In this document: positions 1 to 58,542 of the stretch, piece by piece
Layout: each line of letters opens with the position of its first letter
How positions within the stretch are numbered: the stretch's first letter is position 1
Assembly: GCA_018820395.1 (NCBI GenBank)
Contig: JAHJOG010000069.1
Span: forward strand, 1 to 58,542
From: Gammaproteobacteria bacterium
Lineage (GTDB): Bacteria; Pseudomonadota; Gammaproteobacteria; Burkholderiales; Burkholderiaceae_C
DNA: 58,542 nt
Direction: 5' to 3'
Made by a program: the position numbers and the translations under genes
The notes under the pieces: generated by a model
What the model was told of the DNA's origin: nothing
Seen by the model: the letters and a program-made list of their open reading frames with translations, nothing else
Databases searched by the model: none

Positions 1-479
1 CCTTCGAGCAATGGCACTTCGATTGGCTCGACGTTCCCGCGCTGATCCGCGCTGCCGACTCGATCCTCGAATATCCGATGGTCGACCAGGACCCGCTGCC
101 GCGCTGGACGCACGGCCGCGTGACCCTGCTCGGCGACGCGGCCCACCCGATGGTGCCGCGCGGTTCCAACGGTGCCGGCCAGGCCATCATCGACGCGCGC
201 TGCCTGGCGGGCCTGCTGAAGCGGCAGGGCGTGGGCGGCGAGGCGCTCGAAAGCTATGACCGAGAGCGCGTCCAGGCCACCGCCAAAGTGGTACTGACCA
301 ATCGCAGCACGCCGCCCGACTCGATTCTGAAAGAGGTGTACGAGCGCTCGGGCGGCAAGCGCTTCACCCACATCGACGACGTCGTGCCGCAGGCCGAGTT
401 GCAGGCCATCTCGGACAACTACAAGCGCGTGGCCGGCTACGACCCGGCGCAGCTCAAGCGCCGCCCCTCGTACGTCTGA
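1..479 (+). CDS. FAD-dependent aromatic monooxygenase, C-terminal part (5' end outside window)
   Basis: The reading frame is open from base 3, so the gene begins before the window and about 158 C-terminal residues are visible. The motif GDAAHPMVPRGSNGAGQAI is the FAD ribose/phosphate-binding GD motif of class A flavoprotein hydroxylases (salicylate or p-hydroxybenzoate hydroxylase type). These use NAD(P)H and O2 to hydroxylate or decarboxylatively hydroxylate aromatic acids. The N-terminal Rossmann GxGxxG and the active-site half are missing, so the substrate cannot be named. The stop is 34 bases before a Bug-type binding protein on the same strand, with GAAGGAG between them, so the two probably form an operon that imports and hydroxylates an organic acid. 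Confidence 0.88.
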   Translation, partial: FEQWHFDWLDVPALIRAADSILEYPMVDQDPLPRWTHGRVTLLGDAAHPMVPRGSNGAGQAIIDARCLAGLLKRQGVGGEALESYDRERVQATAKVVLTNRSTPPDSILKEVYERSGGKRFTHIDDVVPQAELQAISDNYKRVAGYDPAQLKRRPSYV

Positions 480-513
480 GCCGATTTTTTTTCGACAAGA
501 AGGAGACCCACTC

Positions 514-1485
514 ATGTTCGCAAGATGGATGAAGCCGCTGCTCGCCGCAGCCGCCCTGTGCACGGCCGCCGCGTCGGCCTTCGCGGCCTGGCCGACCCAG
601 CCGATCACGCTGGTGGTGCCCTACACCCCCGGCACCGGCATCGACCTGATCGCCCGCCAGCTTTCCGCCCACCTGCCTGCCGCCCTGGGCCAACCCGTGG
701 TGGTGGACAACGTGGCCGGCGCGAGCGGCAACATCGGCAGCGAGAAGGCGGCGCGCGCCAAGCCCGACGGCTACACGCTGCTGGTGCAGGTGTCCACGCT
801 GGTGATGAACAAGAGCCTCTACAAGAACCTTTCCTACGATCCGGTCAACGACTTCGTGCCGGTGGCCCAGACCTCGTGGGGCACGCTGGTGCTCGTCGCC
901 AACCCCAACGTGCAGAAGGCGCAGACCGTCGGCGACATGGTCGCCGCGGCCAAGGCCAAGCCCGGCCAGCTCACCTACGCGACGCCGGGCGTCGGCACGC
1001 CGCACCACCTTGCAATGGCCTTGCTGCTCCAACGCAGCGGCGCTGAGATGCTCCAGGTTCCGTACAAGGGCACGGCCGGCGCGGTGACCGACCTGCTGGG
1101 CGGACGCATCGACTACATGTTCCTGCCAGCGCACGTCGCGCTGCAGCACATCCAGGCCGGCAAGTTGAAGGCGATCGCGGCCGGCAGCGAGAAGCGCCTG
1201 CCCCAGCTGCCCGACGTGCCGACCCTCGCCGAGGCCGGCGTGACCACCGACAACGTCGACATGTGGTACGGCGTGCTGGCGCCCAAGGGCACGCCGCCCG
1301 ACGTGATCAAGAAGCTGCACGGCGCGATCGACAAGATCCTCGAGCAGCCCGACGTCGCGAAGGCCTTCGAGGCGCAAGGCATGGTCCCTGCGGTCAGCAC
1401 GTCGGCCGAATTCGGCAAGCTGATTTCCAAGGATTCGCAGCGCTGGGCCGACGTGGTCAAGAAGGGCAACATCACCGCCGAATGA
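514..1485 (+). CDS. Bug/TctC-family periplasmic substrate-binding protein
   Basis: This is a 323-residue protein with a clear signal peptide: a basic start (MFARWMK), an Ala/Leu core, and likely cleavage near residue 24 after ASAFA. The mature part begins WPTQPITLVVPYTPGTGIDLIAR. VVPYTPGTGID and the later KPDGYTLLV are hallmarks of the Bug family, which bind small carboxylates, either for tripartite TctAB permeases or as extracytoplasmic sensors. AAGGAGA precedes the ATG. It follows the monooxygenase fragment closely and probably captures that enzyme's substrate. No TctAB permease is adjacent. It is one of six Bug proteins in the window. The ligand is unknown. Confidence 0.93.
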   Translation: MFARWMKPLLAAAALCTAAASAFAAWPTQPITLVVPYTPGTGIDLIARQLSAHLPAALGQPVVVDNVAGASGNIGSEKAARAKPDGYTLLVQVSTLVMNKSLYKNLSYDPVNDFVPVAQTSWGTLVLVANPNVQKAQTVGDMVAAAKAKPGQLTYATPGVGTPHHLAMALLLQRSGAEMLQVPYKGTAGAVTDLLGGRIDYMFLPAHVALQHIQAGKLKAIAAGSEKRLPQLPDVPTLAEAGVTTDNVDMWYGVLAPKGTPPDVIKKLHGAIDKILEQPDVAKAFEAQGMVPAVSTSAEFGKLISKDSQRWADVVKKGNITAE

Positions 1486-1515
1486 GGCACAGCGGCACGC
1501 GCCGGCGCCAAGGCG

Positions 1516-2328
1516 CTAGCGCAGTCGCACCATCTGGTCGGACTCGCCCTTCTTCACTTCGAGCAGGGCGTCGAGCCCCTTGACCATGGCCGGAAAGTTC
1601 GCATAGCCATGGTCCTTGGTGTCGAAGGTCGAGTCGAGGCGCTTGATCATGTGCCAGATCGCGCCCTTGTTCACCCACGCATCGCCCTGGGTCTCGGCCA
1701 GGAGCTTGATGGCTCGCTTCATGATCTCGGCCGCCGGGTCGATCTGCACCGGCACAGGTGCGTCGACCTCGGGTGACGGCTCGGTCACCTCGGCCGGGTC
1801 GCCCACCAGGTTTTCGTAGTAGCGGAATTCGTGGCAGCTCTTGGCCCAGTGGCGGTTGGTCGAGCGGCGCGTGCCGAGCCCGATCAACGTGCGCCCGGCC
1901 GCCTTGATCTTTTGCGACACCGGCATGAAGTCGCTGTCGCCGCCCACGATGATGATGGTGCCCAGGTGCGGAAAGCGCGCCAGGTCTTCGGTCGCGTCCA
2001 GGCACAGTTTGATGTCGGCCCCGTTCTTCGCCGAGGCGCCGGGCGGAAAGAGCTGGATCAGCTCGATGGCGCTCTGCAGCAGCGCGTCCCGATAGCGGCC
2101 GCAGTATTGCCAGTTGCAGTAAGCGCGGTTGATGGCGATCGCGCCGAACGATGACGCCAGCTCGACCACCGCCTGGATGTCGACCAGCGGCTCCTGCACC
2201 CTGAAGCGCACATCCGGCTTGCCGTAGCTGCCTTCGCCGTGCCTGGCTTCGTAGAGGCTCGCATGCAGGTTCTCGAAGTCCCAGTAGAGGGCCACGGTGC
2301 GGTTGGCTTCGCTGTCGGAAGAGGGCAT
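1516..2328 (-). CDS. NYN-domain protein with C-terminal OST-HTH/LOTUS-like domain
   Basis: The 270-residue protein starts with a NYN (PIN-like nuclease) fold. ALYWDFEN supplies Asp17 and Asn20, KNGADIKLCLDA supplies Asp105 and Asp111, and VGGDSDF supplies Asp131 and Asp133, the usual acidic metal site of LabA/DUF88 proteins. Residues about 188-265 (AIKLLAE..., GDAWVNKGAIWHMIKR, FDTKDHGYANFPAMV) resemble the OST-HTH/LOTUS fold, which binds RNA in other proteins. A metal-dependent RNase or RNA-binding role is inferred from the family. It is convergent with the upstream Bug gene, with only 30 bases between the stops, and has no clear operon partner. Confidence 0.88.
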   Translation of the reverse strand: MPSSDSEANRTVALYWDFENLHASLYEARHGEGSYGKPDVRFRVQEPLVDIQAVVELASSFGAIAINRAYCNWQYCGRYRDALLQSAIELIQLFPPGASAKNGADIKLCLDATEDLARFPHLGTIIIVGGDSDFMPVSQKIKAAGRTLIGLGTRRSTNRHWAKSCHEFRYYENLVGDPAEVTEPSPEVDAPVPVQIDPAAEIMKRAIKLLAETQGDAWVNKGAIWHMIKRLDSTFDTKDHGYANFPAMVKGLDALLEVKKGESDQMVRLR

Positions 2329-2482
2329 GGTCTGCTTTCTGTGGGGCGTGGGCCCGGGCGGGTTCAGCCTGGAGTATGAGCGCGAGCCCGTCGAGCGCCC
2401 GGCCCGACGTCGAGCGCTTTCAGTGAGCTACCCTCGCCCTCCGACTTCCGACCGCATCATTTCCAATCGAAAAGGACATCCC

Positions 2483-2869
2483 ATGACCAGACAACTCATC
2501 AGCTCCGGCTCGGCGTTCGAGGCGCAGATCGGCTATTCGCGTGCCGTGGTGGCCGGCGACTGGGTCTTCGTCTCGGGCACGACCGGCTTCGACTACCGCA
2601 CGATGACGATCGTCGACGACGTGGCCGGGCAGGCCGAGCAGTGCCTGAAGAACATCGAGGCTGCGCTCGAGGAGGCCGGAGCCGCGCTGAGCGACGTCGT
2701 CCGCGTGACCTACGTGCTGCCCGATGCCAGCGAGTTCGAGCCGTGCTGGCCGGTGCTGCGCAAGTATTTCGGCGACGTGCGGCCCGCGGCCATGATGATC
2801 TCGGCCGGCCTGGCCGATCCGCGCATGAAGATCGAGATCGAGGTGACGGCGCTGCGCTCGTCGTCCTGA
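2483..2869 (+). CDS. RidA (YjgF/YER057c/UK114) family protein
   Basis: This 128-residue protein matches the usual RidA length. SRAVVAGDWVFVSGTTGFD near the N-terminus, the central QCLKNIEAALEEAGA and the C-terminal PRMKIEIEVTAL with its conserved Arg are typical. RidA proteins form trimers that hydrolyse reactive enamine/imine intermediates made by PLP enzymes; several relatives act on other imines. The ATG at 2483 was chosen over upstream in-frame codons because the homology begins there and AAAAGGA lies just before it. The stop is only three bases from the stop of the convergent alpha/beta hydrolase, leaving no room for a separate terminator. Confidence 0.92.
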   Translation: MTRQLISSGSAFEAQIGYSRAVVAGDWVFVSGTTGFDYRTMTIVDDVAGQAEQCLKNIEAALEEAGAALSDVVRVTYVLPDASEFEPCWPVLRKYFGDVRPAAMMISAGLADPRMKIEIEVTALRSSS

Positions 2870-2872
2870 GGA

Positions 2873-3622
2873 TCAGCCGGCGGCGATCCAGTCCCACATC
2901 CGCGCCGGCGCCTCGATCATCACGTTGTGACCGTGCGGGCCGAGTTCGACCGCGTCGGGATCGATCTCGCGCAACTGCTGCGAGGTCACCATTGCGTCTT
3001 GCTCGCCGCGGCCCAGGTGAGCCGGACAGCGCGCGAGCCGCATCAACTCCGCCACCGGCGGCCTGCCGACCGCGTAGGCGCGAGGGTCCATCGCCAGTCG
3101 CCATCCTTCGGCGTCGCGCCGCACCCCCCGCCCGGCCACGGGCGATGTCGCGTCGACGAGCCCGGCCAGGCCGGACACCTTCAGGTACCGTTCCCGAGCC
3201 TCGTCTTCCGTGGCGAAGTGCCGGGCCGGCTGCGCGGCGAGCGCGGCCATGCGGTGAAGTTCATCGTCGCTCCACGCGACCTTGATGCCGGCTGCGAACA
3301 CCCGATGCGGCACGAGTCCGAACCACCCTGTCGCCAGCGCCAGCGCGATCACGCCGCCCAGCGAATGCCCGAGCACCACCAGCCTGCCCGCACCGTGGAT
3401 GTGAGGCAGAACGGCTTGCGCGACGGCGGCCGCCGTCAGGCCGATGGCATAGCCTGGCGCAGGCTCGGAGCCGCCGTGACCCGGCAGGTCGAGTGCCATC
3501 CAGCGCCCTGCCCAGCGCGCATCGACTTGCGCGCACAGCGGCGACCAGACCGAGGCTGTCGCGCCCATCCCGTGCAGCAAGAGAAGAAGGTCTGCGCCTT
3601 CGCCGCCTTGTTCGACAAACAT
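2873..3622 (-). CDS. Alpha/beta-fold hydrolase
   Basis: This is a 249-residue alpha/beta hydrolase. LLLLLHGMGATASVW carries the oxyanion-hole HG motif, DLPGHGGSE follows strand 4, GHSLGG is the nucleophile elbow with its Ser, and the C-terminal GPHGHNVMIEAP supplies the likely catalytic His. The family cleaves esters, lactones or C-C bonds; the substrate cannot be told from sequence. The ATG at 3622 is preferred over the longer frame because GGAGA sits about eight bases upstream and the fold begins at once. It lies 49 bases downstream of the YihY-type gene on the same strand and may be co-transcribed with it. Confidence 0.88.
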   Translation of the reverse strand: MFVEQGGEGADLLLLLHGMGATASVWSPLCAQVDARWAGRWMALDLPGHGGSEPAPGYAIGLTAAAVAQAVLPHIHGAGRLVVLGHSLGGVIALALATGWFGLVPHRVFAAGIKVAWSDDELHRMAALAAQPARHFATEDEARERYLKVSGLAGLVDATSPVAGRGVRRDAEGWRLAMDPRAYAVGRPPVAELMRLARCPAHLGRGEQDAMVTSQQLREIDPDAVELGPHGHNVMIEAPARMWDWIAAG

Positions 3623-3671
3623 TGCTTCGTCTCCGTTGTGATGCGTCGCGCGCGCAGCCTGCCCAGGCCTG

Positions 3672-4592
3672 TCACGCGGACGCATCGGGCTGCGCCGGCG
3701 CAGCGTCGTCTTTCTTCACCGGGCCCACGGCCTGCTCCCGGAGGACCGCATTGAACTCGGCGCCGAAGATGAGCGTGGTGGCACTGATGTAGAGAAACAC
3801 CAGCGTCGCGACCACGCCCGCGAAACTGCCGTAGAGCAGCGCGAGCTTGCCCGCGGTGCGGAGCGTGTACGACAGGCTCGCCGCTGCGCCGACCCACATT
3901 CCGGCCCCCAGCACGGCGCCGGGAACCACGGTCGAGAGCCGCTGCCGAATGTCGGGCAGCCAGCCGTACATCAGCGCATAGAGCACCGTCAGGGCCAGAA
4001 AGGCCGAGCCGTAGCGAACGCTGTTGTTCAGCCAGAGCGTGTTCTTTCCGACCCCCACGCTGTCCTCGAGCAGGCGCCAGACGTACGGCATGACGATCAC
4101 CGAACTGAAGGCGATCAGGATCCCGAAGCCGACGACCGCCGTGAACACCGTGACCTTGATGCGGGCCTTCCAGAACGGCAGGCCGCGCTCGATGCCATAC
4201 GAGCGGTTCAGCGCGGTGCGCACCGCCTGCATGCCCGACGACGCGGTCCACAGCGTCGTCAGCAGGCCGATGGTCAGCAGCGCCTGGTTGCGCTGCGCCA
4301 GCACCTGATCGATGACCGGCTGCATCGCATCGCGCACCACCTGCGGCGCATACCCCATCACCCGTTCAACCAGCGCCGCCGCATCGCCCGGGTCGCCGAT
4401 GTAGCCCGCAGCGGCGGACACCAACAGCAGCAGCGGGAACATCGCCAGCACCACCGAGAACGCCATGCTGCCCGCCTGGTTGGCGCTCTGGTGAAGGATG
4501 TAGTTGCGGATGGCCGGGATGAGAATGCGCAACCCCGGCGCGTTCAGCACGGCGCTGCTCACACGCTGCCACGCGAGCCCCAGGCGGTTCAT
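3672..4592 (-). CDS. YihY/BrkB-family inner-membrane protein
   Basis: The 306-residue protein has about six hydrophobic segments. The signature QSANQAGSMAFSVVLAMFPLL near residue 40 corresponds to the conserved Q-x2-Q/A-A/S-L/M-AF-ysllaLfPll region of the YihY/BrkB (UPF0761) family. LLTTLWTASSGMQAVRTALNRSYG and FGAEFNAVL are also typical. These are inner-membrane proteins of uncertain role; the old RNase BN assignment was withdrawn. The start at 4592 (MNRLGLAW) is chosen because the 53 additional upstream residues of the open frame are Arg/His-rich and not family-like. The C-terminus is Asp/Ala-rich. It probably shares a transcript with the downstream hydrolase. Confidence 0.88.
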   Translation of the reverse strand: MNRLGLAWQRVSSAVLNAPGLRILIPAIRNYILHQSANQAGSMAFSVVLAMFPLLLLVSAAAGYIGDPGDAAALVERVMGYAPQVVRDAMQPVIDQVLAQRNQALLTIGLLTTLWTASSGMQAVRTALNRSYGIERGLPFWKARIKVTVFTAVVGFGILIAFSSVIVMPYVWRLLEDSVGVGKNTLWLNNSVRYGSAFLALTVLYALMYGWLPDIRQRLSTVVPGAVLGAGMWVGAAASLSYTLRTAGKLALLYGSFAGVVATLVFLYISATTLIFGAEFNAVLREQAVGPVKKDDAAPAQPDASA

Positions 4593-4930
4593 GGCAGGCA
4601 AGGGTGAATCGAGCCGAGCGCGGGCCGCGTTCTGCCGATGGGCTGATTGGGATGCATGAAAACAGGATAGCGCGTAGAGGAGGCGCAGCGTGTGCGCCGC
4701 GGCGCTGCGTCGCTGGAGGGGACAGGGGGTGGCAGCTTCCAAACCGGACATCGAATCCGTCGAGACGTTTGTCAGGCCAGCAATTTCTGATATCTGGAAT
4801 CGGCGCTTTTCTGCCGATTGTTGGCCTGTTCCGAGATATTCGGCATTTAAGGACCGATAGAAGGAAGGCCTTGTAGCAGTCCCTATCCGGCAACTCCGTC
4901 GGTCGCAGCAGCTCCTGCTGAACTAGACCG
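4593..4930. other. Intergenic region with two short hairpins, no gene seen
   Basis: These 338 bases separate the gntR stop from the yihY start, both on the minus strand. No convincing reading frame was found. Two inverted repeats are visible: CAGCAG-CTC-CTGCTG at 4906-4920, just beyond the gntR stop, and AATCGGC-N8-GCCGATT at 4798-4819. Neither is followed by a U-rich stretch, so either may be a weak gntR transcription stop. The local base composition is lower in GC than its surroundings at 4750-4870, which fits a promoter region for the yihY gene. Confidence 0.5.
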
Positions 4931-5713
4931 TCAGGGCATGAACCCCGGCGCCCGGCTGTCCGACACGATGTGCAGTTCACGCGGGGTCGGCGGCGTGTAG
5001 ATCGTCTGGTAGTAGATGGGGTCGGAATCGCCCAGGAAGGCATGCACGCGCATGGCGACGCACAGGGTGTCTTCTGCGATCTCCAGTTGTCGTGCGATGT
5101 CGGGCGGCGGCACTTCCTGCCGGGTGAAGAGATCGACCTTGTGAATGGCCTGCCCGCAGGCGCGAAAGATGGTCTGCTTGAAGTTCTCGCTGTCGAGCTG
5201 CTCCAGCCGGGCTTCGCGAAACACCGCCAGGCGCACCGGGTCGACCGCGAAGGTGCTGTGCACGTAGAACTCGTCGCCGATGCGGATGCGCCGGATGATC
5301 CGAACCACCTCCACGCAACGCAGATGCGCCGTCCAGGGCCCCGGTCCGGCCACGGTGTCGCGCGAGAGGATCTCGGGGAACACCGGCAGATACTGCACGC
5401 CCGAATCGTCGACGAAGCGGCAATGGAACGGGCGCTCCATCTGCGCGCCGGCATGCCGCTCCGAGATGAACGAACCCATGCCCGGCCGCCGCTGGATCAC
5501 TCGTTCGTCCACCAGCCGCCGCAATGCGCGCTGGATGGTTCCGAGGCTCACCGGCAGCACCTTGGCGAGTTCCTGTTCGTTCGGCACGCGGTCGCCGGGT
5601 GCGACCAGACCGCTGGCCACCGCGTGCATCACCGCGTCGTAGAGGGCGACGTATTTCGGGACACCTGGGCGGCTGAACCGCTCGAGCAACTGCAGCAGGT
5701 CGGAAACATTCAT
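4931..5713 (-). CDS. GntR-family (HutC/UTRA type) transcriptional regulator
   Basis: This 260-residue regulator has an N-terminal winged helix at about residues 15-85 (VPKYVALYDAVMHAV, RVPNEQELAKVLPVSLGTIQRALRRL, VIQRRPGMGSFI), the classic GntR DNA-binding pattern. A C-terminal UTRA-like ligand domain follows at about 95-240. The UTRA fold binds small effectors and marks the HutC subfamily. It is transcribed divergently from the sulfatase-Bug operon across only 91 bases, so it is the likely regulator of that operon, releasing or binding DNA with a sulfated substrate or its product. The rc strand of the shared region contains repeated GCTAT units near 5770-5783 that could be its operator. Confidence 0.92.
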   Translation of the reverse strand: MNVSDLLQLLERFSRPGVPKYVALYDAVMHAVASGLVAPGDRVPNEQELAKVLPVSLGTIQRALRRLVDERVIQRRPGMGSFISERHAGAQMERPFHCRFVDDSGVQYLPVFPEILSRDTVAGPGPWTAHLRCVEVVRIIRRIRIGDEFYVHSTFAVDPVRLAVFREARLEQLDSENFKQTIFRACGQAIHKVDLFTRQEVPPPDIARQLEIAEDTLCVAMRVHAFLGDSDPIYYQTIYTPPTPRELHIVSDSRAPGFMP

Positions 5714-5743
5714 GGTGCGATTGTCCGTGGCGCAAAAAGCGCG

Positions 5744-5772
5744 TTGACGCTGCTCCGATGGCTAGTTACTAT
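5744..5772 (+). promoter_or_regulatory. Sigma-70-type promoter for the sulfatase operon
   Basis: TTGACG (5744-5749) and TACTAT (5767-5772) are separated by exactly 17 bases, close to the consensus -35/-10 arrangement. A start near 5779 would leave a leader of about 25 bases before the sulfatase ATG. The -10 overlaps the A/T-rich sequence CTATATAG, and repeated CTATAT/CATAG words just downstream (5770-5783) are a plausible GntR operator, so repression by promoter occlusion is likely. Confidence 0.55.
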
Positions 5773-5804
5773 ATAGCATCATAGCAATACATGTTTGACC
5801 GCCC

Positions 5805-7277
5805 ATGCCCATCTCTTCCGCAGCTCCCGCGCGCAACGTCATCGTCATCATGTCCGACGAGCACAACCCCAAAGTCATGGGCTGTGCGGGACATCCGGTC
5901 GTCTCGACCCCCCACCTCGACCGCCTTGCGGCGCGCGGCACACGCTTCAGTTCGGCCTACACCACCAGCCCGGTGTGCGTGCCGGCCCGCGCGGCATTCG
6001 CGCTGGGCAAATACATCCACCAGGCGGGTTTCTGGGACAACGCGGATGCCTACGACGGTTCGCAGCCCAGCTGGCACCACGTGCTGCGCGAACTCGGCCA
6101 CGAGGTGGTTTCCATCGGCAAGCTGCACTTCAACCGCACCAACGAAGACCACGGCTTCTCGCAAGAGCAGATCCCCATGCACATCCTCGATGGCAAGGGC
6201 GACCTGATGGGCCTGGTGCGCGAAGACCTGCCGCGCCGCGGCGGCGCCAAGAAGATGGCCGCGATGGCCGGGCCGGGCGAGTCGACCTACACGCTGTACG
6301 ACCGCGAGATCTGCGCGCGCGCGCAGGTGTGGCTGCGCGAGAACGCGGCGCGCACGCACGACAAGCCGTGGGTGCTGTTCGTCTCCTTCGTAGCGCCGCA
6401 CTTTCCGCTCACGGCACCGCCCGAGCACTACTACCGCTACTTCAACCAGAAGCTGCCGATGCCCAAGCTCTACGCCAAGGACCAGCGCACGCAGCACCCG
6501 TACCTGGACGACTACCGCAAGAGCTTCTGCTACGACGACTATTTCGAGAACGAGGCCGACGTGCATCGCGCGCTGTCGGGCTACTTCGGCCTGGTCAGCT
6601 TCTTCGACGAGCACGTCGGCAAGATCACCAGCGTGGTGGCCGACATGGGCCTCGAGGAGACGACCGACATCATCTACACCAGCGACCATGGCGACAACCT
6701 GGGCGCGCGCGGCCTGTGGGGCAAGTCGACGATGTACGAAGAGATCGCCGGCGTGCCGCTGATCGCGGCGGGCCCCAGCTTTCCCGCCGGCAAGGTCGTC
6801 GCCACGCCCTGCAGCCACGTGGACGCCTACCCCACCATCGTCGAGGCCGCCGGCGAATCGTTCGACGCCGTGCGCGACGGGCATCCGGGCGTTTCGCTGG
6901 CGGACCTGGCGAACGGCGCGCAACCGGAGCGGACCGTGCTGAGCGAATACCACGGCATGGGTTCGAGCACCGGCGCCTACATGATCCGCGTGGACCAGTA
7001 CAAGTACGTCCACTACGTCAAGTACCCACCCCAGCTCTTCGACTTGGCGCAGGACCCGGAAGAGATGCACGACCTCTCGCAGGACCCCGCCATGCAGCCC
7101 GTGCTGGCGCGCTGCCGCGACAAGCTCTTCGCGATGCTCGACCCGGTCGAAGTCGACCGGCGCGCCAAGGCGCGTCAGGCCGAACTGCTCGCGGCCAACG
7201 GCGGCCGCGAGGCGGTCATCGCGCGCGGCGACCTCGGCTTCACGCCCGCACCGGGCGTCGTCGCCACCTTCCAGTAG
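5805..7277 (+). CDS. Type I sulfatase (arylsulfatase/choline-sulfatase-like)
   Basis: The protein has 490 residues and no signal peptide, so it should act in the cytoplasm. NVIVIMSDEH supplies N-terminal metal ligands (Asp18 region). SPVCVPARAAFALGKY holds the sulfatase signature C-x-P-x-R with Cys58, the residue converted to formylglycine. TSDHGDNLGARGLWGKSTMYEE is the second metal-binding block. Sulfatases hydrolyse sulfate esters; the family includes phosphonate hydrolases too. It is followed 59 bases later by a Bug protein and controlled by a divergent GntR regulator, so a transported sulfated organic compound is a reasonable substrate. The maturation enzyme is not in the window. Confidence 0.9.
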   Translation: MPISSAAPARNVIVIMSDEHNPKVMGCAGHPVVSTPHLDRLAARGTRFSSAYTTSPVCVPARAAFALGKYIHQAGFWDNADAYDGSQPSWHHVLRELGHEVVSIGKLHFNRTNEDHGFSQEQIPMHILDGKGDLMGLVREDLPRRGGAKKMAAMAGPGESTYTLYDREICARAQVWLRENAARTHDKPWVLFVSFVAPHFPLTAPPEHYYRYFNQKLPMPKLYAKDQRTQHPYLDDYRKSFCYDDYFENEADVHRALSGYFGLVSFFDEHVGKITSVVADMGLEETTDIIYTSDHGDNLGARGLWGKSTMYEEIAGVPLIAAGPSFPAGKVVATPCSHVDAYPTIVEAAGESFDAVRDGHPGVSLADLANGAQPERTVLSEYHGMGSSTGAYMIRVDQYKYVHYVKYPPQLFDLAQDPEEMHDLSQDPAMQPVLARCRDKLFAMLDPVEVDRRAKARQAELLAANGGREAVIARGDLGFTPAPGVVATFQ

Positions 7278-7336
7278 AGCGCGCGCTGCCGCGTCGATCT
7301 CCTCGGCTTGTTCATTCCATGCAGAAGGACCTCCCT

Positions 7337-8311
7337 ATGAAGCGCATTCTCTACACCGCCCTCTTCGCCGCCGTCGCCACGGCGAGCACCGCCGCCATGG
7401 CGCAGGCGTGGCCCACCAAGCCACTGAAACTGGTCGTCGCCTACCCCGCCGGCGGCGGCCTGGACTTCGTCGGCCGCACCGTGGCGCAGCGCCTGTCCGA
7501 GCGACTCGGACAACCCGTTTTGGTCGAGAACAAGACCGGCGCCAGCGGCGCGATCGGCACCGACTACGTTGCCAAGGCCGCTCCCGACGGCTACACGCTG
7601 CTGATGGCGTCGCCGGCCGAAGTCGTCGTCGGCCCGGCCGCGGGCCAGAAGACCGGCTACGACGCGCAGAAAGATCTCACCCCGGTCAGCCTCGTCGGCG
7701 AAACTCCGTTGGTGCTCGCCGCGCACCCGTCGGTGCCGGCCACCGACCTCGCTTCCTTCGTGGCCTACGCCAAGAGCCACCCGCAGGCCCTCACCTACGG
7801 CACGCCCGGCAGCGGCAGCTCGATGCAGTTCGCAGGCGAATCGTTCAAGGCGGGCACCGGGACCTCGATCCAGCACGTCCCCTACCGCGGCGCGGCGCCG
7901 GCGCTCACCGACGCGCTGGGCGGACAGATCTCGATGGCCATCGTCGGCATGCCGCCGGTGGTGCCGTATGCCAAGTCGGGCAAGCTGCGCGTGCTCGCGG
8001 TCACCACGGCCAAGCGCTCGTCGGTGATGCCCGACGTGCCGGCCGTGTCCGAGCTGCCGGGCATGAAGGACTATCGCTTCAGCAACTGGATGACCGTGTT
8101 CGCGCCCGCCGGAACGCCGCACGCCATCGTCGAGCGGATCAGTGCCGACATCGCCGAGATCGTGCGAGAGCCCGCGACGCGCAAGCATCTGCTCGAGGCC
8201 GGCGTCGAGCCGATGGGCGTGCGCGGCGAGGCGCTCGCCAGTTTTCTGACAGAAGAGCGCCAGCGCTACGACACAGTGGCGAAGGAACGCAACATCCGCT
8301 TCGGCGACTGA
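7337..8311 (+). CDS. Bug/TctC-family periplasmic substrate-binding protein
   Basis: The 324-residue protein starts MKRILYTALFAAVATAS and has a signal peptide ending near AAMAQA (about residue 23). WPTKPLKLVVAYPAGGGLDF, KAAPDGYTLLM and ALTDALGGQISM are Bug-family blocks. The ATG at 7337 is chosen because it gives a proper signal peptide and AGAAGGAC precedes it. It lies in one operon with the sulfatase and probably binds the sulfated compound or its product. A GC-rich hairpin follows 18 bases after the stop. Confidence 0.93.
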   Translation: MKRILYTALFAAVATASTAAMAQAWPTKPLKLVVAYPAGGGLDFVGRTVAQRLSERLGQPVLVENKTGASGAIGTDYVAKAAPDGYTLLMASPAEVVVGPAAGQKTGYDAQKDLTPVSLVGETPLVLAAHPSVPATDLASFVAYAKSHPQALTYGTPGSGSSMQFAGESFKAGTGTSIQHVPYRGAAPALTDALGGQISMAIVGMPPVVPYAKSGKLRVLAVTTAKRSSVMPDVPAVSELPGMKDYRFSNWMTVFAPAGTPHAIVERISADIAEIVREPATRKHLLEAGVEPMGVRGEALASFLTEERQRYDTVAKERNIRFGD

Positions 8312-8329
8312 AGCTTCGCGACGAGACGA

Positions 8330-8351
8330 GGCCGTCGGCACAGCGACGGCC
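8330..8351. terminator. Stem-loop after the sulfatase operon (no U tract)
   Basis: GGCCGTCG (8330-8337) and CGACGGCC (8344-8351) form a perfect 8-bp stem with a 6-base loop, 18 bases after the Bug stop. No T run follows, so it is at best a weak intrinsic terminator or a 3' end stabiliser. Confidence 0.4.
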
Positions 8352-8468
8352 CGTCGAACGCCCTGCGCGCAGGCGGGGACGGGAAGACGTTCGCAGAAGC
8401 AGTGCGTCTTCTCATGAGGCGCCGGGAGAGCCCTCGCAAAGATCCATCGGCCGTTTCTCGCGGCAACA

Positions 8469-8499
8469 GTTGACATATCAACGTTGATAGATCAACAAT
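8469..8499 (+). promoter_or_regulatory. Tandem palindromic operator and promoter upstream of the MarR gene
   Basis: Two adjacent 14-bp units, GTTGACATATCAAC (8469-8482) and GTTGATAGATCAAC (8483-8496), are each inverted repeats of GTTGA/TCAAC. Their junction forms a third, perfect palindrome, TATCAACGTTGATA (8476-8489). A perfect -35 TTGACA lies at 8470-8475, and AACAAT at 8494-8499 could be the -10 with an 18-base spacer. A MarR dimer bound here would cover the promoter, so autorepression plus control of the downstream Rieske operon is inferred. Confidence 0.65.
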
Positions 8500-8527
8500 C
8501 GCCGTTTTCGCGATTCCGCGTTCTCCC

Positions 8528-9064
8528 ATGCCCGCTCCGACCGCACTCGCCGACCCGCTCGCCCCACGCCAGGACGTGCCGCGCGCGCGCGCCGAACTGC
8601 GCGAGGACCGCCCGATGCCGGCGCTCGCGACCGACCTCGTCGGCTGGCTCGTCACCAGCCTGTCGCTGCGCCTGAGCCGCAGCGCATCCAACTACTACCT
8701 CGAGCGCTGGAACATCGGCACCACCGAATACCGCCTGCTGCTCGCGCTCGGCATCGAACGCGGCTGCAGCGCCGTGCGGCTGGCCGCCGGGGCCGACGTC
8801 GACAAGGCGGCCGCCAGCCGCGGCCTGCAGGTGCTGCAGAAGGAAGGGCTGGTCGAACTCACCAAGCGCGGCCGCGAAATGGAGATCCATCTCACCGCCA
8901 GCGGCGAGGCGCTCTACGAAGAGCTGCAGGCCGCGACGCTGCGGCGCGAAGAGCGCCTCACGCGCGGCATGACGCCGGCCCACGTGAAGCGGCTGCGTGC
9001 CGACCTGCACCGCCTGATCGACAACCTCCCGTCGCTCGGCGTCGACGACGACGACGGCCTCTGA
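8528..9064 (+). CDS. MarR-family transcriptional regulator
   Basis: The 178-residue protein has an N-terminal extension of about 45 residues before a MarR winged helix: NIGTTEYRLLLALGIERGCSAVRLAAGADVDKAAASRGLQVLQKEGLVELT, then wing residues RGREMEIHLTASG. MarR dimers bind palindromes and release them with phenolic or aromatic ligands. The gene sits 31 bases after a tandem palindromic operator and 27 bases before the Rieske oxygenase gene, so it likely controls itself and the oxygenase-Bug-reductase operon. The start at 8528 is the first ATG after the promoter; MPALATDLVG about 29 residues later is an alternative. Confidence 0.9.
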   Translation: MPAPTALADPLAPRQDVPRARAELREDRPMPALATDLVGWLVTSLSLRLSRSASNYYLERWNIGTTEYRLLLALGIERGCSAVRLAAGADVDKAAASRGLQVLQKEGLVELTKRGREMEIHLTASGEALYEELQAATLRREERLTRGMTPAHVKRLRADLHRLIDNLPSLGVDDDDGL

Positions 9065-9091
9065 ACCCCACAGCCCGAAGGACCCCGATCC

Positions 9092-10372
9092 ATGCTGACC
9101 CAAGAAAAGAACGACATCCTCACCCGCACCGGCCGCGGCACGCCCATGGGCAAGCTGATGCGCACCTTCTGGACGCCGGCCATGACCGAGGCCGAGATCC
9201 CGGCGGCCGACGAGCCCCCCGTCCGGCTCGAACTGCTGGGCGAAAAGCTGGTGGTCTTTCGCGACACCGACGGCCGCGTCGGCGTGCTCGACCAGCACTG
9301 CCCGCACCGCGGCGCCAGCCTGTTCTTCGGGCGCAACGAAGAAGGCGGCATCCGCTGCGTCTATCACGGCTGGAAGTTCGGCGTCGACGGCAAGTGCCTT
9401 GATATGCCCACCGAGGCGGCGGACAGCCCCATGCGTTGCAAGGTCAGTGCACTCGCCTACCCGGCGCGCGTGGCCGGCGGCGTGCTCTGGGTGTACCTCG
9501 GCGAGCCCGACACGGCGCCGCCCTTGCCCGACTTCGAATTCATCGGACTGCCGGCCGACCACATCTACGCATCGCGCTGGGAACAGGACTGCAACTACGC
9601 GCAGGCCATGGAAGGCGAGTTCGACAGCGCCCACGTCGGCTTCCTGCACAGCCTGGTCAACAAGACCACCGACGACGACCGCGCGCTCACCGGCCGGTTC
9701 TTTCGCGACGACAAGGCACCGTCGTGGAAGATCGTTCCCACGCCCTCCGGCCTCATGGCGTGCAACGGCCGCCGCGTCGAACAGGACAAGCGCTACTGGC
9801 GGCTCAACCAGTTCCTCATGCCCTTCTATTCGATGATCCCGCCGCATCCGAACGACGCGCGGCTGGTGCGCATGTGGGTGCCGATGAACGACGAGCGCTG
9901 CTGGGTGCTGTGCGTGACTTTCCGGCCCGACCGCGCGCTCGGCGACACCGAACTCGCCGGCTGGCGCAACGGCGACAGCGCGCACCGCAAGGTGATCCCC
10001 GGCACGACCGTGCCCACGGAGCGCCTGGACAACGACTACCTGATCGACCGCACGCTGCAGCAGACCGTGTCCTTCACCGGCATCGCGGGCGTGCGCGCGC
10101 AGGACGCCATGGTCTGCGAAACCGCCGGCGCCATTGCCGACCGCAGTCGCGAGCACCTGGGCACCAGCGACCGCGCCGTGGTCGCGCTGCGACGCATGCT
10201 GATCGACGCCGCCGTCGCCTGCGCCGAAGGCCAGCGCCCGCCGGGCCCCGACATGCCGCACCTCTACCGCGTGCGCGCCACGCAGACCGTCCTGCCCGAA
10301 GGCATGGACCCGACCGAGTCCGACGAACTGATGAACACGGCGCGGCCCGACCCGACCCCCACCGCCGCCTGA
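9092..10372 (+). CDS. Rieske non-haem iron aromatic oxygenase, alpha subunit
   Basis: The 426-residue protein carries a Rieske [2Fe-2S] site with Cys70-x-His72 (HCPHRGASLFFG) and Cys89-x2-His92 (CVYHGWKFG). A catalytic domain follows with NYAQAMEGEFDSAHVGFLHS, giving the bridging Asp178 and iron ligands His181 and His186. Its length and motif order match the phthalate 4,5-dioxygenase/VanA O-demethylase class, which needs only a VanB-type reductase. That reductase is encoded two genes downstream (11492-12472). The substrate is unknown; the Bug protein between them and the MarR regulator upstream point to an imported aromatic acid. The ATG follows GAAGGA at a good distance. Confidence 0.93.
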   Translation: MLTQEKNDILTRTGRGTPMGKLMRTFWTPAMTEAEIPAADEPPVRLELLGEKLVVFRDTDGRVGVLDQHCPHRGASLFFGRNEEGGIRCVYHGWKFGVDGKCLDMPTEAADSPMRCKVSALAYPARVAGGVLWVYLGEPDTAPPLPDFEFIGLPADHIYASRWEQDCNYAQAMEGEFDSAHVGFLHSLVNKTTDDDRALTGRFFRDDKAPSWKIVPTPSGLMACNGRRVEQDKRYWRLNQFLMPFYSMIPPHPNDARLVRMWVPMNDERCWVLCVTFRPDRALGDTELAGWRNGDSAHRKVIPGTTVPTERLDNDYLIDRTLQQTVSFTGIAGVRAQDAMVCETAGAIADRSREHLGTSDRAVVALRRMLIDAAVACAEGQRPPGPDMPHLYRVRATQTVLPEGMDPTESDELMNTARPDPTPTAA

Positions 10373-10446
10373 CGCAGGTCCGGGGTGCGGCCATTGCGGT
10401 CGGACCCCGAGACGAGACAACGCCCACCCACGACCGGAGACATTCC

Positions 10447-11475
10447 ATGGCCTTTCTTCGCCCCACCCACGCCCTGCGCACGCTGGCGCGCTCCTTCGCC
10501 GCCGCAGGCGTCATCGCTTTCGGCATGGCCGGCGCCGCGCACGCGGCCGACAGCGATTTTCCGCAGCGCCCGATCAACATCGTCGTTCCCTTCGCCGCCG
10601 GCGGCAGCCTCGACGCCACCGCCCGCGTGCTGTCCGAAAAACTCAAGGACCTGCTCGGTCAGCCGGTGCTGGTGCTGAACAAGCCCGGCGCCGGCAGCGC
10701 GCTCGGCGCCCGCTTCGTCGCCCAGTCCAAGCCCGACGGCTACACCGTCTTCATCGCCAGCGGCTCGGCCTACGGCTTCCTCCACCTGCTCGTGCCCAAC
10801 TTCGAGTTCAAGGTCAAGGACTTCACGCCGCTCGGTGCGGTGGCGGTCTACACCTCGCTCTTCGCCGTCAACCAGTCGGTGCCCGTCAAGTCGCTCGGCG
10901 ACCTGGTGAAGCTCGCGCAGGACAAGCCCGGCAGCATGAGCTTCTGCACCACCGGTGTGGGCGGCCTGAATCATCTGCAGCTCGAAATGTTCAAGGACCT
11001 CGTCAAGACCCAAACCGGCAAGCCGCTCGACGTGATCCACGTGCCCTACAACGGCGTGGCCCCGGCGCTCACTGCGCTGAAGGGCGGCGAAGTGCAGGCC
11101 TGCGCCCTGCCCTACAGCGCGATCGTGCGCAACTTCGAAGGCAACGGCATCCACATCCTGGCGGTGCAGCGCGGCGATCGGCTCGCGGCCATGCCGCAGG
11201 TGCCGATCACCGGCGAACAGGGCTACCCCCAGATGGACGACAACATCCAGTTGGTGACGCTGGCCGTGCCCGCCGGCACGCCGCCCGACGTGGTCGCCAA
11301 GCTCGAAGGCGCGCTGAAGACGGCCATGCAGGACCCGACCATCGTCAAGAAGCTCAACGACCTGGACGTGCAGCCCGAGTTCGTCGGCTCGGCCGATGCG
11401 CTCAAGTGGCTCGAGAAGGACGTCGAGAAGTTCAGCAAGATCATCAAGAAATCCGGCCTCGCGGTCAGCCAATAG
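10447..11475 (+). CDS. Bug/TctC-family periplasmic substrate-binding protein
   Basis: This 342-residue Bug protein has a longer N-region (MAFLRPTHALRTLARS) before the hydrophobic core, with cleavage near AHAAD (about residue 35). FPQRPINIVVPFAAGGSLDAT, QSKPDGYTVFI and GVAPALTALKGGEVQA are family motifs. It sits between the Rieske oxygenase and its reductase, 74 bases after the former and 16 bases before the latter, so it is part of that operon and likely captures the oxygenase substrate. The ATG at 10447 follows ACCGGAGA. Confidence 0.93.
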   Translation: MAFLRPTHALRTLARSFAAAGVIAFGMAGAAHAADSDFPQRPINIVVPFAAGGSLDATARVLSEKLKDLLGQPVLVLNKPGAGSALGARFVAQSKPDGYTVFIASGSAYGFLHLLVPNFEFKVKDFTPLGAVAVYTSLFAVNQSVPVKSLGDLVKLAQDKPGSMSFCTTGVGGLNHLQLEMFKDLVKTQTGKPLDVIHVPYNGVAPALTALKGGEVQACALPYSAIVRNFEGNGIHILAVQRGDRLAAMPQVPITGEQGYPQMDDNIQLVTLAVPAGTPPDVVAKLEGALKTAMQDPTIVKKLNDLDVQPEFVGSADALKWLEKDVEKFSKIIKKSGLAVSQ

Positions 11476-11491
11476 CCGCCATCCGAACAAG

Positions 11492-12472
11492 ATGCAGGAA
11501 CAGACCCTCGCGTCATCCACGCAACGACGCGCCGCCGACAGCGGCGCAGTTCCCGCCCGGGTCGAGGCCATGCGCCTCGAAGCCACCGACGTGCTGAGCC
11601 TGGAGCTGCGCGCGCTGAACGGCCACGTGCTGCCACCCGCCGAAGCCGGCTCCCACGTCGATCTCTTCCTGCCCAACGGCCTCACCCGTTCGTATTCGGT
11701 GATGGCCAGCCACGACGGCATCTACATCGTGGCCATCAAGCGCGAGGCAGCCAGCCTCGGTGGATCGGCCTACGTGCACGACCGCCTGCGCGTGGGCGAC
11801 GAGATCGGCGTCGCGCCGCCTCGCAACCTGTTCGCGCTGGCCGCCGACGCGCCGTATTCGCTCCTCATCGCGGGCGGCATCGGCATCACGCCGCTGCTCG
11901 CCATGGCCAGATCGCTCGAGCGCGAAGGCCGCGCATGGCGACTGCACTACGCCGTGCGCAACGCGGCAGCAGCGCCGTTCGCACGAGCGCTGGGCGAGTT
12001 CGGCGACGCCGTGCAGATCCACGGCAGCGCCGAGTCCGGCCGGCTCGACCTCGCCGCGCTGGTCGCCGACGCCCCGCCCGACACGCACTTCTACTGCTGC
12101 GGGCCGCCCGGCATGCTCGACGCCTTCGCTGAGGCCACGAAAGACCTCGACCCCGCCCGCGTGCACGTGGAGCGCTTCGGCGCCGCCCCCTTGCCGGCGG
12201 ATGCCGGCAGCTTCGAGCTGCGACTCGCCAAGAGCGGCCGGCAACTCACGGTCGGCGCCGACACCACCGTGCTCGACGCCTTGCTGGACGCCGGGGTGGA
12301 CGTCGACTACTCCTGCCGCCAGGGCATCTGCGGCTCGTGCGAGGTGCGCGTGCTCGAAGGCAGCCCAGACCACCGCGACGAAATCCTCACCGAGGCCGAA
12401 CGGACGAGCGGCAAGACGATGATGGTCTGCTGCTCGCGGGCCAAGAGCGCGTCGCTCACGCTGGATCTCTAG
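11492..12472 (+). CDS. Phthalate-dioxygenase-reductase/VanB-type oxidoreductase
   Basis: The 326-residue protein has three modules in order. An FMN-binding barrel contains TRSYSV. An NAD-binding domain contains LLIAGGIGITPLL and YCCGPPGMLDAF. A C-terminal plant-type [2Fe-2S] ferredoxin contains CRQGICGSC with a distant VCCSRA. This order (FMN-NAD-2Fe2S) is that of phthalate dioxygenase reductase and VanB, which pass electrons from NAD(P)H to a Rieske oxygenase. Its partner is encoded at 9092-10372 in the same operon. The ATG at 11492 is 16 bases past the Bug stop; no strong Shine-Dalgarno is visible. Confidence 0.92.
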   Translation: MQEQTLASSTQRRAADSGAVPARVEAMRLEATDVLSLELRALNGHVLPPAEAGSHVDLFLPNGLTRSYSVMASHDGIYIVAIKREAASLGGSAYVHDRLRVGDEIGVAPPRNLFALAADAPYSLLIAGGIGITPLLAMARSLEREGRAWRLHYAVRNAAAAPFARALGEFGDAVQIHGSAESGRLDLAALVADAPPDTHFYCCGPPGMLDAFAEATKDLDPARVHVERFGAAPLPADAGSFELRLAKSGRQLTVGADTTVLDALLDAGVDVDYSCRQGICGSCEVRVLEGSPDHRDEILTEAERTSGKTMMVCCSRAKSASLTLDL

Positions 12473-12559
12473 CCAAATATTCCCGCTTCGCCGGAGCATC
12501 TTCGGCCACGGCTCAAAGTCCGGCTCGGCTCGCCGATAAGAACTGGATCGCGCGGAGCG

Positions 12560-12582
12560 AGCAAGGCGGGCCCGCTCTTGCT
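12560..12582. other. Imperfect 23-bp palindrome in the leader of the MHYT signalling gene
   Basis: AGCAAG, GCGGGCCCGC and CTTGCT form a nearly perfect palindrome over 12560-12582, between the reductase stop and the MHYT-GGDEF-EAL start. It has no following T run. It may be a weak terminator of the Rieske operon or a protein-binding site for the next gene. Confidence 0.35.
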
Positions 12583-12613
12583 GCGGCGCGCGATTCTTCC
12601 CGTCGCGCACACC

Positions 12614-14773
12614 ATGTCACTCGCACCCCTGTTCCTCGACGCCGGCTACCGACCCGGCATCGTGATGGCTTCGCTGCTCATCGCGACGCTCGCGTCCTAC
12701 GTCACGCTCGACCTGTCGCTGCGCGTGCGGTCCGCCTCCGGGCCGCTGCAGACGATCTGGTGGGCGGCCGGATCGCTCGTGATGGGAACCGGCATCTGGT
12801 CGATGCATTTCGTCGGCATGCTCGCCTTCGTGCTGCCGATCCAGCTCGGCTTCACGGGCCTGATGACCTTGCTGTCGTGGGTTGCCGCCGTGGCCGCATC
12901 CGGGATCGCGTTGCATGCGGCGAGCCGGGCCGACTACAGCGCGCGCGCCGTCTGTTCCGGCGCGATCGCCATGGGCATCGGCATCTGCGCCATGCACTAC
13001 ATCGGCATGGCCGCCATCGATCTGTCACCCGGCATCGTGTGGAACGGGTGGACGGTGGCCGCATCCGCAGCCATTGCGGTGGGCGCCTCGGCGGCCGCGC
13101 TGGTGATCTTCCGGCTGCTCATCCAGGTCAGGGCGGACCGGCGCATCTACCTTCAGTTGCTAGCCTCCGTCGTCATGGGCGCGGCCATCGGCGGCATGCA
13201 CTACACCGGCATGGCAGCCGCCCAGTTTCCGCAGGGCGCCGTGTGCCTGAGCGCTGGCGGCCTCGGCGGCAGCGGGTTGACCGCCATCGTGGTCGCGGCC
13301 ACCTGCATGCTGCTGGTCGGTGCCCTCTTCGCCTCGATCCTCGAAGCGCGGCTGCAGGTCGTGGCGCGCCAGCTCTCGCAGTCGCTGCAAGAATCCAACG
13401 CGCAACTCAAGACCGCCAACGAAGAGCTCCAGCACCGCGCGTTCACCGACGTTCTCACCGGCCTGCCCAACCGGCTCTTCTTCGAGACACGCCTGGCCAA
13501 CTCGCTCCAGCGGCTCGAGCACGTCAACCAGGCCGCAGTGCAACAGCAGATCGCCGTGCTCTTCGTCGACCTCGACGGGTTCAAACCCATCAACGATTCG
13601 CTCGGCCACGCGGCCGGCGACCAGGTGCTGCAGACCGCCGCCAAGCGCCTGCTGGAGCAATCCGGCGCGGGCAACACCGTCGCGCGCATCGGCGGCGACG
13701 AGTTTCTCGTGCTGCTCGAAGGCCTGGCCGATACCGACGATTGCGTGGCCGTGGTCGACCGCATCCTGGCCGCGCTCGCCAGTCCGTTCGAAGCCATGGG
13801 CACGGCCTTGCAGATCGCCTGCTCGATCGGCGTCGTGATGCACCCGGCCCACGGCCGCCGCCGCGACATGCTGATCGCCGACGCGGACGCCGCGATGTAT
13901 GCCGCCAAGCGCGCAGGCGGCGCGCGCCACGTGCTGTTCGAGCCCCGGATGACGGCCGACACCACCGACGCCCTGCAGCTTCAGACCGACCTGCGCAAGG
14001 CCCTCGAGCGCGGGCAGTTCGAGCTCTACTACCAACCCAAGATCGACGGGCGCAAGAGCCGCCTGAGCGGCATGGAAGCGCTGATTCGCTGGAACCATCC
14101 GATCCTCGGCACCGTGAGCCCCGCCAAGTTCATCGCCCTGGCGGAACGCAGCGGACTCATCGTTCCACTCGGCGAGTGGGTCATCCGCGAAGCCTGCCGG
14201 CAAATGGCCGCCTGGAGCCGCGAGGGCTCGCACCTGCGCGTGGCCGTCAACCTGTCCGCGATGCAGCTCGCGCATGCGGGCCTGGTGAAGAGCATCGAGG
14301 CCGCGCTGCGCACGCACGGCCTGCCCGGAGACCGGCTGATCTGCGAGATCACCGAGTCGGTGGCGCTGGAGGATCTCGAAGTCACGCAACGCACCTTTCA
14401 TGAGCTGCAGCGGCTCGACGTGCACCTGTCCATCGACGACTTCGGTACCGGCTACTCGAGCCTCAGCCAGCTGCGCGAACTGCCGGTGCGGCAGCTCAAG
14501 GTCGACCGCAGCTTCATCATGGACCTCGAAAGCCGACCCGACGCACGCGCCGTGGTCGACGCCGTGATCAAGCTGGCTCACGCGCTCAGCCTGACCGTCG
14601 TCGCCGAAGGCGTTGAAACCACCGGCCAGCGCGACATCCTGCTGCGCATGGGCTGCGACGAGTTGCAGGGCTTCTTCTACGCACGCCCGATGCCGGCCGG
14701 CGACGTGCTGGGCTGGGTGGCCGACGAGCCGGTCGCGGTGCCGAGAGCGTCGGTGTTCGCGACGATCGGCTGA
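12614..14773 (+). CDS. MHYT-GGDEF-EAL cyclic-di-GMP signalling protein
   Basis: The protein has about 719 residues. The N-terminal membrane sensor has seven hydrophobic helices with three MHYT-type repeats: GIWSMHFVGM, GICAMHYIGM and AIGGMHYTGM. MHYT domains are thought to bind copper and sense O2, CO or NO. A short coiled stretch (QSLQESNAQLKTANEELQ) leads to a GGDEF domain with intact GGDEF near residue 360, and then an EAL domain with MEALIRW and DDFGTGYSSL. Both cyclase and phosphodiesterase motifs are intact, so the net activity cannot be told. The start at 12614 is preferred because the sensor begins there. An upstream in-frame ATG at 12578 would add 12 residues. Confidence 0.93.
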   Translation: MSLAPLFLDAGYRPGIVMASLLIATLASYVTLDLSLRVRSASGPLQTIWWAAGSLVMGTGIWSMHFVGMLAFVLPIQLGFTGLMTLLSWVAAVAASGIALHAASRADYSARAVCSGAIAMGIGICAMHYIGMAAIDLSPGIVWNGWTVAASAAIAVGASAAALVIFRLLIQVRADRRIYLQLLASVVMGAAIGGMHYTGMAAAQFPQGAVCLSAGGLGGSGLTAIVVAATCMLLVGALFASILEARLQVVARQLSQSLQESNAQLKTANEELQHRAFTDVLTGLPNRLFFETRLANSLQRLEHVNQAAVQQQIAVLFVDLDGFKPINDSLGHAAGDQVLQTAAKRLLEQSGAGNTVARIGGDEFLVLLEGLADTDDCVAVVDRILAALASPFEAMGTALQIACSIGVVMHPAHGRRRDMLIADADAAMYAAKRAGGARHVLFEPRMTADTTDALQLQTDLRKALERGQFELYYQPKIDGRKSRLSGMEALIRWNHPILGTVSPAKFIALAERSGLIVPLGEWVIREACRQMAAWSREGSHLRVAVNLSAMQLAHAGLVKSIEAALRTHGLPGDRLICEITESVALEDLEVTQRTFHELQRLDVHLSIDDFGTGYSSLSQLRELPVRQLKVDRSFIMDLESRPDARAVVDAVIKLAHALSLTVVAEGVETTGQRDILLRMGCDELQGFFYARPMPAGDVLGWVADEPVAVPRASVFATIG

Positions 14774-14796
14774 GGACGCGCTTTTCAGCCGACCAC

Positions 14797-15789
14797 TCAG
14801 CCCACCGTCAACGCGAGCTTTCCACGCACTCCGCCGCGCGCGGCACGCTCGTGGGCCTCGCGGGCGTCGGCAAGCGGCCAGATGCTGTCGATCGCCACGC
14901 GCACCGTGCCGTCGTCCAGGAGGCGTGCGAGCTGCGCGAGCTGACGGCCGTTCGAGCGCACCTGCGTCATCGAGACATCGACGCCGAGCGATGCGGCCCG
15001 ATCCGCGTCCGAAAACCCCGGGAACACCGGAAACAGTGCGCCGCCGCGACGGATCGTGCGCAGGAAGCGCGCGGTCTTAGGGCCACCGACGCTGTCGAGC
15101 ACCAGGTCGACGTCATGGGCGACGTCTTCGGGCGCGCTGGTCGTGTAGTCGATGAAGTCATCGGCACCGAGCTCGCGCAGAAAGGACTCGTTGGCGCCCG
15201 ACGCCACGGCAATGACGCGCGCGCCCTTCCATTTGGCGAGCTGCAGTGCCAGGTGCCCCACGCCGCCTGCTGCGCCGTTGACGAGCACGGTCTTGCCTTC
15301 GAGCGGAACGGGCCGGTGCCTGCCAGGCTGCAGGGGGTTCTGCACGTCGTGCCCGACATCGATCAGGAACTGCCACGCCGTGAGGCCCGACATGGCCGCC
15401 GCCGCGGCATGCGCATGGTCGACACCCGCGGGTTTGAGTGCCAGGTCCGACGCCGGGGCCGCCACGTATTCGGCGTACGCGGCGCTTTCCCCGTAGCTCG
15501 GAAAACGCACCATGCCGAACACCTCGTCGCCGACCGAAAAGTCGCGCACGCCGTCCGCGACGGCATCGACCACACCCGACACGTCCGACCCCGGAATGAC
15601 CGGAAACGACACCGCCGGCTTCAGCTCGGGATGCGCGCTGTAGCCGTCCCGCAGGTACCAGTCCGGCGGATTGAGCCCGACCGCGCGCACACGGACGAGC
15701 ACCTCGCCGCCCTTCAACGAGGGCGAAGGAACATCGGCATAGCGAAGCACTTCGGGCCCGCCGAATTCGAAGAATTGAACTGCTTTCAT
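14797..15789 (-). CDS. Medium-chain NADPH-dependent quinone/enone reductase-like protein
   Basis: This 330-residue zinc-free MDR protein begins MKAVQFFEFGGPEVLRY. It has PGSDVSGVV, then the NADPH-binding NGAAGGVGHLALQLAKWKGA and an ending typical of the QOR group. No structural zinc cysteines are seen. Such enzymes reduce quinones or activated double bonds. The ATG at 15789 has no Shine-Dalgarno, but lies seven bases after TCGAAT, the putative -10 of shared element E, so the mRNA is predicted to be leaderless. A longer frame exists but starts inside that element. It is convergent with the MHYT gene upstream on the map. Confidence 0.88.
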   Translation of the reverse strand: MKAVQFFEFGGPEVLRYADVPSPSLKGGEVLVRVRAVGLNPPDWYLRDGYSAHPELKPAVSFPVIPGSDVSGVVDAVADGVRDFSVGDEVFGMVRFPSYGESAAYAEYVAAPASDLALKPAGVDHAHAAAAAMSGLTAWQFLIDVGHDVQNPLQPGRHRPVPLEGKTVLVNGAAGGVGHLALQLAKWKGARVIAVASGANESFLRELGADDFIDYTTSAPEDVAHDVDLVLDSVGGPKTARFLRTIRRGGALFPVFPGFSDADRAASLGVDVSMTQVRSNGRQLAQLARLLDDGTVRVAIDSIWPLADAREAHERAARGGVRGKLALTVG

Positions 15790-15796
15790 GCAGCCG

Positions 15797-15853
15797 ATTC
15801 GAGCATGCACACCCCGGGGGTCGCAATGCGCGCGGGTCGATGGGGCCATGAGG
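15797..15853. promoter_or_regulatory. Shared catabolic promoter element, degenerate copy E
   Basis: Reading leftward, TTGCGA (rc of 15821-15826) and TCGAAT (rc of 15797-15802) are spaced 18 bases. ATTCGAGCAT matches the conserved ATTGCAGCAT of the other copies at 8 of 10 positions. GTCGATGGGGCCATGAGG (15836-15853) is a one-sided version of the conserved palindrome GTCGATG-N4-CATCGAC at the expected distance. The GCGACATC word is poorly kept. The right side has no promoter hexamers, and the gene on that side ends towards the element. This is the weakest of the six copies. Confidence 0.45.
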
Positions 15854-15906
15854 CTGGGCTGATGACGACCCGGCATCGCACCCGCGGCCCGACCCGCCGC
15901 GCACCT

Positions 15907-16830
15907 TCAGTGCATGCCTTCGGTCGTGTCGCGAAGCGCTGCGCGAAGCCACTGCAGCGCCGGGTCGGTGTGGCCGCGTGCATGCCAGTACATCGCAAGG
16001 TCGAGCGCACCGATGTCGAAAGGGAGTTCGAGGATCTGCAGTTGCTCGCGCTCAGCGCTTGAAGTGGCGATGCGGTCGGGGATCACGGCGAGCAGATCGG
16101 AAGTCGCGACGACCGCCGGCGACACCAGAAAGCTCGGCACGGTCAACGCGACCGTGCGTTGGCAACCCAGCCCGTCCAGCGCGCTGTCCACCAGGCTGTC
16201 GACGACGCTGTACGAGGTCTGCGACAGATTGAAGACCACGTGCGGAAACTGCAGGAACAGCTCCATCGTCAGCGATCCGCGGATGGCCGGATGGTCCGCT
16301 GCCGCGATGCAGCACGCGCGCTGGGCATAGAGCGGCGAGCTGTAGTAGTCCGAGGGAATGGTGCGCAGGCTGGAGATGACCAGTTCGACCTCGCCTTCGC
16401 GCAGCAGCTCGGCGGCGCGCCGCATGTCGCCGCTGGTCCAGCGGATGGTCAGCTGGGGCGCCTCACGGCGCACGCGCGCCATCAGCGACGGCAAGAAGAG
16501 CAGTGCCACCGCCTCGGTGGAAATCACGCGGATCGTGCGCTCGGTGGTGGCGATGTCGAAGTCGGTGCGCATGCGTTCCGGCGCATCGAGCACTTCGAAA
16601 GCCACCTGAATGGCCTTGGCGAGTTCGAGGGCATAGGGCGTCGGCTCCATGCCGCGCGCGGTCTTCACGAGCAGCGGATCCTTGAGCATGGCGCGCAGCC
16701 GGGCCAGCGTGGCGGACATGGCCGGCTGCCCGATCTGCGCGGCCTGCGCGGCCCGCGTGACGTGCCTTTCGGTGACGAGAGCCTTCAGCTGTTCCAGCAG
16801 GTGAAGGTTGATGTTGCGCGGCATCGTCAT
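15907..16830 (-). CDS. LysR-type transcriptional regulator (NodD/PcpR-like)
   Basis: The 307-residue regulator has an N-terminal helix-turn-helix: INLHLLEQLKALVTERHVTRAAQAAQIGQPAMSATLARLRAMLKDPLLVKT. A periplasmic-binding-like effector domain follows. The wording of the HTH (QPAMSATLARLR) and the MEPTPYAL segment resemble the NodD/PcpR/SyrM group. It is divergent from the SDR gene, with a perfect 11-bp inverted repeat between them at 16911-16941, the probable binding site. GGAGA lies before the ATG at 16830; MPRN two codons later is an alternative start. Confidence 0.92.
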   Translation of the reverse strand: MTMPRNINLHLLEQLKALVTERHVTRAAQAAQIGQPAMSATLARLRAMLKDPLLVKTARGMEPTPYALELAKAIQVAFEVLDAPERMRTDFDIATTERTIRVISTEAVALLFLPSLMARVRREAPQLTIRWTSGDMRRAAELLREGEVELVISSLRTIPSDYYSSPLYAQRACCIAAADHPAIRGSLTMELFLQFPHVVFNLSQTSYSVVDSLVDSALDGLGCQRTVALTVPSFLVSPAVVATSDLLAVIPDRIATSSAEREQLQILELPFDIGALDLAMYWHARGHTDPALQWLRAALRDTTEGMH

Positions 16831-16910
16831 GGGTGTCTCCGGTTCTTTCGAATCGGCTGCAAGACGATGACTCGGCGAGGCATCGAACGAACTCGATTCG
16901 GCTATCGATT

Positions 16911-16941
16911 GATCGCAATGGCGCCTCCGACCATTGCGATC
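16911..16941. promoter_or_regulatory. LysR-type operator: inverted repeat GATCGCAATGG-N9-CCATTGCGATC
   Basis: The 11-bp arms at 16911-16921 and 16931-16941 are perfect inverted repeats with a 9-base spacer, in the divergent region between the LysR and SDR genes. They contain the T-N11-A type spacing common in LysR boxes. The right arm ends in TGCGAT, which could serve as a -10 sequence. Six bases later lies ATG 16947, in frame with the SDR. Control of both genes by the LysR protein is inferred. Confidence 0.65.
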
Positions 16942-16973
16942 CTACGATGGGGCTTCAGTTTATTCACGAAATC

Positions 16974-17774
16974 ATGGACCTCGGAATCTCAGGCAAATGG
17001 GCCCTGGTGTGCGGTGCGAGCAAAGGCCTCGGATGGGGCTGCGCGAGTGCGCTGGTGCGCGAAGGCGTTCACGTGGTCGTGGTGGCGCGCGGCGCCAGCG
17101 CACTGCAGCAAGCCGTCGAGCGCCTGCGGGCGATCGGCGGCGCTTCGGGTTCGGCACAAGCGGTGCCGGTGGCAGCCGACATCACCACGTCGCAAGGCCG
17201 AGCCGCGGTGCTCGCGGTTCGAAGGGACTTCGACATCGTCGTCACGAATGCCGGCGGCCCGCTGCCCGGCGACTTCCGCGACTGGGACCGAGACACCTGG
17301 ATCGAGGCGCTCGACGCCAACATGCTCGCGCCGATCGAGCTGATCAAGGCCACGGTCGATGGCATGGTCGCGCGCGGCTTCGGCCGGGTGATCAACATCA
17401 CGTCGAGCGCGGTCAAGGCACCGATCGAGATCCTGGGGCTGTCGAACGGCGCGCGCAGCGGGCTCACCGGCTTCATCGCCGGCCTGGCGCGCACGAAAAC
17501 GCTGGCCCAGGCCAACGTGACCCTCAACAACCTGCTGCCGGGCGCGTTCGCCACGGAGCGCTTGCGCACCGCCATGGAAAAGGCCGGCAATGCGTTCGGC
17601 GGCAAGAGCTACGACGAGGTGGTGGCCGATCGCGTCCAGGGCATTCCGGCCCGGCGCCTCGGCACACCCGACGAATTCGGCGCGCTGTGCGCGTTTCTCT
17701 GCAGTGATCAGGCGGGCTACATCACCGGCCAGAACTTTCTGATCGACGGCGGCGCGTACCCCGGCACGCTCTGA
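16974..17774 (+). CDS. Short-chain dehydrogenase/reductase (SDR)
   Basis: This is a 266-residue classical-length SDR. GKWALVCGASKGLGWGCA is the cofactor-binding TGxxxGxG variant, VVTNAGG corresponds to NNAG, and NITSSAVKAPIEILGLSNGARSGL carries the catalytic Ser. The usual YxxxK is not kept: the corresponding stretch reads LSNGARSGL, where Ser-Asn replaces the Tyr. This variant is also seen in some 3-oxoacyl-ACP-reductase-like SDRs, so activity is uncertain. C-terminal GQNFLIDGGAYPGT is typical. An in-frame ATG at 16947 (MGLQFIHEI) lies six bases after TGCGAT and may be a leaderless start. 16974 is kept because family similarity begins there. Neither has a Shine-Dalgarno. Confidence 0.85.
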   Translation: MDLGISGKWALVCGASKGLGWGCASALVREGVHVVVVARGASALQQAVERLRAIGGASGSAQAVPVAADITTSQGRAAVLAVRRDFDIVVTNAGGPLPGDFRDWDRDTWIEALDANMLAPIELIKATVDGMVARGFGRVINITSSAVKAPIEILGLSNGARSGLTGFIAGLARTKTLAQANVTLNNLLPGAFATERLRTAMEKAGNAFGGKSYDEVVADRVQGIPARRLGTPDEFGALCAFLCSDQAGYITGQNFLIDGGAYPGTL

Positions 17775-17785
17775 GCGCTGCGCGC

Positions 17786-17856
17786 GCGACATCGGCGCGC
17801 GTCGATGTGCACATCGACTGGCAGGGATGGTGCGCGGAAAGCCGCTGCCAGATACT
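17786..17856 (+). promoter_or_regulatory. Shared catabolic promoter element, copy F
   Basis: GCGACATC (17786-17793), seven bases, then the perfect 18-bp palindrome GTCGATGTGCACATCGAC (17801-17818). Nine bases later TGGTGC (17828-17833) and GATACT (17851-17856) are spaced 17 bases. A start near 17863 gives a 20-base leader with AAGGA before the cupin ATG. The outer ATTGCAGCAT word of the bidirectional copies is absent here, which fits a one-way promoter lying just after the SDR stop. Confidence 0.65.
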
Positions 17857-17882
17857 GAAATCGCACAACACAAGGACCGGCC

Positions 17883-18377
17883 ATGAGCGCAACCATTCCT
17901 CGCCACGAACTGGAAATCAGGGACGTGACACCCGAGCAGATGAGCCGGCGCGTCGCGCGCTTCGACCAGCTCCAGGCCCCGCCCGACCGCTACCCGGACA
18001 GCCAGCTGCCCGGGCACGAGCGACGCAACTATCTCGTGATCGGGACCGGCCTGCAGGTCGAGGGCGGGAAAGATCCCCTGTCGGCCATCCCGGTCCGCGA
18101 GGGCTTCCAGATGTCCTATGTGGAAGCCCGTCCGGGCAACGGCCCCAAGCTCCACAACCACGACACGAACGAGACCTTCGTCGCGCTCAAAGGCCGCTGG
18201 CGAATCATCTGGGGGCTCGGTGAAGCGCACTCGGTGGACCTGGAACCGCTCGACGTCTGCGCCGTGCCGCCGTTCGTGCCGCGCCGCTTCATCAACCTCA
18301 CGCCTGGCGAGGGCAGCGACGTCGGCTTGCTGCTGGCCGTGCAGCCCGGCGACGCGCCGCGGGTCGAGTTCATCTGA
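17883..18377 (+). CDS. Single-domain cupin protein
   Basis: The 164-residue protein has one cupin domain at about residues 70-155. Cupin motif 1 is present as KLHNHDTNETFVALKG, giving the His-x-His and Glu metal ligands. In motif 2 (VPPFVPRRFIN) the usual His is an Arg, so the metal site may have three ligands. No signal peptide is seen. It leads an operon with a Bug protein 23 bases later and an RraA-family protein, driven by shared element F. A role in handling the imported organic acid is inferred; the reaction is unknown. Confidence 0.85.
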   Translation: MSATIPRHELEIRDVTPEQMSRRVARFDQLQAPPDRYPDSQLPGHERRNYLVIGTGLQVEGGKDPLSAIPVREGFQMSYVEARPGNGPKLHNHDTNETFVALKGRWRIIWGLGEAHSVDLEPLDVCAVPPFVPRRFINLTPGEGSDVGLLLAVQPGDAPRVEFI

Positions 18378-18400
18378 CAGCGCACCTGCGGAGACAGCCC

Positions 18401-19369
18401 ATGAAAAGATTTGCATGGTGGGCCGCCGCCTGGGCGGCCCTGGCCATCGGTGGCAGCGCGAGCGCGCAAGGCTATCCGGCACGGCCGATCAACATGGTCG
18501 TGCCCTTCGCCGCCGGCGGCATCGCCGACTCGACGGCGCGCCCCTTTGCCGAGTTCATGGCGAAGGCGCTCAAGCAACCGGTCGTGGTGCAAAACCGCGG
18601 CGGCGCCGGCGGTGCGGTCGGCACCGGCTACGCGGCTGTCGCAAAGCCCGACGGCTACACGGTGCTCTTCACGGTCGCGACCATTTCCGCGGTTCCGGAG
18701 GCCGAGCGGCTGAACGGTCGCAAGCCGCCATACGAGCTGTCGCAGTTCGCGCCGGTCGGTCTCTTGTCGGCCGAACCGCTGGTGCTGATCGCGCGCGCCG
18801 ATGCGCGCTGGACATCGGCCAAGGACCTCGCCGACGAAGCGCGAAAGAAGCCCGGCGCCATCAGCTACGGCTCGTCCGGCGCCTACGGGCCGGCCCATCT
18901 CTCGGCCGAGATGTTCGCGAGCGCCGCCGGCATCAAGCTGCAGCACATTCCCTTCACCGGCGCCGCGCCCGCGATGTCGGCCTTGCTCGGAGGCCACATC
19001 GACGTGTCGCTCTCGGCGATGGCGTCGGCCGTGCCCTACGTGCAGGCCGGCACGCTCAAGGCGCTGGCGACCTTCGGCACGCGGCGTTCCCCCGAGCTGC
19101 CCGACGTCCCCACCTTCAAGGAACTCGGCATCGACGTCGAGTTCGCCAACTGGGCCGGTCTCTTCGTGCCGGCCGGCACGCCGCCCGAAGCGGTGAACGC
19201 GCTGAGGTCCGCGATGCGCGAGGTTGCGAAAAGCCCCGAGTTCATCGCCACGATGAAGAAGATCGGACTGCCGATCGACTACCTCGACGCGCCCGCCTTC
19301 GCCGACTACTGGAAAGAAGATGCGCGGCGGCTCACCACCATCGTGAAGCAACTCGGTCCGGTGCAGTGA
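18401..19369 (+). CDS. Bug/TctC-family periplasmic substrate-binding protein
   Basis: The 322-residue protein has a signal peptide (MKRFAWWAAAWAALAIGGSASAQ, split as MKRFAWW then an Ala-rich core, cleaved near SASA-Q). YPARPINMVVPFAAGGIADST, VAKPDGYTVLF and GAAPAMSALLGGHIDVSL are Bug signatures. It is the middle gene of the cupin-Bug-RraA operon. The stop overlaps the GTG start of the RraA gene (GTGA), suggesting translational coupling. A Shine-Dalgarno-like GGAGA precedes the ATG. Confidence 0.93.
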   Translation: MKRFAWWAAAWAALAIGGSASAQGYPARPINMVVPFAAGGIADSTARPFAEFMAKALKQPVVVQNRGGAGGAVGTGYAAVAKPDGYTVLFTVATISAVPEAERLNGRKPPYELSQFAPVGLLSAEPLVLIARADARWTSAKDLADEARKKPGAISYGSSGAYGPAHLSAEMFASAAGIKLQHIPFTGAAPAMSALLGGHIDVSLSAMASAVPYVQAGTLKALATFGTRRSPELPDVPTFKELGIDVEFANWAGLFVPAGTPPEAVNALRSAMREVAKSPEFIATMKKIGLPIDYLDAPAFADYWKEDARRLTTIVKQLGPVQ

Positions 19370-20007
19370 GCAGCGAGGGCGCCTCCCTGGTGCGGGCTTT
19401 GGGCGCTTGCGCGACGGCGGATCTCGCCGACAGCCTGCCGGACCACGTGCAGGTCGCGCTCGGGCTGGTGCCGCGGCATGTCGCGGCCGGCACGTTGTGC
19501 GGCCCCGCGCTCACGGTGCGTGTGACTGCGGGCGACAACCTGTTGGCCCAGCATGCGATCGACCTGGCGCGTCCGGGCGACGTCATCGTGATCGACGGCG
19601 CCGGTGCGGCGGAACGCGCGCTGGTCGGCGAAATCATGAGCCGATGGGCCCATGCGCGCGGGGTGGCAGGCTTCGTCGTCGACGGCGCCGTGCGCGACCT
19701 GCACTGGTTGCGCCAGAGCCCCCTGCCCGTGTATTCGCGCAGCATCTCGCCGCGCGGTCCGACGCGCCACGGCGGCGGCGACATTCATGGCGAGGTCGTG
19801 GTGGGCGGCGCGGTGGTGCGTGCGGGCGACCTGATCGTGGGCGACCTCGACGGCGTGGTCTGCGTGCCGCCAGACCACGCCCAGGCTGCGATCGACGCCT
19901 GCGCGCGACTGATGGCGCGCGAGCGCGAAGCCGTCGACGCGATCGGGCGCGGCACGCTGTCGCGAGCCTGGATCCGTCAGGCGCTCGACGCCCGATCGTC
20001 GGCCTAG
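19366..20007 (+). CDS. RraA-family protein (HMG/oxaloacetate aldolase-like)
   Basis: Starting from GTG at 19366, which overlaps the Bug stop, this is a 213-residue RraA-fold protein. GALRALGACATADLAD-like N-terminal residues, GPALTVR, GDVIVIDG, GEIMSRWAHARGVAGFVVDGAVRD and GDLIVGDLDGVVCVP follow the family. The G-D/R-D motif (DGAVRD) binds divalent metal in the 4-hydroxy-4-methyl-2-oxoglutarate aldolase group. In a catabolic operon an aldolase or 2-oxo acid decarboxylase is more likely than an RNase E inhibitor. The GTG start is favoured because no nearby ATG gives the complete fold. The stop overlaps the convergent LysR stop. Confidence 0.87.
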   Translation: MSSEGASLVRALGACATADLADSLPDHVQVALGLVPRHVAAGTLCGPALTVRVTAGDNLLAQHAIDLARPGDVIVIDGAGAAERALVGEIMSRWAHARGVAGFVVDGAVRDLHWLRQSPLPVYSRSISPRGPTRHGGGDIHGEVVVGGAVVRAGDLIVGDLDGVVCVPPDHAQAAIDACARLMAREREAVDAIGRGTLSRAWIRQALDARSSA

Positions 20008-20924
20008 AACTTCGGCGACGACGCGCCCGAACTTCCCGCCATCTCGATGAACCGGCGTGCCGCCGGGCTCTCGTTGCCCGCGACATGAGCCATCGACAGG
20101 GTCGTCGCCGCGAAGGACGCTTCGCGCAGATCACCCGCATCGCCGACTTCGCGGTACACCACCCGCGGCGCGCGGTGGCCCCGCATCGTTTCGGGCACCA
20201 GCGCCACGCCGAGCCCGCTTTCGACCAGCGCCAGCACCGTGGGGATCTGCGTCGCCTCCTGCGCGACCACGGGCACGAAGCCCGCGCTTTCGCACGCGGC
20301 CAGCACGAGCGCATTCAGGCCCGCCGCGTGCGTCGCGCCGTACATGACGAAGGGCTCCCGGGCCAGGTCGGCGAGCACCAGATGCTCGGCAGAAGCCAGC
20401 GGATGCGCCGCGGGCAGCGCCATCAGCCAGCGATCGCGCTGCAGCACCTGCAAGGTCGCGCTGTGGGCCTGCAACAGCGGCGTGCGCACGATGCCGAGGT
20501 CGAGCGTCTCGTCGCCGAGCATCGCGACGATCGCCACCGACGTCGCTTCCCGCAGCACCAGCTGGACATTCGGGTACTGCGCACGAAAGCGCGGAATCAG
20601 CGCGGGAATCAGCTGGTGCGTGGCCGAGCCGACGAAGCCGATCCGCAGCAGGCCGCCCGTTCCGTCGGCGGCGGCTTGCGTGGCGAGCTGCATCTGCTCG
20701 CCGTGCCGGAGGATTCGTCGCGCCTCGACCAGCGCGGCCGCTCCGGCGGTGGTCATCCGCACGCCCGTGGGAGTCCGGTCGAAGAGCTTGTGGCCCAGTT
20801 CGGTTTCGAGCTTCTGGATCGACACCGACAGCGCCGGCTGCGCGATGTGCAGGCGATCGGCGGCCCGGCTGAAATTCAGCGTCTCGGCCAGTACGTCGAA
20901 GTGGCGAAGCCGTCGCAGGTCCAT
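20004..20924 (-). CDS. LysR-type transcriptional regulator
   Basis: The 306-residue regulator starts MDLRRLRHFDVLAETLNFSRAADRLHIAQPALSVSIQKLE, a classic LysR helix-turn-helix. A two-lobe effector domain follows, with MRLL-type motifs such as LRIGFVGSA. The wording is closest to the CatR/CbnR/BenM-like aromatic-pathway group. It lies 90 bases downstream of the enoyl-CoA hydratase gene on the same strand. It may regulate the acyl-CoA genes, whose divergent promoter carries a long inverted repeat, or the shared element regulon; the sequence does not decide. The ATG at 20924 is chosen over an upstream ATG because homology begins there. Confidence 0.92.
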   Translation of the reverse strand: MDLRRLRHFDVLAETLNFSRAADRLHIAQPALSVSIQKLETELGHKLFDRTPTGVRMTTAGAAALVEARRILRHGEQMQLATQAAADGTGGLLRIGFVGSATHQLIPALIPRFRAQYPNVQLVLREATSVAIVAMLGDETLDLGIVRTPLLQAHSATLQVLQRDRWLMALPAAHPLASAEHLVLADLAREPFVMYGATHAAGLNALVLAACESAGFVPVVAQEATQIPTVLALVESGLGVALVPETMRGHRAPRVVYREVGDAGDLREASFAATTLSMAHVAGNESPAARRFIEMAGSSGASSPKF

Positions 20925-21014
20925 GAGGGTCGATGACAAACTGCTTCGAGCATACCCGCGCACCGCGGCGAACGGGCTCGCTGCGGGCGTGCGAAGCGCG
21001 GCGCGCCGGCGGTG

Positions 21015-21809
21015 CTACCGATCGAAGCGCGGCCGACGCTTTTCGAGGAAGGCGTCGACCGCTTCGCTGTGGTCGGCCGTCATGTGCGAAATCGCCTGGA
21101 ACGCGGCCGAGAGTTCGAGCACGGTGTCGAGCCGCGAATGCATGCCCTCGCGAATGAGCCGCTTGGTGAGCCGCAGGCCGTGCGCCGCGTTGGCCGTGAT
21201 GCGGCCGGCGAGTGCGCGTGCGCTGTCCATCAACTCCTCGTGCGGCACGACGCGCGACACCAGGTTCCATTCCAGCGCCTGCCGCGCATCGATGGCGTCG
21301 CCGGTGAAGGCCATTTCCGAAGCGCGTGACAGGCCGATGATGCGCGGCAACAACCACGCGCCGCCGTCGCCCGGGATGATCCCGATCTTCACGAAGCTTT
21401 CGGCGAAGGTGGCCTTCTCGGACGCCACCCGCAGGTCGCACATGCACGCGAGGTCGAGGCCCGCTCCGATCGCGTGACCGTTGACCGCCGCGATCACCGG
21501 CACTTCCAGGTTGAAGAGCGCCAGCGGCAACCGCTGGATGCCGCGCCGGTAGTCCTTGCGGATGCTCATCTCGCTCACCTCGGGCGTCGCCTGGCGCTTC
21601 ATCTCGCGGATGTCGCCGCCAGCGGAAAACGACGGGTCGCTGGCGGTCAGGATGACGCAGCGCACGCTCTCGTCGGCATCGATGCGATCGATCGCCGCGA
21701 GCAACTCGGCGACGGCGGTGTTGCCGGTCAGCGCGTTGCGCCGCTCCGGCTGGTTCATGGTCAGGGTGACCAGCGGCCCCTGCTGTTCGTAGATGAGAAA
21801 TTTCGACAC
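21015..21809 (-). CDS. Enoyl-CoA hydratase/isomerase (crotonase) family protein
   Basis: The 264-residue crotonase starts with GTG at 21809, supported by GAGGAG eight bases upstream. Blocks are TMNQPERRNALTG, FSAGGDIREMKR (oxyanion hole), NGHAIGAGLDLACMCDLRVA, and KIGIIPGDGGAWLLPRIIG. Two positions that are Glu in canonical hydratases look different: GLDLA has Asp, and the second Glu region reads VKIGIIPGD. It may therefore be an isomerase or hydrolase-type crotonase. It is divergent from the acyl-CoA dehydrogenase/CoA-transferase operon, so the four genes probably form one CoA-dependent degradation route. Confidence 0.9.
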   Translation of the reverse strand: MSKFLIYEQQGPLVTLTMNQPERRNALTGNTAVAELLAAIDRIDADESVRCVILTASDPSFSAGGDIREMKRQATPEVSEMSIRKDYRRGIQRLPLALFNLEVPVIAAVNGHAIGAGLDLACMCDLRVASEKATFAESFVKIGIIPGDGGAWLLPRIIGLSRASEMAFTGDAIDARQALEWNLVSRVVPHEELMDSARALAGRITANAAHGLRLTKRLIREGMHSRLDTVLELSAAFQAISHMTADHSEAVDAFLEKRRPRFDR

Positions 21810-21862
21810 GGTGTGTGCTCCTCGAATGGGTAGGGCAAGACTAAGGCGAACAGCGCCGGGGC

Positions 21863-21929
21863 GTCCAATACCGAATGCGGCGCGGGCTATCGACTTTTCG
21901 TATGGCGTGGCGACGATTCGGTATTGGAC
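21863..21929. promoter_or_regulatory. Long-spaced perfect inverted repeat between divergent acyl-CoA genes
   Basis: GTCCAATACCGAAT (21863-21876) and ATTCGGTATTGGAC (21916-21929) are perfect 14-bp inverted copies whose centres are 53 bp apart, about five helical turns. They sit between the enoyl-CoA hydratase and acyl-CoA dehydrogenase starts. Two regulator dimers on the same helix face, with a DNA loop or a symmetrical divergent operator, are the simplest reading. Confidence 0.65.
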
Positions 21930-21960
21930 GGCCGATGCGACGCGGACTAAGTTCGACGTC

Positions 21961-21990
21961 ATGCCTTCGATTGCATTCCTTGCGCCATGA
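21961..21990 (+). CDS. Possible nine-codon leader peptide MPSIAFLAP
   Basis: ATG at 21961 opens a nine-codon frame whose TGA overlaps the acyl-CoA dehydrogenase ATG (ATGA at 21987-21990). The dehydrogenase has no Shine-Dalgarno of its own. The mini-frame starts seven bases after TAAGTT, a possible -10 that lies 18 bases from TTGGAC. It could be a leaderless coupling peptide. This rests on spacing alone. Confidence 0.3.
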   Translation: MPSIAFLAP

Positions 21991-23144
21991 CCGATCTGCT
22001 CGATTCGCTGCGCCTCGCGCACCTGCCGCCAGCCGCCGAGGCGTTCCGCCGCAAGGTCAAGCGCTTCCTCGCGGACGAACTCCCGATGGCGCCCGCCGAC
22101 GTGCGCGCGCGATCGTGGCTTGCCTTCGACGCTGCCTTCAGCAAGAACCTGGCGGCGCGCGGCTGGGTCGGCGTCACATTGCCGAGCCGCTTCGGCGGAG
22201 CCGAGCTCGACGCGTTCAGCCGCTTCGTGCTGGTCGAAGAACTGCTCGCCGTCGGCGCGCCGGTCGGCGCCCACTGGATTGCCGATCGGCAGAGCGGCCC
22301 GCTGATCCTCAAGTTCGGATCGGACGCGCAGAAAGATCGCCATCTCCCTGGCATCTGCCGTGGCGACAGCTTTTTCTGCATCGGCATGAGCGAGCCGAAT
22401 TCGGGCTCCGACCTCGCGAGCGTCGGCACCCGGGCCCTGCGCAGCGACCGTGGCTGGCGCCTGAACGGCCGGAAGATCTGGACCACCCACGGCCACCGGT
22501 GCGACCACATGATCGCGCTGGTGCGCACCACCGGCCAGGCCACGGACCGCCAGGCCGGGCTGTCGCAGTTCATCGTCGATCTCCGGCTGCCGGGCGTCAC
22601 CGTGCGGCCCATCGTGGACATGAACGGCGACGCGCACTTCAGCGAGGTCTACTTCGACGACGTCGCGCTCGCCGACGACGCGTTGATCGGCCAAGAGGGC
22701 GATGGGTGGAAGCAGGTGAACGCGGAGCTGGCCTTCGAGCGCAGCGGCCCCGAGCGCATCTACTCGAGCATCGTGCTGCTCGACGGCTGGCTCGCCTGGC
22801 TGCGCCAGGGCGGGCGCGCCGAGCGCCAGCTCGAAACCCTCGGACGTTTCGCTGCGCACCTGGCCACGCTGCGCCAGATGTCCATCGCCCTCACGGCCCG
22901 GCTGGCGCACGGCGAAAGCCCGGTGGTCGAGGCGGCGCTGGTGAAGGATCTCGGCACCGCGTTCGAGCAGGCCGTGCCCGATGCCATCGAGCTCGCCATC
23001 GGCTCCGACCCGGACGACCCGCCGCCGGCCGAGCTGATGCGCACGCTCGCCTACCTGAGCCACATGGCTCCCACCTTCTCGCTGCGCGGCGGCACCCGCG
23101 AAATCCTGCGCGGAATGATCGCGCGCGGCCTGGGCCTGCGCTGA
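21987..23144 (+). CDS. Acyl-CoA dehydrogenase, larger partner
   Basis: The 385-residue flavoprotein has the full acyl-CoA dehydrogenase layout: an N-terminal helical domain, FFCIGMSEPNSGSDLAS, GRKIWTTHGHRCDHMIALVRT, and the C-terminal FSLRGGTREILRGMIARGLGLR. The catalytic Glu common in short-chain enzymes is not obvious. It belongs to the type found in pairs with a smaller second dehydrogenase. Such pairs form heteromers on CoA esters of cyclic or branched acids. The stop shares one base with the next ATG, indicating coupling. The next two genes are its partner and a CoA transferase. Confidence 0.92.
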   Translation: MTDLLDSLRLAHLPPAAEAFRRKVKRFLADELPMAPADVRARSWLAFDAAFSKNLAARGWVGVTLPSRFGGAELDAFSRFVLVEELLAVGAPVGAHWIADRQSGPLILKFGSDAQKDRHLPGICRGDSFFCIGMSEPNSGSDLASVGTRALRSDRGWRLNGRKIWTTHGHRCDHMIALVRTTGQATDRQAGLSQFIVDLRLPGVTVRPIVDMNGDAHFSEVYFDDVALADDALIGQEGDGWKQVNAELAFERSGPERIYSSIVLLDGWLAWLRQGGRAERQLETLGRFAAHLATLRQMSIALTARLAHGESPVVEAALVKDLGTAFEQAVPDAIELAIGSDPDDPPPAELMRTLAYLSHMAPTFSLRGGTREILRGMIARGLGLR

Positions 23145-24157
23145 TGGAGCACCTCATGTTCGCCGACGCCATTGCATCCATCCTCGAACACCACGGCACC
23201 GCCGAACGCGTGCGCGCCATCGAAGCCGGCGCCAGCGCCGAGCCGCTGGCCACCGCCATCGTCGACGCCGGATTCCTCGAACTGCTGGCGCCCGAAGCGG
23301 CAGGTGGCGGCAACGCCGACTGGCCGGAGTTCTTCGAGGTGGTCCTGCTGTGCGGCGCTGCGGCCGTGCCGCTTCCGCTCGCGCAGACGCTGGCGGCCCG
23401 CCGGCTCACGACGGACCCGGCTTCGCTGCCTGACGGCTTCATCACCTTCGCGCCTTCGCTGACGCGCAGCGACGACGGTGCGCTGCACGCTGCTGACGTG
23501 CCATGTGCACGCACTGCGTCGCACGTGATCGGCGCACTCGACGGCGCGCTCCGCGTGCTGCCGGTCGCGCAGGCGCATGCCACGCCCGACGGCATCCGCG
23601 GCAGCCTCGATGCGACCCTGCACTGGCCGGCGGGCACGGGCCATGCGCTCGCGGGCAGCCGGTCGGCCAAGGACCTGGCGCCCTTGGCCGCCCTGCTTCA
23701 TGCGGGCCTTTTGGCTGGCGCAATGAAGCGCTGCTTCGACATGACGATGGCCTATGCCAACGAACGCGTGCAGTTCGGCAAGCCGATCGGCAAGTTCCAG
23801 GCGGTGCAACATCAGCTGAGCGTGATGGCCGAACAGGTCGCGGCCGGACGGATGGCGGCCGAAGCGGCCTTCGGCACGGACGCGCCGTGGCCTGCGCTTG
23901 CGGCCTGCGCGGTCGCGAAGGCACGCACCAGCGAAGCCGCGCCGCTCGTCGCCTCGATCGCCCACGCCGTGCACGGCGCGATCGGCGTGACCGAGGAATA
24001 CGACCTGCAGCTCTTCACCCGCCGCCTGCATCGATGGCGCCTGGCGCACGGCTCCGAGGCGCACTGGCACCGCGTCCTCGGGCGGCTGTGGCTCGACAGC
24101 CCGCAGCCGCTCGCGGTCGACTTCGCGCGCACCGTGTGGGAAGGCGCTGCAACATGA
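23144..24157 (+). CDS. Acyl-CoA dehydrogenase, smaller partner
   Basis: This 337-residue acyl-CoA dehydrogenase homologue is short. Its recognisable parts are GFLELLAPEAAGGGNADWPEF near the start and the C-terminal flavin half: GAMKRCFDMTMAYANERVQFGKPIGKFQAVQHQLSVMAEQ-type sequence and AHAVHGAIGVTEEYDL. The middle is divergent. It overlaps the previous dehydrogenase by one base and the CoA transferase by four (ATGA). By analogy with heteromeric acyl-CoA dehydrogenases it probably contributes one half of the active complex. Confidence 0.88.
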   Translation: MEHLMFADAIASILEHHGTAERVRAIEAGASAEPLATAIVDAGFLELLAPEAAGGGNADWPEFFEVVLLCGAAAVPLPLAQTLAARRLTTDPASLPDGFITFAPSLTRSDDGALHAADVPCARTASHVIGALDGALRVLPVAQAHATPDGIRGSLDATLHWPAGTGHALAGSRSAKDLAPLAALLHAGLLAGAMKRCFDMTMAYANERVQFGKPIGKFQAVQHQLSVMAEQVAAGRMAAEAAFGTDAPWPALAACAVAKARTSEAAPLVASIAHAVHGAIGVTEEYDLQLFTRRLHRWRLAHGSEAHWHRVLGRLWLDSPQPLAVDFARTVWEGAAT

Positions 24158-25329
24158 CGGACCACGCACGAAAGCCCGCGCTGCACGGCGTGCGCATTCT
24201 CGATCTGTCGCGGGTGCTGGCGGGGCCGTGGTGCACCATGACGCTCGGCGACCTCGGGGCCGACGTGATCAAGGTCGAGCACCCGCGCGGCGGCGACGAC
24301 ACCCGCGGCTGGGGCCCGCACTTCGTCGAAGGCGAATCGGCCTACTTCCTTTGCGCCAACCGCAACAAGCGCAGCATCGCGATCGACCTCGCGAGCGCCG
24401 AAGGCCAGCAGACGATCCGGCAACTGGTGGCGCACTGCGACGTGGTGGTCGAGAACTTCAAGGCCGGCGCGCTCGCACGCTACGGGCTCGACCATGAGTC
24501 GCTGCGACAGGTGCGGCCCGATCTGATCTGGTGCTCCATCTCCGGCTACGGCCGCCACTCGCCACTGGCCGACCGCGCGGGCTACGACTACGTCGTGCAG
24601 GCCGAAGCCGGGCTGATGTCCATCACCGGCGAGCCGGACGGCGAACCCATGAAGGTGGGCGTGGCGGTGGCCGATCTGTTCACGGGCATGTACGCGGTGC
24701 AGGCGATCCTGGCCGCGCTGATGGCGCGCAACAACGACGGGCAGGGCCAGCTGATCGACTTGGCGCTCTTCGACTGCCAGCTCGCCATGCTCGCCAATGT
24801 CGCCAGCGCCACCTTGACGAGCGGGCGGGAGCCGGAGCGATTCGGCAACGCGCATGCGTCGGTGGTGCCCTACCAGGTGCTGCCCACGCGCGATGCCGAG
24901 ATCGTGCTGGCCGTGGGCAACGACCGCCAGTTCAAGACGCTGTGCATCGAGGTCCTCGAACGCCCGGACATCGCGCGCGACCCGCGCTTCGCGACCAACC
25001 GCGCCCGGCTCGATCACCGTGCTGCGCTCATCCCGCTCTTGACCGACGTGCTGCGCACGCGCGACGCGGCCGAATGGCAGCGCCGCCTGGCCAGGACCGG
25101 CATCCCCGCCGGAACAGTGCGCACCGTGGGCGCCGCACTGCAGTCGCCCGAAGCCACCGCGCGCGACATGGTACGCACCGTCGAGCATTCGACCATCGGC
25201 CCGCTGCAGCTCGTGGCGTCGCCGATCCGCATGAGCGGCACACCGGTGGTCGAACCCTCGGCGCCGCCGCTGCTCGGCGAGCACACCGAAGAGGTGCTGG
25301 CCGAACTCCTGGGCCCCGCGCGCTCTTGA
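24154..25329 (+). CDS. CaiB/BaiF family (class III) CoA transferase
   Basis: The 391-residue protein has ILDLSRVLAGPWCTMTLGDLGADVIKVEHP, NRNKRSIAIDL and the block KVGVAVADLFTGMYAVQAILAAL, which holds the catalytic Asp of class III transferases. DATFNRA-type and C-terminal APPLLGEHTEEVL motifs complete the family. It transfers CoA between an acyl-CoA donor and a carboxylic acid. Translationally coupled to the acyl-CoA dehydrogenase pair, it probably activates the pathway substrate without ATP. The true acid is unknown. The convergent thiamine-diphosphate enzyme ends 13 bases away. Confidence 0.93.
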   Translation: MTDHARKPALHGVRILDLSRVLAGPWCTMTLGDLGADVIKVEHPRGGDDTRGWGPHFVEGESAYFLCANRNKRSIAIDLASAEGQQTIRQLVAHCDVVVENFKAGALARYGLDHESLRQVRPDLIWCSISGYGRHSPLADRAGYDYVVQAEAGLMSITGEPDGEPMKVGVAVADLFTGMYAVQAILAALMARNNDGQGQLIDLALFDCQLAMLANVASATLTSGREPERFGNAHASVVPYQVLPTRDAEIVLAVGNDRQFKTLCIEVLERPDIARDPRFATNRARLDHRAALIPLLTDVLRTRDAAEWQRRLARTGIPAGTVRTVGAALQSPEATARDMVRTVEHSTIGPLQLVASPIRMSGTPVVEPSAPPLLGEHTEEVLAELLGPARS

Positions 25330-25341
25330 GCGGCGGCCCGA

Positions 25342-27039
25342 TCAACGGCCGGCAGCCAGCGCCGCGTCGCGCACCTGCGCCAAGGTGGTCGACGGGCTGA
25401 TCGCCTCCGGGTCGATCAGGCAGTGCAGGATCGCCGGCTTGCCCGATGCGACGGCGCGCTCGAACGCGGGCAGAAACTGCGCCGTGCTTTCCACCCGCTC
25501 GCCATGGCCGCCGAAGGCGCGTGCATAGGCCGCGAAATCCGGATTGCGCAGCGCCGTGCCGATCACCCGCGTCGGGTATTCGCGCTCCTGGTGCATGCGG
25601 ATCGTGCCGTACATGCCGTTGTCCACCACGATGACCACGATGGGCAAGTCGTACTGAACGGCGGTGGCGAATTCCTGGCCGTTCATCAGGAAGCAGCCGT
25701 CGCCCGCGAAGGCGACGACGGTGCGGCGCGGGTCCATGCGCTTGGCGGCGACGGCGGCCGGCACGCCGTAGCCCATCGACCCCGAGGTCGGCGCGAGCTG
25801 CGTGCCGAAAGCGCGAAAGCGATGAAAGCGATGGATCCAGGTCGCGTAGTTGCCGGCGCCGTTGCACAGGATCGCATCCGCCGGCAGGCGCGCGTCGAGC
25901 ATGCGCATCACCTCGGCCATCTGCAGGTCGCCCGGCGAGCGGATGGCACCGGTGTCGCTCCAGGCGAGGTAATCGGCGCGCGCCCGCGCCAGATAGTCGC
26001 CGCGCGAGCGCGACGCCGCGAGCGGCAGGTCGCGCAACGCCCGCACGAAAGCCACCGGCGTGGCACAGATCGGCAACGCGGCGCGGTACACGCGGCCGAG
26101 CTCGCTCGCATCGGGCAGCACATGCACCAGCGTCTGCCTGGGCGACGGAACGGCCATCAGCGTGTAGCCCTGGCTGGGCACTTCGGACATGCGGCTGCCG
26201 ATCACCAGGAGCAGGTCGGCCGACTTCGCGTGCTCCACGAGCTTCGGGTTGGGGCCGAAGCCCAGGTCGCCGACGAAGCTCGGGTTGTCGGTGGGAAAGA
26301 GCATCTGGCGGCGCAGCGACACGGCCACGGGAACCTGCCGACTCTCGGCCCAGGCCGCGAAGCCGCGCACCGCCTCGGCCGACCAGCGCGACCCGCCGAG
26401 CACGGCCAGCGGGCGTTCGGCACGGCCGAGCAGCGCCTCGAGGTCGGCCATCTGCGTCGCGCCGGGGTGCGCCTCCACCTCCAGTGCCGGCAAGCCGTCC
26501 TCGACGTCGCTCGTCTCGACCAGCATGTCTTCGGGCAGTGCGATGACGACCGGCCCCGGACGGCCCGATGTCGCCACATGCATGGCGCGCGAGATGACTT
26601 CGGGGATGCGCTCCACGTCGTCGATCTCCGTGGCCCACTTGGCGAGCGGGCCGAAGGCCGCGCGGTAGTCGAGCTCTTGCAGCGCGCCGCGCTCGCGCAC
26701 GCGGCGCTCGACCTGGCCGACGAACATCAGGAGCGGCGTCGAGTCGTGCTGCGCGATGTGGATGCCGGGTGCCGCGTTGGTCGCGCCCGGCCCGCGCGTG
26801 ACGAAGCAGGCCGCCGGCCGGCCGGTGAGCTTGCCGTGCGCTTCGGCCATCATGGCCGCCCCACCCTCCTGGCGGCACACGGTGAGGTGGATGTGGGCGT
26901 CGTGCAGTGCATCGAGCACCGCCAGATAGCTTTCGCCGGGCACGCAGAACGCGTGATCGACGCCATGGATGCGCAGCTGGTCGACCAGGATCTGGCCGCC
27001 GGTTCGGCGTGCGCGCGGAATGTCGGACGAATGAGGCAT
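25342..27039 (-). CDS. Thiamine-diphosphate enzyme of the acetolactate-synthase/decarboxylase superfamily (TPP-1)
   Basis: The 565-residue protein has an N-terminal pyrimidine-binding domain with the catalytic Glu in VCRQEGGAAMMAEAHGK. A middle domain follows, and the C-terminal cofactor domain has AGDGCFLMNGQEFATAV...VVDNGMYGT, the GDG-N diphosphate/Mg site. The family decarboxylates or condenses 2-oxo acids. No FAD-binding hallmark was recognised, so a decarboxylase is as likely as a synthase. The start at 27039 has no Shine-Dalgarno and lies seven bases after TATGTT of shared element A, suggesting a leaderless mRNA. The alternative ATG at 27051 overlaps that -10. Confidence 0.9.
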   Translation of the reverse strand: MPHSSDIPRARRTGGQILVDQLRIHGVDHAFCVPGESYLAVLDALHDAHIHLTVCRQEGGAAMMAEAHGKLTGRPAACFVTRGPGATNAAPGIHIAQHDSTPLLMFVGQVERRVRERGALQELDYRAAFGPLAKWATEIDDVERIPEVISRAMHVATSGRPGPVVIALPEDMLVETSDVEDGLPALEVEAHPGATQMADLEALLGRAERPLAVLGGSRWSAEAVRGFAAWAESRQVPVAVSLRRQMLFPTDNPSFVGDLGFGPNPKLVEHAKSADLLLVIGSRMSEVPSQGYTLMAVPSPRQTLVHVLPDASELGRVYRAALPICATPVAFVRALRDLPLAASRSRGDYLARARADYLAWSDTGAIRSPGDLQMAEVMRMLDARLPADAILCNGAGNYATWIHRFHRFRAFGTQLAPTSGSMGYGVPAAVAAKRMDPRRTVVAFAGDGCFLMNGQEFATAVQYDLPIVVIVVDNGMYGTIRMHQEREYPTRVIGTALRNPDFAAYARAFGGHGERVESTAQFLPAFERAVASGKPAILHCLIDPEAISPSTTLAQVRDAALAAGR

Positions 27040-27046
27040 GGGAGCG

Positions 27047-27140
27047 AACATACGTGCGGCCCGGGCCCGCGTCCATGCGTGGCGGTCGATGCCGCCATCG
27101 ACGGCGGCGGATGTCGCGACCGCGCTTCGCATGCTGCAAT
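27047..27140. promoter_or_regulatory. Shared catabolic promoter element, bidirectional copy A
   Basis: Centre: GTCGATGCCGCCATCGAC (27085-27102), seven bases, GATGTCGC (27110-27117). Leftward promoter for TPP-1: TGGACG (rc 27070-27075), 17 bases, TATGTT (rc 27047-27052), with the ATG seven bases on. Rightward promoter for the bicupin: TGTCGC (27112-27117), 17 bases, TGCAAT (27135-27140) preceded by TGC, an extended -10. The rightward transcript would have a leader of about 90 bases with its own Shine-Dalgarno. Confidence 0.7.
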
Positions 27141-27236
27141 GAATTCGCTCGAGCCGCCCCATGGAACGTCCTGCGGTCTCGATCCTTTCATTCGACATCG
27201 CCCTCCCCACATCGACTTTCCAGGAGACCTTCCGAC

Positions 27237-28427
27237 ATGAGCTCAACCCACACCCTGGCCGCGCCGTCGGCCGCCTCGAACCCTCCCTCCGCCACATCCG
27301 ACGGCCCGCGGCCCGGTGCGCTCAGCCCCGCGCAGATGGAAGGCATCGTCGCGCGCGCGCCGTCGTATGCGGCATCCACCGATGCGCCGGCCGCCGCGCA
27401 CGCCGACGTCGTGCAAGGCCTGTGGGGCGGCCGCCTCGCGCCGCTGATGACGGCGCCCGAATCGCAGGGCCGCTTCTCGGGCGCCCAGCTGAGCTGTCCG
27501 CCCACCGCCTGCACGGGCATGCTCTTCCTGCCGAAGAGCGCGCGCTCCAGGGCGTGGCGCAATCCGGACGCGATCGAGAACGTGTTCTGCTTCGACGGCA
27601 AGGTCGAAGTGCGCCACGGCGCCAGGCTCGAACACACGCTGGTCCTCGAGCGTTTCGACATGGTGTCGATCCCGGCCGGCGTGCGCCACACCGTCGCCAA
27701 CGTCGGCGACGACGCGGTGCGCGTGCTCATGGTGCTGAGCGTGGCCGCAAGCGGCAGCTACGACGCGATCTTCGACGCGAAGGACGGCGGCGCTGCGTCC
27801 GCGGCGCACCAGGCGCTCGGCGTTCGCTTCGATGGCGAGCCGGGCCTCGAGTCCGACGAAGACACCGTCGCGAAGCGAGTGACGCGCTTCGACAAGCTCG
27901 TGCCCTACAAGAAGGACCTCAAGGAATCGGGCGGCCTGCCGCCCGAGGCGACCGAGGCACTCACCGCCGGGTCGGTCTTCACGCTCATCGTTCCGGAAGG
28001 CCACGTCGGCCGCTCGCGCACCGCGCCGATGAACGGCAACCAGGGCCTCTACATGTCGATCGCCGAATGCCGCACCGGCGACGACGCGCCGCCGGCACAC
28101 GCGCATTCGGACACGCAGGAATCCTTCTTCATCCTCGACGGCAGCTTCGAGGTCTACACCGGCCTGGACAACGAATCCGCCGTCGCGGTGAAGCCTGGCG
28201 ATCTCATTGCCGTGCCCCGGCAGCTCATGCGCACCTTCCGCAACACCAGCGGCCAGCCGGCGCGCCTGCTCGCGATCATCCAGGGCCCGGACCGGATGAA
28301 AGACAGCGTGTCGTACTCGCGGCGCGTGGGTGCCGATTTCGAACGCCGCTTCGGCGCCGAGGCCATCGAGGCCTACCGGCAGATCGGCATGACCTTCGAT
28401 GCCGAGCGTCGGCTGGGCCTCGAATAG
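27237..28427 (+). CDS. Bicupin protein (gentisate-dioxygenase-like fold)
   Basis: The 396-residue protein has two cupin domains, near residues 100-185 and 255-350. The first lacks His-x-His in motif 1 but keeps PAGVRHTVAN (His). The second has PAHAHSDTQESFFILDG (His-x-His and Glu) but VPRQLMRTFRN with Arg in place of His. So each motif is complete in only one half. This resembles bicupin ring-cleavage or quercetinase-like proteins, but the reaction is not certain. AGGAGA precedes the ATG. It is driven by the rightward promoter of element A and is convergent with the FAD oxidase gene six bases away. Confidence 0.82.
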   Translation: MSSTHTLAAPSAASNPPSATSDGPRPGALSPAQMEGIVARAPSYAASTDAPAAAHADVVQGLWGGRLAPLMTAPESQGRFSGAQLSCPPTACTGMLFLPKSARSRAWRNPDAIENVFCFDGKVEVRHGARLEHTLVLERFDMVSIPAGVRHTVANVGDDAVRVLMVLSVAASGSYDAIFDAKDGGAASAAHQALGVRFDGEPGLESDEDTVAKRVTRFDKLVPYKKDLKESGGLPPEATEALTAGSVFTLIVPEGHVGRSRTAPMNGNQGLYMSIAECRTGDDAPPAHAHSDTQESFFILDGSFEVYTGLDNESAVAVKPGDLIAVPRQLMRTFRNTSGQPARLLAIIQGPDRMKDSVSYSRRVGADFERRFGAEAIEAYRQIGMTFDAERRLGLE

Positions 28428-28433
28428 GTCCGA

Positions 28434-29894
28434 TCAGTCTGCGGGGCGAGCCGGCGCGGAGGCCGGCCCGAAGATCTTGCCGGGATTGAGGAGCGCGTCC
28501 GGGTCGAGCAGGGCCTTGATCTTCGCCATCATCTCGAACTCGATCGGCGGCTTCTGCTGCCGCACCCGTGCGCACTGGTCCGCGCCGACGCCGTGTTCGG
28601 CCGAGACCGACCCCCCGTAGGCCCAGACCAGTTCGTCGACCGCACGCACGATGTGTTCGCAGCGCCGATCGAACACGGGGTCGCCGGGCGTGCCGTCGGG
28701 CCAGATGCTCAGGTGCAGGTTGCCGTCGCCCACGTGGCCGAAAGCGATCACCTCCAAGTCCGCATGGATCGCGCGGGCGCGCGCTTCGGCCTCGGTCAGG
28801 AACGCGACGATGCAGTCGATGGGCAGCGACGCGTCCCACTTGAGCATCTTGCCGGTCATGAGCCGCATCGGCGTGATCTCGTCGCGCAGCTCCCAGAGAT
28901 TGCGCTCCTGCGCCAGGCTGCCGGCCAGCGCGGCGTCGGTGAGCAGGCCGCGCTCGAAGGCCTCGGCGAACAGCCGTTCGAGAAGGTCCGCGATGTCGTC
29001 GCCGCCGGAGAAGCGCACGAGCACATTCCATTCGGCGCGCGTCTCGATGGGTCGCACGAGCCTGCGATGCCGGGCCAGCGCCAGCTCGATCAGCCGGCCC
29101 GGAATCAGTTCGAAGGCGCTCAGGTGGGCATCGCCGACCGAGCGCGCCAGCGCGAAGAGTTCCATCAGCCGGCCGAAGTCGCCGACCGACGCGAACATCG
29201 TCTGCTCGCGCGGCGCGCGCGGGTGCAGGCGCATCACGGCCCGGGTGACGATGCCGAGCGTGCCTTCCGCGCCGATGAACAGCTGCTTGAGGTCGTAGCC
29301 GGAAGAGTCCTTGCGCAGCGCGCGCAGGCCGTTCCAGATGCGTCCGTCGGGCAGCACCACTTCGAGGCCGAGCACCTGCTCGCGCGTGTTGCCGAAGCGC
29401 AGCACGTTGATGCCGCCGGCATTGGTGGAAATGGCGCCACCGAGCATGGCCGAGCCGCGCGCGCCCCAGTCGAGCGCGAAGCTGCGGTCGACTTCCGCGG
29501 CCGCCTCCTGGATCGTCTGCACGATGCACCCGGCTTCGGCCGTGACGGTGAAGCGCAGCGGATCGATCGACACGATGCGGTTCATGCGCGCGAGCGAAAG
29601 CACGATGCAGGGCGCGCCGCCGGCGACCGGCACGGCCCCGCCGCACAGCCCGGTGTTGCCTCCCTGCGGCACGATCGCCACCCCATGCCGGCGGCAGATC
29701 GTGACGACGCTCGCCACCTCTCGCGTGCTCGCCGGGCGCACCACCAGTGCCGCCGGGCCGCGCCGGTGGCCGAACACGTCGGCCACGAAGGGCGCCGCGT
29801 CGTCACCCTCCAGCCAGCCGCGCGGCCCGAGCAGCGCCTTCAGTTCCTCGACGGCCGCCACCGGCGCGGCACGCCCGTCCGACGGCGTCGTCAC
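28434..29894 (-). CDS. FAD-linked D-2-hydroxyacid dehydrogenase (GlcD/D-lactate dehydrogenase-like)
   Basis: Starting at GTG 29894 (overlapping the Bug stop as GTGA), the protein has 486 residues. The PCMH FAD domain shows ALVVRPASTREVASVV, VPQGGNTGLCGGAVPV and GARGSAMLGGAISTNAGGINVLRFGN. The C-terminal FAD-oxidase domain ends with SVSAEHGVGADQ and LLDPDALLNPGKIF; the EHG His is the usual catalytic base. The family oxidises D-lactate, D-2-hydroxyglutarate, glycolate or related acids to 2-oxo acids. Co-transcribed with the upstream Bug gene from shared element B, it is probably the first oxidation step for the imported acid. Confidence 0.92.
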   Translation of the reverse strand: MTTPSDGRAAPVAAVEELKALLGPRGWLEGDDAAPFVADVFGHRRGPAALVVRPASTREVASVVTICRRHGVAIVPQGGNTGLCGGAVPVAGGAPCIVLSLARMNRIVSIDPLRFTVTAEAGCIVQTIQEAAAEVDRSFALDWGARGSAMLGGAISTNAGGINVLRFGNTREQVLGLEVVLPDGRIWNGLRALRKDSSGYDLKQLFIGAEGTLGIVTRAVMRLHPRAPREQTMFASVGDFGRLMELFALARSVGDAHLSAFELIPGRLIELALARHRRLVRPIETRAEWNVLVRFSGGDDIADLLERLFAEAFERGLLTDAALAGSLAQERNLWELRDEITPMRLMTGKMLKWDASLPIDCIVAFLTEAEARARAIHADLEVIAFGHVGDGNLHLSIWPDGTPGDPVFDRRCEHIVRAVDELVWAYGGSVSAEHGVGADQCARVRQQKPPIEFEMMAKIKALLDPDALLNPGKIFGPASAPARPAD

Positions 29895-30865
29895 TCGAGC
29901 CGGATGCCGGTGGCCTTGATCACCTTGCCGAACTTCTCGTAGTCGCTGGCGATCTCCTTCTTGAAGTCCTCGATCGAGCCGTGCGACGGCTCGAAGCCCG
30001 ACTCGCGCAGCTTCTGCACGACCGCGGGGTTGGCGAGCGTCTTGGCCCAGTCGGCGCGCAGCCGGTCGAGCACGGGCTTCGGCGTGGACGACGGCGCGAA
30101 GATCGCCTGCCAGCCCACCACGGTGGCGCCGGGATAGCGCTTGCCGATCGCGTCCGCGCCGGGGTAGGCGCTCATCGGCTTCGAGCCGGTGTGCGCGATC
30201 CGCCGCAGAGTCCCGGCCTCGATGTGCGCCTGCGAACCCGGGGGCGGCTCGAACACGCAGCTGAGCTGGCCGGACAACAGATCGGGCACGGCGAGCATCG
30301 ACGTCTTGTAGGGAACGTGCAGGATGTCGACGCCCGCGGCCTGCTTGAAGAGTTCCAGCGCGATGTGCGGCGGCGAGCCGATGCCGTAGGTTCCGCAGCT
30401 CAGCTTGCCCGGGTTCTTCTTCGCATAGGCGATGAACTCGTCGAGGTTGCGGATCGGCAGCTTCGCATCGACCACCACGATGTAGGGCGTGTCGCCGGTG
30501 CGCGCGACGGGCGTCAGGTCCTTCATGAAGTCGAAGGGCTGCTTGACGATCCACGGATTGATCGTGAGCGAGCTCGAGTTGAGCAGCAGCGTGTAGCCGT
30601 CGCCCGGCGCCTTCGCCACGGCGTCGGTGCCGATGGCGCCGGTGGCGCCCGGCTTGTTGTCGACCACGATGGGCTGGCCGAGCGCGTCGCGGAGCTTCTC
30701 GGCATAGGTGCGGCCCAGAATGTCCGACACGCCGCCGGCCGGATACGGCACGACCAGCCTGACGGGCTTGTTCGGGTAGTCGGCGGCAGCATGCGCCGGC
30801 GCGAGAGCCGATGCGACGGCGATGCAGGCGGCGAGCGCGCCGACGAGTCTTCTGAAACTGTTCAC
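29891..30865 (-). CDS. Bug/TctC-family periplasmic substrate-binding protein (paralogue of 36810-37826)
   Basis: Starting at GTG 30865 with GAAGGAGA upstream, this is a 324-residue Bug protein. Its signal peptide is VNSFRRLVGALAACIAVAS, ending near AHAAA. DYPNKPVRLVVPYPAGG, GDGYTLLLNSS and GSPPHIALELF are family motifs. By eye it is about two-thirds identical to the Bug protein at 36810-37826 across the mature part, including WQAIFAP and GKRYPGATVVG, so the two are recent duplicates. It is coupled to the FAD-linked dehydrogenase and driven by the leftward promoter of element B, with a leader of about 16 bases. Confidence 0.93.
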   Translation of the reverse strand: MNSFRRLVGALAACIAVASALAPAHAAADYPNKPVRLVVPYPAGGVSDILGRTYAEKLRDALGQPIVVDNKPGATGAIGTDAVAKAPGDGYTLLLNSSSLTINPWIVKQPFDFMKDLTPVARTGDTPYIVVVDAKLPIRNLDEFIAYAKKNPGKLSCGTYGIGSPPHIALELFKQAAGVDILHVPYKTSMLAVPDLLSGQLSCVFEPPPGSQAHIEAGTLRRIAHTGSKPMSAYPGADAIGKRYPGATVVGWQAIFAPSSTPKPVLDRLRADWAKTLANPAVVQKLRESGFEPSHGSIEDFKKEIASDYEKFGKVIKATGIRLE

Positions 30866-30887
30866 GGTGTGTCTCCTTCGACCGTGA

Positions 30888-30981
30888 ACGTTACGTGCGG
30901 GCACCGCCCGAGTCCATGCGCCGAGGTCGATGGCGTCATCGACGTTCACGGATGTCGCGCCGCGCCGCCCCATGCTGCAAT
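30888..30981. promoter_or_regulatory. Shared catabolic promoter element, bidirectional copy B
   Basis: Centre: GTCGATGGCGTCATCGAC (30926-30943), seven bases, GATGTCGC (30951-30958). Leftward promoter for Bug/FAD dehydrogenase: TGGACT (rc 30911-30916), 17 bases, TAACGT (rc 30888-30893). Rightward promoter for the porin: TGTCGC (30953-30958), 17 bases, TGCAAT (30976-30981), extended by TGC. The porin mRNA would have a leader of about 120 bases. In this copy both downstream genes have Shine-Dalgarno sequences. Confidence 0.7.
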
Positions 30982-31107
30982 GGCCGCGCTCGACAGGCAC
31001 GCCCCATCCCATTCGCGCGACGGGGCGGTATCGCGATCTCGAGTTCAAGCGCGTCCACGACGCGTTCCGACATCCGGAGACACATCTTGAACCCTGGAGG
31101 CAACTCA

Positions 31108-32355
31108 ATGAAGAAATCCCTTGTGGCCATCGCGAGCATGGCGGTGGCCGGCATGGCCTCGGCCCAATCGTCAGTCACCTTGTTCGGCGTGGTCGACGTC
31201 GGCGTCAGCAGCTTCTCGAACAAGAGCAACGACGTCACGCCCTACACGCTCACCAACGTCCTCACGCCCGGCTTCGCACCGGTCGGCAGCGTGAAGACCA
31301 CTCAGACGGCGTTGACCAACTCGGCCTACAACTCGAGCCGCCTGGGCTTTCGCGGCACGGAAGATCTCGGCGGCGGGCTCGCCGCCAGCTTCTGGCTCGA
31401 AGCACCCATCACCCCGGACGACGGCGCGACGGGCGTGTCCACCTTCGCTCGCCGGTCCACGGTGAGCCTGTCGGGAAGCTTCGGCGAGATCCGGCTCGGG
31501 CGCGACTACAAGCCGACCTTCTGGAATCACTCCATCTTCGCGCCCTTCGGCACGCTCGGCGTCGGCGGCAATCTGCTGCAGATCGCCAGCGGCACGCTGG
31601 AAGCCGGCGGCAACGTGCGCGCGAGCAATTCGGTCGGCTACTTTCTGCCGCCGAACCTGGGCGGCTTCTACGGCCAGGCCATGGTCGCCTTCCACGAGAA
31701 GACGTCGATCGACAGCGGCGCCTTCACGCCGGCGACCGGTGCCTTGTCCGACTCGCGCAGCGGCGGCTACACGGGCGCGCGGGTCGGCTTCGCCAGGGGC
31801 CCGTTCGACGTGGCCATCGCCGTCGGACGCAGCACCAACACGTCGAACTTCCAGCAGGGCCGCGACGAATACGCCAAGATCGCCAACCTCGGCGCGTCGT
31901 ACGACTTCGGCGTGGTCAAGCTCTTCGGCGAGTATTCGCAGACGAAGAATTCGATCGAGTTCGATCCCGCGGGCGTCGGCCGCACCGACAGCAGCACGAC
32001 CACCAAGGGTTACCTGGTCGGCGTGTCCGCACCGATCGGGCCGGGTCGCATCATGGCCTCGTACACGCGGGTTCGGCGCGATCTGCCGGACACCTTCAAC
32101 GCACTGGGCCTTCGCGTGTTCACGCCCGAGCCCCGCACCGACCACCTGGCGCTGGGCTACGTGCACAACCTGTCCAAGCGCACGGCCCTGTACGCCACGG
32201 TGGCGCGCATGAAGAACCGCAACGGTGCGGCCTACTCCGTGGTGGGCGGCCCGGCCTTCGCGACCTCGGTGATCAATCCGACGCTCGGCACGGCCGCCAC
32301 GCTCGTGCCGAGCACGTCGATCGGCTACGACATCGGCATCCGCCACGCTTTCTGA
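31108..32355 (+). CDS. Gram-negative outer-membrane porin
   Basis: The 415-residue protein has a signal peptide MKKSLVAIASMAVAGMASA cleaved before Gln20. The mature start QSSVTLFGVVDVGVSSF, then SRLGFRGTEDLGGGLAASFWLE, GEIRLGRDYKP and the terminal DIGIRHAF (aromatic last residue for BamA-dependent insertion) are typical of betaproteobacterial trimeric porins (Omp32/OpcP type). GGAGG lies ahead of the ATG. It is expressed divergently from the Bug/FAD-dehydrogenase operon through element B, so it is probably the dedicated outer-membrane entry for the acid taken up by the pathway. Confidence 0.94.
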   Translation: MKKSLVAIASMAVAGMASAQSSVTLFGVVDVGVSSFSNKSNDVTPYTLTNVLTPGFAPVGSVKTTQTALTNSAYNSSRLGFRGTEDLGGGLAASFWLEAPITPDDGATGVSTFARRSTVSLSGSFGEIRLGRDYKPTFWNHSIFAPFGTLGVGGNLLQIASGTLEAGGNVRASNSVGYFLPPNLGGFYGQAMVAFHEKTSIDSGAFTPATGALSDSRSGGYTGARVGFARGPFDVAIAVGRSTNTSNFQQGRDEYAKIANLGASYDFGVVKLFGEYSQTKNSIEFDPAGVGRTDSSTTTKGYLVGVSAPIGPGRIMASYTRVRRDLPDTFNALGLRVFTPEPRTDHLALGYVHNLSKRTALYATVARMKNRNGAAYSVVGGPAFATSVINPTLGTAATLVPSTSIGYDIGIRHAF

Positions 32356-32421
32356 GAACGAGTCGATCGAGCCGGACGCCCTCGCGGGCGTTCGGCCACG
32401 CGATGCATCCGCCGCAAGGAG

Positions 32422-33135
32422 CTATCGGGCCAGCAGGCGCCCGGCGAGGAAGGACATGGCGTCGGCCAGGCGCTCGCCTTCGAGCTCGCGATGCGGGCCC
32501 GGGTACGCGACCAGCCGCTTGTCGGGCGCACCGATCGCATCGAACAGCGTGAACGTGCCTTCGCGATCGAAGGTCTGGTCGTCCCACTGCTGCGTGAACC
32601 ACACGGGACAGGCGATGTCGCGCGCGTAACCGATCAGATGCTCGCTGGCCGGAAAGTTCATTCCCCACAGGCCGATGGCCGCGGCGCGGACGCGCCTTTC
32701 GGTCGCGAGCAGCGGAATGCCGTAGCCCGTGCCCATCGACACGCCGATGTAGCCGATGGGCAGGCCCTCGAAGCCCGGGAACTGCAGCAGCGCGTCGAGC
32801 GCGGCAACCATCTCGCGCGCCATGCTCGTGCGGCCGACGCCCTCTTTCCAGGCTTCGCGAAAGCTCTGCACCGCCACCTGCGGATCGAGGTTGCCGTCGG
32901 TGCGCCGATCGCCCTGCACCGGTCCGTCGATGGCGACCACAGCGAACCCGAGCGGCAGGCTCGCGCCAACGATCGCGAGGATGGCCGGCGACAGCTTGTG
33001 CCCGCTGCCGCCATGGCACGCGAGGACGATGCCCTTGCACTCGGCGGGCGCCCAGTAGACGGCTGGAATGACCGTGCCCTCCGATGCGACGGACAGCGGC
33101 CGGGCGGCCTTGCGGATCAGGTCCTGGTCGTTCAT
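32422..33135 (-). CDS. Alpha/beta hydrolase of the dienelactone-hydrolase type
   Basis: This 237-residue protein has IVLACHGGSGHKLSP (oxyanion region), IGYIGVSMGTGYGIPLL (nucleophile elbow G-x-S-x-G) and a C-terminal YPGPHREL (His). The Asp is probably within CPVWFTQQWDDQTFD. These follow the dienelactone hydrolase/acyl-peptidase-like layout. The substrate is unknown. The ATG overlaps the stop of the CoxG-like gene (ATGA), so it is the last gene of a three-gene operon begun by TPP-2 and promoter element D. It may cleave a lactone or thioester of the same pathway. Confidence 0.87.
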   Translation of the reverse strand: MNDQDLIRKAARPLSVASEGTVIPAVYWAPAECKGIVLACHGGSGHKLSPAILAIVGASLPLGFAVVAIDGPVQGDRRTDGNLDPQVAVQSFREAWKEGVGRTSMAREMVAALDALLQFPGFEGLPIGYIGVSMGTGYGIPLLATERRVRAAAIGLWGMNFPASEHLIGYARDIACPVWFTQQWDDQTFDREGTFTLFDAIGAPDKRLVAYPGPHRELEGERLADAMSFLAGRLLAR

Positions 33136-33752
33136 TTCGACGCCTCGGGCTGGGCTGCATCTTTTGCGGGGGCGGCCTGGCGGCGCGCATCGCCGCCGAA
33201 CACCCGCCGCTTGAGCCTGCGCAGCAGCGCGGTGATCACGGTCAGGGTCGACAGCGTGGCGCCTTCTGCCGGTGCGGCCGGGCTTTCGCCTTTGGAGGTC
33301 GCCTGTGCGTGGGCGCTGAAGCGCCGCGCGAACTCTGCAATGAGCGCTTCGGCCACGATGACGCCGCCCGCCTTGGCGAACTCGGCCAGCACACCGGTGA
33401 GCTGCGCCTCGGAATCGAGCTGCACCTCGGTGGCGGGCGGCCCGGCACCTTCGGCTGGCAAGAGGCGGTAGTTCATGGTGACGGCCATGCGCGCGCCGCG
33501 CACGTCGGCGCTCGCCTGGCCGACGAGCACGCCGGTGAGCGATTCGCGATCGACGCGGTTGGTCAGCTGTCCCTTGAAGGCGATCTTCTTCGGACCGAAG
33601 GAGGCCAGGAGCGTCGCCGGATAACTGCCATCGTCGCGCGGCGCTTCGACGCTCGCGCCCGGAAGAAAGCTGGCCATGAGCGGCACGTCGGCAAACTTTT
33701 CGACGACGTCGCGCGGCGCGCCGGTGATGACGAAACGGTTCTGAAAATGCAT
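33132..33752 (-). CDS. SRPBCC/CoxG-like protein
   Basis: The 206-residue protein begins MHFQNRFVITGAPRDVVEKFADVPLMASFLPGASVE, the start of CoxG (carbon monoxide dehydrogenase subunit G) homologues. LTGVLVGQASADVRGARMAV is also typical. Residues about 1-150 form an SRPBCC fold; the rest is Ala/Pro-rich with a basic tail (RRLKRRVFG). CoxG proteins recruit molybdenum CO dehydrogenases to the membrane, but no Mo-hydroxylase subunits are near. Here it lies between TPP-2 and the hydrolase in one operon. Its role is therefore open. Confidence 0.86.
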   Translation of the reverse strand: MHFQNRFVITGAPRDVVEKFADVPLMASFLPGASVEAPRDDGSYPATLLASFGPKKIAFKGQLTNRVDRESLTGVLVGQASADVRGARMAVTMNYRLLPAEGAGPPATEVQLDSEAQLTGVLAEFAKAGGVIVAEALIAEFARRFSAHAQATSKGESPAAPAEGATLSTLTVITALLRRLKRRVFGGDARRQAAPAKDAAQPEASK

Positions 33753-33761
33753 CGTGTTCCT

Positions 33762-35438
33762 TCAGCGTGTGCGAACCGGCCGCAGCAGCGGGATCCTGTT
33801 TTCTTGCGCCAGGAAGAGCCTGGAATAGGCGTCGCTCACCAGCGTGGGCGAAATGCGCGCGTCGATCACGAACGGCTTGTCGCTCGCGGCCGCACGGTCG
33901 ATCGCGCCGGCGATGTCGTCCTCGCGCGCGAGCACCATGCCGTCGCCGCCGAAGCCGCGGGCGATCGCCACGAAGTCGGGCGACGTCCACTGCGCGTCGC
34001 GGTGGTCGCGTCCCTTCCAGTGCATCTTCAGCACCTCGGCGCCGTAGGCCGAATCGTTCATCACCAGCACCGCGAGCCGCACTTTCTGCTCGGCCGCGGC
34101 ATGCAGTTCCTGGATGGCCTGCAGGAGGCTGCCGTCGCCTTCGACGAGCACGGTGAGCCGCCCCGGATCCGCGAGCGCGGCGCCGATCGCCTGGCCCAGC
34201 CCCAACCCGATGCTGCCGAAGGCGCCGGTGTGCTGAAAGCGCCCGCCGGGCGGCAGCGCAAGATGCGCAATGGGCCATGACCAGAAATGGCCGGCGCCTG
34301 AAACGACCTGCGTGTCGTTCGGCAAGGCGCGCGAGAGCGCTTGCATGAGCACGCGCGGATCGAGCCCGTCGGTCGCTCGCGGCGGCAGCGGCACCGGCGT
34401 GGCGAGCAGGTCGCGCGTGGCGGCCGTGCGGTAGCCGGTGGCCGGTGCGCCCTGCGCGCGCAGGGCGGCGAGCAGCGCTTCGGCGGTGCGCTTCGCATCG
34501 CCCTGAACATGCAGCCCGGGCGTCACGCCGATGGTCGCGGTGTAAGGCTTGGTGTCGATGCGGGCGACGTCGGCTTGCGCGAACAGCAACCCGCCTTCGC
34601 TCGTGAAGGCATTGAGCGATGCGCCGATGCCGAGCACGAAATCGGCCTGCGCCATCAAGGCCTCTGTCGGCGCGCTGCTGAACGAGCCCGAGATGCCGAG
34701 GTCGAAGGGGTGGCCGTCGAAGAAGCCCTTGGCCACGAGCGACGTGGCGAACAAGGCGCCCACGTGGTCGCCCAGCGCCTCGATGGCGGCACGCGCGCCG
34801 GCGTGCTGCGCGCCACGGCCCGCGACGATGATCGGGCGCTCGGCAGCGGCGAGCTGCCGTGCGAGTTCGGCGACCGCATCGGCCGACGCGGGCAGGTCGC
34901 GCCGCGGCACGAAGTCCGTCGAAGGCCGGTAGTCCCAGGGCCACTGCAGTTCGGCGTCCCAGTGCGCATGCGGGAGGTTGAGGATGACCGGGCACTGGCG
35001 CGTCCGCGCCGTGTAGAAGCCTTCGGCGACGTCCTCGGCCAGCGTGTCGAGCCTGGAGAGCGAGCGGTACTCGCACTCGCAGGCTGCAGCGAAGCGGCGC
35101 GTGTCCAGACCCTGCACGCTGGTCTTGCCGTCGTCCGGGTATTCGCCCGTGAGCACCACCAGCGGCGTGCCGGCGCGTGCAGCGCTGATCAGCGCGTTGG
35201 CACCGTTCGCCAAGCCCGGCCCGCAGGTGACGGTGACGATGCCGAGCTTGCCGCTCGCTTGCGCATAGCCGTCGGCCATCAGGATCGCAGCGCCGTCGTG
35301 ACGCGACCAGGCGATGCGCACGCGGGCGTCCGCCAAGAGAGAACCCCACAGCGCCATGTTGGCGTCGCCCATGAGACCGAAGACGACGCCGTCCGCCTCG
35401 AGGGCGAGCGCGTCGGCGAGTGCTTGACTGACTTTCAT
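33762..35438 (-). CDS. Thiamine-diphosphate enzyme, benzoylformate-decarboxylase/acetolactate-synthase-like (TPP-2)
   Basis: The 558-residue protein has KVSQALADALALEADGVVFGLMGDAN at the N-terminus (read as ADGVVFGLMGDAN), the middle domain, and the C-terminal EGDGSLLQAIQELHAAAEQ...MNDSAYGAE, the GDG-N cofactor site. At the place of the activating Glu the sequence reads WSRHDGAAILMADGY, with Asp where most relatives have Glu. TPP-1 in this window keeps Glu. The ATG at 35438 has no Shine-Dalgarno and is seven bases after TGCAAT of element D, predicting a leaderless mRNA. It leads the operon with the CoxG-like and hydrolase genes. A 2-oxo acid decarboxylase or lyase is likely. Confidence 0.88.
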   Translation of the reverse strand: MKVSQALADALALEADGVVFGLMGDANMALWGSLLADARVRIAWSRHDGAAILMADGYAQASGKLGIVTVTCGPGLANGANALISAARAGTPLVVLTGEYPDDGKTSVQGLDTRRFAAACECEYRSLSRLDTLAEDVAEGFYTARTRQCPVILNLPHAHWDAELQWPWDYRPSTDFVPRRDLPASADAVAELARQLAAAERPIIVAGRGAQHAGARAAIEALGDHVGALFATSLVAKGFFDGHPFDLGISGSFSSAPTEALMAQADFVLGIGASLNAFTSEGGLLFAQADVARIDTKPYTATIGVTPGLHVQGDAKRTAEALLAALRAQGAPATGYRTAATRDLLATPVPLPPRATDGLDPRVLMQALSRALPNDTQVVSGAGHFWSWPIAHLALPPGGRFQHTGAFGSIGLGLGQAIGAALADPGRLTVLVEGDGSLLQAIQELHAAAEQKVRLAVLVMNDSAYGAEVLKMHWKGRDHRDAQWTSPDFVAIARGFGGDGMVLAREDDIAGAIDRAAASDKPFVIDARISPTLVSDAYSRLFLAQENRIPLLRPVRTR

Positions 35439-35445
35439 GGCAGGC

Positions 35446-35501
35446 ATTGCAGCATCAATGCGCAGGGCGCGACATCCCGCCGAATCGATGGCGCCATACG
35501 C
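35446..35501 (-). promoter_or_regulatory. Shared catabolic promoter element, one-sided copy D
   Basis: Leftward promoter: TGTCGC (rc 35469-35474), 17 bases, TGCAAT (rc 35446-35451), with ATG 35438 seven bases on. GCGACATC (35469-35476), seven bases, then ATCGATGGCGCCATACGC (35484-35501), a copy of the palindrome with one arm eroded. On the right, TGGCTG is present but no -10 follows at 17 bases. The gene on that side ends towards the element, so no promoter is needed there. Confidence 0.62.
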
Positions 35502-35544
35502 GGCGGCACATGGCTGCGCGCGGCCGTGCTGCGCACGACGGTCA

Positions 35545-36702
35545 TCACGACGGACGCTGCCAGAGGATCTCCGAAGCGATGTCCTGGATGCGCGCGCACC
35601 CGGCCTGCGCCATGACGCGGTCGATCTCTTCGCCCAGGATCTGGATCGAGCGCCGCGCACCGGGCTCGCCGAAGGACGCGACGCCCCAGAGCACGGACCG
35701 GCCGACGAGCACGGCCGCAGCACCGAGCGCCAACGCCTTCACGATGTCGCTGCCGCGCTGGAAGGCGCTGTCGACCAGCACCGGCAGCCGGGAGTCGACC
35801 GCGGCGACGATGTCGGGCAGCGCGTCGATCGTCGCGATCGCGGCATCGAGGCTGCGGCCGCCATGGTTCGACACCACGATGCCGTCGACGCCGGCCGAAG
35901 CGGCCAGCCTCGCATCTTCCGGATGAAGAATGCCCTTCAGGAGCAGCTTGCCGGGAAACCGGTCGCGCAACTCCTGCACCGTGTCCCAATCGATCGACGG
36001 ATCGGCCTGATGAACGCCTCGGGCCGGCGGGTGCGCCATGCTCGGGAAGCCGGTGCCGAGCTGATGGCGCGCCGCGACGCCCATCAGCCAGCGCGGATGC
36101 AGGGCCACGTCCCAGACCAGCCGCGGGTTGAGAGTGATCGGCATGTGGAAGCCGTTCCGCACGTTGTATTCGCGCTTGGGCGCGACGGGTCCGTCGACCG
36201 TGAGGACGAGCGCTTCGTAGCCGGCGTGGCCGGCCCGGTCGACCAGCGAGCGCATGTGGTCGCGGTCGGTCGAGACGTAGAGCTGGAACCAGAGCCGGCC
36301 GCCCGGCGCCGCCTGGGCCACGCGCTCGAGCGACGTCACCGAGAAGGTCGAGAGGGTGTAGGGAATGCCGGCCGCCACGGCCGCACGCGCCGACAACACG
36401 TCGCCGTCATGCCAGAGCGTGCCGGCGACGGCCGTCGGTGCCACGGCGATCGGCAATTCCATCGGGCGGCCGAAGAGCATCGCTTCGGTGCTGCGTGCGG
36501 CCACGCCGCGCAGCACGCGCGGACGGATCTTGAGCCGATCGAGCGCGCTGCGGTTGGTGCCGAGCGCCAGTTCGTCCTCCGCGCCACGGTCGACGTATTC
36601 GAACAATGCCCTGGGCAGCCGGCGCCGGGCGGCCTCGCGCAGGTCGGCGATGTTGAGGGCGCGGGCCGGCCCGCTCGGCGAGCGCCAGTCACGTTGCAGC
36701 AT
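35545..36702 (-). CDS. FMN-dependent alpha-hydroxyacid dehydrogenase (mandelate/L-lactate dehydrogenase family)
   Basis: The 385-residue protein follows the glycolate oxidase/LldD/mandelate dehydrogenase fold. LPRALFEYVDRGAEDE, PIAVAPTAVAGTLWHDGDV, LYVSTDR, VLTVDGPVAPKRE, LLLKGILHPEDA (Lys) and GIVVSNHGGRSLDAA (catalytic His and Arg) are present. The usual DGGIRRG block reads DSAFQRGSDI, retaining the Arg. The family oxidises L-2-hydroxy acids. The ATG at 36702 is six bases after the -10 TGCAAT of element C and lacks a Shine-Dalgarno, so a leaderless mRNA is predicted. It complements the FAD-linked D-specific enzyme at 28434. Confidence 0.92.
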   Translation of the reverse strand: MLQRDWRSPSGPARALNIADLREAARRRLPRALFEYVDRGAEDELALGTNRSALDRLKIRPRVLRGVAARSTEAMLFGRPMELPIAVAPTAVAGTLWHDGDVLSARAAVAAGIPYTLSTFSVTSLERVAQAAPGGRLWFQLYVSTDRDHMRSLVDRAGHAGYEALVLTVDGPVAPKREYNVRNGFHMPITLNPRLVWDVALHPRWLMGVAARHQLGTGFPSMAHPPARGVHQADPSIDWDTVQELRDRFPGKLLLKGILHPEDARLAASAGVDGIVVSNHGGRSLDAAIATIDALPDIVAAVDSRLPVLVDSAFQRGSDIVKALALGAAAVLVGRSVLWGVASFGEPGARRSIQILGEEIDRVMAQAGCARIQDIASEILWQRPS

Positions 36703-36708
36703 GCGGGC

Positions 36709-36803
36709 ATTGCAGCATCGATGGCGAGGCTCGCGACATCCCGGCCCGCTGATGGCGCCATCGACGTCGGGACATGGATGCGGGGCGCCGCCGTGCCTAT
36801 GCT
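36709..36803. promoter_or_regulatory. Shared catabolic promoter element, bidirectional copy C
   Basis: GCGACATC (36733-36740), seven bases, GCTGATGGCGCCATCGAC (36748-36765). Rightward promoter for the Bug gene: TGGATG (36775-36780), 17 bases, TATGCT (36798-36803), then six bases to ATG 36810. Leftward promoter for the FMN dehydrogenase: TGTCGC (rc 36733-36738), 18 bases, TGCAAT (rc 36709-36714), then six bases to ATG 36702. Both mRNAs are predicted to be leaderless. Confidence 0.68.
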
Positions 36804-36809
36804 TCGGTG

Positions 36810-37826
36810 ATGTCAACTCTTCGAAGTCATTGCATGCATGGTGGCACCGTGAAGCGCAGCCTGGACGGCTGCACCAGATTCGTCCGGCTTCTCACCCTGG
36901 GCGCGCTGCTCGCGCCGGCTTGGGCCGCGGCGGACTACCCGGACAAGCCGATCCGCCTCGTCGTGCCCTACGCGGCCGGCGGCGCGGCCGACATCCTGGC
37001 GCGCAGCTACGCAGAGAAGCTCAAGCTGCAGATGGGCCAGCCCGTCGTCGTGGACAACAAGCCGGGCGCCACCGGCACCATCGGCACCGACACCGCGGCC
37101 AAGGCGGCGGGCGACGGCTACACGCTGGTGCTCAACTCGACCGCGATCGTGATCAACCCGTGGCTCGTGAAGCAGCCGTTCGACGTCATGAAGGACCTGA
37201 CGCCGGTTGCGCGCACCGCCGAGACACCTTACGTCGTGATGGTCGGCCCGAAGGTGCCGGTCCGCAATTTCGACGAGTTCATCGCTTACGCGAAGAAGAA
37301 CCCGGGCAAGCTCGAATGCTCGACCTACGGCACCGGATCGCCGCCGCACATCGCGCTCGAGCTGATCAAGAAGAGCGCCGGCATCGACGTCCTGCACGTG
37401 CCCTACAAGACCTTCTCGCAGGCGCTGCCCGATCTGCTGTCCGGCCAGCTCGGCTGCGCCATCGATCTGCCGACCGTGCCCCTGCCCTTCGTCAAGGCCG
37501 GACAACTGCGCGCGATCGCCAACACCGGCCGTGAGCCGATGAGCATGTACCCCGAGGCCGAGCCCGTCGGCAAACGCTACCCCGGCGCCACCGTGGTCGG
37601 CTGGCAGGCGATCTTCGCGCCCGCGTCGACGCCCAAGCCCGTGCTCGACAAGCTGCGCGCCGGCTGGTCCCGTGCCCTCGCCGACCCCGAAGTCCAGCAG
37701 AAGATCCGCGACGCGGGCTACCAGCCTTCAGGCGGTGGGTCGATCGACACTTTCGCGAAGGAGATGGCGACGGACTACGAGAAGTTCGGCAAGATCATTC
37801 AGGAGACGGGGATTCGGCAGGAGTGA
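36810..37826 (+). CDS. Bug/TctC-family periplasmic substrate-binding protein (paralogue of 29891-30865)
   Basis: The mature part (DYPDKPIRLVVPYAAGGAADI, GDGYTLVLNSTA, GSPPHIALELI) is Bug-type and very close to the Bug protein at 29891-30865. The start is uncertain: ATG 36810 (338 residues) is taken because it lies six bases after the -10 of element C, as in the other leaderless genes. GTG 36849 would give a more usual signal peptide (VKRSLDGCTRFVRLLTLG...). Cleavage is near AWAAA. It is monocistronic, with a convergent depolymerase gene 25 bases after its stop. It likely binds the same class of acid as its paralogue. Confidence 0.9.
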   Translation: MSTLRSHCMHGGTVKRSLDGCTRFVRLLTLGALLAPAWAAADYPDKPIRLVVPYAAGGAADILARSYAEKLKLQMGQPVVVDNKPGATGTIGTDTAAKAAGDGYTLVLNSTAIVINPWLVKQPFDVMKDLTPVARTAETPYVVMVGPKVPVRNFDEFIAYAKKNPGKLECSTYGTGSPPHIALELIKKSAGIDVLHVPYKTFSQALPDLLSGQLGCAIDLPTVPLPFVKAGQLRAIANTGREPMSMYPEAEPVGKRYPGATVVGWQAIFAPASTPKPVLDKLRAGWSRALADPEVQQKIRDAGYQPSGGGSIDTFAKEMATDYEKFGKIIQETGIRQE

Positions 37827-37851
37827 ACGCCGCGTTGCAAGAGCCACCGCT

Positions 37852-39123
37852 TCACGCGCCGCCGGCCCCGCCGCGCCGCGGATGCGCCAGAAAGAAGCGC
37901 AGCATCTCGGCACTCGCATCGGCACCCGAAGGATCGGTGTAGCTGCCGTTGGCGCTGCCGCCCGACCAGGCGTGGCCCGCTTCGTGCAGTTGCCAGTACT
38001 CGGCGGCACTTCGACCGGCTTCGTCCGCATGGACCGTGCGGGTGTAGCGTCGCCCCTTGCCCGAGTCGCCCGACGCGGTGTGCGATGAAGGCATCCTGCC
38101 GGTGGCTTCCATGGCCGCGGTGCGGGCCGCCTCGACGATCGCGGTGCCGTTGCTCACGTGCACGGTGGCGTCCGCGTCGCCGTGGAAGACGATGGTGGGT
38201 GGGACCGGACCCCGTGCCGCACCGGAGGCTGCCGCGGTGCCGCCGCTGCGCATGACGGACAGCGCCGTCATGACGTCGCTGGCCGAGCCGGTGGGCAGGC
38301 CCGAGTGCACGCCGACAGCGGCGAACACGTCCGGATAGCAGCGACCGAGGACGTCGGCCATGGCGCCGCCCGCCGACAGCCCCGCGACGTAGACGCGCGC
38401 CGGATCGATGCGGTGCTCGGCGATGATCGATTGCGTCAGGGCCGCCAGCACCGCCGGCTCGCCGCGGCCTCGCTGCTGATGCTGCGGCTTGAACCAGTTC
38501 CAGCATTTCTGCGCGTTGGCATGCTGGGTCTGTTCGGGGTAGAGCACGACGATGCCCAGGTCGCGCGCCAGGGCGTTCATCCGGGTGCCCGCGGCGAAGT
38601 CTTCTGCGTGCTGCGTGCAGCCGTGCAGCATCACCACCAGCGGACGCGGCGCGACCTCGGCGCCCGCAGCGATCGGCGGCAGGTAGAGCTTGTAGGCCAG
38701 CGTGCGCCGCTGGTGCGTGAAGCTCCCGGCAGTCCAGCGCTCCGGCTGGGCGCCCTGCGAGGAAGAGGCAGACGCGGTGGGCGCCGCGGTGGTCGGCGTT
38801 TCGACCGAAGGCGCTTCGAGCGGGTCTGCCGTCGGCGCTTCGGAGCCGCGCTCGGTCGAAGACGCCTGCGGCGGTTCGACGGGCGTTTCGATCACGCGCG
38901 TCAGGCCGTCGAGCACCAAGGGGTCGTGGCGCACCGAAACGTGCGGATGGGGCGTGCGAGACGCCGGCACCTCCGCCGGCCACGGCGGTGCGTTGCCGGG
39001 GTCGAAGGTCTTGCCGCCACCGCCGCGCAAGGCCTGTTGAATCGCTCGCGTCGCCTCTTGCAGTTGTCCTTTGCGCGTCAACTCGGTCGCGCGGCTCATC
39101 CATCTCCGAAGCAGATCGTCCAT
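37852..39123 (-). CDS. PHB depolymerase-family esterase (short-chain PHA depolymerase type 1 catalytic domain)
   Basis: The 423-residue protein has RPLVVMLHGCTQHAEDFAAG (oxyanion His and conserved Cys), VYVAGLSAGGAMADVLG (lipase box Ser), VFHGDADATVHVSN (Asp) and HEAGHAWSGG (His), the blocks of the esterase/PHB-depolymerase LpqC group. There is no evident signal peptide. The first 160 residues are a helical start and a Pro/Thr/Ala-rich linker. It may act on intracellular PHB or on other polyesters or feruloyl esters. A small ribbon-helix-helix protein is encoded 24 bases upstream on the same strand and may be co-transcribed. Confidence 0.9.
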   Translation of the reverse strand: MDDLLRRWMSRATELTRKGQLQEATRAIQQALRGGGGKTFDPGNAPPWPAEVPASRTPHPHVSVRHDPLVLDGLTRVIETPVEPPQASSTERGSEAPTADPLEAPSVETPTTAAPTASASSSQGAQPERWTAGSFTHQRRTLAYKLYLPPIAAGAEVAPRPLVVMLHGCTQHAEDFAAGTRMNALARDLGIVVLYPEQTQHANAQKCWNWFKPQHQQRGRGEPAVLAALTQSIIAEHRIDPARVYVAGLSAGGAMADVLGRCYPDVFAAVGVHSGLPTGSASDVMTALSVMRSGGTAAASGAARGPVPPTIVFHGDADATVHVSNGTAIVEAARTAAMEATGRMPSSHTASGDSGKGRRYTRTVHADEAGRSAAEYWQLHEAGHAWSGGSANGSYTDPSGADASAEMLRFFLAHPRRGGAGGA

Positions 39124-39147
39124 GGGTTCTTTCGTGGGTTTGTAGGG

Positions 39148-39573
39148 TCAGTGAATGCGGTCGGCCAAGGCGGCCTTGACGGCGCTGCTGGCCTGCAGCG
39201 CGCCGAGCACGGTGATGGATTCGATGGTGGCCAGCGCCAGTTCGGGTGTCACGTCCTGGCCGAAGCTCGCGAGCCCCAGCACGCGAATCTGCAGGCGCTG
39301 CCCGGCCGCGCGAGCGGCCTCGAGGTCGGCCGCAGAGAAATGTTGGAGGCCCAGCACCAGCAGCTTGCGCGCCACCATCTGCTTGAGCGCGTCGCCATGA
39401 ATGGCCAGCTGGTTGCGAATCGCAGTGCGGATGAAGTCGGTGCGATTGGCATAGAAGCTTTCGGCCACGAGCAGATCGATCTGCCCGAGGTCGACGAAGC
39501 CGAGGTTGATGGTGATCTTCTCGGACTCTGTCGACTTGGCGGCGGTGGGCCGGAGGGCGGGTGGTGAAGGCAT
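39148..39573 (-). CDS. Ribbon-helix-helix (CopG-like) small protein
   Basis: The 141-residue protein has a central strand-helix-helix segment, EKITINLGFVDLGQIDLLVAE then SFYANRTDFIRTAIRNQL, matching the MetJ/Arc/CopG DNA-binding fold. A helical C-terminal half (HGDALKQMVARKLLVLGLQHF...) follows. AGGA lies nine bases before ATG 39573. It precedes the depolymerase gene on the same strand, which suggests a regulator of that gene or of PHB metabolism, as proposed for similar pairs. The C-terminal half has no recognised function. Confidence 0.72.
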   Translation of the reverse strand: MPSPPALRPTAAKSTESEKITINLGFVDLGQIDLLVAESFYANRTDFIRTAIRNQLAIHGDALKQMVARKLLVLGLQHFSAADLEAARAAGQRLQIRVLGLASFGQDVTPELALATIESITVLGALQASSAVKAALADRIH

Positions 39574-39627
39574 ACGCCATCCTAACACCATCCATGCAGA
39601 TGGTTCACGGATGTTTTTTCAAAGACT

Positions 39628-40014
39628 TCAGCCTGAGCGGTGGGCCAGCGAAACCGAGGCCATGCCCAGGACCGTCATGAGCAGCGAGCCGCCCACGTGA
39701 AGCGCGATCGCGCCCATCGACCATCCCATGCGCCCGTCGCGCAACAGAAACAGCAGCTCGGCCGAAAAGCTCGAGAACGTCGACAACCCGCCCGCGAAGC
39801 CGGTGATGATGAACAGCCGCCAAGCCGGCGAGATGTCGGGATCGGCACCGAAGAACGCGATCGCGGCGCCGACCACATAGGCTGCAATCAGATTGGCTGC
39901 CAGCGTGCCCAAGGGAAGTGCCGGCAGCATCGCGTTCATGGTGGCGCTCAAGGCAAAGCGCATCAATGCGCCGAGTGCCGCACCCACGCCGATGGCGGCG
40001 ACGGTGATCAGCAT
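39628..40014 (-). CDS. crcB: CrcB/Fluc fluoride channel
   Basis: The 128-residue protein has four predicted transmembrane helices and the family residues GALMRF, GTLAANLIAAYVVG (the conserved Asn) and GFAGGLSTFSSFSAE (the Phe-box and TFSS motif). Fluc channels are dual-topology dimers that export fluoride ions. The ATG at 40014 is the natural N-terminus of the first helix; the longer frame adds an unrelated leader. No fluoride riboswitch was recognised upstream. Confidence 0.92.
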   Translation of the reverse strand: MLITVAAIGVGAALGALMRFALSATMNAMLPALPLGTLAANLIAAYVVGAAIAFFGADPDISPAWRLFIITGFAGGLSTFSSFSAELLFLLRDGRMGWSMGAIALHVGGSLLMTVLGMASVSLAHRSG

Positions 40015-40354
40015 GACTCGCTCCGCAGCCAACGTGGCCGGTGCGCGAAGCGTGCGAGACAAGGGGGCGGCGGATGGCGTAGAGTGCCGAGTGCGTTTTG
40101 ATAAAGGCCAGCCATGGAAGTCATCCGGTCAGGATTGCAGGGCCTGATCCTTCGACAACGGCTTGGGCACATGGAAATGCCTACAGCCCTGCAATGAGAT
40201 CAGGGGTCTGTAGGCATCATCAGACGCGGGCGATGCCGCGACGGTTCAAGGAGGAATGCCATCTCCGGTGGGCATCATATCGGGCACCACCGATCCGGAC
40301 GGCTGCGCGGGGTCAAAGGTGGGGCGGTGCCCTTCCCCCTGCCCGCACTCACAG
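40015..40354. other. Intergenic region with a long stem-loop
   Basis: These 340 bases lie between the crcB start and the stop of the PA2169-family gene. No credible gene is present: a frame opening at 40256 after GGAGGA runs antisense to the next gene and resembles nothing known. The main structure is a hairpin at 40177-40217: ATGCCTACAG, CCCTG, a 9-base loop, CAGGG, a 2-base bulge, and CTGTAGGCAT. It makes 15 base pairs and has no U tract. It may be a terminator-like element, an RNA or a repeat relic. Confidence 0.5.
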
Positions 40355-40810
40355 TCACTCCTTCTGACGGGCGGCGTTTCGCAGATCGCGAATCTGATCG
40401 TGATTCTTCTGGGCGCCTGCGGCTTGGCGCTCCACCACGGCGCGCACGTCCGCCGGCAACTCTTCCTTCAGCGCCTTGCGATAGCGTGCGATGCCCGAAT
40501 CTTCACCGCGCTCGCACGATTCCAGGATGGACAGTTCGCTGTCGGCACCGACGGCGCCCTTCACCTTCACCCAGCCGCGATGCATGGCGCCTGCCGCCGT
40601 GCCACCCGACGCCGGCTCGCCGCCGTATTGCCGGATGAGCCCTTCGAGTTCGCTGGCCGCTTGCGCACAGCCCACTGCGCGGTCCGCGAAGAGCTGCTTC
40701 ACGTTCGACGTCTCGACCTGCTCCGCGCAGGTCTTGAACCCGTATTCGCCGTCGCGCGCGTTCTCCAGCAAGTCATTGAGAACATCCACCACTTGATCCT
40801 TGTCGGCCAT
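40355..40810 (-). CDS. PA2169-family four-helix-bundle protein (DUF2383)
   Basis: This is a 151-residue, all-helical, soluble protein. DQVVDVLNDLLENARDGEYGFKTCAE, the spaced Glu/His residues and SILESCERGEDSGIARYRKAL match the ferritin-like PA2169/DUF2383 family, whose function is not established but which is often stress-induced. AAAAGGAG precedes the ATG at 40810. It is flanked by intergenic DNA on both sides and appears monocistronic. Confidence 0.88.
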   Translation of the reverse strand: MADKDQVVDVLNDLLENARDGEYGFKTCAEQVETSNVKQLFADRAVGCAQAASELEGLIRQYGGEPASGGTAAGAMHRGWVKVKGAVGADSELSILESCERGEDSGIARYRKALKEELPADVRAVVERQAAGAQKNHDQIRDLRNAARQKE

Positions 40811-41037
40811 ATCCGCTCCTTTTCAGCATGTTGCAAAACCCCGTCCTTGGTTGGCGAGGCAGAACATTCAAAGTGGGGCATGGGGTGCGTGGTGGCGGTC
40901 GTCGCTCAACGCACACCGATGTAAGCCGGGGCCTTGGACTTTGGGTCTGGGCGCGCCGAACCAAAAGCGCTGCAGCCGACGCAGGAGCTGCTCCTCCCGA
41001 CCGGACTCGACGACAGCCCCAGGCGCTCGTCGCGAAA

Positions 41038-41769
41038 TCAAGAAGCGTCGGACGGCGGACGTGGCGCGTCGCGGATGGCTTTGCCTTGGGCAAAAGCGAT
41101 CCACGCAAGGGCGAGGGCCACGACCGCACCTCCTTCGAGCACGGCTGCCACGACATCGGTCAGGTAGTGCACACCGAGAACGAGTCGGCTCGACGCCACT
41201 GCGACGATGGCCATCGCGCCGGCAAGACATGCGATGCGGCAGTCGGCGCCTCGCGGCCTCTGCCCGGTCACGGTGCGCGGTCGATGCCAGCAGACATAGG
41301 CCACCAGCAGTCCGTAAAGCAACGTCGCGGCCAGCGTGTGGCCGCTCGGATAACTCAAGGAGCCGATCTCGGCCGTGCCCGGCAAGGTCGGCGGGCGCGG
41401 CCGCGCGAAGCAAAGCTTCACGAGCGCGTTGATCGCCAGACCGCCGGGCCCGACCACCGCGACGGTCCCTGCCCAGGCGCGCGCCCCGCGGCGCCAGCAA
41501 AAGATCGCCAACGCCGCGAAATAGCCGAGCATGAATGGTGTGCGATGCAGCCAGCTGATCAGCACCGAAGCATGGAACCACGCGTCTCGCGGCCGATGCG
41601 ACAGGCTGTCGTACACCAGCCGGTCGATAGACCCGAGCCAGGGCCCGAGGAACACGGCGGCCGACCAGCCGGCAAACATCAGCGCCAGTCCGAGTGCGCA
41701 GGCCGCGAGCGGCACGGGAGAAGAATGAGTCTGGGTCACAGGTTCGGGCGGCGTCGCTGGAGATTGCAC
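41038..41769 (-). CDS. PAP2-family membrane phosphatase
   Basis: The 243-residue protein has about six transmembrane helices. The three PAP2 phosphatase motifs are KLCFARPRP, SYPSGHT and SRLVLGVHYLTD, with the catalytic His residues in the last two. The family removes phosphate from lipids such as phosphatidate or undecaprenyl pyrophosphate. No neighbouring lipid gene helps decide. It is preceded on the same strand by a PBP7-type gene 175 bases away, separated by a strong hairpin. Confidence 0.93.
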   Translation of the reverse strand: MQSPATPPEPVTQTHSSPVPLAACALGLALMFAGWSAAVFLGPWLGSIDRLVYDSLSHRPRDAWFHASVLISWLHRTPFMLGYFAALAIFCWRRGARAWAGTVAVVGPGGLAINALVKLCFARPRPPTLPGTAEIGSLSYPSGHTLAATLLYGLLVAYVCWHRPRTVTGQRPRGADCRIACLAGAMAIVAVASSRLVLGVHYLTDVVAAVLEGGAVVALALAWIAFAQGKAIRDAPRPPSDAS

Positions 41770-41777
41770 AGTGGGGA

Positions 41778-41812
41778 GCGCCGCCGGGCAAGCATGGCAT
41801 GCCCGACGGCGC
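41778..41812. terminator. Strong hairpin between the PBP7-like and PAP2 genes
   Basis: GCGCCGCCGGGCA (41778-41790) pairs with TGCCCGACGGCGC (41800-41812) with one mismatch and a 9-base loop. It lies about 130 bases after the PBP7-like stop on the minus strand and eight bases before the PAP2 start. No T run follows in either direction. A role as a weak terminator or as a leader structure of the PAP2 gene is possible. Confidence 0.4.
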
Positions 41813-41944
41813 GCTCGAGATCGGGGTGGCGACGCTCGGGGCTCATGCGACTGGCGACTGGCGACTCAGCCTACGGCTTGCAGGGCCCAACTCATTTCAG
41901 CCGGGCTGTGCGTGCGTCGCCCGCAGCCGTCGCGTGGGGTCGAA

Positions 41945-43036
41945 TTATCTGACGCGCGTGTCCCCGCGAAGCCGGCGGGCCAGCCAGTCCCGCAGGCGGG
42001 TGGCGTCCCGGCCACGGTCGGCGACGCTTCCGGCGTCGAGCAGCACCAGGATGACGTCCCGCCGCTGCACGAGCATGGACAAGACAGTGCAGAAGCCGGC
42101 CTCGACCACGTAGCCCGTCTTCTGCAAGCGGGCGGGCCAGCCGGAGACGCGAACAAGCCGGTTCGAGTTCAGGTAGCGCAGCGTCTTGTCGGCAACGCGA
42201 ATCGTCCATCTCTTCGTCGTGGAGTAAGCGCGCAACACGGGGTATTTCGAAGCTGCCTCGACGAGCCGCGCGACGTCGACGGCGGGAGCGCGGTTTCGGT
42301 TGGACAACCCCGTCGGATCGACAAATCGGCTATGGGTCATGCCCAGAGCCTGCGCCTTCAGATTCATGGCGTTCACGAAGTCGTCCAGGCCCCCCGGCTG
42401 ACTGCGGGCCAAGGCATGCGCGGCCCGATTTTCGCTGGACATGAGAGCGATCCGCAATGCCTGGCGCCGCTGGATGGAGGCTCCCACGGGCAGCCGAGAC
42501 CGGCTGTGCCGCAACAAATCCACATCATCTGATTTGATTGTCAGACGCGCATTCATCGCGACCCCGGAATCGAGCAGCACCATGCCCATCATGAGCTTCG
42601 TCAACGAAGCGATCGGGAGGATCGCCTGTTCGTTCTTGGCGTAGAGCGTCTCATGCGTCTTGGCGTCGATGGCCAAGGCCACGCTTGCAGTGAGGCGCAA
42701 CGGGTCCGCCGCTCGCTGCAGACCCGCGCGCCTGGCATAGGAGAGGTTCGTGTTGGTACTGATCAGCGGCGGCTCGAGGGGGCCGTCTTGTTCGACGAGC
42801 TTTCCGGGAGAAGGGGAAGCTTCGGCCGCATCGGCCCGCGGGCCGCCCGGCTCCACTTCCGGAGCTTCGTCGGCCTCTAATGTGTCCGTGCTGCCACGGG
42901 CGGCCGCCCCCGCCGGCACTTCTTCGACGACGATTCGGGTTGGCGGCGCTTGCAGCCGCGGCGCGACCCAGAAAAGCGAAACGGCCACACTGGTCAACAG
43001 ACCTGCAGCCACACAGGCGAGACGGATCTTTTTCAT
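41945..43036 (-). CDS. D-alanyl-D-alanine endopeptidase (PBP7 type)
   Basis: The 363-residue protein has an N-terminal signal or anchor helix (residues 5-25, ending APRLQA) and a low-complexity linker to about residue 100. A serine-type D-Ala peptidase domain follows with Ser144-x-x-Lys147 (SLTK), Ser201-Glu-Asn203 (SSENRA) and Lys306-Thr-Gly (KTGYVVEAG). These are the three S11-family active-site motifs. The lack of a large C-terminal domain fits PBP7/PbpG endopeptidases, which cut peptide cross-links in peptidoglycan in the periplasm. The linker is unusually acidic and Pro/Ala-rich. Confidence 0.92.
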   Translation of the reverse strand: MKKIRLACVAAGLLTSVAVSLFWVAPRLQAPPTRIVVEEVPAGAAARGSTDTLEADEAPEVEPGGPRADAAEASPSPGKLVEQDGPLEPPLISTNTNLSYARRAGLQRAADPLRLTASVALAIDAKTHETLYAKNEQAILPIASLTKLMMGMVLLDSGVAMNARLTIKSDDVDLLRHSRSRLPVGASIQRRQALRIALMSSENRAAHALARSQPGGLDDFVNAMNLKAQALGMTHSRFVDPTGLSNRNRAPAVDVARLVEAASKYPVLRAYSTTKRWTIRVADKTLRYLNSNRLVRVSGWPARLQKTGYVVEAGFCTVLSMLVQRRDVILVLLDAGSVADRGRDATRLRDWLARRLRGDTRVR

Positions 43037-43226
43037 TCAGGAAGAGAGGAAACATCGGACGAAACCAGCCAGCCCGCTCCGGCAAACGACCAACCACACC
43101 CGCACCTCAAACAGCAATATCGAGACGGCCGCAGCGACAACTGCTGCGACGCCAGCAGCATGCAAATGACCGCCGTCGATACGACCCACGCAGCTGGCAA
43201 GTGCATCCGAGGACGATATGGGCAAG

Positions 43227-43262
43227 AAAAAAGCCCCCATGGATACTCAGCTCGGGGGCTTT
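43227..43262 (-). terminator. Rho-independent terminator for tRNA-Ser
   Basis: AAAGCCCCC (43230-43238) and GGGGGCTTT (43254-43262) form a 9-bp stem with a 15-base loop. On the minus strand the stem is followed by TTTTTT (rc of 43227-43232). It lies about 38 bases after the tRNA 3' end. Confidence 0.85.
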
Positions 43263-43299
43263 ATTGAAGCGTGGCGGCTGAATGTTTCAGCGCCAAAAC

Positions 43300-43389
43300 T
43301 GGAGGAGAGGGAGGGATTCGAACCCTCGGTCCGTTCGCACGGACGCCTGATTTCGAGTCAGGTACATTCGACCACTCTGCCACCTCTCC
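43300..43389 (-). tRNA. tRNA-Ser (anticodon CGA)
   Basis: The 90-base gene on the minus strand folds into a cloverleaf with a GGAGAGG/CCTCTCC acceptor stem. The anticodon arm is CCTGA-CTCGAAA-TCAGG (anticodon CGA, reading UCG). A long variable arm (GTCCGT-N4-ACGGAC) is typical of Ser, and the T arm is GAGGG-TTCGAAT-CCCTC. CCA is encoded. The discriminator base appears to be T rather than the usual G. It lies 49 bases downstream of serS on the same strand. Confidence 0.95.
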
Positions 43390-43438
43390 GGTGTCTGTCG
43401 AGCCGCGAATTCTAGCAGAGGGTCGAGCCGGTTTCGGC

Positions 43439-44779
<1,341 letters not shown>

Positions 44780-44823
44780 TTAGGCGGCGGCCATCGGCCG
44801 GCCCCGGCTGTCGGACGAGACGC

Positions 44824-45801
44824 TCAGGCCAGGCTGGCGGGATCGACGTTGGCGCCGCAGATCACCAGGCAGATCTTCTCGCCGGCGCGCGCCGGGTAGG
44901 CCCCCGACTGCAGCGCGGCCAGCGGCAACGCCGCCGCCGGCTCGACGGCCAGCTTGAGTTCGCGCCACAGCCACAGCTGCGCGGCGCGGATGGCATCGTC
45001 CGGCAGCAGAAGCGCCAGCGGCACGTGGCGCTGCGTGATGTCCCAGGCGATGCTGCCGATGCGCCTCGCGCCCAGCGAATCGGCCGCGATGCCGCCGACT
45101 TCGACGTCGACCGGCATGCCCGCCTCGCGCGCGCGAAAGAGCGTGGGTGCGCGCTCGGGTTCGAGCGCGACGACGCGGCTGCGCGACTCGAACCAGGCCG
45201 CGAGCCCGCCGATGAGCCCGCCGCCGCCCACGCTGACCAGGACCGCGTCGGGCACCCCGCCCTGGGCCTCGATCTCGCGCCCAAGCGTGCCTGCGCCCGC
45301 CACCGCTTCGGGCTGGTCGTAGGCGTGGGTGAGCAGCGCACCGCTCGCGCGCTGGCGGTCGAGGCAGGCGGCCAGCGCATCGGCATAGACCTCGCCACCG
45401 ACGATCACCGTCGCGCCGAGTTCGCGCAGCTTGTTCCGCTTGGCCTCGGACGACACGGCGGGCAGAAAGACTTCGCACGGCACACCCAGCGCCCGTGCGG
45501 CCGCGGCCGTCGCGATGCCGGCGTTGCCGCCCGACGCGACGATGGCGCCGCTGGCCGGAATGTCGTGCGCGAGCAGCCGATTCATCATGCCGCGCGCCTT
45601 GAAGCTGCCGCCGACCTGCAGCTGCTCCAGCTTGAGCCAGACTTCGGCGCCGCTCGCCTTCAGGCCGAAAGCCTCGCCGGGCAATCGCCAGAGCGGCGTC
45701 TCGCGCACGAAGCCCGGCACGCGATCGTTCAGCCGGCGTGCAGCGGCTTCGATTTCGCTGCGCCAATCGGTGACGGTCGCAGACGTGGGTGCGCCGCTCA
45801 C
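44824..45801 (-). CDS. PLP-dependent threonine/serine dehydratase-like enzyme
   Basis: Starting at GTG 45801, which overlaps the ispH stop (GTGA), the protein has 325 residues of the fold II PLP family. [20 protein letters not shown] carries the Schiff-base Lys68, [17 protein letters not shown] binds the substrate carboxylate, and [12 protein letters not shown] is the phosphate-binding loop. There is no C-terminal ACT domain, so this is a catabolic or serine-racemase-like dehydratase rather than a regulated IlvA. It ends 53 bases upstream of serS. Confidence 0.88.
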
Positions 45802-46760
45802 GCTGCGGCGCCCGGCGTGGAGAGCTCGTCCACCTTCAGGCCCTTGGGCAGCGGGAACTTGATGGTTTCCTCGATGCCGCTCATCTTGCGCACCGACACG
45901 GCGCCCAGCGCCTTGATGCGCTCGATCACCTCCTGCACCAGCACTTCGGGGGCCGACGCACCGGCCGTCAGACCAATGCGGGTCTTGCCTTCGAACCACT
46001 CCGGCTTCAGCTCGGCAGCGGAATCGACCATGTAGCTTTCGGTGTGGAGTCGCTGGGCGAGTTCGCGCAGGCGGTTGCTGTTGGAACTCGTCGGGCTGCC
46101 CACCACGATCACCAGGTCGACCTGCGGGCTGAGCACCTTCACGGCGTCCTGCCGGTTCTGCGTGGCATAGCAGATGTCCTGCTGCTTGGGTTCGCGCACG
46201 TTCGGAAAACGCGCGCGCACGGCGGCCGAGATCTCCGCCGCGTCGTCGACCGAGAGCGTGGTCTGCGTGACGACCGCGAGCTTGTCGGTCTGCCGTGGCG
46301 CGACGCGTGACACGTCGTCCACGTCTTCGACCAAGTGGATGCCGCTCTCGAGCTGGCCCATCGTGCCCTCGACCTCGGGATGCCCCTTGTGGCCGATCAT
46401 GATGAACTCGTAGCCTTCCTTGGCCAGCTTGGCGACCTCGACGTGCACCTTGGTCACGAGCGGACAGGTCGCGTCGAAGATCTCGAAGCCGCGCTCGCGC
46501 GCTTCGTCCTGCACGGCCTTGCTGACGCCATGGGCGCTGAACACCAGCGTGGCGCCGGGCGGCACTTCGGCCAGGTCTTCGATGAAAATCGCGCCCTTGG
46601 CCTTGAGTTCGTTCACGACGAAGGTGTTGTGCACGATCTCGTGGCGCACGTAGATGGGCGCGCCGAACTTGGCAAGCGCCCGCTTGACGATCTCGATCGC
46701 GCGGTCGACGCCCGCGCAGAAACCACGCGGCTCGGCCAGGATGACTTCTTGCACGGCCAT
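45798..46760 (-). CDS. ispH: 4-hydroxy-3-methylbut-2-enyl diphosphate reductase
   Basis: The 320-residue protein has the three Cys ligands of the IspH [4Fe-4S] cluster: Cys15 ([12 protein letters not shown]), Cys99 ([11 protein letters not shown]) and Cys197 ([10 protein letters not shown]). [23 protein letters not shown] and TQTTLSVDD are also typical. It catalyses the last step of the MEP pathway, giving IPP and DMAPP. The FKBP isomerase gene lies three bases upstream and the PLP enzyme overlaps downstream, as in a tight operon. Confidence 0.97.
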
Positions 46761-46762
46761 GG

Positions 46763-47215
46763 TCAGAGCACTCCGATCAGGCGCACCTCGAAGGTCACCG
46801 GTTGACCCGCGAGCGGATGGTTGAAGTCGAAGCGCACCGCCGTGTCGCTCAGCTCGATCACCACGCCCGCGTAATTGCCGCCGCCCTCGGGCGCCGGAAA
46901 CTGCACGACATCACCGACCGCGTAATGCTCGCCGGGGTCGCCGGCACGCGACAGCAGCTCGCGCGCCACCCACTGCTGCATGTCGGCATTGCGATCGCCA
47001 AAGGCCTCACCCGGCGCCAACTCGAAAGTGGCATGCGCGCCCTCGGTCATGCCCTGCAGCCGCTGTTCGAGCGCGGGCGTGAGTTCGCCCGTTCCGAGCG
47101 ACAGCGTGGCCGGTTTGCCGGGAAAGGTGTTGATGACATCGCCCGCAGGCCCCGCCAGCCGGTAGTGCAGCGTGAGAAAGGAGCCGGGCGCGACAGTGGC
47201 GAGATGGGAGGTCAA
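46763..47215 (-). CDS. FKBP-type peptidyl-prolyl isomerase (SlpA/FkpB-like)
   Basis: The protein of about 150 residues has [60 protein letters not shown] and [16 protein letters not shown], the pattern of SlyD/FkpB-type FKBPs with an inserted flap domain. No ATG is available at the N-terminus. TTG 47215 (TTG-ACC-TCC) is the best start, although no Shine-Dalgarno is visible. Linkage to ispH, with three bases between, mirrors fkpB-ispH in other proteobacteria. Confidence 0.85.
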
Positions 47216-47281
47216 GGGGCTGGGGATTCGCTTTAGACTGACCGGGTATTTTAGGGAGTGGGGCCCGAGCCCGTCGTACCA

Positions 47282-47959
47282 ATGTCTTTCAAGGATATCC
47301 CGCCGCATGCGCGGCCGCGCGAAAAACTCATCGCGCGTGGCGCCTCGGCCCTCGGCGACGCCGAACTGCTGGCCCTGCTGCTGCGCACCGGCATTGCGGG
47401 CACCAACGTCCTGCAACTCGCCCAGCAACTGCTCGACCACTTTGGCGGCCTCACCGGGCTGCTCGACGCGAGCCTGGACGAACTCAAACAGGTCAAGGGA
47501 CTGGGCGGCACCGCCAAGCGCGCCGAACTCACGGCCGTGCTCGAAATCGCGCGCCGCGCGCTCGCCGAACGACTGAAAAAAGGCGCCGTGTTCGACTCGC
47601 CCGAAGCCGTGAAGAGCTACCTGCAGTTGCATCTTGCAACGCGTCCGCACGAAGTCTTCGCCGTGCTTTTTCTCGACGCGCAGCATCGGCTCGTCGCTTT
47701 CGAAGAGTTGTTTCGTGGCACGCTCACCCACACCAGCGTGTACCCGCGCGAAGTCGTCACCCGCGCCCTCGCCCACCACGCCTCGGCCGTCATACTCGCC
47801 CACAACCACCCGAGCGGCAGCGTCGAGCCCTCGCAAGCCGACGAAGCGCTCACCCGCACGCTCAAGGCCGCGCTGGCCCTGATCGACGTGCGCGTGCTCG
47901 ACCATGTGATCGTCGCCAGGGGGGATTCGCTGTCGATGGCGGAAAAAGGACTGGCCTGA
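47282..47959 (+). CDS. radC: RadC-family JAB/MPN domain protein
   Basis: The 225-residue protein has N-terminal PRMRLLARG-like ([26 protein letters not shown]) and helix-hairpin-helix ([14 protein letters not shown]) sequences. The JAMM metal site is His174, His176, Ser184 and Asp187 ([14 protein letters not shown]), with upstream Glu141. RadC is widespread, but its role in DNA repair is disputed. The start [15 protein letters not shown] at 47282 is the family start; an in-frame ATG at 47258 adds eight residues. It is divergent from the FKBP gene across about 66 bases. Confidence 0.93.
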
Positions 47960-48041
47960 GCGCGTGGCCGCCGTGGCTTGACAGCGGTGGCGGCGACAAA
48001 GAGAGTGGCCTTCCCATTTCCACCTGAACGGTCGCAACCCC

Positions 48042-48428
48042 ATGGCATCCGCAGACCTCCATGCGCTCTACCGGAACTACATCGCCTGCCTCAACCTCCA
48101 GGATTGGCCCCGCCTTGCGGATTTCGTCGCGGCCGACGTGTGCCACAACGGCCGCAGGCTCGGTGTCGCGGGTTACCGGGCGATGCTCGAAAAAGACTTC
48201 GAGGACATCCCGGACCTTCGCTTCGCCATCGAGCTGCTCGTTGCCGACCATGAGGTTGTCGCCAGCCGCTTGCGCTTCGACTGCGCGCCGCGCGGCACGT
48301 TTCTGGGATTGCCGGTCAATGGAAAGAAAGTGTCGTTTACCGAGAACGTGTTCTATGAGGTCCGCGAAAGGAAGATTCTCCAGGTCTGGTCGATCATCGA
48401 CAGACCGGCGATCGAAGCGCAGCTTTGA
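48042..48428 (+). CDS. SnoaL-like/ester-cyclase family protein
   Basis: The 128-residue protein has an NTF2-like alpha+beta fold. LHALYRNYIACLNLQDWPRLADFV, VCHNGRRLGVAGYRAMLEKDFEDIPDL, LRFDCAPRGTFLGLP and FTENVFYEVRERKILQVWSIID follow the SnoaL/ester cyclase pattern. Members act in polyketide ring closure, but many are uncharacterised, and no pathway gene is nearby. It is on the plus strand, 82 bases after radC, and 51 bases before an Smr gene. Confidence 0.85.
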   Translation: MASADLHALYRNYIACLNLQDWPRLADFVAADVCHNGRRLGVAGYRAMLEKDFEDIPDLRFAIELLVADHEVVASRLRFDCAPRGTFLGLPVNGKKVSFTENVFYEVRERKILQVWSIIDRPAIEAQL

Positions 48429-48479
48429 CGCTCGACGCCTGCACAGGCCTTATCCTGTGTCCTGCCCTGTCGGATTTCC

Positions 48480-49136
48480 ATGCCCAGCAAACCTCCCGCC
48501 CTCAAGAGCCTGAGCGACCTCAAGTCGGTGCAGCAGAGCCTGGCCGAACAGCGTGCGCGCGACGCGGCAGAGGCGGCTGCGCGTGCGGCCGCCGAGAAAA
48601 AGCGCCTGGCCGAGCAAGACCTCTTCGTGCGCGCCGTGGGGGCCACGCGGCCGCTGCGGCAGAAGGCGTCGGTGGTGCTGGCGCCGGAGCCTCCGGCGCC
48701 GATCCCGGTGCAGCATCAGCTCGACGAGCAGCGGGTGCTGATCGAATCGCTGTCCGACGAGTTCGACGTGACGACGCTGCTCGATGCCGACGACGCCATG
48801 AGCTTCCGGCGGCCGGGCATCCGCACGGAAGTGACGCGCAAGCTGCGCGGCGGCGAATGGTCGATCCAGCGCGACATCGACCTGCACGGGCTGCGCTCCG
48901 ACGAGGCGCGCGAGGCGCTCGGCGCCTTCATCCGTGCGGCGCACAAGCAGGGGCTGCGCTGCGTGCGGGTGGTGCATGGCAAGGGCCACGGTTCGCCGGG
49001 CCGCCAGCCGGTGCTCAAGGCCAAGGTGCAGCGCTGGTTGATCCAGAAAAGCGAGACGCTCGCCTTCGTGCAGGCCAAGCCGTCGGACGGCGGCGGCGGC
49101 GCTCTGGTGGTGCTGCTCGCGCCGGCGCGCCGCTAG
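48480..49136 (+). CDS. Smr-domain protein (MutS2 C-terminal-like)
   Basis: The 218-residue protein has an N-terminal coiled, Ala/Arg/Glu-rich half and a C-terminal Smr domain: DIDLHGLRSDEAREALGAFI, VRVVHGKGHGSPG, LKAKVQRWLI and GGGGALVVLL. The LDLHG and HGxG motifs are the nicking-endonuclease residues of the Smr family. Such stand-alone Smr (YdaL/SmrA type) proteins may process nucleic acids; the substrate is unknown. Its stop is 15 bases from that of the convergent globin gene. Confidence 0.9.
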   Translation: MPSKPPALKSLSDLKSVQQSLAEQRARDAAEAAARAAAEKKRLAEQDLFVRAVGATRPLRQKASVVLAPEPPAPIPVQHQLDEQRVLIESLSDEFDVTTLLDADDAMSFRRPGIRTEVTRKLRGGEWSIQRDIDLHGLRSDEAREALGAFIRAAHKQGLRCVRVVHGKGHGSPGRQPVLKAKVQRWLIQKSETLAFVQAKPSDGGGGALVVLLAPARR

Positions 49137-49151
49137 CGCCTACCGCCCGGC

Positions 49152-49562
49152 TCAGTGCCGCATCCAGTCGGCAGTCTGAAAGAACGATTCGCGCAGCCGC
49201 GCACGCAATGCCTCGGGCACGGCGGTGTCGCCCATCGCCTGGTCCATGCAGGCGAGCCACTGGTCGCGCTCGCGAATGCCGATGGCATGCCCGCCGATGC
49301 TCTGCGGCAGGTGGCGCGCGCGCAGCATGGGGTGGCCGAAGCGGTCGGTGTAATGCTGCGGCCCGCCCATCCAGCCGCAGAGAAACCAGAACAGGCGCTG
49401 GCGCGCGTTGTCCAGGCTGCTGCCATGCACGGCACGCAGCGCCGCGTAGTCGGGTTCGAGCTCCATGAGGTCGTAGAAGCGCTCGACCAGCGCATGGATC
49501 TTCTCTTCGCCACCGATCCATTCGTAGACGGTGTCGTAGGGGGGCTTTTCCTGGATCTGCAT
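49152..49562 (-). CDS. Group II truncated haemoglobin
   Basis: The 136-residue protein fits the 2-on-2 globin length. YEWIGGEEKIHALVERFYDLM, FLCGWMGGPQHYTDRFGHPMLRARH (with the proximal His in RARH), and WMDQAM-like C-terminal helices (WLACMDQAMG) are group II marks, with the conserved Trp at G8. These proteins bind O2 and NO, and some detoxify NO. The gene is 26 bases downstream of the FtsX-type permease on the same strand and could be read with it. Confidence 0.9.
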   Translation of the reverse strand: MQIQEKPPYDTVYEWIGGEEKIHALVERFYDLMELEPDYAALRAVHGSSLDNARQRLFWFLCGWMGGPQHYTDRFGHPMLRARHLPQSIGGHAIGIRERDQWLACMDQAMGDTAVPEALRARLRESFFQTADWMRH

Positions 49563-49587
49563 GTCGGTGCCTTTGCGTGGCGCGGCG

Positions 49588-52104
49588 TTATTCGGCGGCC
49601 TGCCGGAGGGTGGTCACGACCGGGCGCAGCAGCACCTCGCGCAGGCCCCACCAGCCGGCCGCCAACGCCAGCAGTGCGCCGGCGATCGAGCCGGCCAGCG
49701 GCACCAGCGGCGATGCGGTCCAGGTGAAGTCGAACACGTAGCGCGCCAGCGCCCAGCCGATGACGGACGCGACGATGCTCGCGAGCAGCCCGGCGAGCAA
49801 ACCGACGCCGAGCAGCTCGGCCCGCTGCACCTGCCGCAGCAGGGTCGACCGCGCGCCGACCGCGCGCATCACCGCGAATTCGCGGGCCCGCTCTTCCCGT
49901 GTGGCGGTGACGGCGGCGAACAGCACCACCAGCCCCGCCGCGAGCGTGAAGCCGAACAGGAACTCGACAGCCCGGATCACCTGGTCGAGCACCCGCTGCA
50001 CCTGCGCGATGGTGGCGCTCATGTCGATGGCGGTCACGTTCGGGTAGCTGCGCACCAGCGCGTTGTCGAAGCCCTTGACCTCCGGCGCGCGGAAGGCGCC
50101 CAGGTAGGTGACCGGCACGTCGGGCAGCTCCGCCACGGTGTACATGACGAAGAAGTTGGCATGCAGCGAGCTCCAGTCGACCTTGCGCAGCGAGGTGATG
50201 CGCGCCTCGTTCTGCAGGCCGCCGATGTCGAAGCGCAGCCGGTCGCCCATCTTGAGTCCGAGCGTTTCGGCCAGCCCCGCTTCCACGCTGATCTCGCCGG
50301 CCGCGTCGGGCTTCCAGGCGCCCTGCGTGACGATGTTGTGCGGCGGCGCCTCCTTGCTGTTGCTGAGGTTGAACTCGCGGTCGACCAGCCGCTTGGCGCG
50401 ATCGTCGGTGTAGTCGTCGGGCGAGACCGGCTTGTCGTTGATTGCGACCAGCCGGCCGCGGATCATCGGGTACCAGTCGAACTTGTCGACGCCGTTGTCG
50501 CGCAGCATTTTCTGGAAGCCGCTGCTCTGGTCGGGCATCACGTTGATGACGAAGCGGTTGGGCGCATCGGGCGGCGTGGCCTGGCGCCAACTCGACACCA
50601 GGTCGGTGCGCAGCAGCACCAGCAGGATGAGCGCCAGCAGGCCGACAGCCAGGGCGCTGACCTGCACCACCGCATAAGCCGGCCGCGCCGAGATCTGCCG
50701 CGTGGCCAGCACCAGCCAGCGCGGCGCGGTCGATTCGTTGACGCTGCGGCGAAGGACCCACACCGCGAGCCAGCTCAGCAGCGCGAACACGGCCACCGCC
50801 CCGGCAAAGCCGCCGACCGCGATCAGGCCGAGCCGAAGATCGCTGCTGGCCGCCAGCAGCAGCGCCGCGAAGCCGATCACGCCCAGGCCCAGCACCGCGA
50901 TCGAGGCCGGCTTGAGATTGCCCACGTCGCGTCGGATCACGCGCAGCGGCGGCACTTGAGCGAGCTGCAGCACGGGTGGCAGCCCGAACGCGAAGAGCAG
51001 CGTGAGCCCCATGCCCATGCCGAACGCCACCGGCCACAGAGACGGCGCAGGCAAGGTGGCCGACACCAGCCCGGCGAGCAGGGCCACGAACACGTAATGG
51101 ACCGCGAAGCCGATCGCCACGCCGAGCCCGCTGGCGATCACGCCGACCACCGCGAATTCGAAGGCGTAGGCGCGCGCGATGGTGCGCTGGCTCTGGCCGA
51201 GCACGCGCAGCATCGCGCAGTCGTTGAGGTGGCTGGCCGCAAAGCCGCGCGCGGCCAGCGCCACCGCGACTGCCGACAGCAGCGCCGCCAGCAGCGCCAC
51301 CAGGTTGAGGAATTTCTCGGCACGGTCGAGCGTCTGCCGCATGCCGGGGTTGCCCGACTCGATGGAATCGATGCGCAGGCCGCGCACGTCGTCCTTCTTC
51401 ACGGCCTCCTGCGCCCAGTCGTCGAAGCGCTTCACGCTGGCCGGGTCGCCCGCCACGGCAAACCGGTAGCGGATGCGACTGGCGGGCTGGACGAGGCCGG
51501 TGCTGGCCACGTCGGCCTGGTTGAGCATGACGCGGGGTGAAAAGCTCATGAAACCCGCGCCCCGGTCGGACTCCAGCACGATGATGCGCCCCACGCGCAG
51601 GGTGGCATCGCCCAACAGGAGCGTGTCGCCCACCTTCAGCGACAGGGCGTCGAGCAGCGACGCGTCGACCCAGACTTCACCGGCCGGCGGCACCTCGCGC
51701 ACGGCCTGGCCCGGCGCGCCAGCGGCGGTGGCCACCTGCAGATTGCCGCGCAGCGGATAGCCGGCGCCCACGGCCTTGAGCGCCACCAGCTTGCTTGCGC
51801 CGCCGTCGGCGTCGCTCGCGCGCGCCATGGTCGGAAAGGTGTAGGTGGTCGCGGTCTCGAGCCCGAGCGAGCGGGCTCGCTCGACGAAGGCCTCGGGCGC
51901 GGGGTTGTCGCTCACCAGCACCACGTCGCCGCCCAGCAGCTGCCGGGCATCGCGCTGCAGTCCGCCCTGCAGGCGGTCGGCGAAGAAACCGACGGCCGTG
52001 AGCGCCGACACGGCCAGGAGCACGGCGACGATCAACAGGCGCAGTTCGCCGGCGCGCAAGTCGCGGCGCAGCGTGCGCCATCCGAGGCGGAGGGAATCGT
52101 TCAT
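49588..52104 (-). CDS. FtsX-family ABC transporter permease (YbbP-like)
   Basis: The 838-residue protein has a signal-anchor at residues 20-40 (LRLLIVAVLLAVSALTAVGFF), a large periplasmic MacB-like domain, and two FtsX membrane blocks (about 265-400 and 720-830), plus a central helix pair (425-520). This is the YbbP layout, which pairs with a YbbA ATPase; no ATPase gene is adjacent. The role may be lipoprotein or lipid export. The long frame has no breaks, and the ATG follows a short divergent-free region of about 65 bases after the histidine kinase. Confidence 0.9.
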   Translation of the reverse strand: MNDSLRLGWRTLRRDLRAGELRLLIVAVLLAVSALTAVGFFADRLQGGLQRDARQLLGGDVVLVSDNPAPEAFVERARSLGLETATTYTFPTMARASDADGGASKLVALKAVGAGYPLRGNLQVATAAGAPGQAVREVPPAGEVWVDASLLDALSLKVGDTLLLGDATLRVGRIIVLESDRGAGFMSFSPRVMLNQADVASTGLVQPASRIRYRFAVAGDPASVKRFDDWAQEAVKKDDVRGLRIDSIESGNPGMRQTLDRAEKFLNLVALLAALLSAVAVALAARGFAASHLNDCAMLRVLGQSQRTIARAYAFEFAVVGVIASGLGVAIGFAVHYVFVALLAGLVSATLPAPSLWPVAFGMGMGLTLLFAFGLPPVLQLAQVPPLRVIRRDVGNLKPASIAVLGLGVIGFAALLLAASSDLRLGLIAVGGFAGAVAVFALLSWLAVWVLRRSVNESTAPRWLVLATRQISARPAYAVVQVSALAVGLLALILLVLLRTDLVSSWRQATPPDAPNRFVINVMPDQSSGFQKMLRDNGVDKFDWYPMIRGRLVAINDKPVSPDDYTDDRAKRLVDREFNLSNSKEAPPHNIVTQGAWKPDAAGEISVEAGLAETLGLKMGDRLRFDIGGLQNEARITSLRKVDWSSLHANFFVMYTVAELPDVPVTYLGAFRAPEVKGFDNALVRSYPNVTAIDMSATIAQVQRVLDQVIRAVEFLFGFTLAAGLVVLFAAVTATREERAREFAVMRAVGARSTLLRQVQRAELLGVGLLAGLLASIVASVIGWALARYVFDFTWTASPLVPLAGSIAGALLALAAGWWGLREVLLRPVVTTLRQAAE

Positions 52105-52169
52105 CGACCTGAAGATAGCCGAAACCGCCGGGCGGGCCGGCCCGGAGGGTCAAAGCGCGGGAGCCGGCG

Positions 52170-53543
52170 TCAGGCCGGCGCGAATCGAACGCTCACGCGC
52201 AGCCCGCCGGTCGGCGAAGCGGGCGCCAGGCTCAGTTCGGCGCCCAGCAGCTGCGCGTAGCGCGTGACGATGGCCAGCCCCAGTCCAGCACCCTGACCCA
52301 GCTGCCGTCCGGCGGGGCCCTGGGCCCAGCGCTGCAGCCAATCGCCCAGTTCGGCGGCCGGAATGCCCGGCCCGTCGTCCACCACGCTCAGCGTGCTGCC
52401 GGCCATATCGACGGTGACGGTGCGCCCGCCGTAGCGCAGCGCGTTGTCGATCAGGTTGTCGAGGATGCCTTCGATGAGTGCGCCGTCGCCCCGCACCGAG
52501 ACGGGCTGGTCAAGCCCGCTCGCGCCCAGATCGACGCCCTTGGCGTCGGCGCTCGCGAGGTGGCGCAGCACGGCCTGCTGCGCGATTTCGTCGAGCCGCA
52601 ACAGCTCGCACCGGAGGCCCGCACGGCTCTCGTCGGCCAGCGCCAGCCCGAGCAACTGATCGACCAGATGGCTCGCGCGGGTCTGGCTCGCGGCGATGCG
52701 TTCGAGCTGTTCGCGCCACACCGCGGGCTCCCGGTGCGTGAGGCCGTAGTCGGCCAGGGCGCGAATGCCGGCCAGCGGCGTGCGCAGCTCGTGCGCGACA
52801 TTGCCGGCGAATTCGCGTTGCGCGCTCACGCTGTCTTCGAGCCGCTTCAGGAGAGAGTTCATGGCGTCGCCCAACGCTTCGAGTTCGCGCGAGCTGCGGG
52901 CGACCTCGACCGGTGCCAGGTCGTTCACGTCGCGCCGGTCGAGCGCCTGCTGCATGCCGGCGAGCGGTTCGAGCTCGCGGCGGATGCCGCTCCACAGCCA
53001 GGCCGCGAGAATCGCCAGCAGCACCAGTTGCGGCGCGAACGAATACGCCAGCAGCCGCTCGAGCATGGCGCTGCGGGCGTGCGTGGTCTGCGCGATCACC
53101 ACGCGGAAGGCGTTTGGGGCCGCGTGGTTCAGCACCAGGGCCCGCAGACGCTGACCGCGGTAGGCGATCTCGGAGAACCGGTAGGGTTGCCCGTCCTCCG
53201 GGGCCGGCACGTCGAGCCCGGCGTTGCCCGCGAGCAGGCTCCCGTCGGGCCGCAGCACGGCAAAGTACACGCTCTCCTGGCGATCGAAAAGCACGTTGCG
53301 CACTTCGCGCGGCGACAGCAGCAGCTCGACGCCACGCTCCCCCGCTTCCACGTTGGCCGACACCGAATACGCGTCGTCGATCATGGCCCGATCGAAAGCC
53401 TCGGCGGTGAAATGGATGGCGATCACCAGGGCCACCGCCGCGCCGACGAGCCAGGTGAGACCGAGCGGCAACAGCACGCGCCGCAGCACGCGGCCGGTCA
53501 AGGTCGGCGAGGTGCCACGCGGGGACCGGCCGGCCTCCTTCAC
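52170..53543 (-). CDS. tctE: Sensor histidine kinase, TctE-like
   Basis: The 457-residue protein has two membrane helices (residues about 22-45 and 165-185) with a periplasmic loop, a HAMP-like linker, and the kinase core. The H-box is REFAGNVAHELRTPLAGIRAL, the N-box LIDNALRYGG, the G1 box VVDDGPGIP and the G2 region GQGAGLGLAIV. The overall type matches TctE/QseC sensors. It overlaps the response-regulator gene by four bases (ATGA). Proximity to tctAB suggests it senses tricarboxylates or related acids, possibly through a Bug protein. Confidence 0.88.
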   Translation of the reverse strand: MKEAGRSPRGTSPTLTGRVLRRVLLPLGLTWLVGAAVALVIAIHFTAEAFDRAMIDDAYSVSANVEAGERGVELLLSPREVRNVLFDRQESVYFAVLRPDGSLLAGNAGLDVPAPEDGQPYRFSEIAYRGQRLRALVLNHAAPNAFRVVIAQTTHARSAMLERLLAYSFAPQLVLLAILAAWLWSGIRRELEPLAGMQQALDRRDVNDLAPVEVARSSRELEALGDAMNSLLKRLEDSVSAQREFAGNVAHELRTPLAGIRALADYGLTHREPAVWREQLERIAASQTRASHLVDQLLGLALADESRAGLRCELLRLDEIAQQAVLRHLASADAKGVDLGASGLDQPVSVRGDGALIEGILDNLIDNALRYGGRTVTVDMAGSTLSVVDDGPGIPAAELGDWLQRWAQGPAGRQLGQGAGLGLAIVTRYAQLLGAELSLAPASPTGGLRVSVRFAPA

Positions 53544-54229
53544 CCCTCGGGTTCCAGCAGGTAGCCGATGCCGCGCAACGTGCGGATGCCGGCGCCGCTG
53601 CCGACGATCTTCTTGCGCAGGCGCGAGATGAAGGCTTCGAGCGCGTTGTCGCCCAGCGATTCATTGAAGCTCGACAGCTTGTCGGACAGCTCGCGCTTGT
53701 TCACGGTGCGCCCCGGTGGGCTCATCAGCTCGCACAGCACCTCGAACTCGCGCGCCGGCAGCTCGAGCGGCGTGCCGGCGATCGAGAAGCGCCGCGCGCG
53801 CCGGTCGAGCCGGAGCTGGCCCAGCGTGACGAGCGTGTCGGTGCCTTGCGCGCGGCGCACCAGCGCACGCAGGCGGGCCTCGACTTCGGCCAGGTCGAAG
53901 GGCTTGCCCAGGTAGTCGTCGGCGCCGGCATCGAGGCCGGCGATCCGCTCGTCGGTGCGGTTGCGCGCCGTGAGGATCAGCACCGGCGTGCGGTCGCCCC
54001 GCGCGCGCGCCTGCCGCAGCGCGGTCAGGCCGCTGCCCATGCCGCTGGTGGCGCTGGCCGTGGCGGGCAGGTTGAGGTCGAGCAGCACGGCGTCGAAACC
54101 CTGCACACGCCAGAGGTGATCGGCGCCCTCGACGCTGTCGGCCGCGTCGACGTGATTGCCGGCCTCGACCAGGCTTCGCATCATGACGTCGCGCAGCACG
54201 GCGTCGTCTTCGACCAGGAGGATTCGCAT
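53540..54229 (-). CDS. tctD: Response regulator, OmpR/TctD type
   Basis: The 229-residue protein has a receiver domain (MRILLVEDDAVLRDV, AVLLDLNLP with the phospho-Asp, LILTAR, KPFD) and a C-terminal winged helix (LPAREFEVLCELM, NALEAFISRLRKKI, IRTLRGIGYLL). After LDLNLP the receiver has an extra Ala/Thr/Ser/Gly stretch before GLTALRQAR. Many relatives have only two or three residues there. It likely activates tctBA and perhaps the Bug genes. A terminator separates it from the upstream tctA. Confidence 0.92.
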   Translation of the reverse strand: MRILLVEDDAVLRDVMMRSLVEAGNHVDAADSVEGADHLWRVQGFDAVLLDLNLPATASATSGMGSGLTALRQARARGDRTPVLILTARNRTDERIAGLDAGADDYLGKPFDLAEVEARLRALVRRAQGTDTLVTLGQLRLDRRARRFSIAGTPLELPAREFEVLCELMSPPGRTVNKRELSDKLSSFNESLGDNALEAFISRLRKKIVGSGAGIRTLRGIGYLLEPEG

Positions 54230-54265
54230 GCGGGGATCCGGAAACAGATGGAGCGTTTCTACCTC

Positions 54266-54292
54266 AAAAGAAAGGCCGCCTCGCGGGCGGCC
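54266..54292 (-). terminator. Rho-independent terminator after tctA
   Basis: GGCCGCC (54274-54280) and GGCGGCC (54286-54292) form a 7-bp stem with a 5-base loop. On the minus strand it is followed by TTTCTTTT. It lies 24 bases after the tctA stop and separates tctBA from the tctD-tctE transcript. Confidence 0.8.
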
Positions 54293-54315
54293 GTTTCAGT
54301 CACGCAGAAGCGCCG

Positions 54316-55827
54316 TCACTCTTCGACGAAGGCTTCCTCGCGTTTGGCCTTGATCGAGGGCAGCAGCACGATGCCCAGCAGCACCAGCGCCGCGACCAGC
54401 AGGCTGGCCGAGAGCGGGCGCGTGACCAGCACGCTCCAGCTGCCGCGCGACAACAGCAGCGCGCGGCGCAGGTTCTCTTCCATCATCGGCCCGAGGATGA
54501 AGCCGAGCAAGAGCGGTGCGGGCTCGGTGCGCAGCTTGAGGAAGGAGTAGCCGACGAAGCCGAAGATCGCGACCATCCACACGTCGAAGGTGTTGTTGTT
54601 GGTGGAGTACACGCCGATGGCGCAGAACAGCACGATGGCCGGGAACAGGAACTTGTAGGGCACCGTCAGCAGCTTGATCCACATGCCGATCAAGGGCAGG
54701 TTCAGGATGATCAGCATCGCGTTGCCGATCCACATCGAGGCGATCAGGCCCCAGAACAGCTCGGGGTTGCTGGTCATCACCTGCGGGCCGGGCTGGATGT
54801 TGTGGATGGTCATCGCGCCCACCATCAGCGCCATCACCGCGTTGGGCGGAATGCCCAGCGTGAGCAGCGGAATGAAGGAGGTCTGCGCGCCGGCGTTGTT
54901 GGCCGACTCGGGGCTCGCCACGCCGCGGATGTTGCCGCGGCCGAAGGGCACTTCGCCCGGGCGCATCTTGATCTTCTTTTCGAGCGCGTAGGCCGCGAAC
55001 GAAGCCAGCAACGCACCGCCGCCGGGAAGGATGCCCAGTGCCGAACCGAGCGCCGTGCCGCGCGCCACGGCGGGCGCCATGTTCTTGAAGTCTTCCAGGG
55101 TCGGCCACAGGCCCTTCACCTCGGAGGTGAACACTTCGCGCTCTTCGTCCGGCTGCGAGAGGTTGCCGATGATTTCTCCGTAGCCGAAGACGCCCATCGC
55201 GATCACCACGAAGCCGATGCCGTCGGTGAGTTCGGGAATGTCGAAGCTGAAGCGTGCCACGCCTGAATTGACGTCGGTGCCGACGATGCCGAGCAGGAGC
55301 CCGAGCACGATCATCGCAATCGCCTTGAGGAGCGAACCCGAAGCCAGCACCACGGCACCGATCAGGCCGAGCACCATCAGCGAGAAGTACTCGGCCGGCC
55401 CGAACTTGAAGGCCAGCTCGGTCAGCGGCGGCGCGAAGGCCGCCAGGATCAGCGTGCCGACGCAGCCCGCGAAGAACGAGCCCAGCCCCGCCGCAGCGAG
55501 CGCCGGGCCGGCCCTCCCCTGTCGGGCCATCTGGTAGCCGTCGATGCAGGTCACCACCGAGGACGATTCGCCCGGCAGGTTGACCAGAATGGCGGTGGTC
55601 GAGCCGCCGTACTGCGCGCCGTAGTAGATGCCCGCGAGCATGATGAGCGCCGACACGGGCGGCAGCGCATAGGTGGCAGGCAGCAGCATCGCGATGGTCG
55701 CGACCGGGCCGATGCCCGGCAGCACGCCGATGAGCGTGCCCAGGATGCAGCCGACCAGGCAGTACAGCAGGTTGGTCAGCGTGAAGGCAACGCCGAAGCC
55801 GGTGGCGAGGTTGTGAAACAGTTCCAT
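54316..55827 (-). CDS. tctA: Tripartite tricarboxylate transporter large permease
   Basis: The 503-residue protein has about 11-12 hydrophobic segments and the TctA motifs GTLIGVLPGIGPVATIAMLLP, GIYYGAQYGGSTTAILVNLPGESSSVVTCIDGYQMA and ILPGGGALLASF. It is the main membrane subunit that works with TctB and a TctC/Bug protein to import citrate-like acids with Na+ or H+. It follows tctB by 13 bases. No tctC is adjacent, so its binding protein must be one of the Bug proteins elsewhere. The C-terminus ends charged (KREEAFVEE). Confidence 0.96.
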   Translation of the reverse strand: MELFHNLATGFGVAFTLTNLLYCLVGCILGTLIGVLPGIGPVATIAMLLPATYALPPVSALIMLAGIYYGAQYGGSTTAILVNLPGESSSVVTCIDGYQMARQGRAGPALAAAGLGSFFAGCVGTLILAAFAPPLTELAFKFGPAEYFSLMVLGLIGAVVLASGSLLKAIAMIVLGLLLGIVGTDVNSGVARFSFDIPELTDGIGFVVIAMGVFGYGEIIGNLSQPDEEREVFTSEVKGLWPTLEDFKNMAPAVARGTALGSALGILPGGGALLASFAAYALEKKIKMRPGEVPFGRGNIRGVASPESANNAGAQTSFIPLLTLGIPPNAVMALMVGAMTIHNIQPGPQVMTSNPELFWGLIASMWIGNAMLIILNLPLIGMWIKLLTVPYKFLFPAIVLFCAIGVYSTNNNTFDVWMVAIFGFVGYSFLKLRTEPAPLLLGFILGPMMEENLRRALLLSRGSWSVLVTRPLSASLLVAALVLLGIVLLPSIKAKREEAFVEE

Positions 55828-55840
55828 GTCTTGCTCCCGG

Positions 55841-56329
55841 TCAGCCCGAAACGAAGGTGGGCCACACCTGGATCTGCAGCTTGAGCGCCCAGATGAAGGC
55901 GATGTAGCTGCCGACGGCCAGGACGGTCGCCAGGATCAGCACGTCGCGCAGCTTGAAGTGCGCGCCGGCCATGCTGGAGATGATCGTCAGCGCGTAGATG
56001 GCGAGGATCAGGCCCATCGCCGGCACGCCGATGCTCGGCAGCCCGCCGAGCAGCACGCCGAAGGCCAGGTTGGCGCCCAGCACGAAGGCCAGCGGCTTCC
56101 AGGCCCACTTGCCGATCGGGTCGCCGTCGGCCGTTTCGACCACCAGCGCCTGGAACATGATCGCGGCGCCCAGCGTCGCCAGCAGGATGCCCAGCATGAG
56201 CGGGAAATAGCCCGGCCCCATGCGGGCGCCGGAACCGACCGTGTAGGTGGTCGATCCGACGGCAAATGCGCCGCCGACCACCGCGAACATGACTCCTGAG
56301 AAGAAGTCCGCCTGACTCTTGATACGCAT
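55841..56329 (-). CDS. tctB: Tripartite tricarboxylate transporter small permease
   Basis: The 162-residue protein has four predicted helices. DFFSGVMFAVVGGAFAVGS, GPGYFPLMLGILLATLG and the weakly conserved second half match TctB. It is the first gene of tctBA. Its ATG at 56329 is preceded by GAGGG, which is buried in a perfect inverted repeat (56336-56362). The usual upstream tctC is missing; the neighbour there is fdhD. Confidence 0.93.
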   Translation of the reverse strand: MRIKSQADFFSGVMFAVVGGAFAVGSTTYTVGSGARMGPGYFPLMLGILLATLGAAIMFQALVVETADGDPIGKWAWKPLAFVLGANLAFGVLLGGLPSIGVPAMGLILAIYALTIISSMAGAHFKLRDVLILATVLAVGSYIAFIWALKLQIQVWPTFVSG

Positions 56330-56335
56330 TGTCTC

Positions 56336-56362
56336 GACCCTCGTTGAAGTGCTCCGAGGGTC
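56336..56362 (-). promoter_or_regulatory. Stem-loop covering the tctB ribosome-binding site
   Basis: GACCCTCG (56336-56343) and CGAGGGTC (56355-56362) are perfect inverted repeats with an 11-base spacer, six bases before the tctB ATG. In the mRNA the Shine-Dalgarno GAGGG would be paired, eight bases ahead of the start codon. It could be a translational switch for tctBA, or alternatively a DNA site for TctD. Confidence 0.55.
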
Positions 56363-56420
56363 GTCGCTGGCGCCTGACCAATAGCTGACTTGGCCGGTAC
56401 GGACTTCTACGTAATCGGCG

Positions 56421-57308
56421 TCAGCGCTGCGCCAGCTCGGGTTGCAGGGTCAGGCGGTGAGCGCCCGCATAGCAGAAGAAGTGGCGGTTAGTGGCGCGCC
56501 CGATGGCGCACAGGCCGACGCGGGTCGCCACCTCGTGTCCCATCTGCGTCATGCCGCTGCGCGACACCACGATGGCCACGCCCATCTGGGCCGACTTGAT
56601 GATCATCTCGCTCGTCAGGCGGCCGGTGGTGTAGAACACGCGGCCGCCGTACAGGCGCCCGGCGGGCTGCATGGCGATCCAGCCCGCGATGGTGTCGATG
56701 GCGTTGTGGCGGCCGACGTCTTCGACGAAGCATTGCATGTGCACGGGCTGGGCATCGACGGCATCCGCGTCATCGCCCCGCCCTGACGGGCCGAGCGTGA
56801 AGAGCGCGCAGCCATGCACCGAGCCAGCCGACTTGTAGGTACTTTCCTGGAGGCGGATCGCATCCACCAGCGCATAGAGCTGCGCCTGCGTGATGCGCGT
56901 GTCGGGCAACTCCAGTGCCTCGATGCCGGCCATCAACGCGCCGAACACGCTGCCCTGCCCGCAGCCGGTGGTGACCACACGACGGGCTGTGCGCTCTTCG
57001 ATGCGGTCGATGCCGGCATGGGTCTTGACCGCCGCGGCACCGACGTCCCAGTCGACGGTGACGGACTCGACGTCGGCCGCCGATTCGATCAGTCGCTGGT
57101 TGAGCAGGTAGCCGAGCACCAGCAGTTCGGGCTGCGCGCCGAGCGTCATCAGCGTGACGAGTTCGCGGCGGTCGACGTAGACCGTGAGGTCGCGTTCGGC
57201 CGGGATCGACACGCGCCGGCTGGCGCCGAACTCGTCGACCACCTCGACCTCGCGGGTCAGGGCGGCCTGGGCGGTGGTCAGCCTGGGCAGCGGCGTTTCA
57301 CCCGTCAC
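56421..57308 (-). CDS. fdhD: Formate dehydrogenase accessory sulfurtransferase
   Basis: Starting at GTG 57308 (overlapping the preceding stop as GTGA), the protein has 295 residues. IPAERDLTVYVDRRELVTLMTLGAQPELLVLGYL, VVTTGCGQGSVFG (Cys116), DVGRHNAIDTIAG and RGLTSEMIIKSAQMG-like residues (GRLTSEMIIKSAQ) are FdhD motifs. FdhD passes sulfur from a cysteine desulfurase to the Mo-bisMGD cofactor of formate dehydrogenase. The E. coli loop has two Cys; only one is seen here. It lies downstream of the cytochrome subunit and a small secreted protein. Confidence 0.93.
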   Translation of the reverse strand: MTGETPLPRLTTAQAALTREVEVVDEFGASRRVSIPAERDLTVYVDRRELVTLMTLGAQPELLVLGYLLNQRLIESAADVESVTVDWDVGAAAVKTHAGIDRIEERTARRVVTTGCGQGSVFGALMAGIEALELPDTRITQAQLYALVDAIRLQESTYKSAGSVHGCALFTLGPSGRGDDADAVDAQPVHMQCFVEDVGRHNAIDTIAGWIAMQPAGRLYGGRVFYTTGRLTSEMIIKSAQMGVAIVVSRSGMTQMGHEVATRVGLCAIGRATNRHFFCYAGAHRLTLQPELAQR

Positions 57309-57721
57309 TGCTTGGGTGCAGCGGGCGCCGTTTCGGCGGCGGGCTTGTTCTCGCTGGGTGGCGAAGTCGCGGTGGCGGCCGGCGAATGCGCACCCGAAGC
57401 CTCGATCGGCTTCTGCTCGGTGGGTGCCGCGACAGCCGCGTACGGCCCCGGGTCGCTGCAGGGCGGAGTCGCAGTCGGCGTCGTCGGCGTCTTGCCTTCC
57501 TGCGTGGCCTTCGCGCGATACGCCGCGGCCGCGCGGTCCTGCGACTGACACAGCTGGTAGGTCGCGACCTTGTCGCTCCACGCCGCCTTGGCGGCGGTCT
57601 CGGCAGCCTTGGCCTTGGCTTCGGGAGTCGGTGCCGGCACGGGCAGCTTGGCGAAGGCGGCCGATGCCGCGCACAGGCTGCAGCTCAATGCCAGTGCGGA
57701 GAGGATCGTCGTGTGCTTCAT
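57305..57721 (-). CDS. Small secreted Ala/Pro-rich protein between fdh genes
   Basis: The 138-residue protein has a signal peptide MKHTTILSALALSCSLCAASAAFA with a Cys-containing hydrophobic core and cleavage near AFA-K (about residue 24). The mature part is Lys/Ala-rich then Pro/Thr/Ala/Glu-rich, with Cys in QLCQSQDRAAAAYRAK and in PPCSDPGP. A lipoprotein box is not clear. It is coupled to both neighbours (ATGA and GTGA overlaps), so it is part of the formate dehydrogenase operon. No family was recognised and its function is unknown. Confidence 0.75.
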   Translation of the reverse strand: MKHTTILSALALSCSLCAASAAFAKLPVPAPTPEAKAKAAETAAKAAWSDKVATYQLCQSQDRAAAAYRAKATQEGKTPTTPTATPPCSDPGPYAAVAAPTEQKPIEASGAHSPAATATSPPSENKPAAETAPAAPKQ

Positions 57722-58542
57722 GTCGGGTTTCCTTCGACGCGCGTCGCGTGGATGTGCGGGCCCCGGCGGGCCTCGGCGCTGCGCTCGGCCGGGATCTTGC
57801 CGGCCACGATGTCGTCGTACCAGAGCGGGTGGTGTTCGCGCGCCCAGGTCTCGTCGACGTAGCCTTCACGCATGGCCGAGTAGGCGCCCTTCATGCCCAG
57901 CGTGCCGATGTAGATGTGGCCCATGATCAGCGCCATCATGAACAGTGTGGCGACGGCATGGATCATGTGGGCGATCTGCATTTCGCCACGCGTGTACACG
58001 AAGCCGGGCAGCAGCTTGTCGAGGAACAGGCCCGAGCCGATGACGATCACGCCCAGGAACAAAACGCCGCCCCAGAACACCAGTTTCTCGCCCGCGTTGA
58101 AGCGGTGCGACGGCGGCTCGGCGCCGCCGAAGAGCCCGCCGGCCCGACGCAGCCAGTGCAGATCGCTGGACTGAGGCAGGTTGCTCTTGACGAAGGTGAA
58201 GATCATGAACAGCGTGGTGACGACGAACAGCGGCCCCACGAAGTTGTGCACCGTCTTCAGCGCATAGGTGAGCCAGCCGAAGAGCGTGAGGCCGAGCACC
58301 GGCAGCAGGAAGAACTTGCCGAAGGCCATCACGATGCCGGACACCGCCAGGACCACGAAGGCGATGGCGTTCGACCAGTGCGTTGCGCGCTCGAACGGGG
58401 TGAAGCGTTCGATCTTGCGGCCCGTTTCGGGCGAGTGGGTGCCGAGCGGACCGCGCGCGAAATAGTAGATCGCGAGCGCCAGCAAGGTCACGAAGAGCAG
58501 CGCCGCGCCGTATGGAATGATCCAGTCGTTGCGCACTTGCCG
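57718..58542 (-). CDS. Formate dehydrogenase cytochrome b556 (gamma) subunit, 5' end outside window
   Basis: At least 272 residues are seen. The frame is open to the right edge with a GTG at 58536, but relatives have a longer N-terminus, so the start is probably outside the window. The visible part has a leading helix, then RFTPFERATHWSNAIAFVVLAVSG, LKTVHNFVGPLFVVTTL and AHMIHAVATLFMMALIMGHIYIGTLG, whose His residues bind two haems b. The subunit passes electrons from the iron-sulfur subunit to quinone in the inner membrane. FdhD and a small secreted protein follow in the operon. Confidence 0.92.
   Translation of the reverse strand, partial: RQVRNDWIIPYGAALLFVTLLALAIYYFARGPLGTHSPETGRKIERFTPFERATHWSNAIAFVVLAVSGIVMAFGKFFLLPVLGLTLFGWLTYALKTVHNFVGPLFVVTTLFMIFTFVKSNLPQSSDLHWLRRAGGLFGGAEPPSHRFNAGEKLVFWGGVLFLGVIVIGSGLFLDKLLPGFVYTRGEMQIAHMIHAVATLFMMALIMGHIYIGTLGMKGAYSAMREGYVDETWAREHHPLWYDDIVAGKIPAERSAEARRGPHIHATRVEGNPT

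Follow-up and report, generated by a model that had tools for sequence, protein, structure and literature searches.

A catabolic gene cluster in the 58,542-nt window (the whole stretch of DNA that was analysed; contig JAHJOG010000069.1, assembly GCA_018820395.1, with a genome of 5.28 Mb) carries repeated copies of a symmetric operator, and these are very probably the sites of a single LysR-type regulator, LysR1 (15907-16830, minus strand), such that one symmetric site could serve the genes on both its flanks. The best reading of the sequence is that LysR1 would govern the uptake and breakdown of some substrate, with several of the mRNAs predicted to be leaderless. The genes of the cluster are:

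14797..15789, minus: MDR zinc-type dehydrogenase
15907..16830, minus: LysR1, proposed regulator (LysR HTH and substrate domains)
16974..17774, plus: short-chain dehydrogenase (SDR; start chosen by eye)
17883..18377, plus: cupA, cupin-like (just under the Pfam cut-off)
18401..19369, plus: Bug1 (TctC receptor)
19372..20007, plus: RraA-like (start codon not fixed)
20004-20924, minus: LysR2
25342..27039, minus: TPP-1, ThDP-dependent enzyme
27237..28427, plus: bicupin
28434..29894, minus: FAD-linked oxidase, GlcD-like (under the GlcD cut-off; start chosen by eye)
29891..30865, minus: Bug2 (TctC receptor)
31108..32355, plus: porin
32422..33135, minus: hydrolase (weak Pfam match; homologues in genomes G304 and G132)
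33132..33752, minus: CoxG-like (weak Pfam match)
33762..35438, minus: TPP-2, ThDP-dependent enzyme
35545..36702, minus: FMN 2-hydroxyacid dehydrogenase, lactate/mandelate type
36810..37826, plus: Bug3 (TctC receptor; exact start uncertain)

Operator architecture

The repeated element is a symmetric 40-bp operator, CATS-N10-SATG-N4-CATS-N10-SATG, larger than first described, and the window contains seven copies of its skeleton (AT-N12-AT-N6-AT-N12-AT). Mismatches refer to the symmetric 40-mer:

15825..15864: operator 1, 1 mismatch, upstream of MDR
16881..16920: operator 7, a new copy between LysR1 and SDR, exact skeleton, next-best window matrix match after the six sites
17790..17829: operator 2, no mismatch, upstream of cupA-Bug1-RraA
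27074..27113: operator 3, no mismatch, between TPP-1 and bicupin
30915..30954: operator 4, no mismatch, between Bug2-FAD oxidase and porin
35473..35512: operator 5, 1 mismatch, upstream of TPP-2-CoxG-hydrolase
36737..36776: operator 6, 0 mismatches to the loose 40-mer and 2 to the strict, between FMN dehydrogenase and Bug3

A sequence-only reading had described six copies of an 18-bp palindrome flanked on one side. The repeat is real (the full pattern is expected 0.00 times in window shuffles), and so are all six copies, but the form was too narrow, since GCGACATC is one of two outer subsites that lie either side of the palindrome at equal spacing, and the seventh copy had been missed. Three sites, 17786, 27085 (minus) and 30926 (minus), match the form first described, GCGACATC-N7-GTCGATG-N4-CATCGAC, without mismatch, and 36733 matches it with 2; the copy at 35469 is recovered with GCGACATC-N7-GTCGATG at 1 mismatch, the palindrome at 17801 is indeed perfect over 18 bp, and the supposedly degenerate copy at 15836 is genuine, being among the six genome matches to the symmetric 40-mer. 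A larger inverted repeat (16904-16948), initially read as a separate LysR1 operator, overlaps operator 7.

Each operator consists of two T-N12-A boxes (CATS-N10-SATG), and T-N12-A is present in all seven window sites; this is a spacing variant of the LysR-type box, the common T-N11-A spacing being absent from the window operators. The box centres lie 22 bp apart, which is two helical turns, so that a LysR1 tetramer could bind along a single face of the helix, a dimer on each box. An unlikely alternative is that LysR1 is a mere neighbour and that the central 18-bp palindrome is bound by some other dimeric regulator (of the IclR, GntR, CRP/FNR or TetR type) whose gene lies elsewhere. The inner palindrome does carry conserved GTC/GAC bases in addition to its AT steps, a point in favour of such a regulator. 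A CRP/FNR-type site, however, is a single inverted repeat that needs no further subsites, and here the outer AT steps are conserved as strongly as the inner ones (2.6-2.7 bits each over six window sites).

Rarity and specificity

With at most one mismatch, the symmetric 40-mer matches six places in the 5.28-Mb genome, exactly the six reported sites, and the 22-base core matches four, all inside the window. Against the seven skeletons of the 58.5-kb window, 359 decoy spacings gave 0.145 on average and 3 at most. Equal numbers of matches in random coding sequence had been named beforehand as the outcome that would speak against a regulon; this was not seen, as the 40-mer has no off-target match in its own genome at that threshold and the skeleton is absent from 294,387 sampled bases of other sequence of the same genome. 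Taken by itself, the palindrome is less specific: the genome has 17 matches to it with at most one mismatch. One further perfect palindrome (C101:13617) lies within a long ORF and lacks the outer subsites, and a copy with 1 mismatch (15148-15165) lies within the MDR gene; the occurrence of the bare palindrome in coding DNA without outer subsites also argues against a regulator that reads the palindrome alone. Across the whole window, Rfam at gathering thresholds returned only a tRNA and a fluoride riboswitch.

The pattern GATGNNNNCATCGAC-N7-GATGTCGC (at most one mismatch) was found in one of 299 family genomes, its own, and the strict 40-mer (at most three mismatches) in 8 of 100 genus genomes, its own included. 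Outside that genome the strict 40-mer has ten places, one of which (L017, in G304 of the same genus) is in this cluster; the skeleton scan covered eight of the other nine (all except G386:C61), with gene content inspected at L013, L014 and L018. Two of the eight scanned, in G392 and G311 (same genus), have a skeleton between genes that by eye are response-regulator-like and kinase-like. The skeleton alone is thus not diagnostic, as it also occurs at this two-component-like locus unrelated to the cluster, and the G311 and G392 copies are of a number that could arise by chance in some hundreds of megabases.

Predicted promoters

A TATAAT-like hexamer (at least 4/6) lies 17 or 18 nt beyond the SATGnnnn of the near box (N17 or N18) in 18 of 22 gene-facing directions and in none of the eight gene-less ones (Fisher p 8e-5), while at each of the remaining offsets between 0 and 39 at most one of the 22 has it. 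The rule was set on the window and then applied elsewhere. The predicted -10 elements are:

15797..15802, minus: MDR, TCGAAT, N18, ATG 7 nt downstream
16943..16948, plus: SDR, TACGAT, N18
17851..17856, plus: cupA, GATACT, N17
27047..27052, minus: TPP-1, TATGTT, N17, ATG 7 nt downstream
27135..27140, plus: bicupin, TGCAAT, N17
30888..30893, minus: Bug2, TAACGT, N17, only 3/6
30976..30981, plus: porin, TGCAAT, N17
35446..35451, minus: TPP-2, TGCAAT, N17, ATG 7 nt downstream
36709..36714, minus: FMN dehydrogenase, TGCAAT, N18, ATG 6 nt downstream
36798..36803, plus: Bug3, TATGCT, N17, ATG 6 nt downstream

Fits at the rule offset are weak for Bug2, for TPP-1 of G304 (3/6) and for the hydrolase of G132 (2/6), and the predicted promoter of LysR1 itself has no -10 there (1/6). 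In five window genes (MDR, TPP-1, TPP-2, FMN dehydrogenase and Bug3) the ATG follows 6-7 nt after the predicted -10, and leaderless mRNAs are therefore predicted for them. A sigma-54 promoter, considered because of a conserved CATTGCAGCAT near four of the sites, was rejected by eye, as the GG/GC spacing is wrong for it; CATTGCAGCAT is better read as the -10 region.

The copies might also have arisen by duplication or as mobile repeats, or have been carried along as promoter regions when the Bug and ThDP genes were duplicated, with no common regulator. Operators 3 and 4 are indeed similar over a longer stretch on both flanks, yet the spacers of most copies are dissimilar while the AT steps and the distance to the -10 stay constant, the gene-less sides have no -10, and the skeleton is kept beside LysR1 homologues in other genera and another family (see below), all of which makes this explanation very improbable.

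Relative to the predicted -10s, the box centres lie at about -64.5 and -42.5 (by arithmetic, with starts taken from the predictions). This layout resembles that of LysR systems, with the roles of the boxes swapped for the divergent promoter, a resemblance that counts against another dimeric regulator on the central palindrome. Under control by LysR1, recognition would fall to the far box and activation to the near box, which covers about -51 to -34, each box thus being the recognition site for one promoter and the activation site for the divergent one. Given the symmetry of the operator, the roles would swap and one bound, induced tetramer would switch both gene sets. Operator 7 would combine the SDR promoter with autoregulation of lysR1. 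The proposed regulon would comprise the three Bug receptors, the porin, MDR, SDR, the two ThDP enzymes, the FMN and FAD 2-hydroxyacid dehydrogenases, the cupins, RraA, CoxG and the hydrolase.

LysR1 and its homologues

LysR1 has both PF00126 (HTH_1) and PF03466 (substrate domain) above cut-off and is thereby a LysR-type protein. The earlier view that neither LysR gene of the window is clearly tied to the sites has been superseded: operator 7 lies in the gap between LysR1 and SDR, which ties LysR1 to the regulon, and the skeleton is found near LysR1 homologues (77% to about 43% identical) in four other genomes, G304, G132, G415 and G496. The companion proposal, that one transcription factor serves all the sites, is strongly supported by the 40-bp geometry, the distance to the -10 and this recurrence. 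We infer that LysR1 binds the operators as a tetramer and activates in response to an inducer.

Loci of other genomes were compared by tblastn with 23 window queries. The cluster of G304 is rearranged; its LysR1 is 77% identical and its 60 kb contain four skeletons, all in cluster gaps. Nine of 359 decoy spacings exceed that count in the G304 stretch, and three of the nine, examined by position, all fall in one tandem repeat of 6-bp period. The lysR1 gene of G304 has no operator directly upstream, a point in favour of a different dimeric regulator; it may belong to a porin-bicupin-lysR1 operon. G132 and G415 were picked by LysR1 sequence alone, and their skeletons lie by Bug or hydrolase genes. 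For G496, of another family, the skeleton was predicted beforehand and then found; -10-like hexamers, one of 5/6 and one of 4/6, flank it on both sides at N17. All four AT steps are retained at the LysR1 loci of G132 and G415, where much of GTC/GAC is lost, and in G496 GTC/GAC is present on one side only; that the steps outlast the palindrome's extra bases again argues against a palindrome-reading dimer.

Of eight intermediate LysR loci (20 kb each), seven lack the skeleton. The exception, L089, has two, one next to its LysR gene and the other, at 4437, close to a further LysR-type gene; the rule is therefore limited to a narrow clade. At the loci of more distant LysR genes the skeleton was found in 0 of 27. 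A TPP-2 search of the genome contigs gave three loci only, and a plasmid search at E 1e-60 gave no match. In Variovorax KK3 (L008), TPP-2 (69%) stands in different surroundings, which include a TetR gene but lack the skeleton.

Control of the operators by LysR2 (20004-20924, minus) is highly unlikely. LysR2 is conserved in the same G304 cluster (69%), but its gene block has no skeleton in either the window genome or G304, and in both genomes another inverted repeat, GTCCAATACCGAAT with ATTCGGTATTGGAC, is conserved in the ECH-ACD1 gap. In the stretches fetched, moreover, the skeleton occurs by LysR1 homologues without a LysR2 match (L036 of G132, L097 of G496) or, at L037 of G415, with only a partial one (25%).

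Comparison with known LysR systems

Residues 4-297 of LysR1 align with PDB 1utb (LysR-type regulatory protein, E 2.1e-42), which we take to be DntR, and this full-length homology is a likeness to the NahR/DntR/LinR/MexT group. The MexT ligand domain is a distant match of LysR1, and the GTCGAT core of the operator presumably matches that of the MexT / nod-box motif, the spacing of which differs from that of the operator.

According to the passages of PMC4730206 consulted, the LysR recognition site is often near -65 and activation sites lie near -35 and -10, against a predicted -42.5 here. For many LysR regulators one of two divergent promoters is that of the regulator's own gene (passages of PMC3180648), whereas here the symmetric double box appears to serve two divergent structural-gene promoters. 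The T-N12-A spacing is known for PcaQ (Sinorhizobium) and CutR (Mycobacterium), the latter a dimer with its IR1 at -60 and no activation site identified (passages of PMC12609908). The window operators share this spacing with the PcaQ and CutR sites but differ in half-site sequence, and have a symmetric second box that the same passages of PMC12609908 do not mention. In the parts surveyed of the literature on the MexT motif, Bug/LysR regulons and divergent or symmetric LysR operators, the operator is undescribed, which is not proof of its absence in print. Tentatively, the system might represent a LysR subclass with a perfectly symmetric two-box operator, in which one tetramer switches two structural-gene promoters, several such promoters giving leaderless mRNAs; we regard this as quite possible.

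Biological significance

A regulator is now proposed for an uncharacterised catabolic cluster of the Bug/2-hydroxy-acid type, and one blind test of the sequence rule, made in another family, succeeded. If there is such a LysR subclass, AT-N12-AT-N6-AT-N12-AT together with N17 to the -10 would make the regulon readable from raw sequence near such LysR genes. A further peculiarity of the regulon, open to testing, is its predicted leaderless mRNAs. If one symmetric site does activate two divergent structural promoters, the cluster would offer a natural system for studying what decides which box a LysR tetramer uses for recognition and which for activation, as well as a ready two-way inducible promoter.

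Structure and rarity of the proposed operator

The pattern that the sequence-only reading had noted repeatedly between genes was recovered in the window, as described, by pattern searches. Alignment of both flanks revealed that it is part of a larger symmetric element, consisting in order of an outer CATS, 7 bases, GTCGATG, 4 bases, CATCGAC, 7 bases and an outer SATG. Allowing at most one mismatch, the form CATS-N10-SATG-N4-CATS-N10-SATG has six matches in the 5.28-Mb genome (331 contigs), all of them the reported sites (operators 1–6), and a genome search with the strict GTCGATG-core form (up to three mismatches) found four of these six and no other place. A matrix built from the six sites and scanned over the window with leave-one-out placed each site within the top six hits. 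The skeleton AT-N12-AT-N6-AT-N12-AT is present exactly seven times in the window, at the six sites and at 16881–16920, while about 0.02 occurrences are expected from base composition alone (arithmetic from G+C content), and 359 other symmetric spacings used as decoys averaged 0.145 occurrences, with at most 3 for any one of them. It was absent from 294,387 bases sampled in 20 stretches elsewhere in the genome.

The seventh copy (operator 7, 16881–16920) was also the top matrix hit in the window after the six sites. It reads CATC-N10-GATT-N4-TATC-N10-AATG, with all four AT steps exact, and is located in the gap between LysR1 (15907–16830, minus strand), the proposed regulator, and a divergent short-chain dehydrogenase (SDR). 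An inverted repeat (16904–16948; 18-nt arms, 83% complementary, 9 nt apart) in the same gap overlaps this operator.

Geometry of the predicted promoters

Of the 22 directions that face a gene, 18 have a TATAAT-like hexamer (four or more matches) 17 or 18 bp past SATGnnnn, versus none of the eight directions lacking a gene start, counted over the window, the same-genus genome G304, two loci of G132, and G415. The 17/18 rule was fixed on the window first and the other loci were scored with it afterwards. Across offsets 0–39 of the gene-facing directions, 14 hexamers fall at 17, four at 18 and at most one at any other offset; the background per position pair is 0.7% (window) to 1.5% (gaps). The exceptions are LysR1 (1/6 matches), Bug2 (3/6), TPP-1 of G304 (3/6) and the G132 hydrolase (2/6). 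At sites 1, 2 and 5 only one side faces a gene start, and no −10 is present on the other. If the predicted hexamer is taken as −12 to −7, the centres of the two T-N12-A boxes are at −64.5 and −42.5 and the operator axis is at −53.5.

Leaderless starts are predicted for five window genes (MDR, TPP-1, TPP-2, FMN and Bug3), in which an ATG occurs 6 or 7 nt past the predicted −10. In the open frame of FMN no other ATG or GTG occurs among the first 60 codons, and the TPP-1 start lines up by eye with that of G304; alternative starts exist for Bug3. The short distance is not kept in G304, where TPP-1, TPP-2 and FMN have longer leaders.

Distribution in other genomes

The cluster is recognisable though rearranged in G304 (TPP-1 82%, hydrolase 78% identical), with no clear orthologues of cupA, Bug1 and RraA within the stretch. 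Its LysR1 (77% identical) is placed between FMN and bicupin, and all four skeletons of the 60-kb stretch are in cluster gaps (TPP-2/Bug, SDR/TPP-1, FMN/lysR1 end and porin/SDR). By number alone this count is not outstanding, as 9 of 359 decoy spacings exceeded 4; the three of these nine with printed positions all fell in one tandem repeat of 6-bp period near 14.2–14.4 kb.

When 399 genomes of the family were searched with LysR1 (at most five candidates scored per genome; G304 absent from the same-genus genomes listed), no genome other than the own one, G132 and G415 reached E 1e-65. The latter two have LysR1 homologues of about 43% identity, and both carry the skeleton. In G132 it is flanked by Bug-cupA (cupA 75% identical) and by a hydrolase sharing 40% identity with the window's hydrolase; in G415 skeletons precede Bug-SDR-LysR1 and a hydrolase-like gene of PF00144 (beta-lactamase family). 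Among 30 profile-search loci of about 3.9 kb each, the skeleton was detected in all three of the LysR1 clade, which are members of the search profile by construction, and in none of the 27 more distant ones.

A profile search across 340 genomes from the order found G496, which belongs to another family. Before its DNA was read, a skeleton was predicted close to LysR1, next to a Bug, hydrolase or cupin gene and with a −10 at N17/N18. A single skeleton was present in 13,268 bases, with Bug and bicupin on either side, TATTGT (4/6) and TCTAAT (5/6) at N17 on the two sides, and a LysR1 homologue (44.5% identical) following Bug. This was the one advance prediction tested, and it held. A class-wide sample of 321 genomes yielded no further member.

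Eight intermediate LysR loci (E 2e-73 to 9e-89), of which four belong to the 27 distant loci as well, were inspected at 20 kb, and seven had no skeleton. The exception, L089 in G132, has one (L089:10031–10070) adjoining a LysR gene 34% identical to LysR1. On the side facing a hydrolase homologue (39%), TCCAAT lies at N18 and is followed 6 nt later by an ATG. The operator type may extend slightly past the LysR1 clade. A second skeleton in L089, at 4437, is not beside that LysR gene. One unrelated locus common to G392 and G311 also carries the skeleton (L014:1501–1540, L018:1501–1540), between two genes judged by eye to be response-regulator-like and kinase-like; this is either chance or an unrelated site, and away from LysR1 the skeleton can arise by chance.

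LysR2 block and other features

The skeleton is absent from the block of the second LysR-type gene, LysR2 (ECH, acyl-CoA dehydrogenases, CoA-transferase), in both the window and G304. The ECH-ACD1 gap (21859–21933) contains an inverted repeat, GTCCAATACCGAAT / ATTCGGTATTGGAC, also given as GGGCGTCCAATACCGAAT / ATTCGGTATTGGACGGCC, which is nearly the same in G304. Judged from sequence, LysR2 most likely has an operator of its own, and the repeat is probably that of LysR2 or of the ECH/ACD1 genes. Other features of the window are:

40204–40275, minus strand, fluoride riboswitch (RF01734), upstream of the CrcB gene (39628–40062)
43300–43389, minus strand, tRNA-Ser (CGA)

Discussion

The closest PDB entries to the FMN enzyme are lactate oxidases and mandelate dehydrogenases, and the FAD enzyme is GlcD-like, under the GlcD family cut-off. 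TPP-1 belongs to the PRK08199 ThDP subfamily (over cut-off), while TPP-2 is closest to BbmA and acetolactate synthases, scoring under the cut-off of each NCBI family listed. A plausible pathway would be Bug-type uptake, oxidation of a 2-hydroxy acid and cleavage of the resulting 2-oxo acid by a ThDP enzyme. Matches to TPP-2 in named records were to Variovorax KK3 and a Variovorax MAG; in KK3 the TPP-2 and CoxG pair (69%, 56%) belongs to an unrelated cluster that includes a TetR regulator.

Adjacent operators are a common feature of LysR regulons. LysR regulators generally work as tetramers, often with a high-affinity site near −65 and weaker ones near −35 and −10, with a shift upon induction (PMC4730206). 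By symmetry the two boxes of each operator, 22 bp (two helical turns) apart, are equal, and each could serve both roles, as recognition box for the promoter on one side and activation box for that on the other; joint control is thus predicted for the divergent genes flanking operators 3, 4 and 6. The T-N12-A spacing of the boxes is unusual, yet is also known for PcaQ and CutR (PMC12609908, PMC5002191). In searches of open-access literature, no description was found of a fully symmetric double box that serves two structural promoters and whose rigid spacing carries over to another family.
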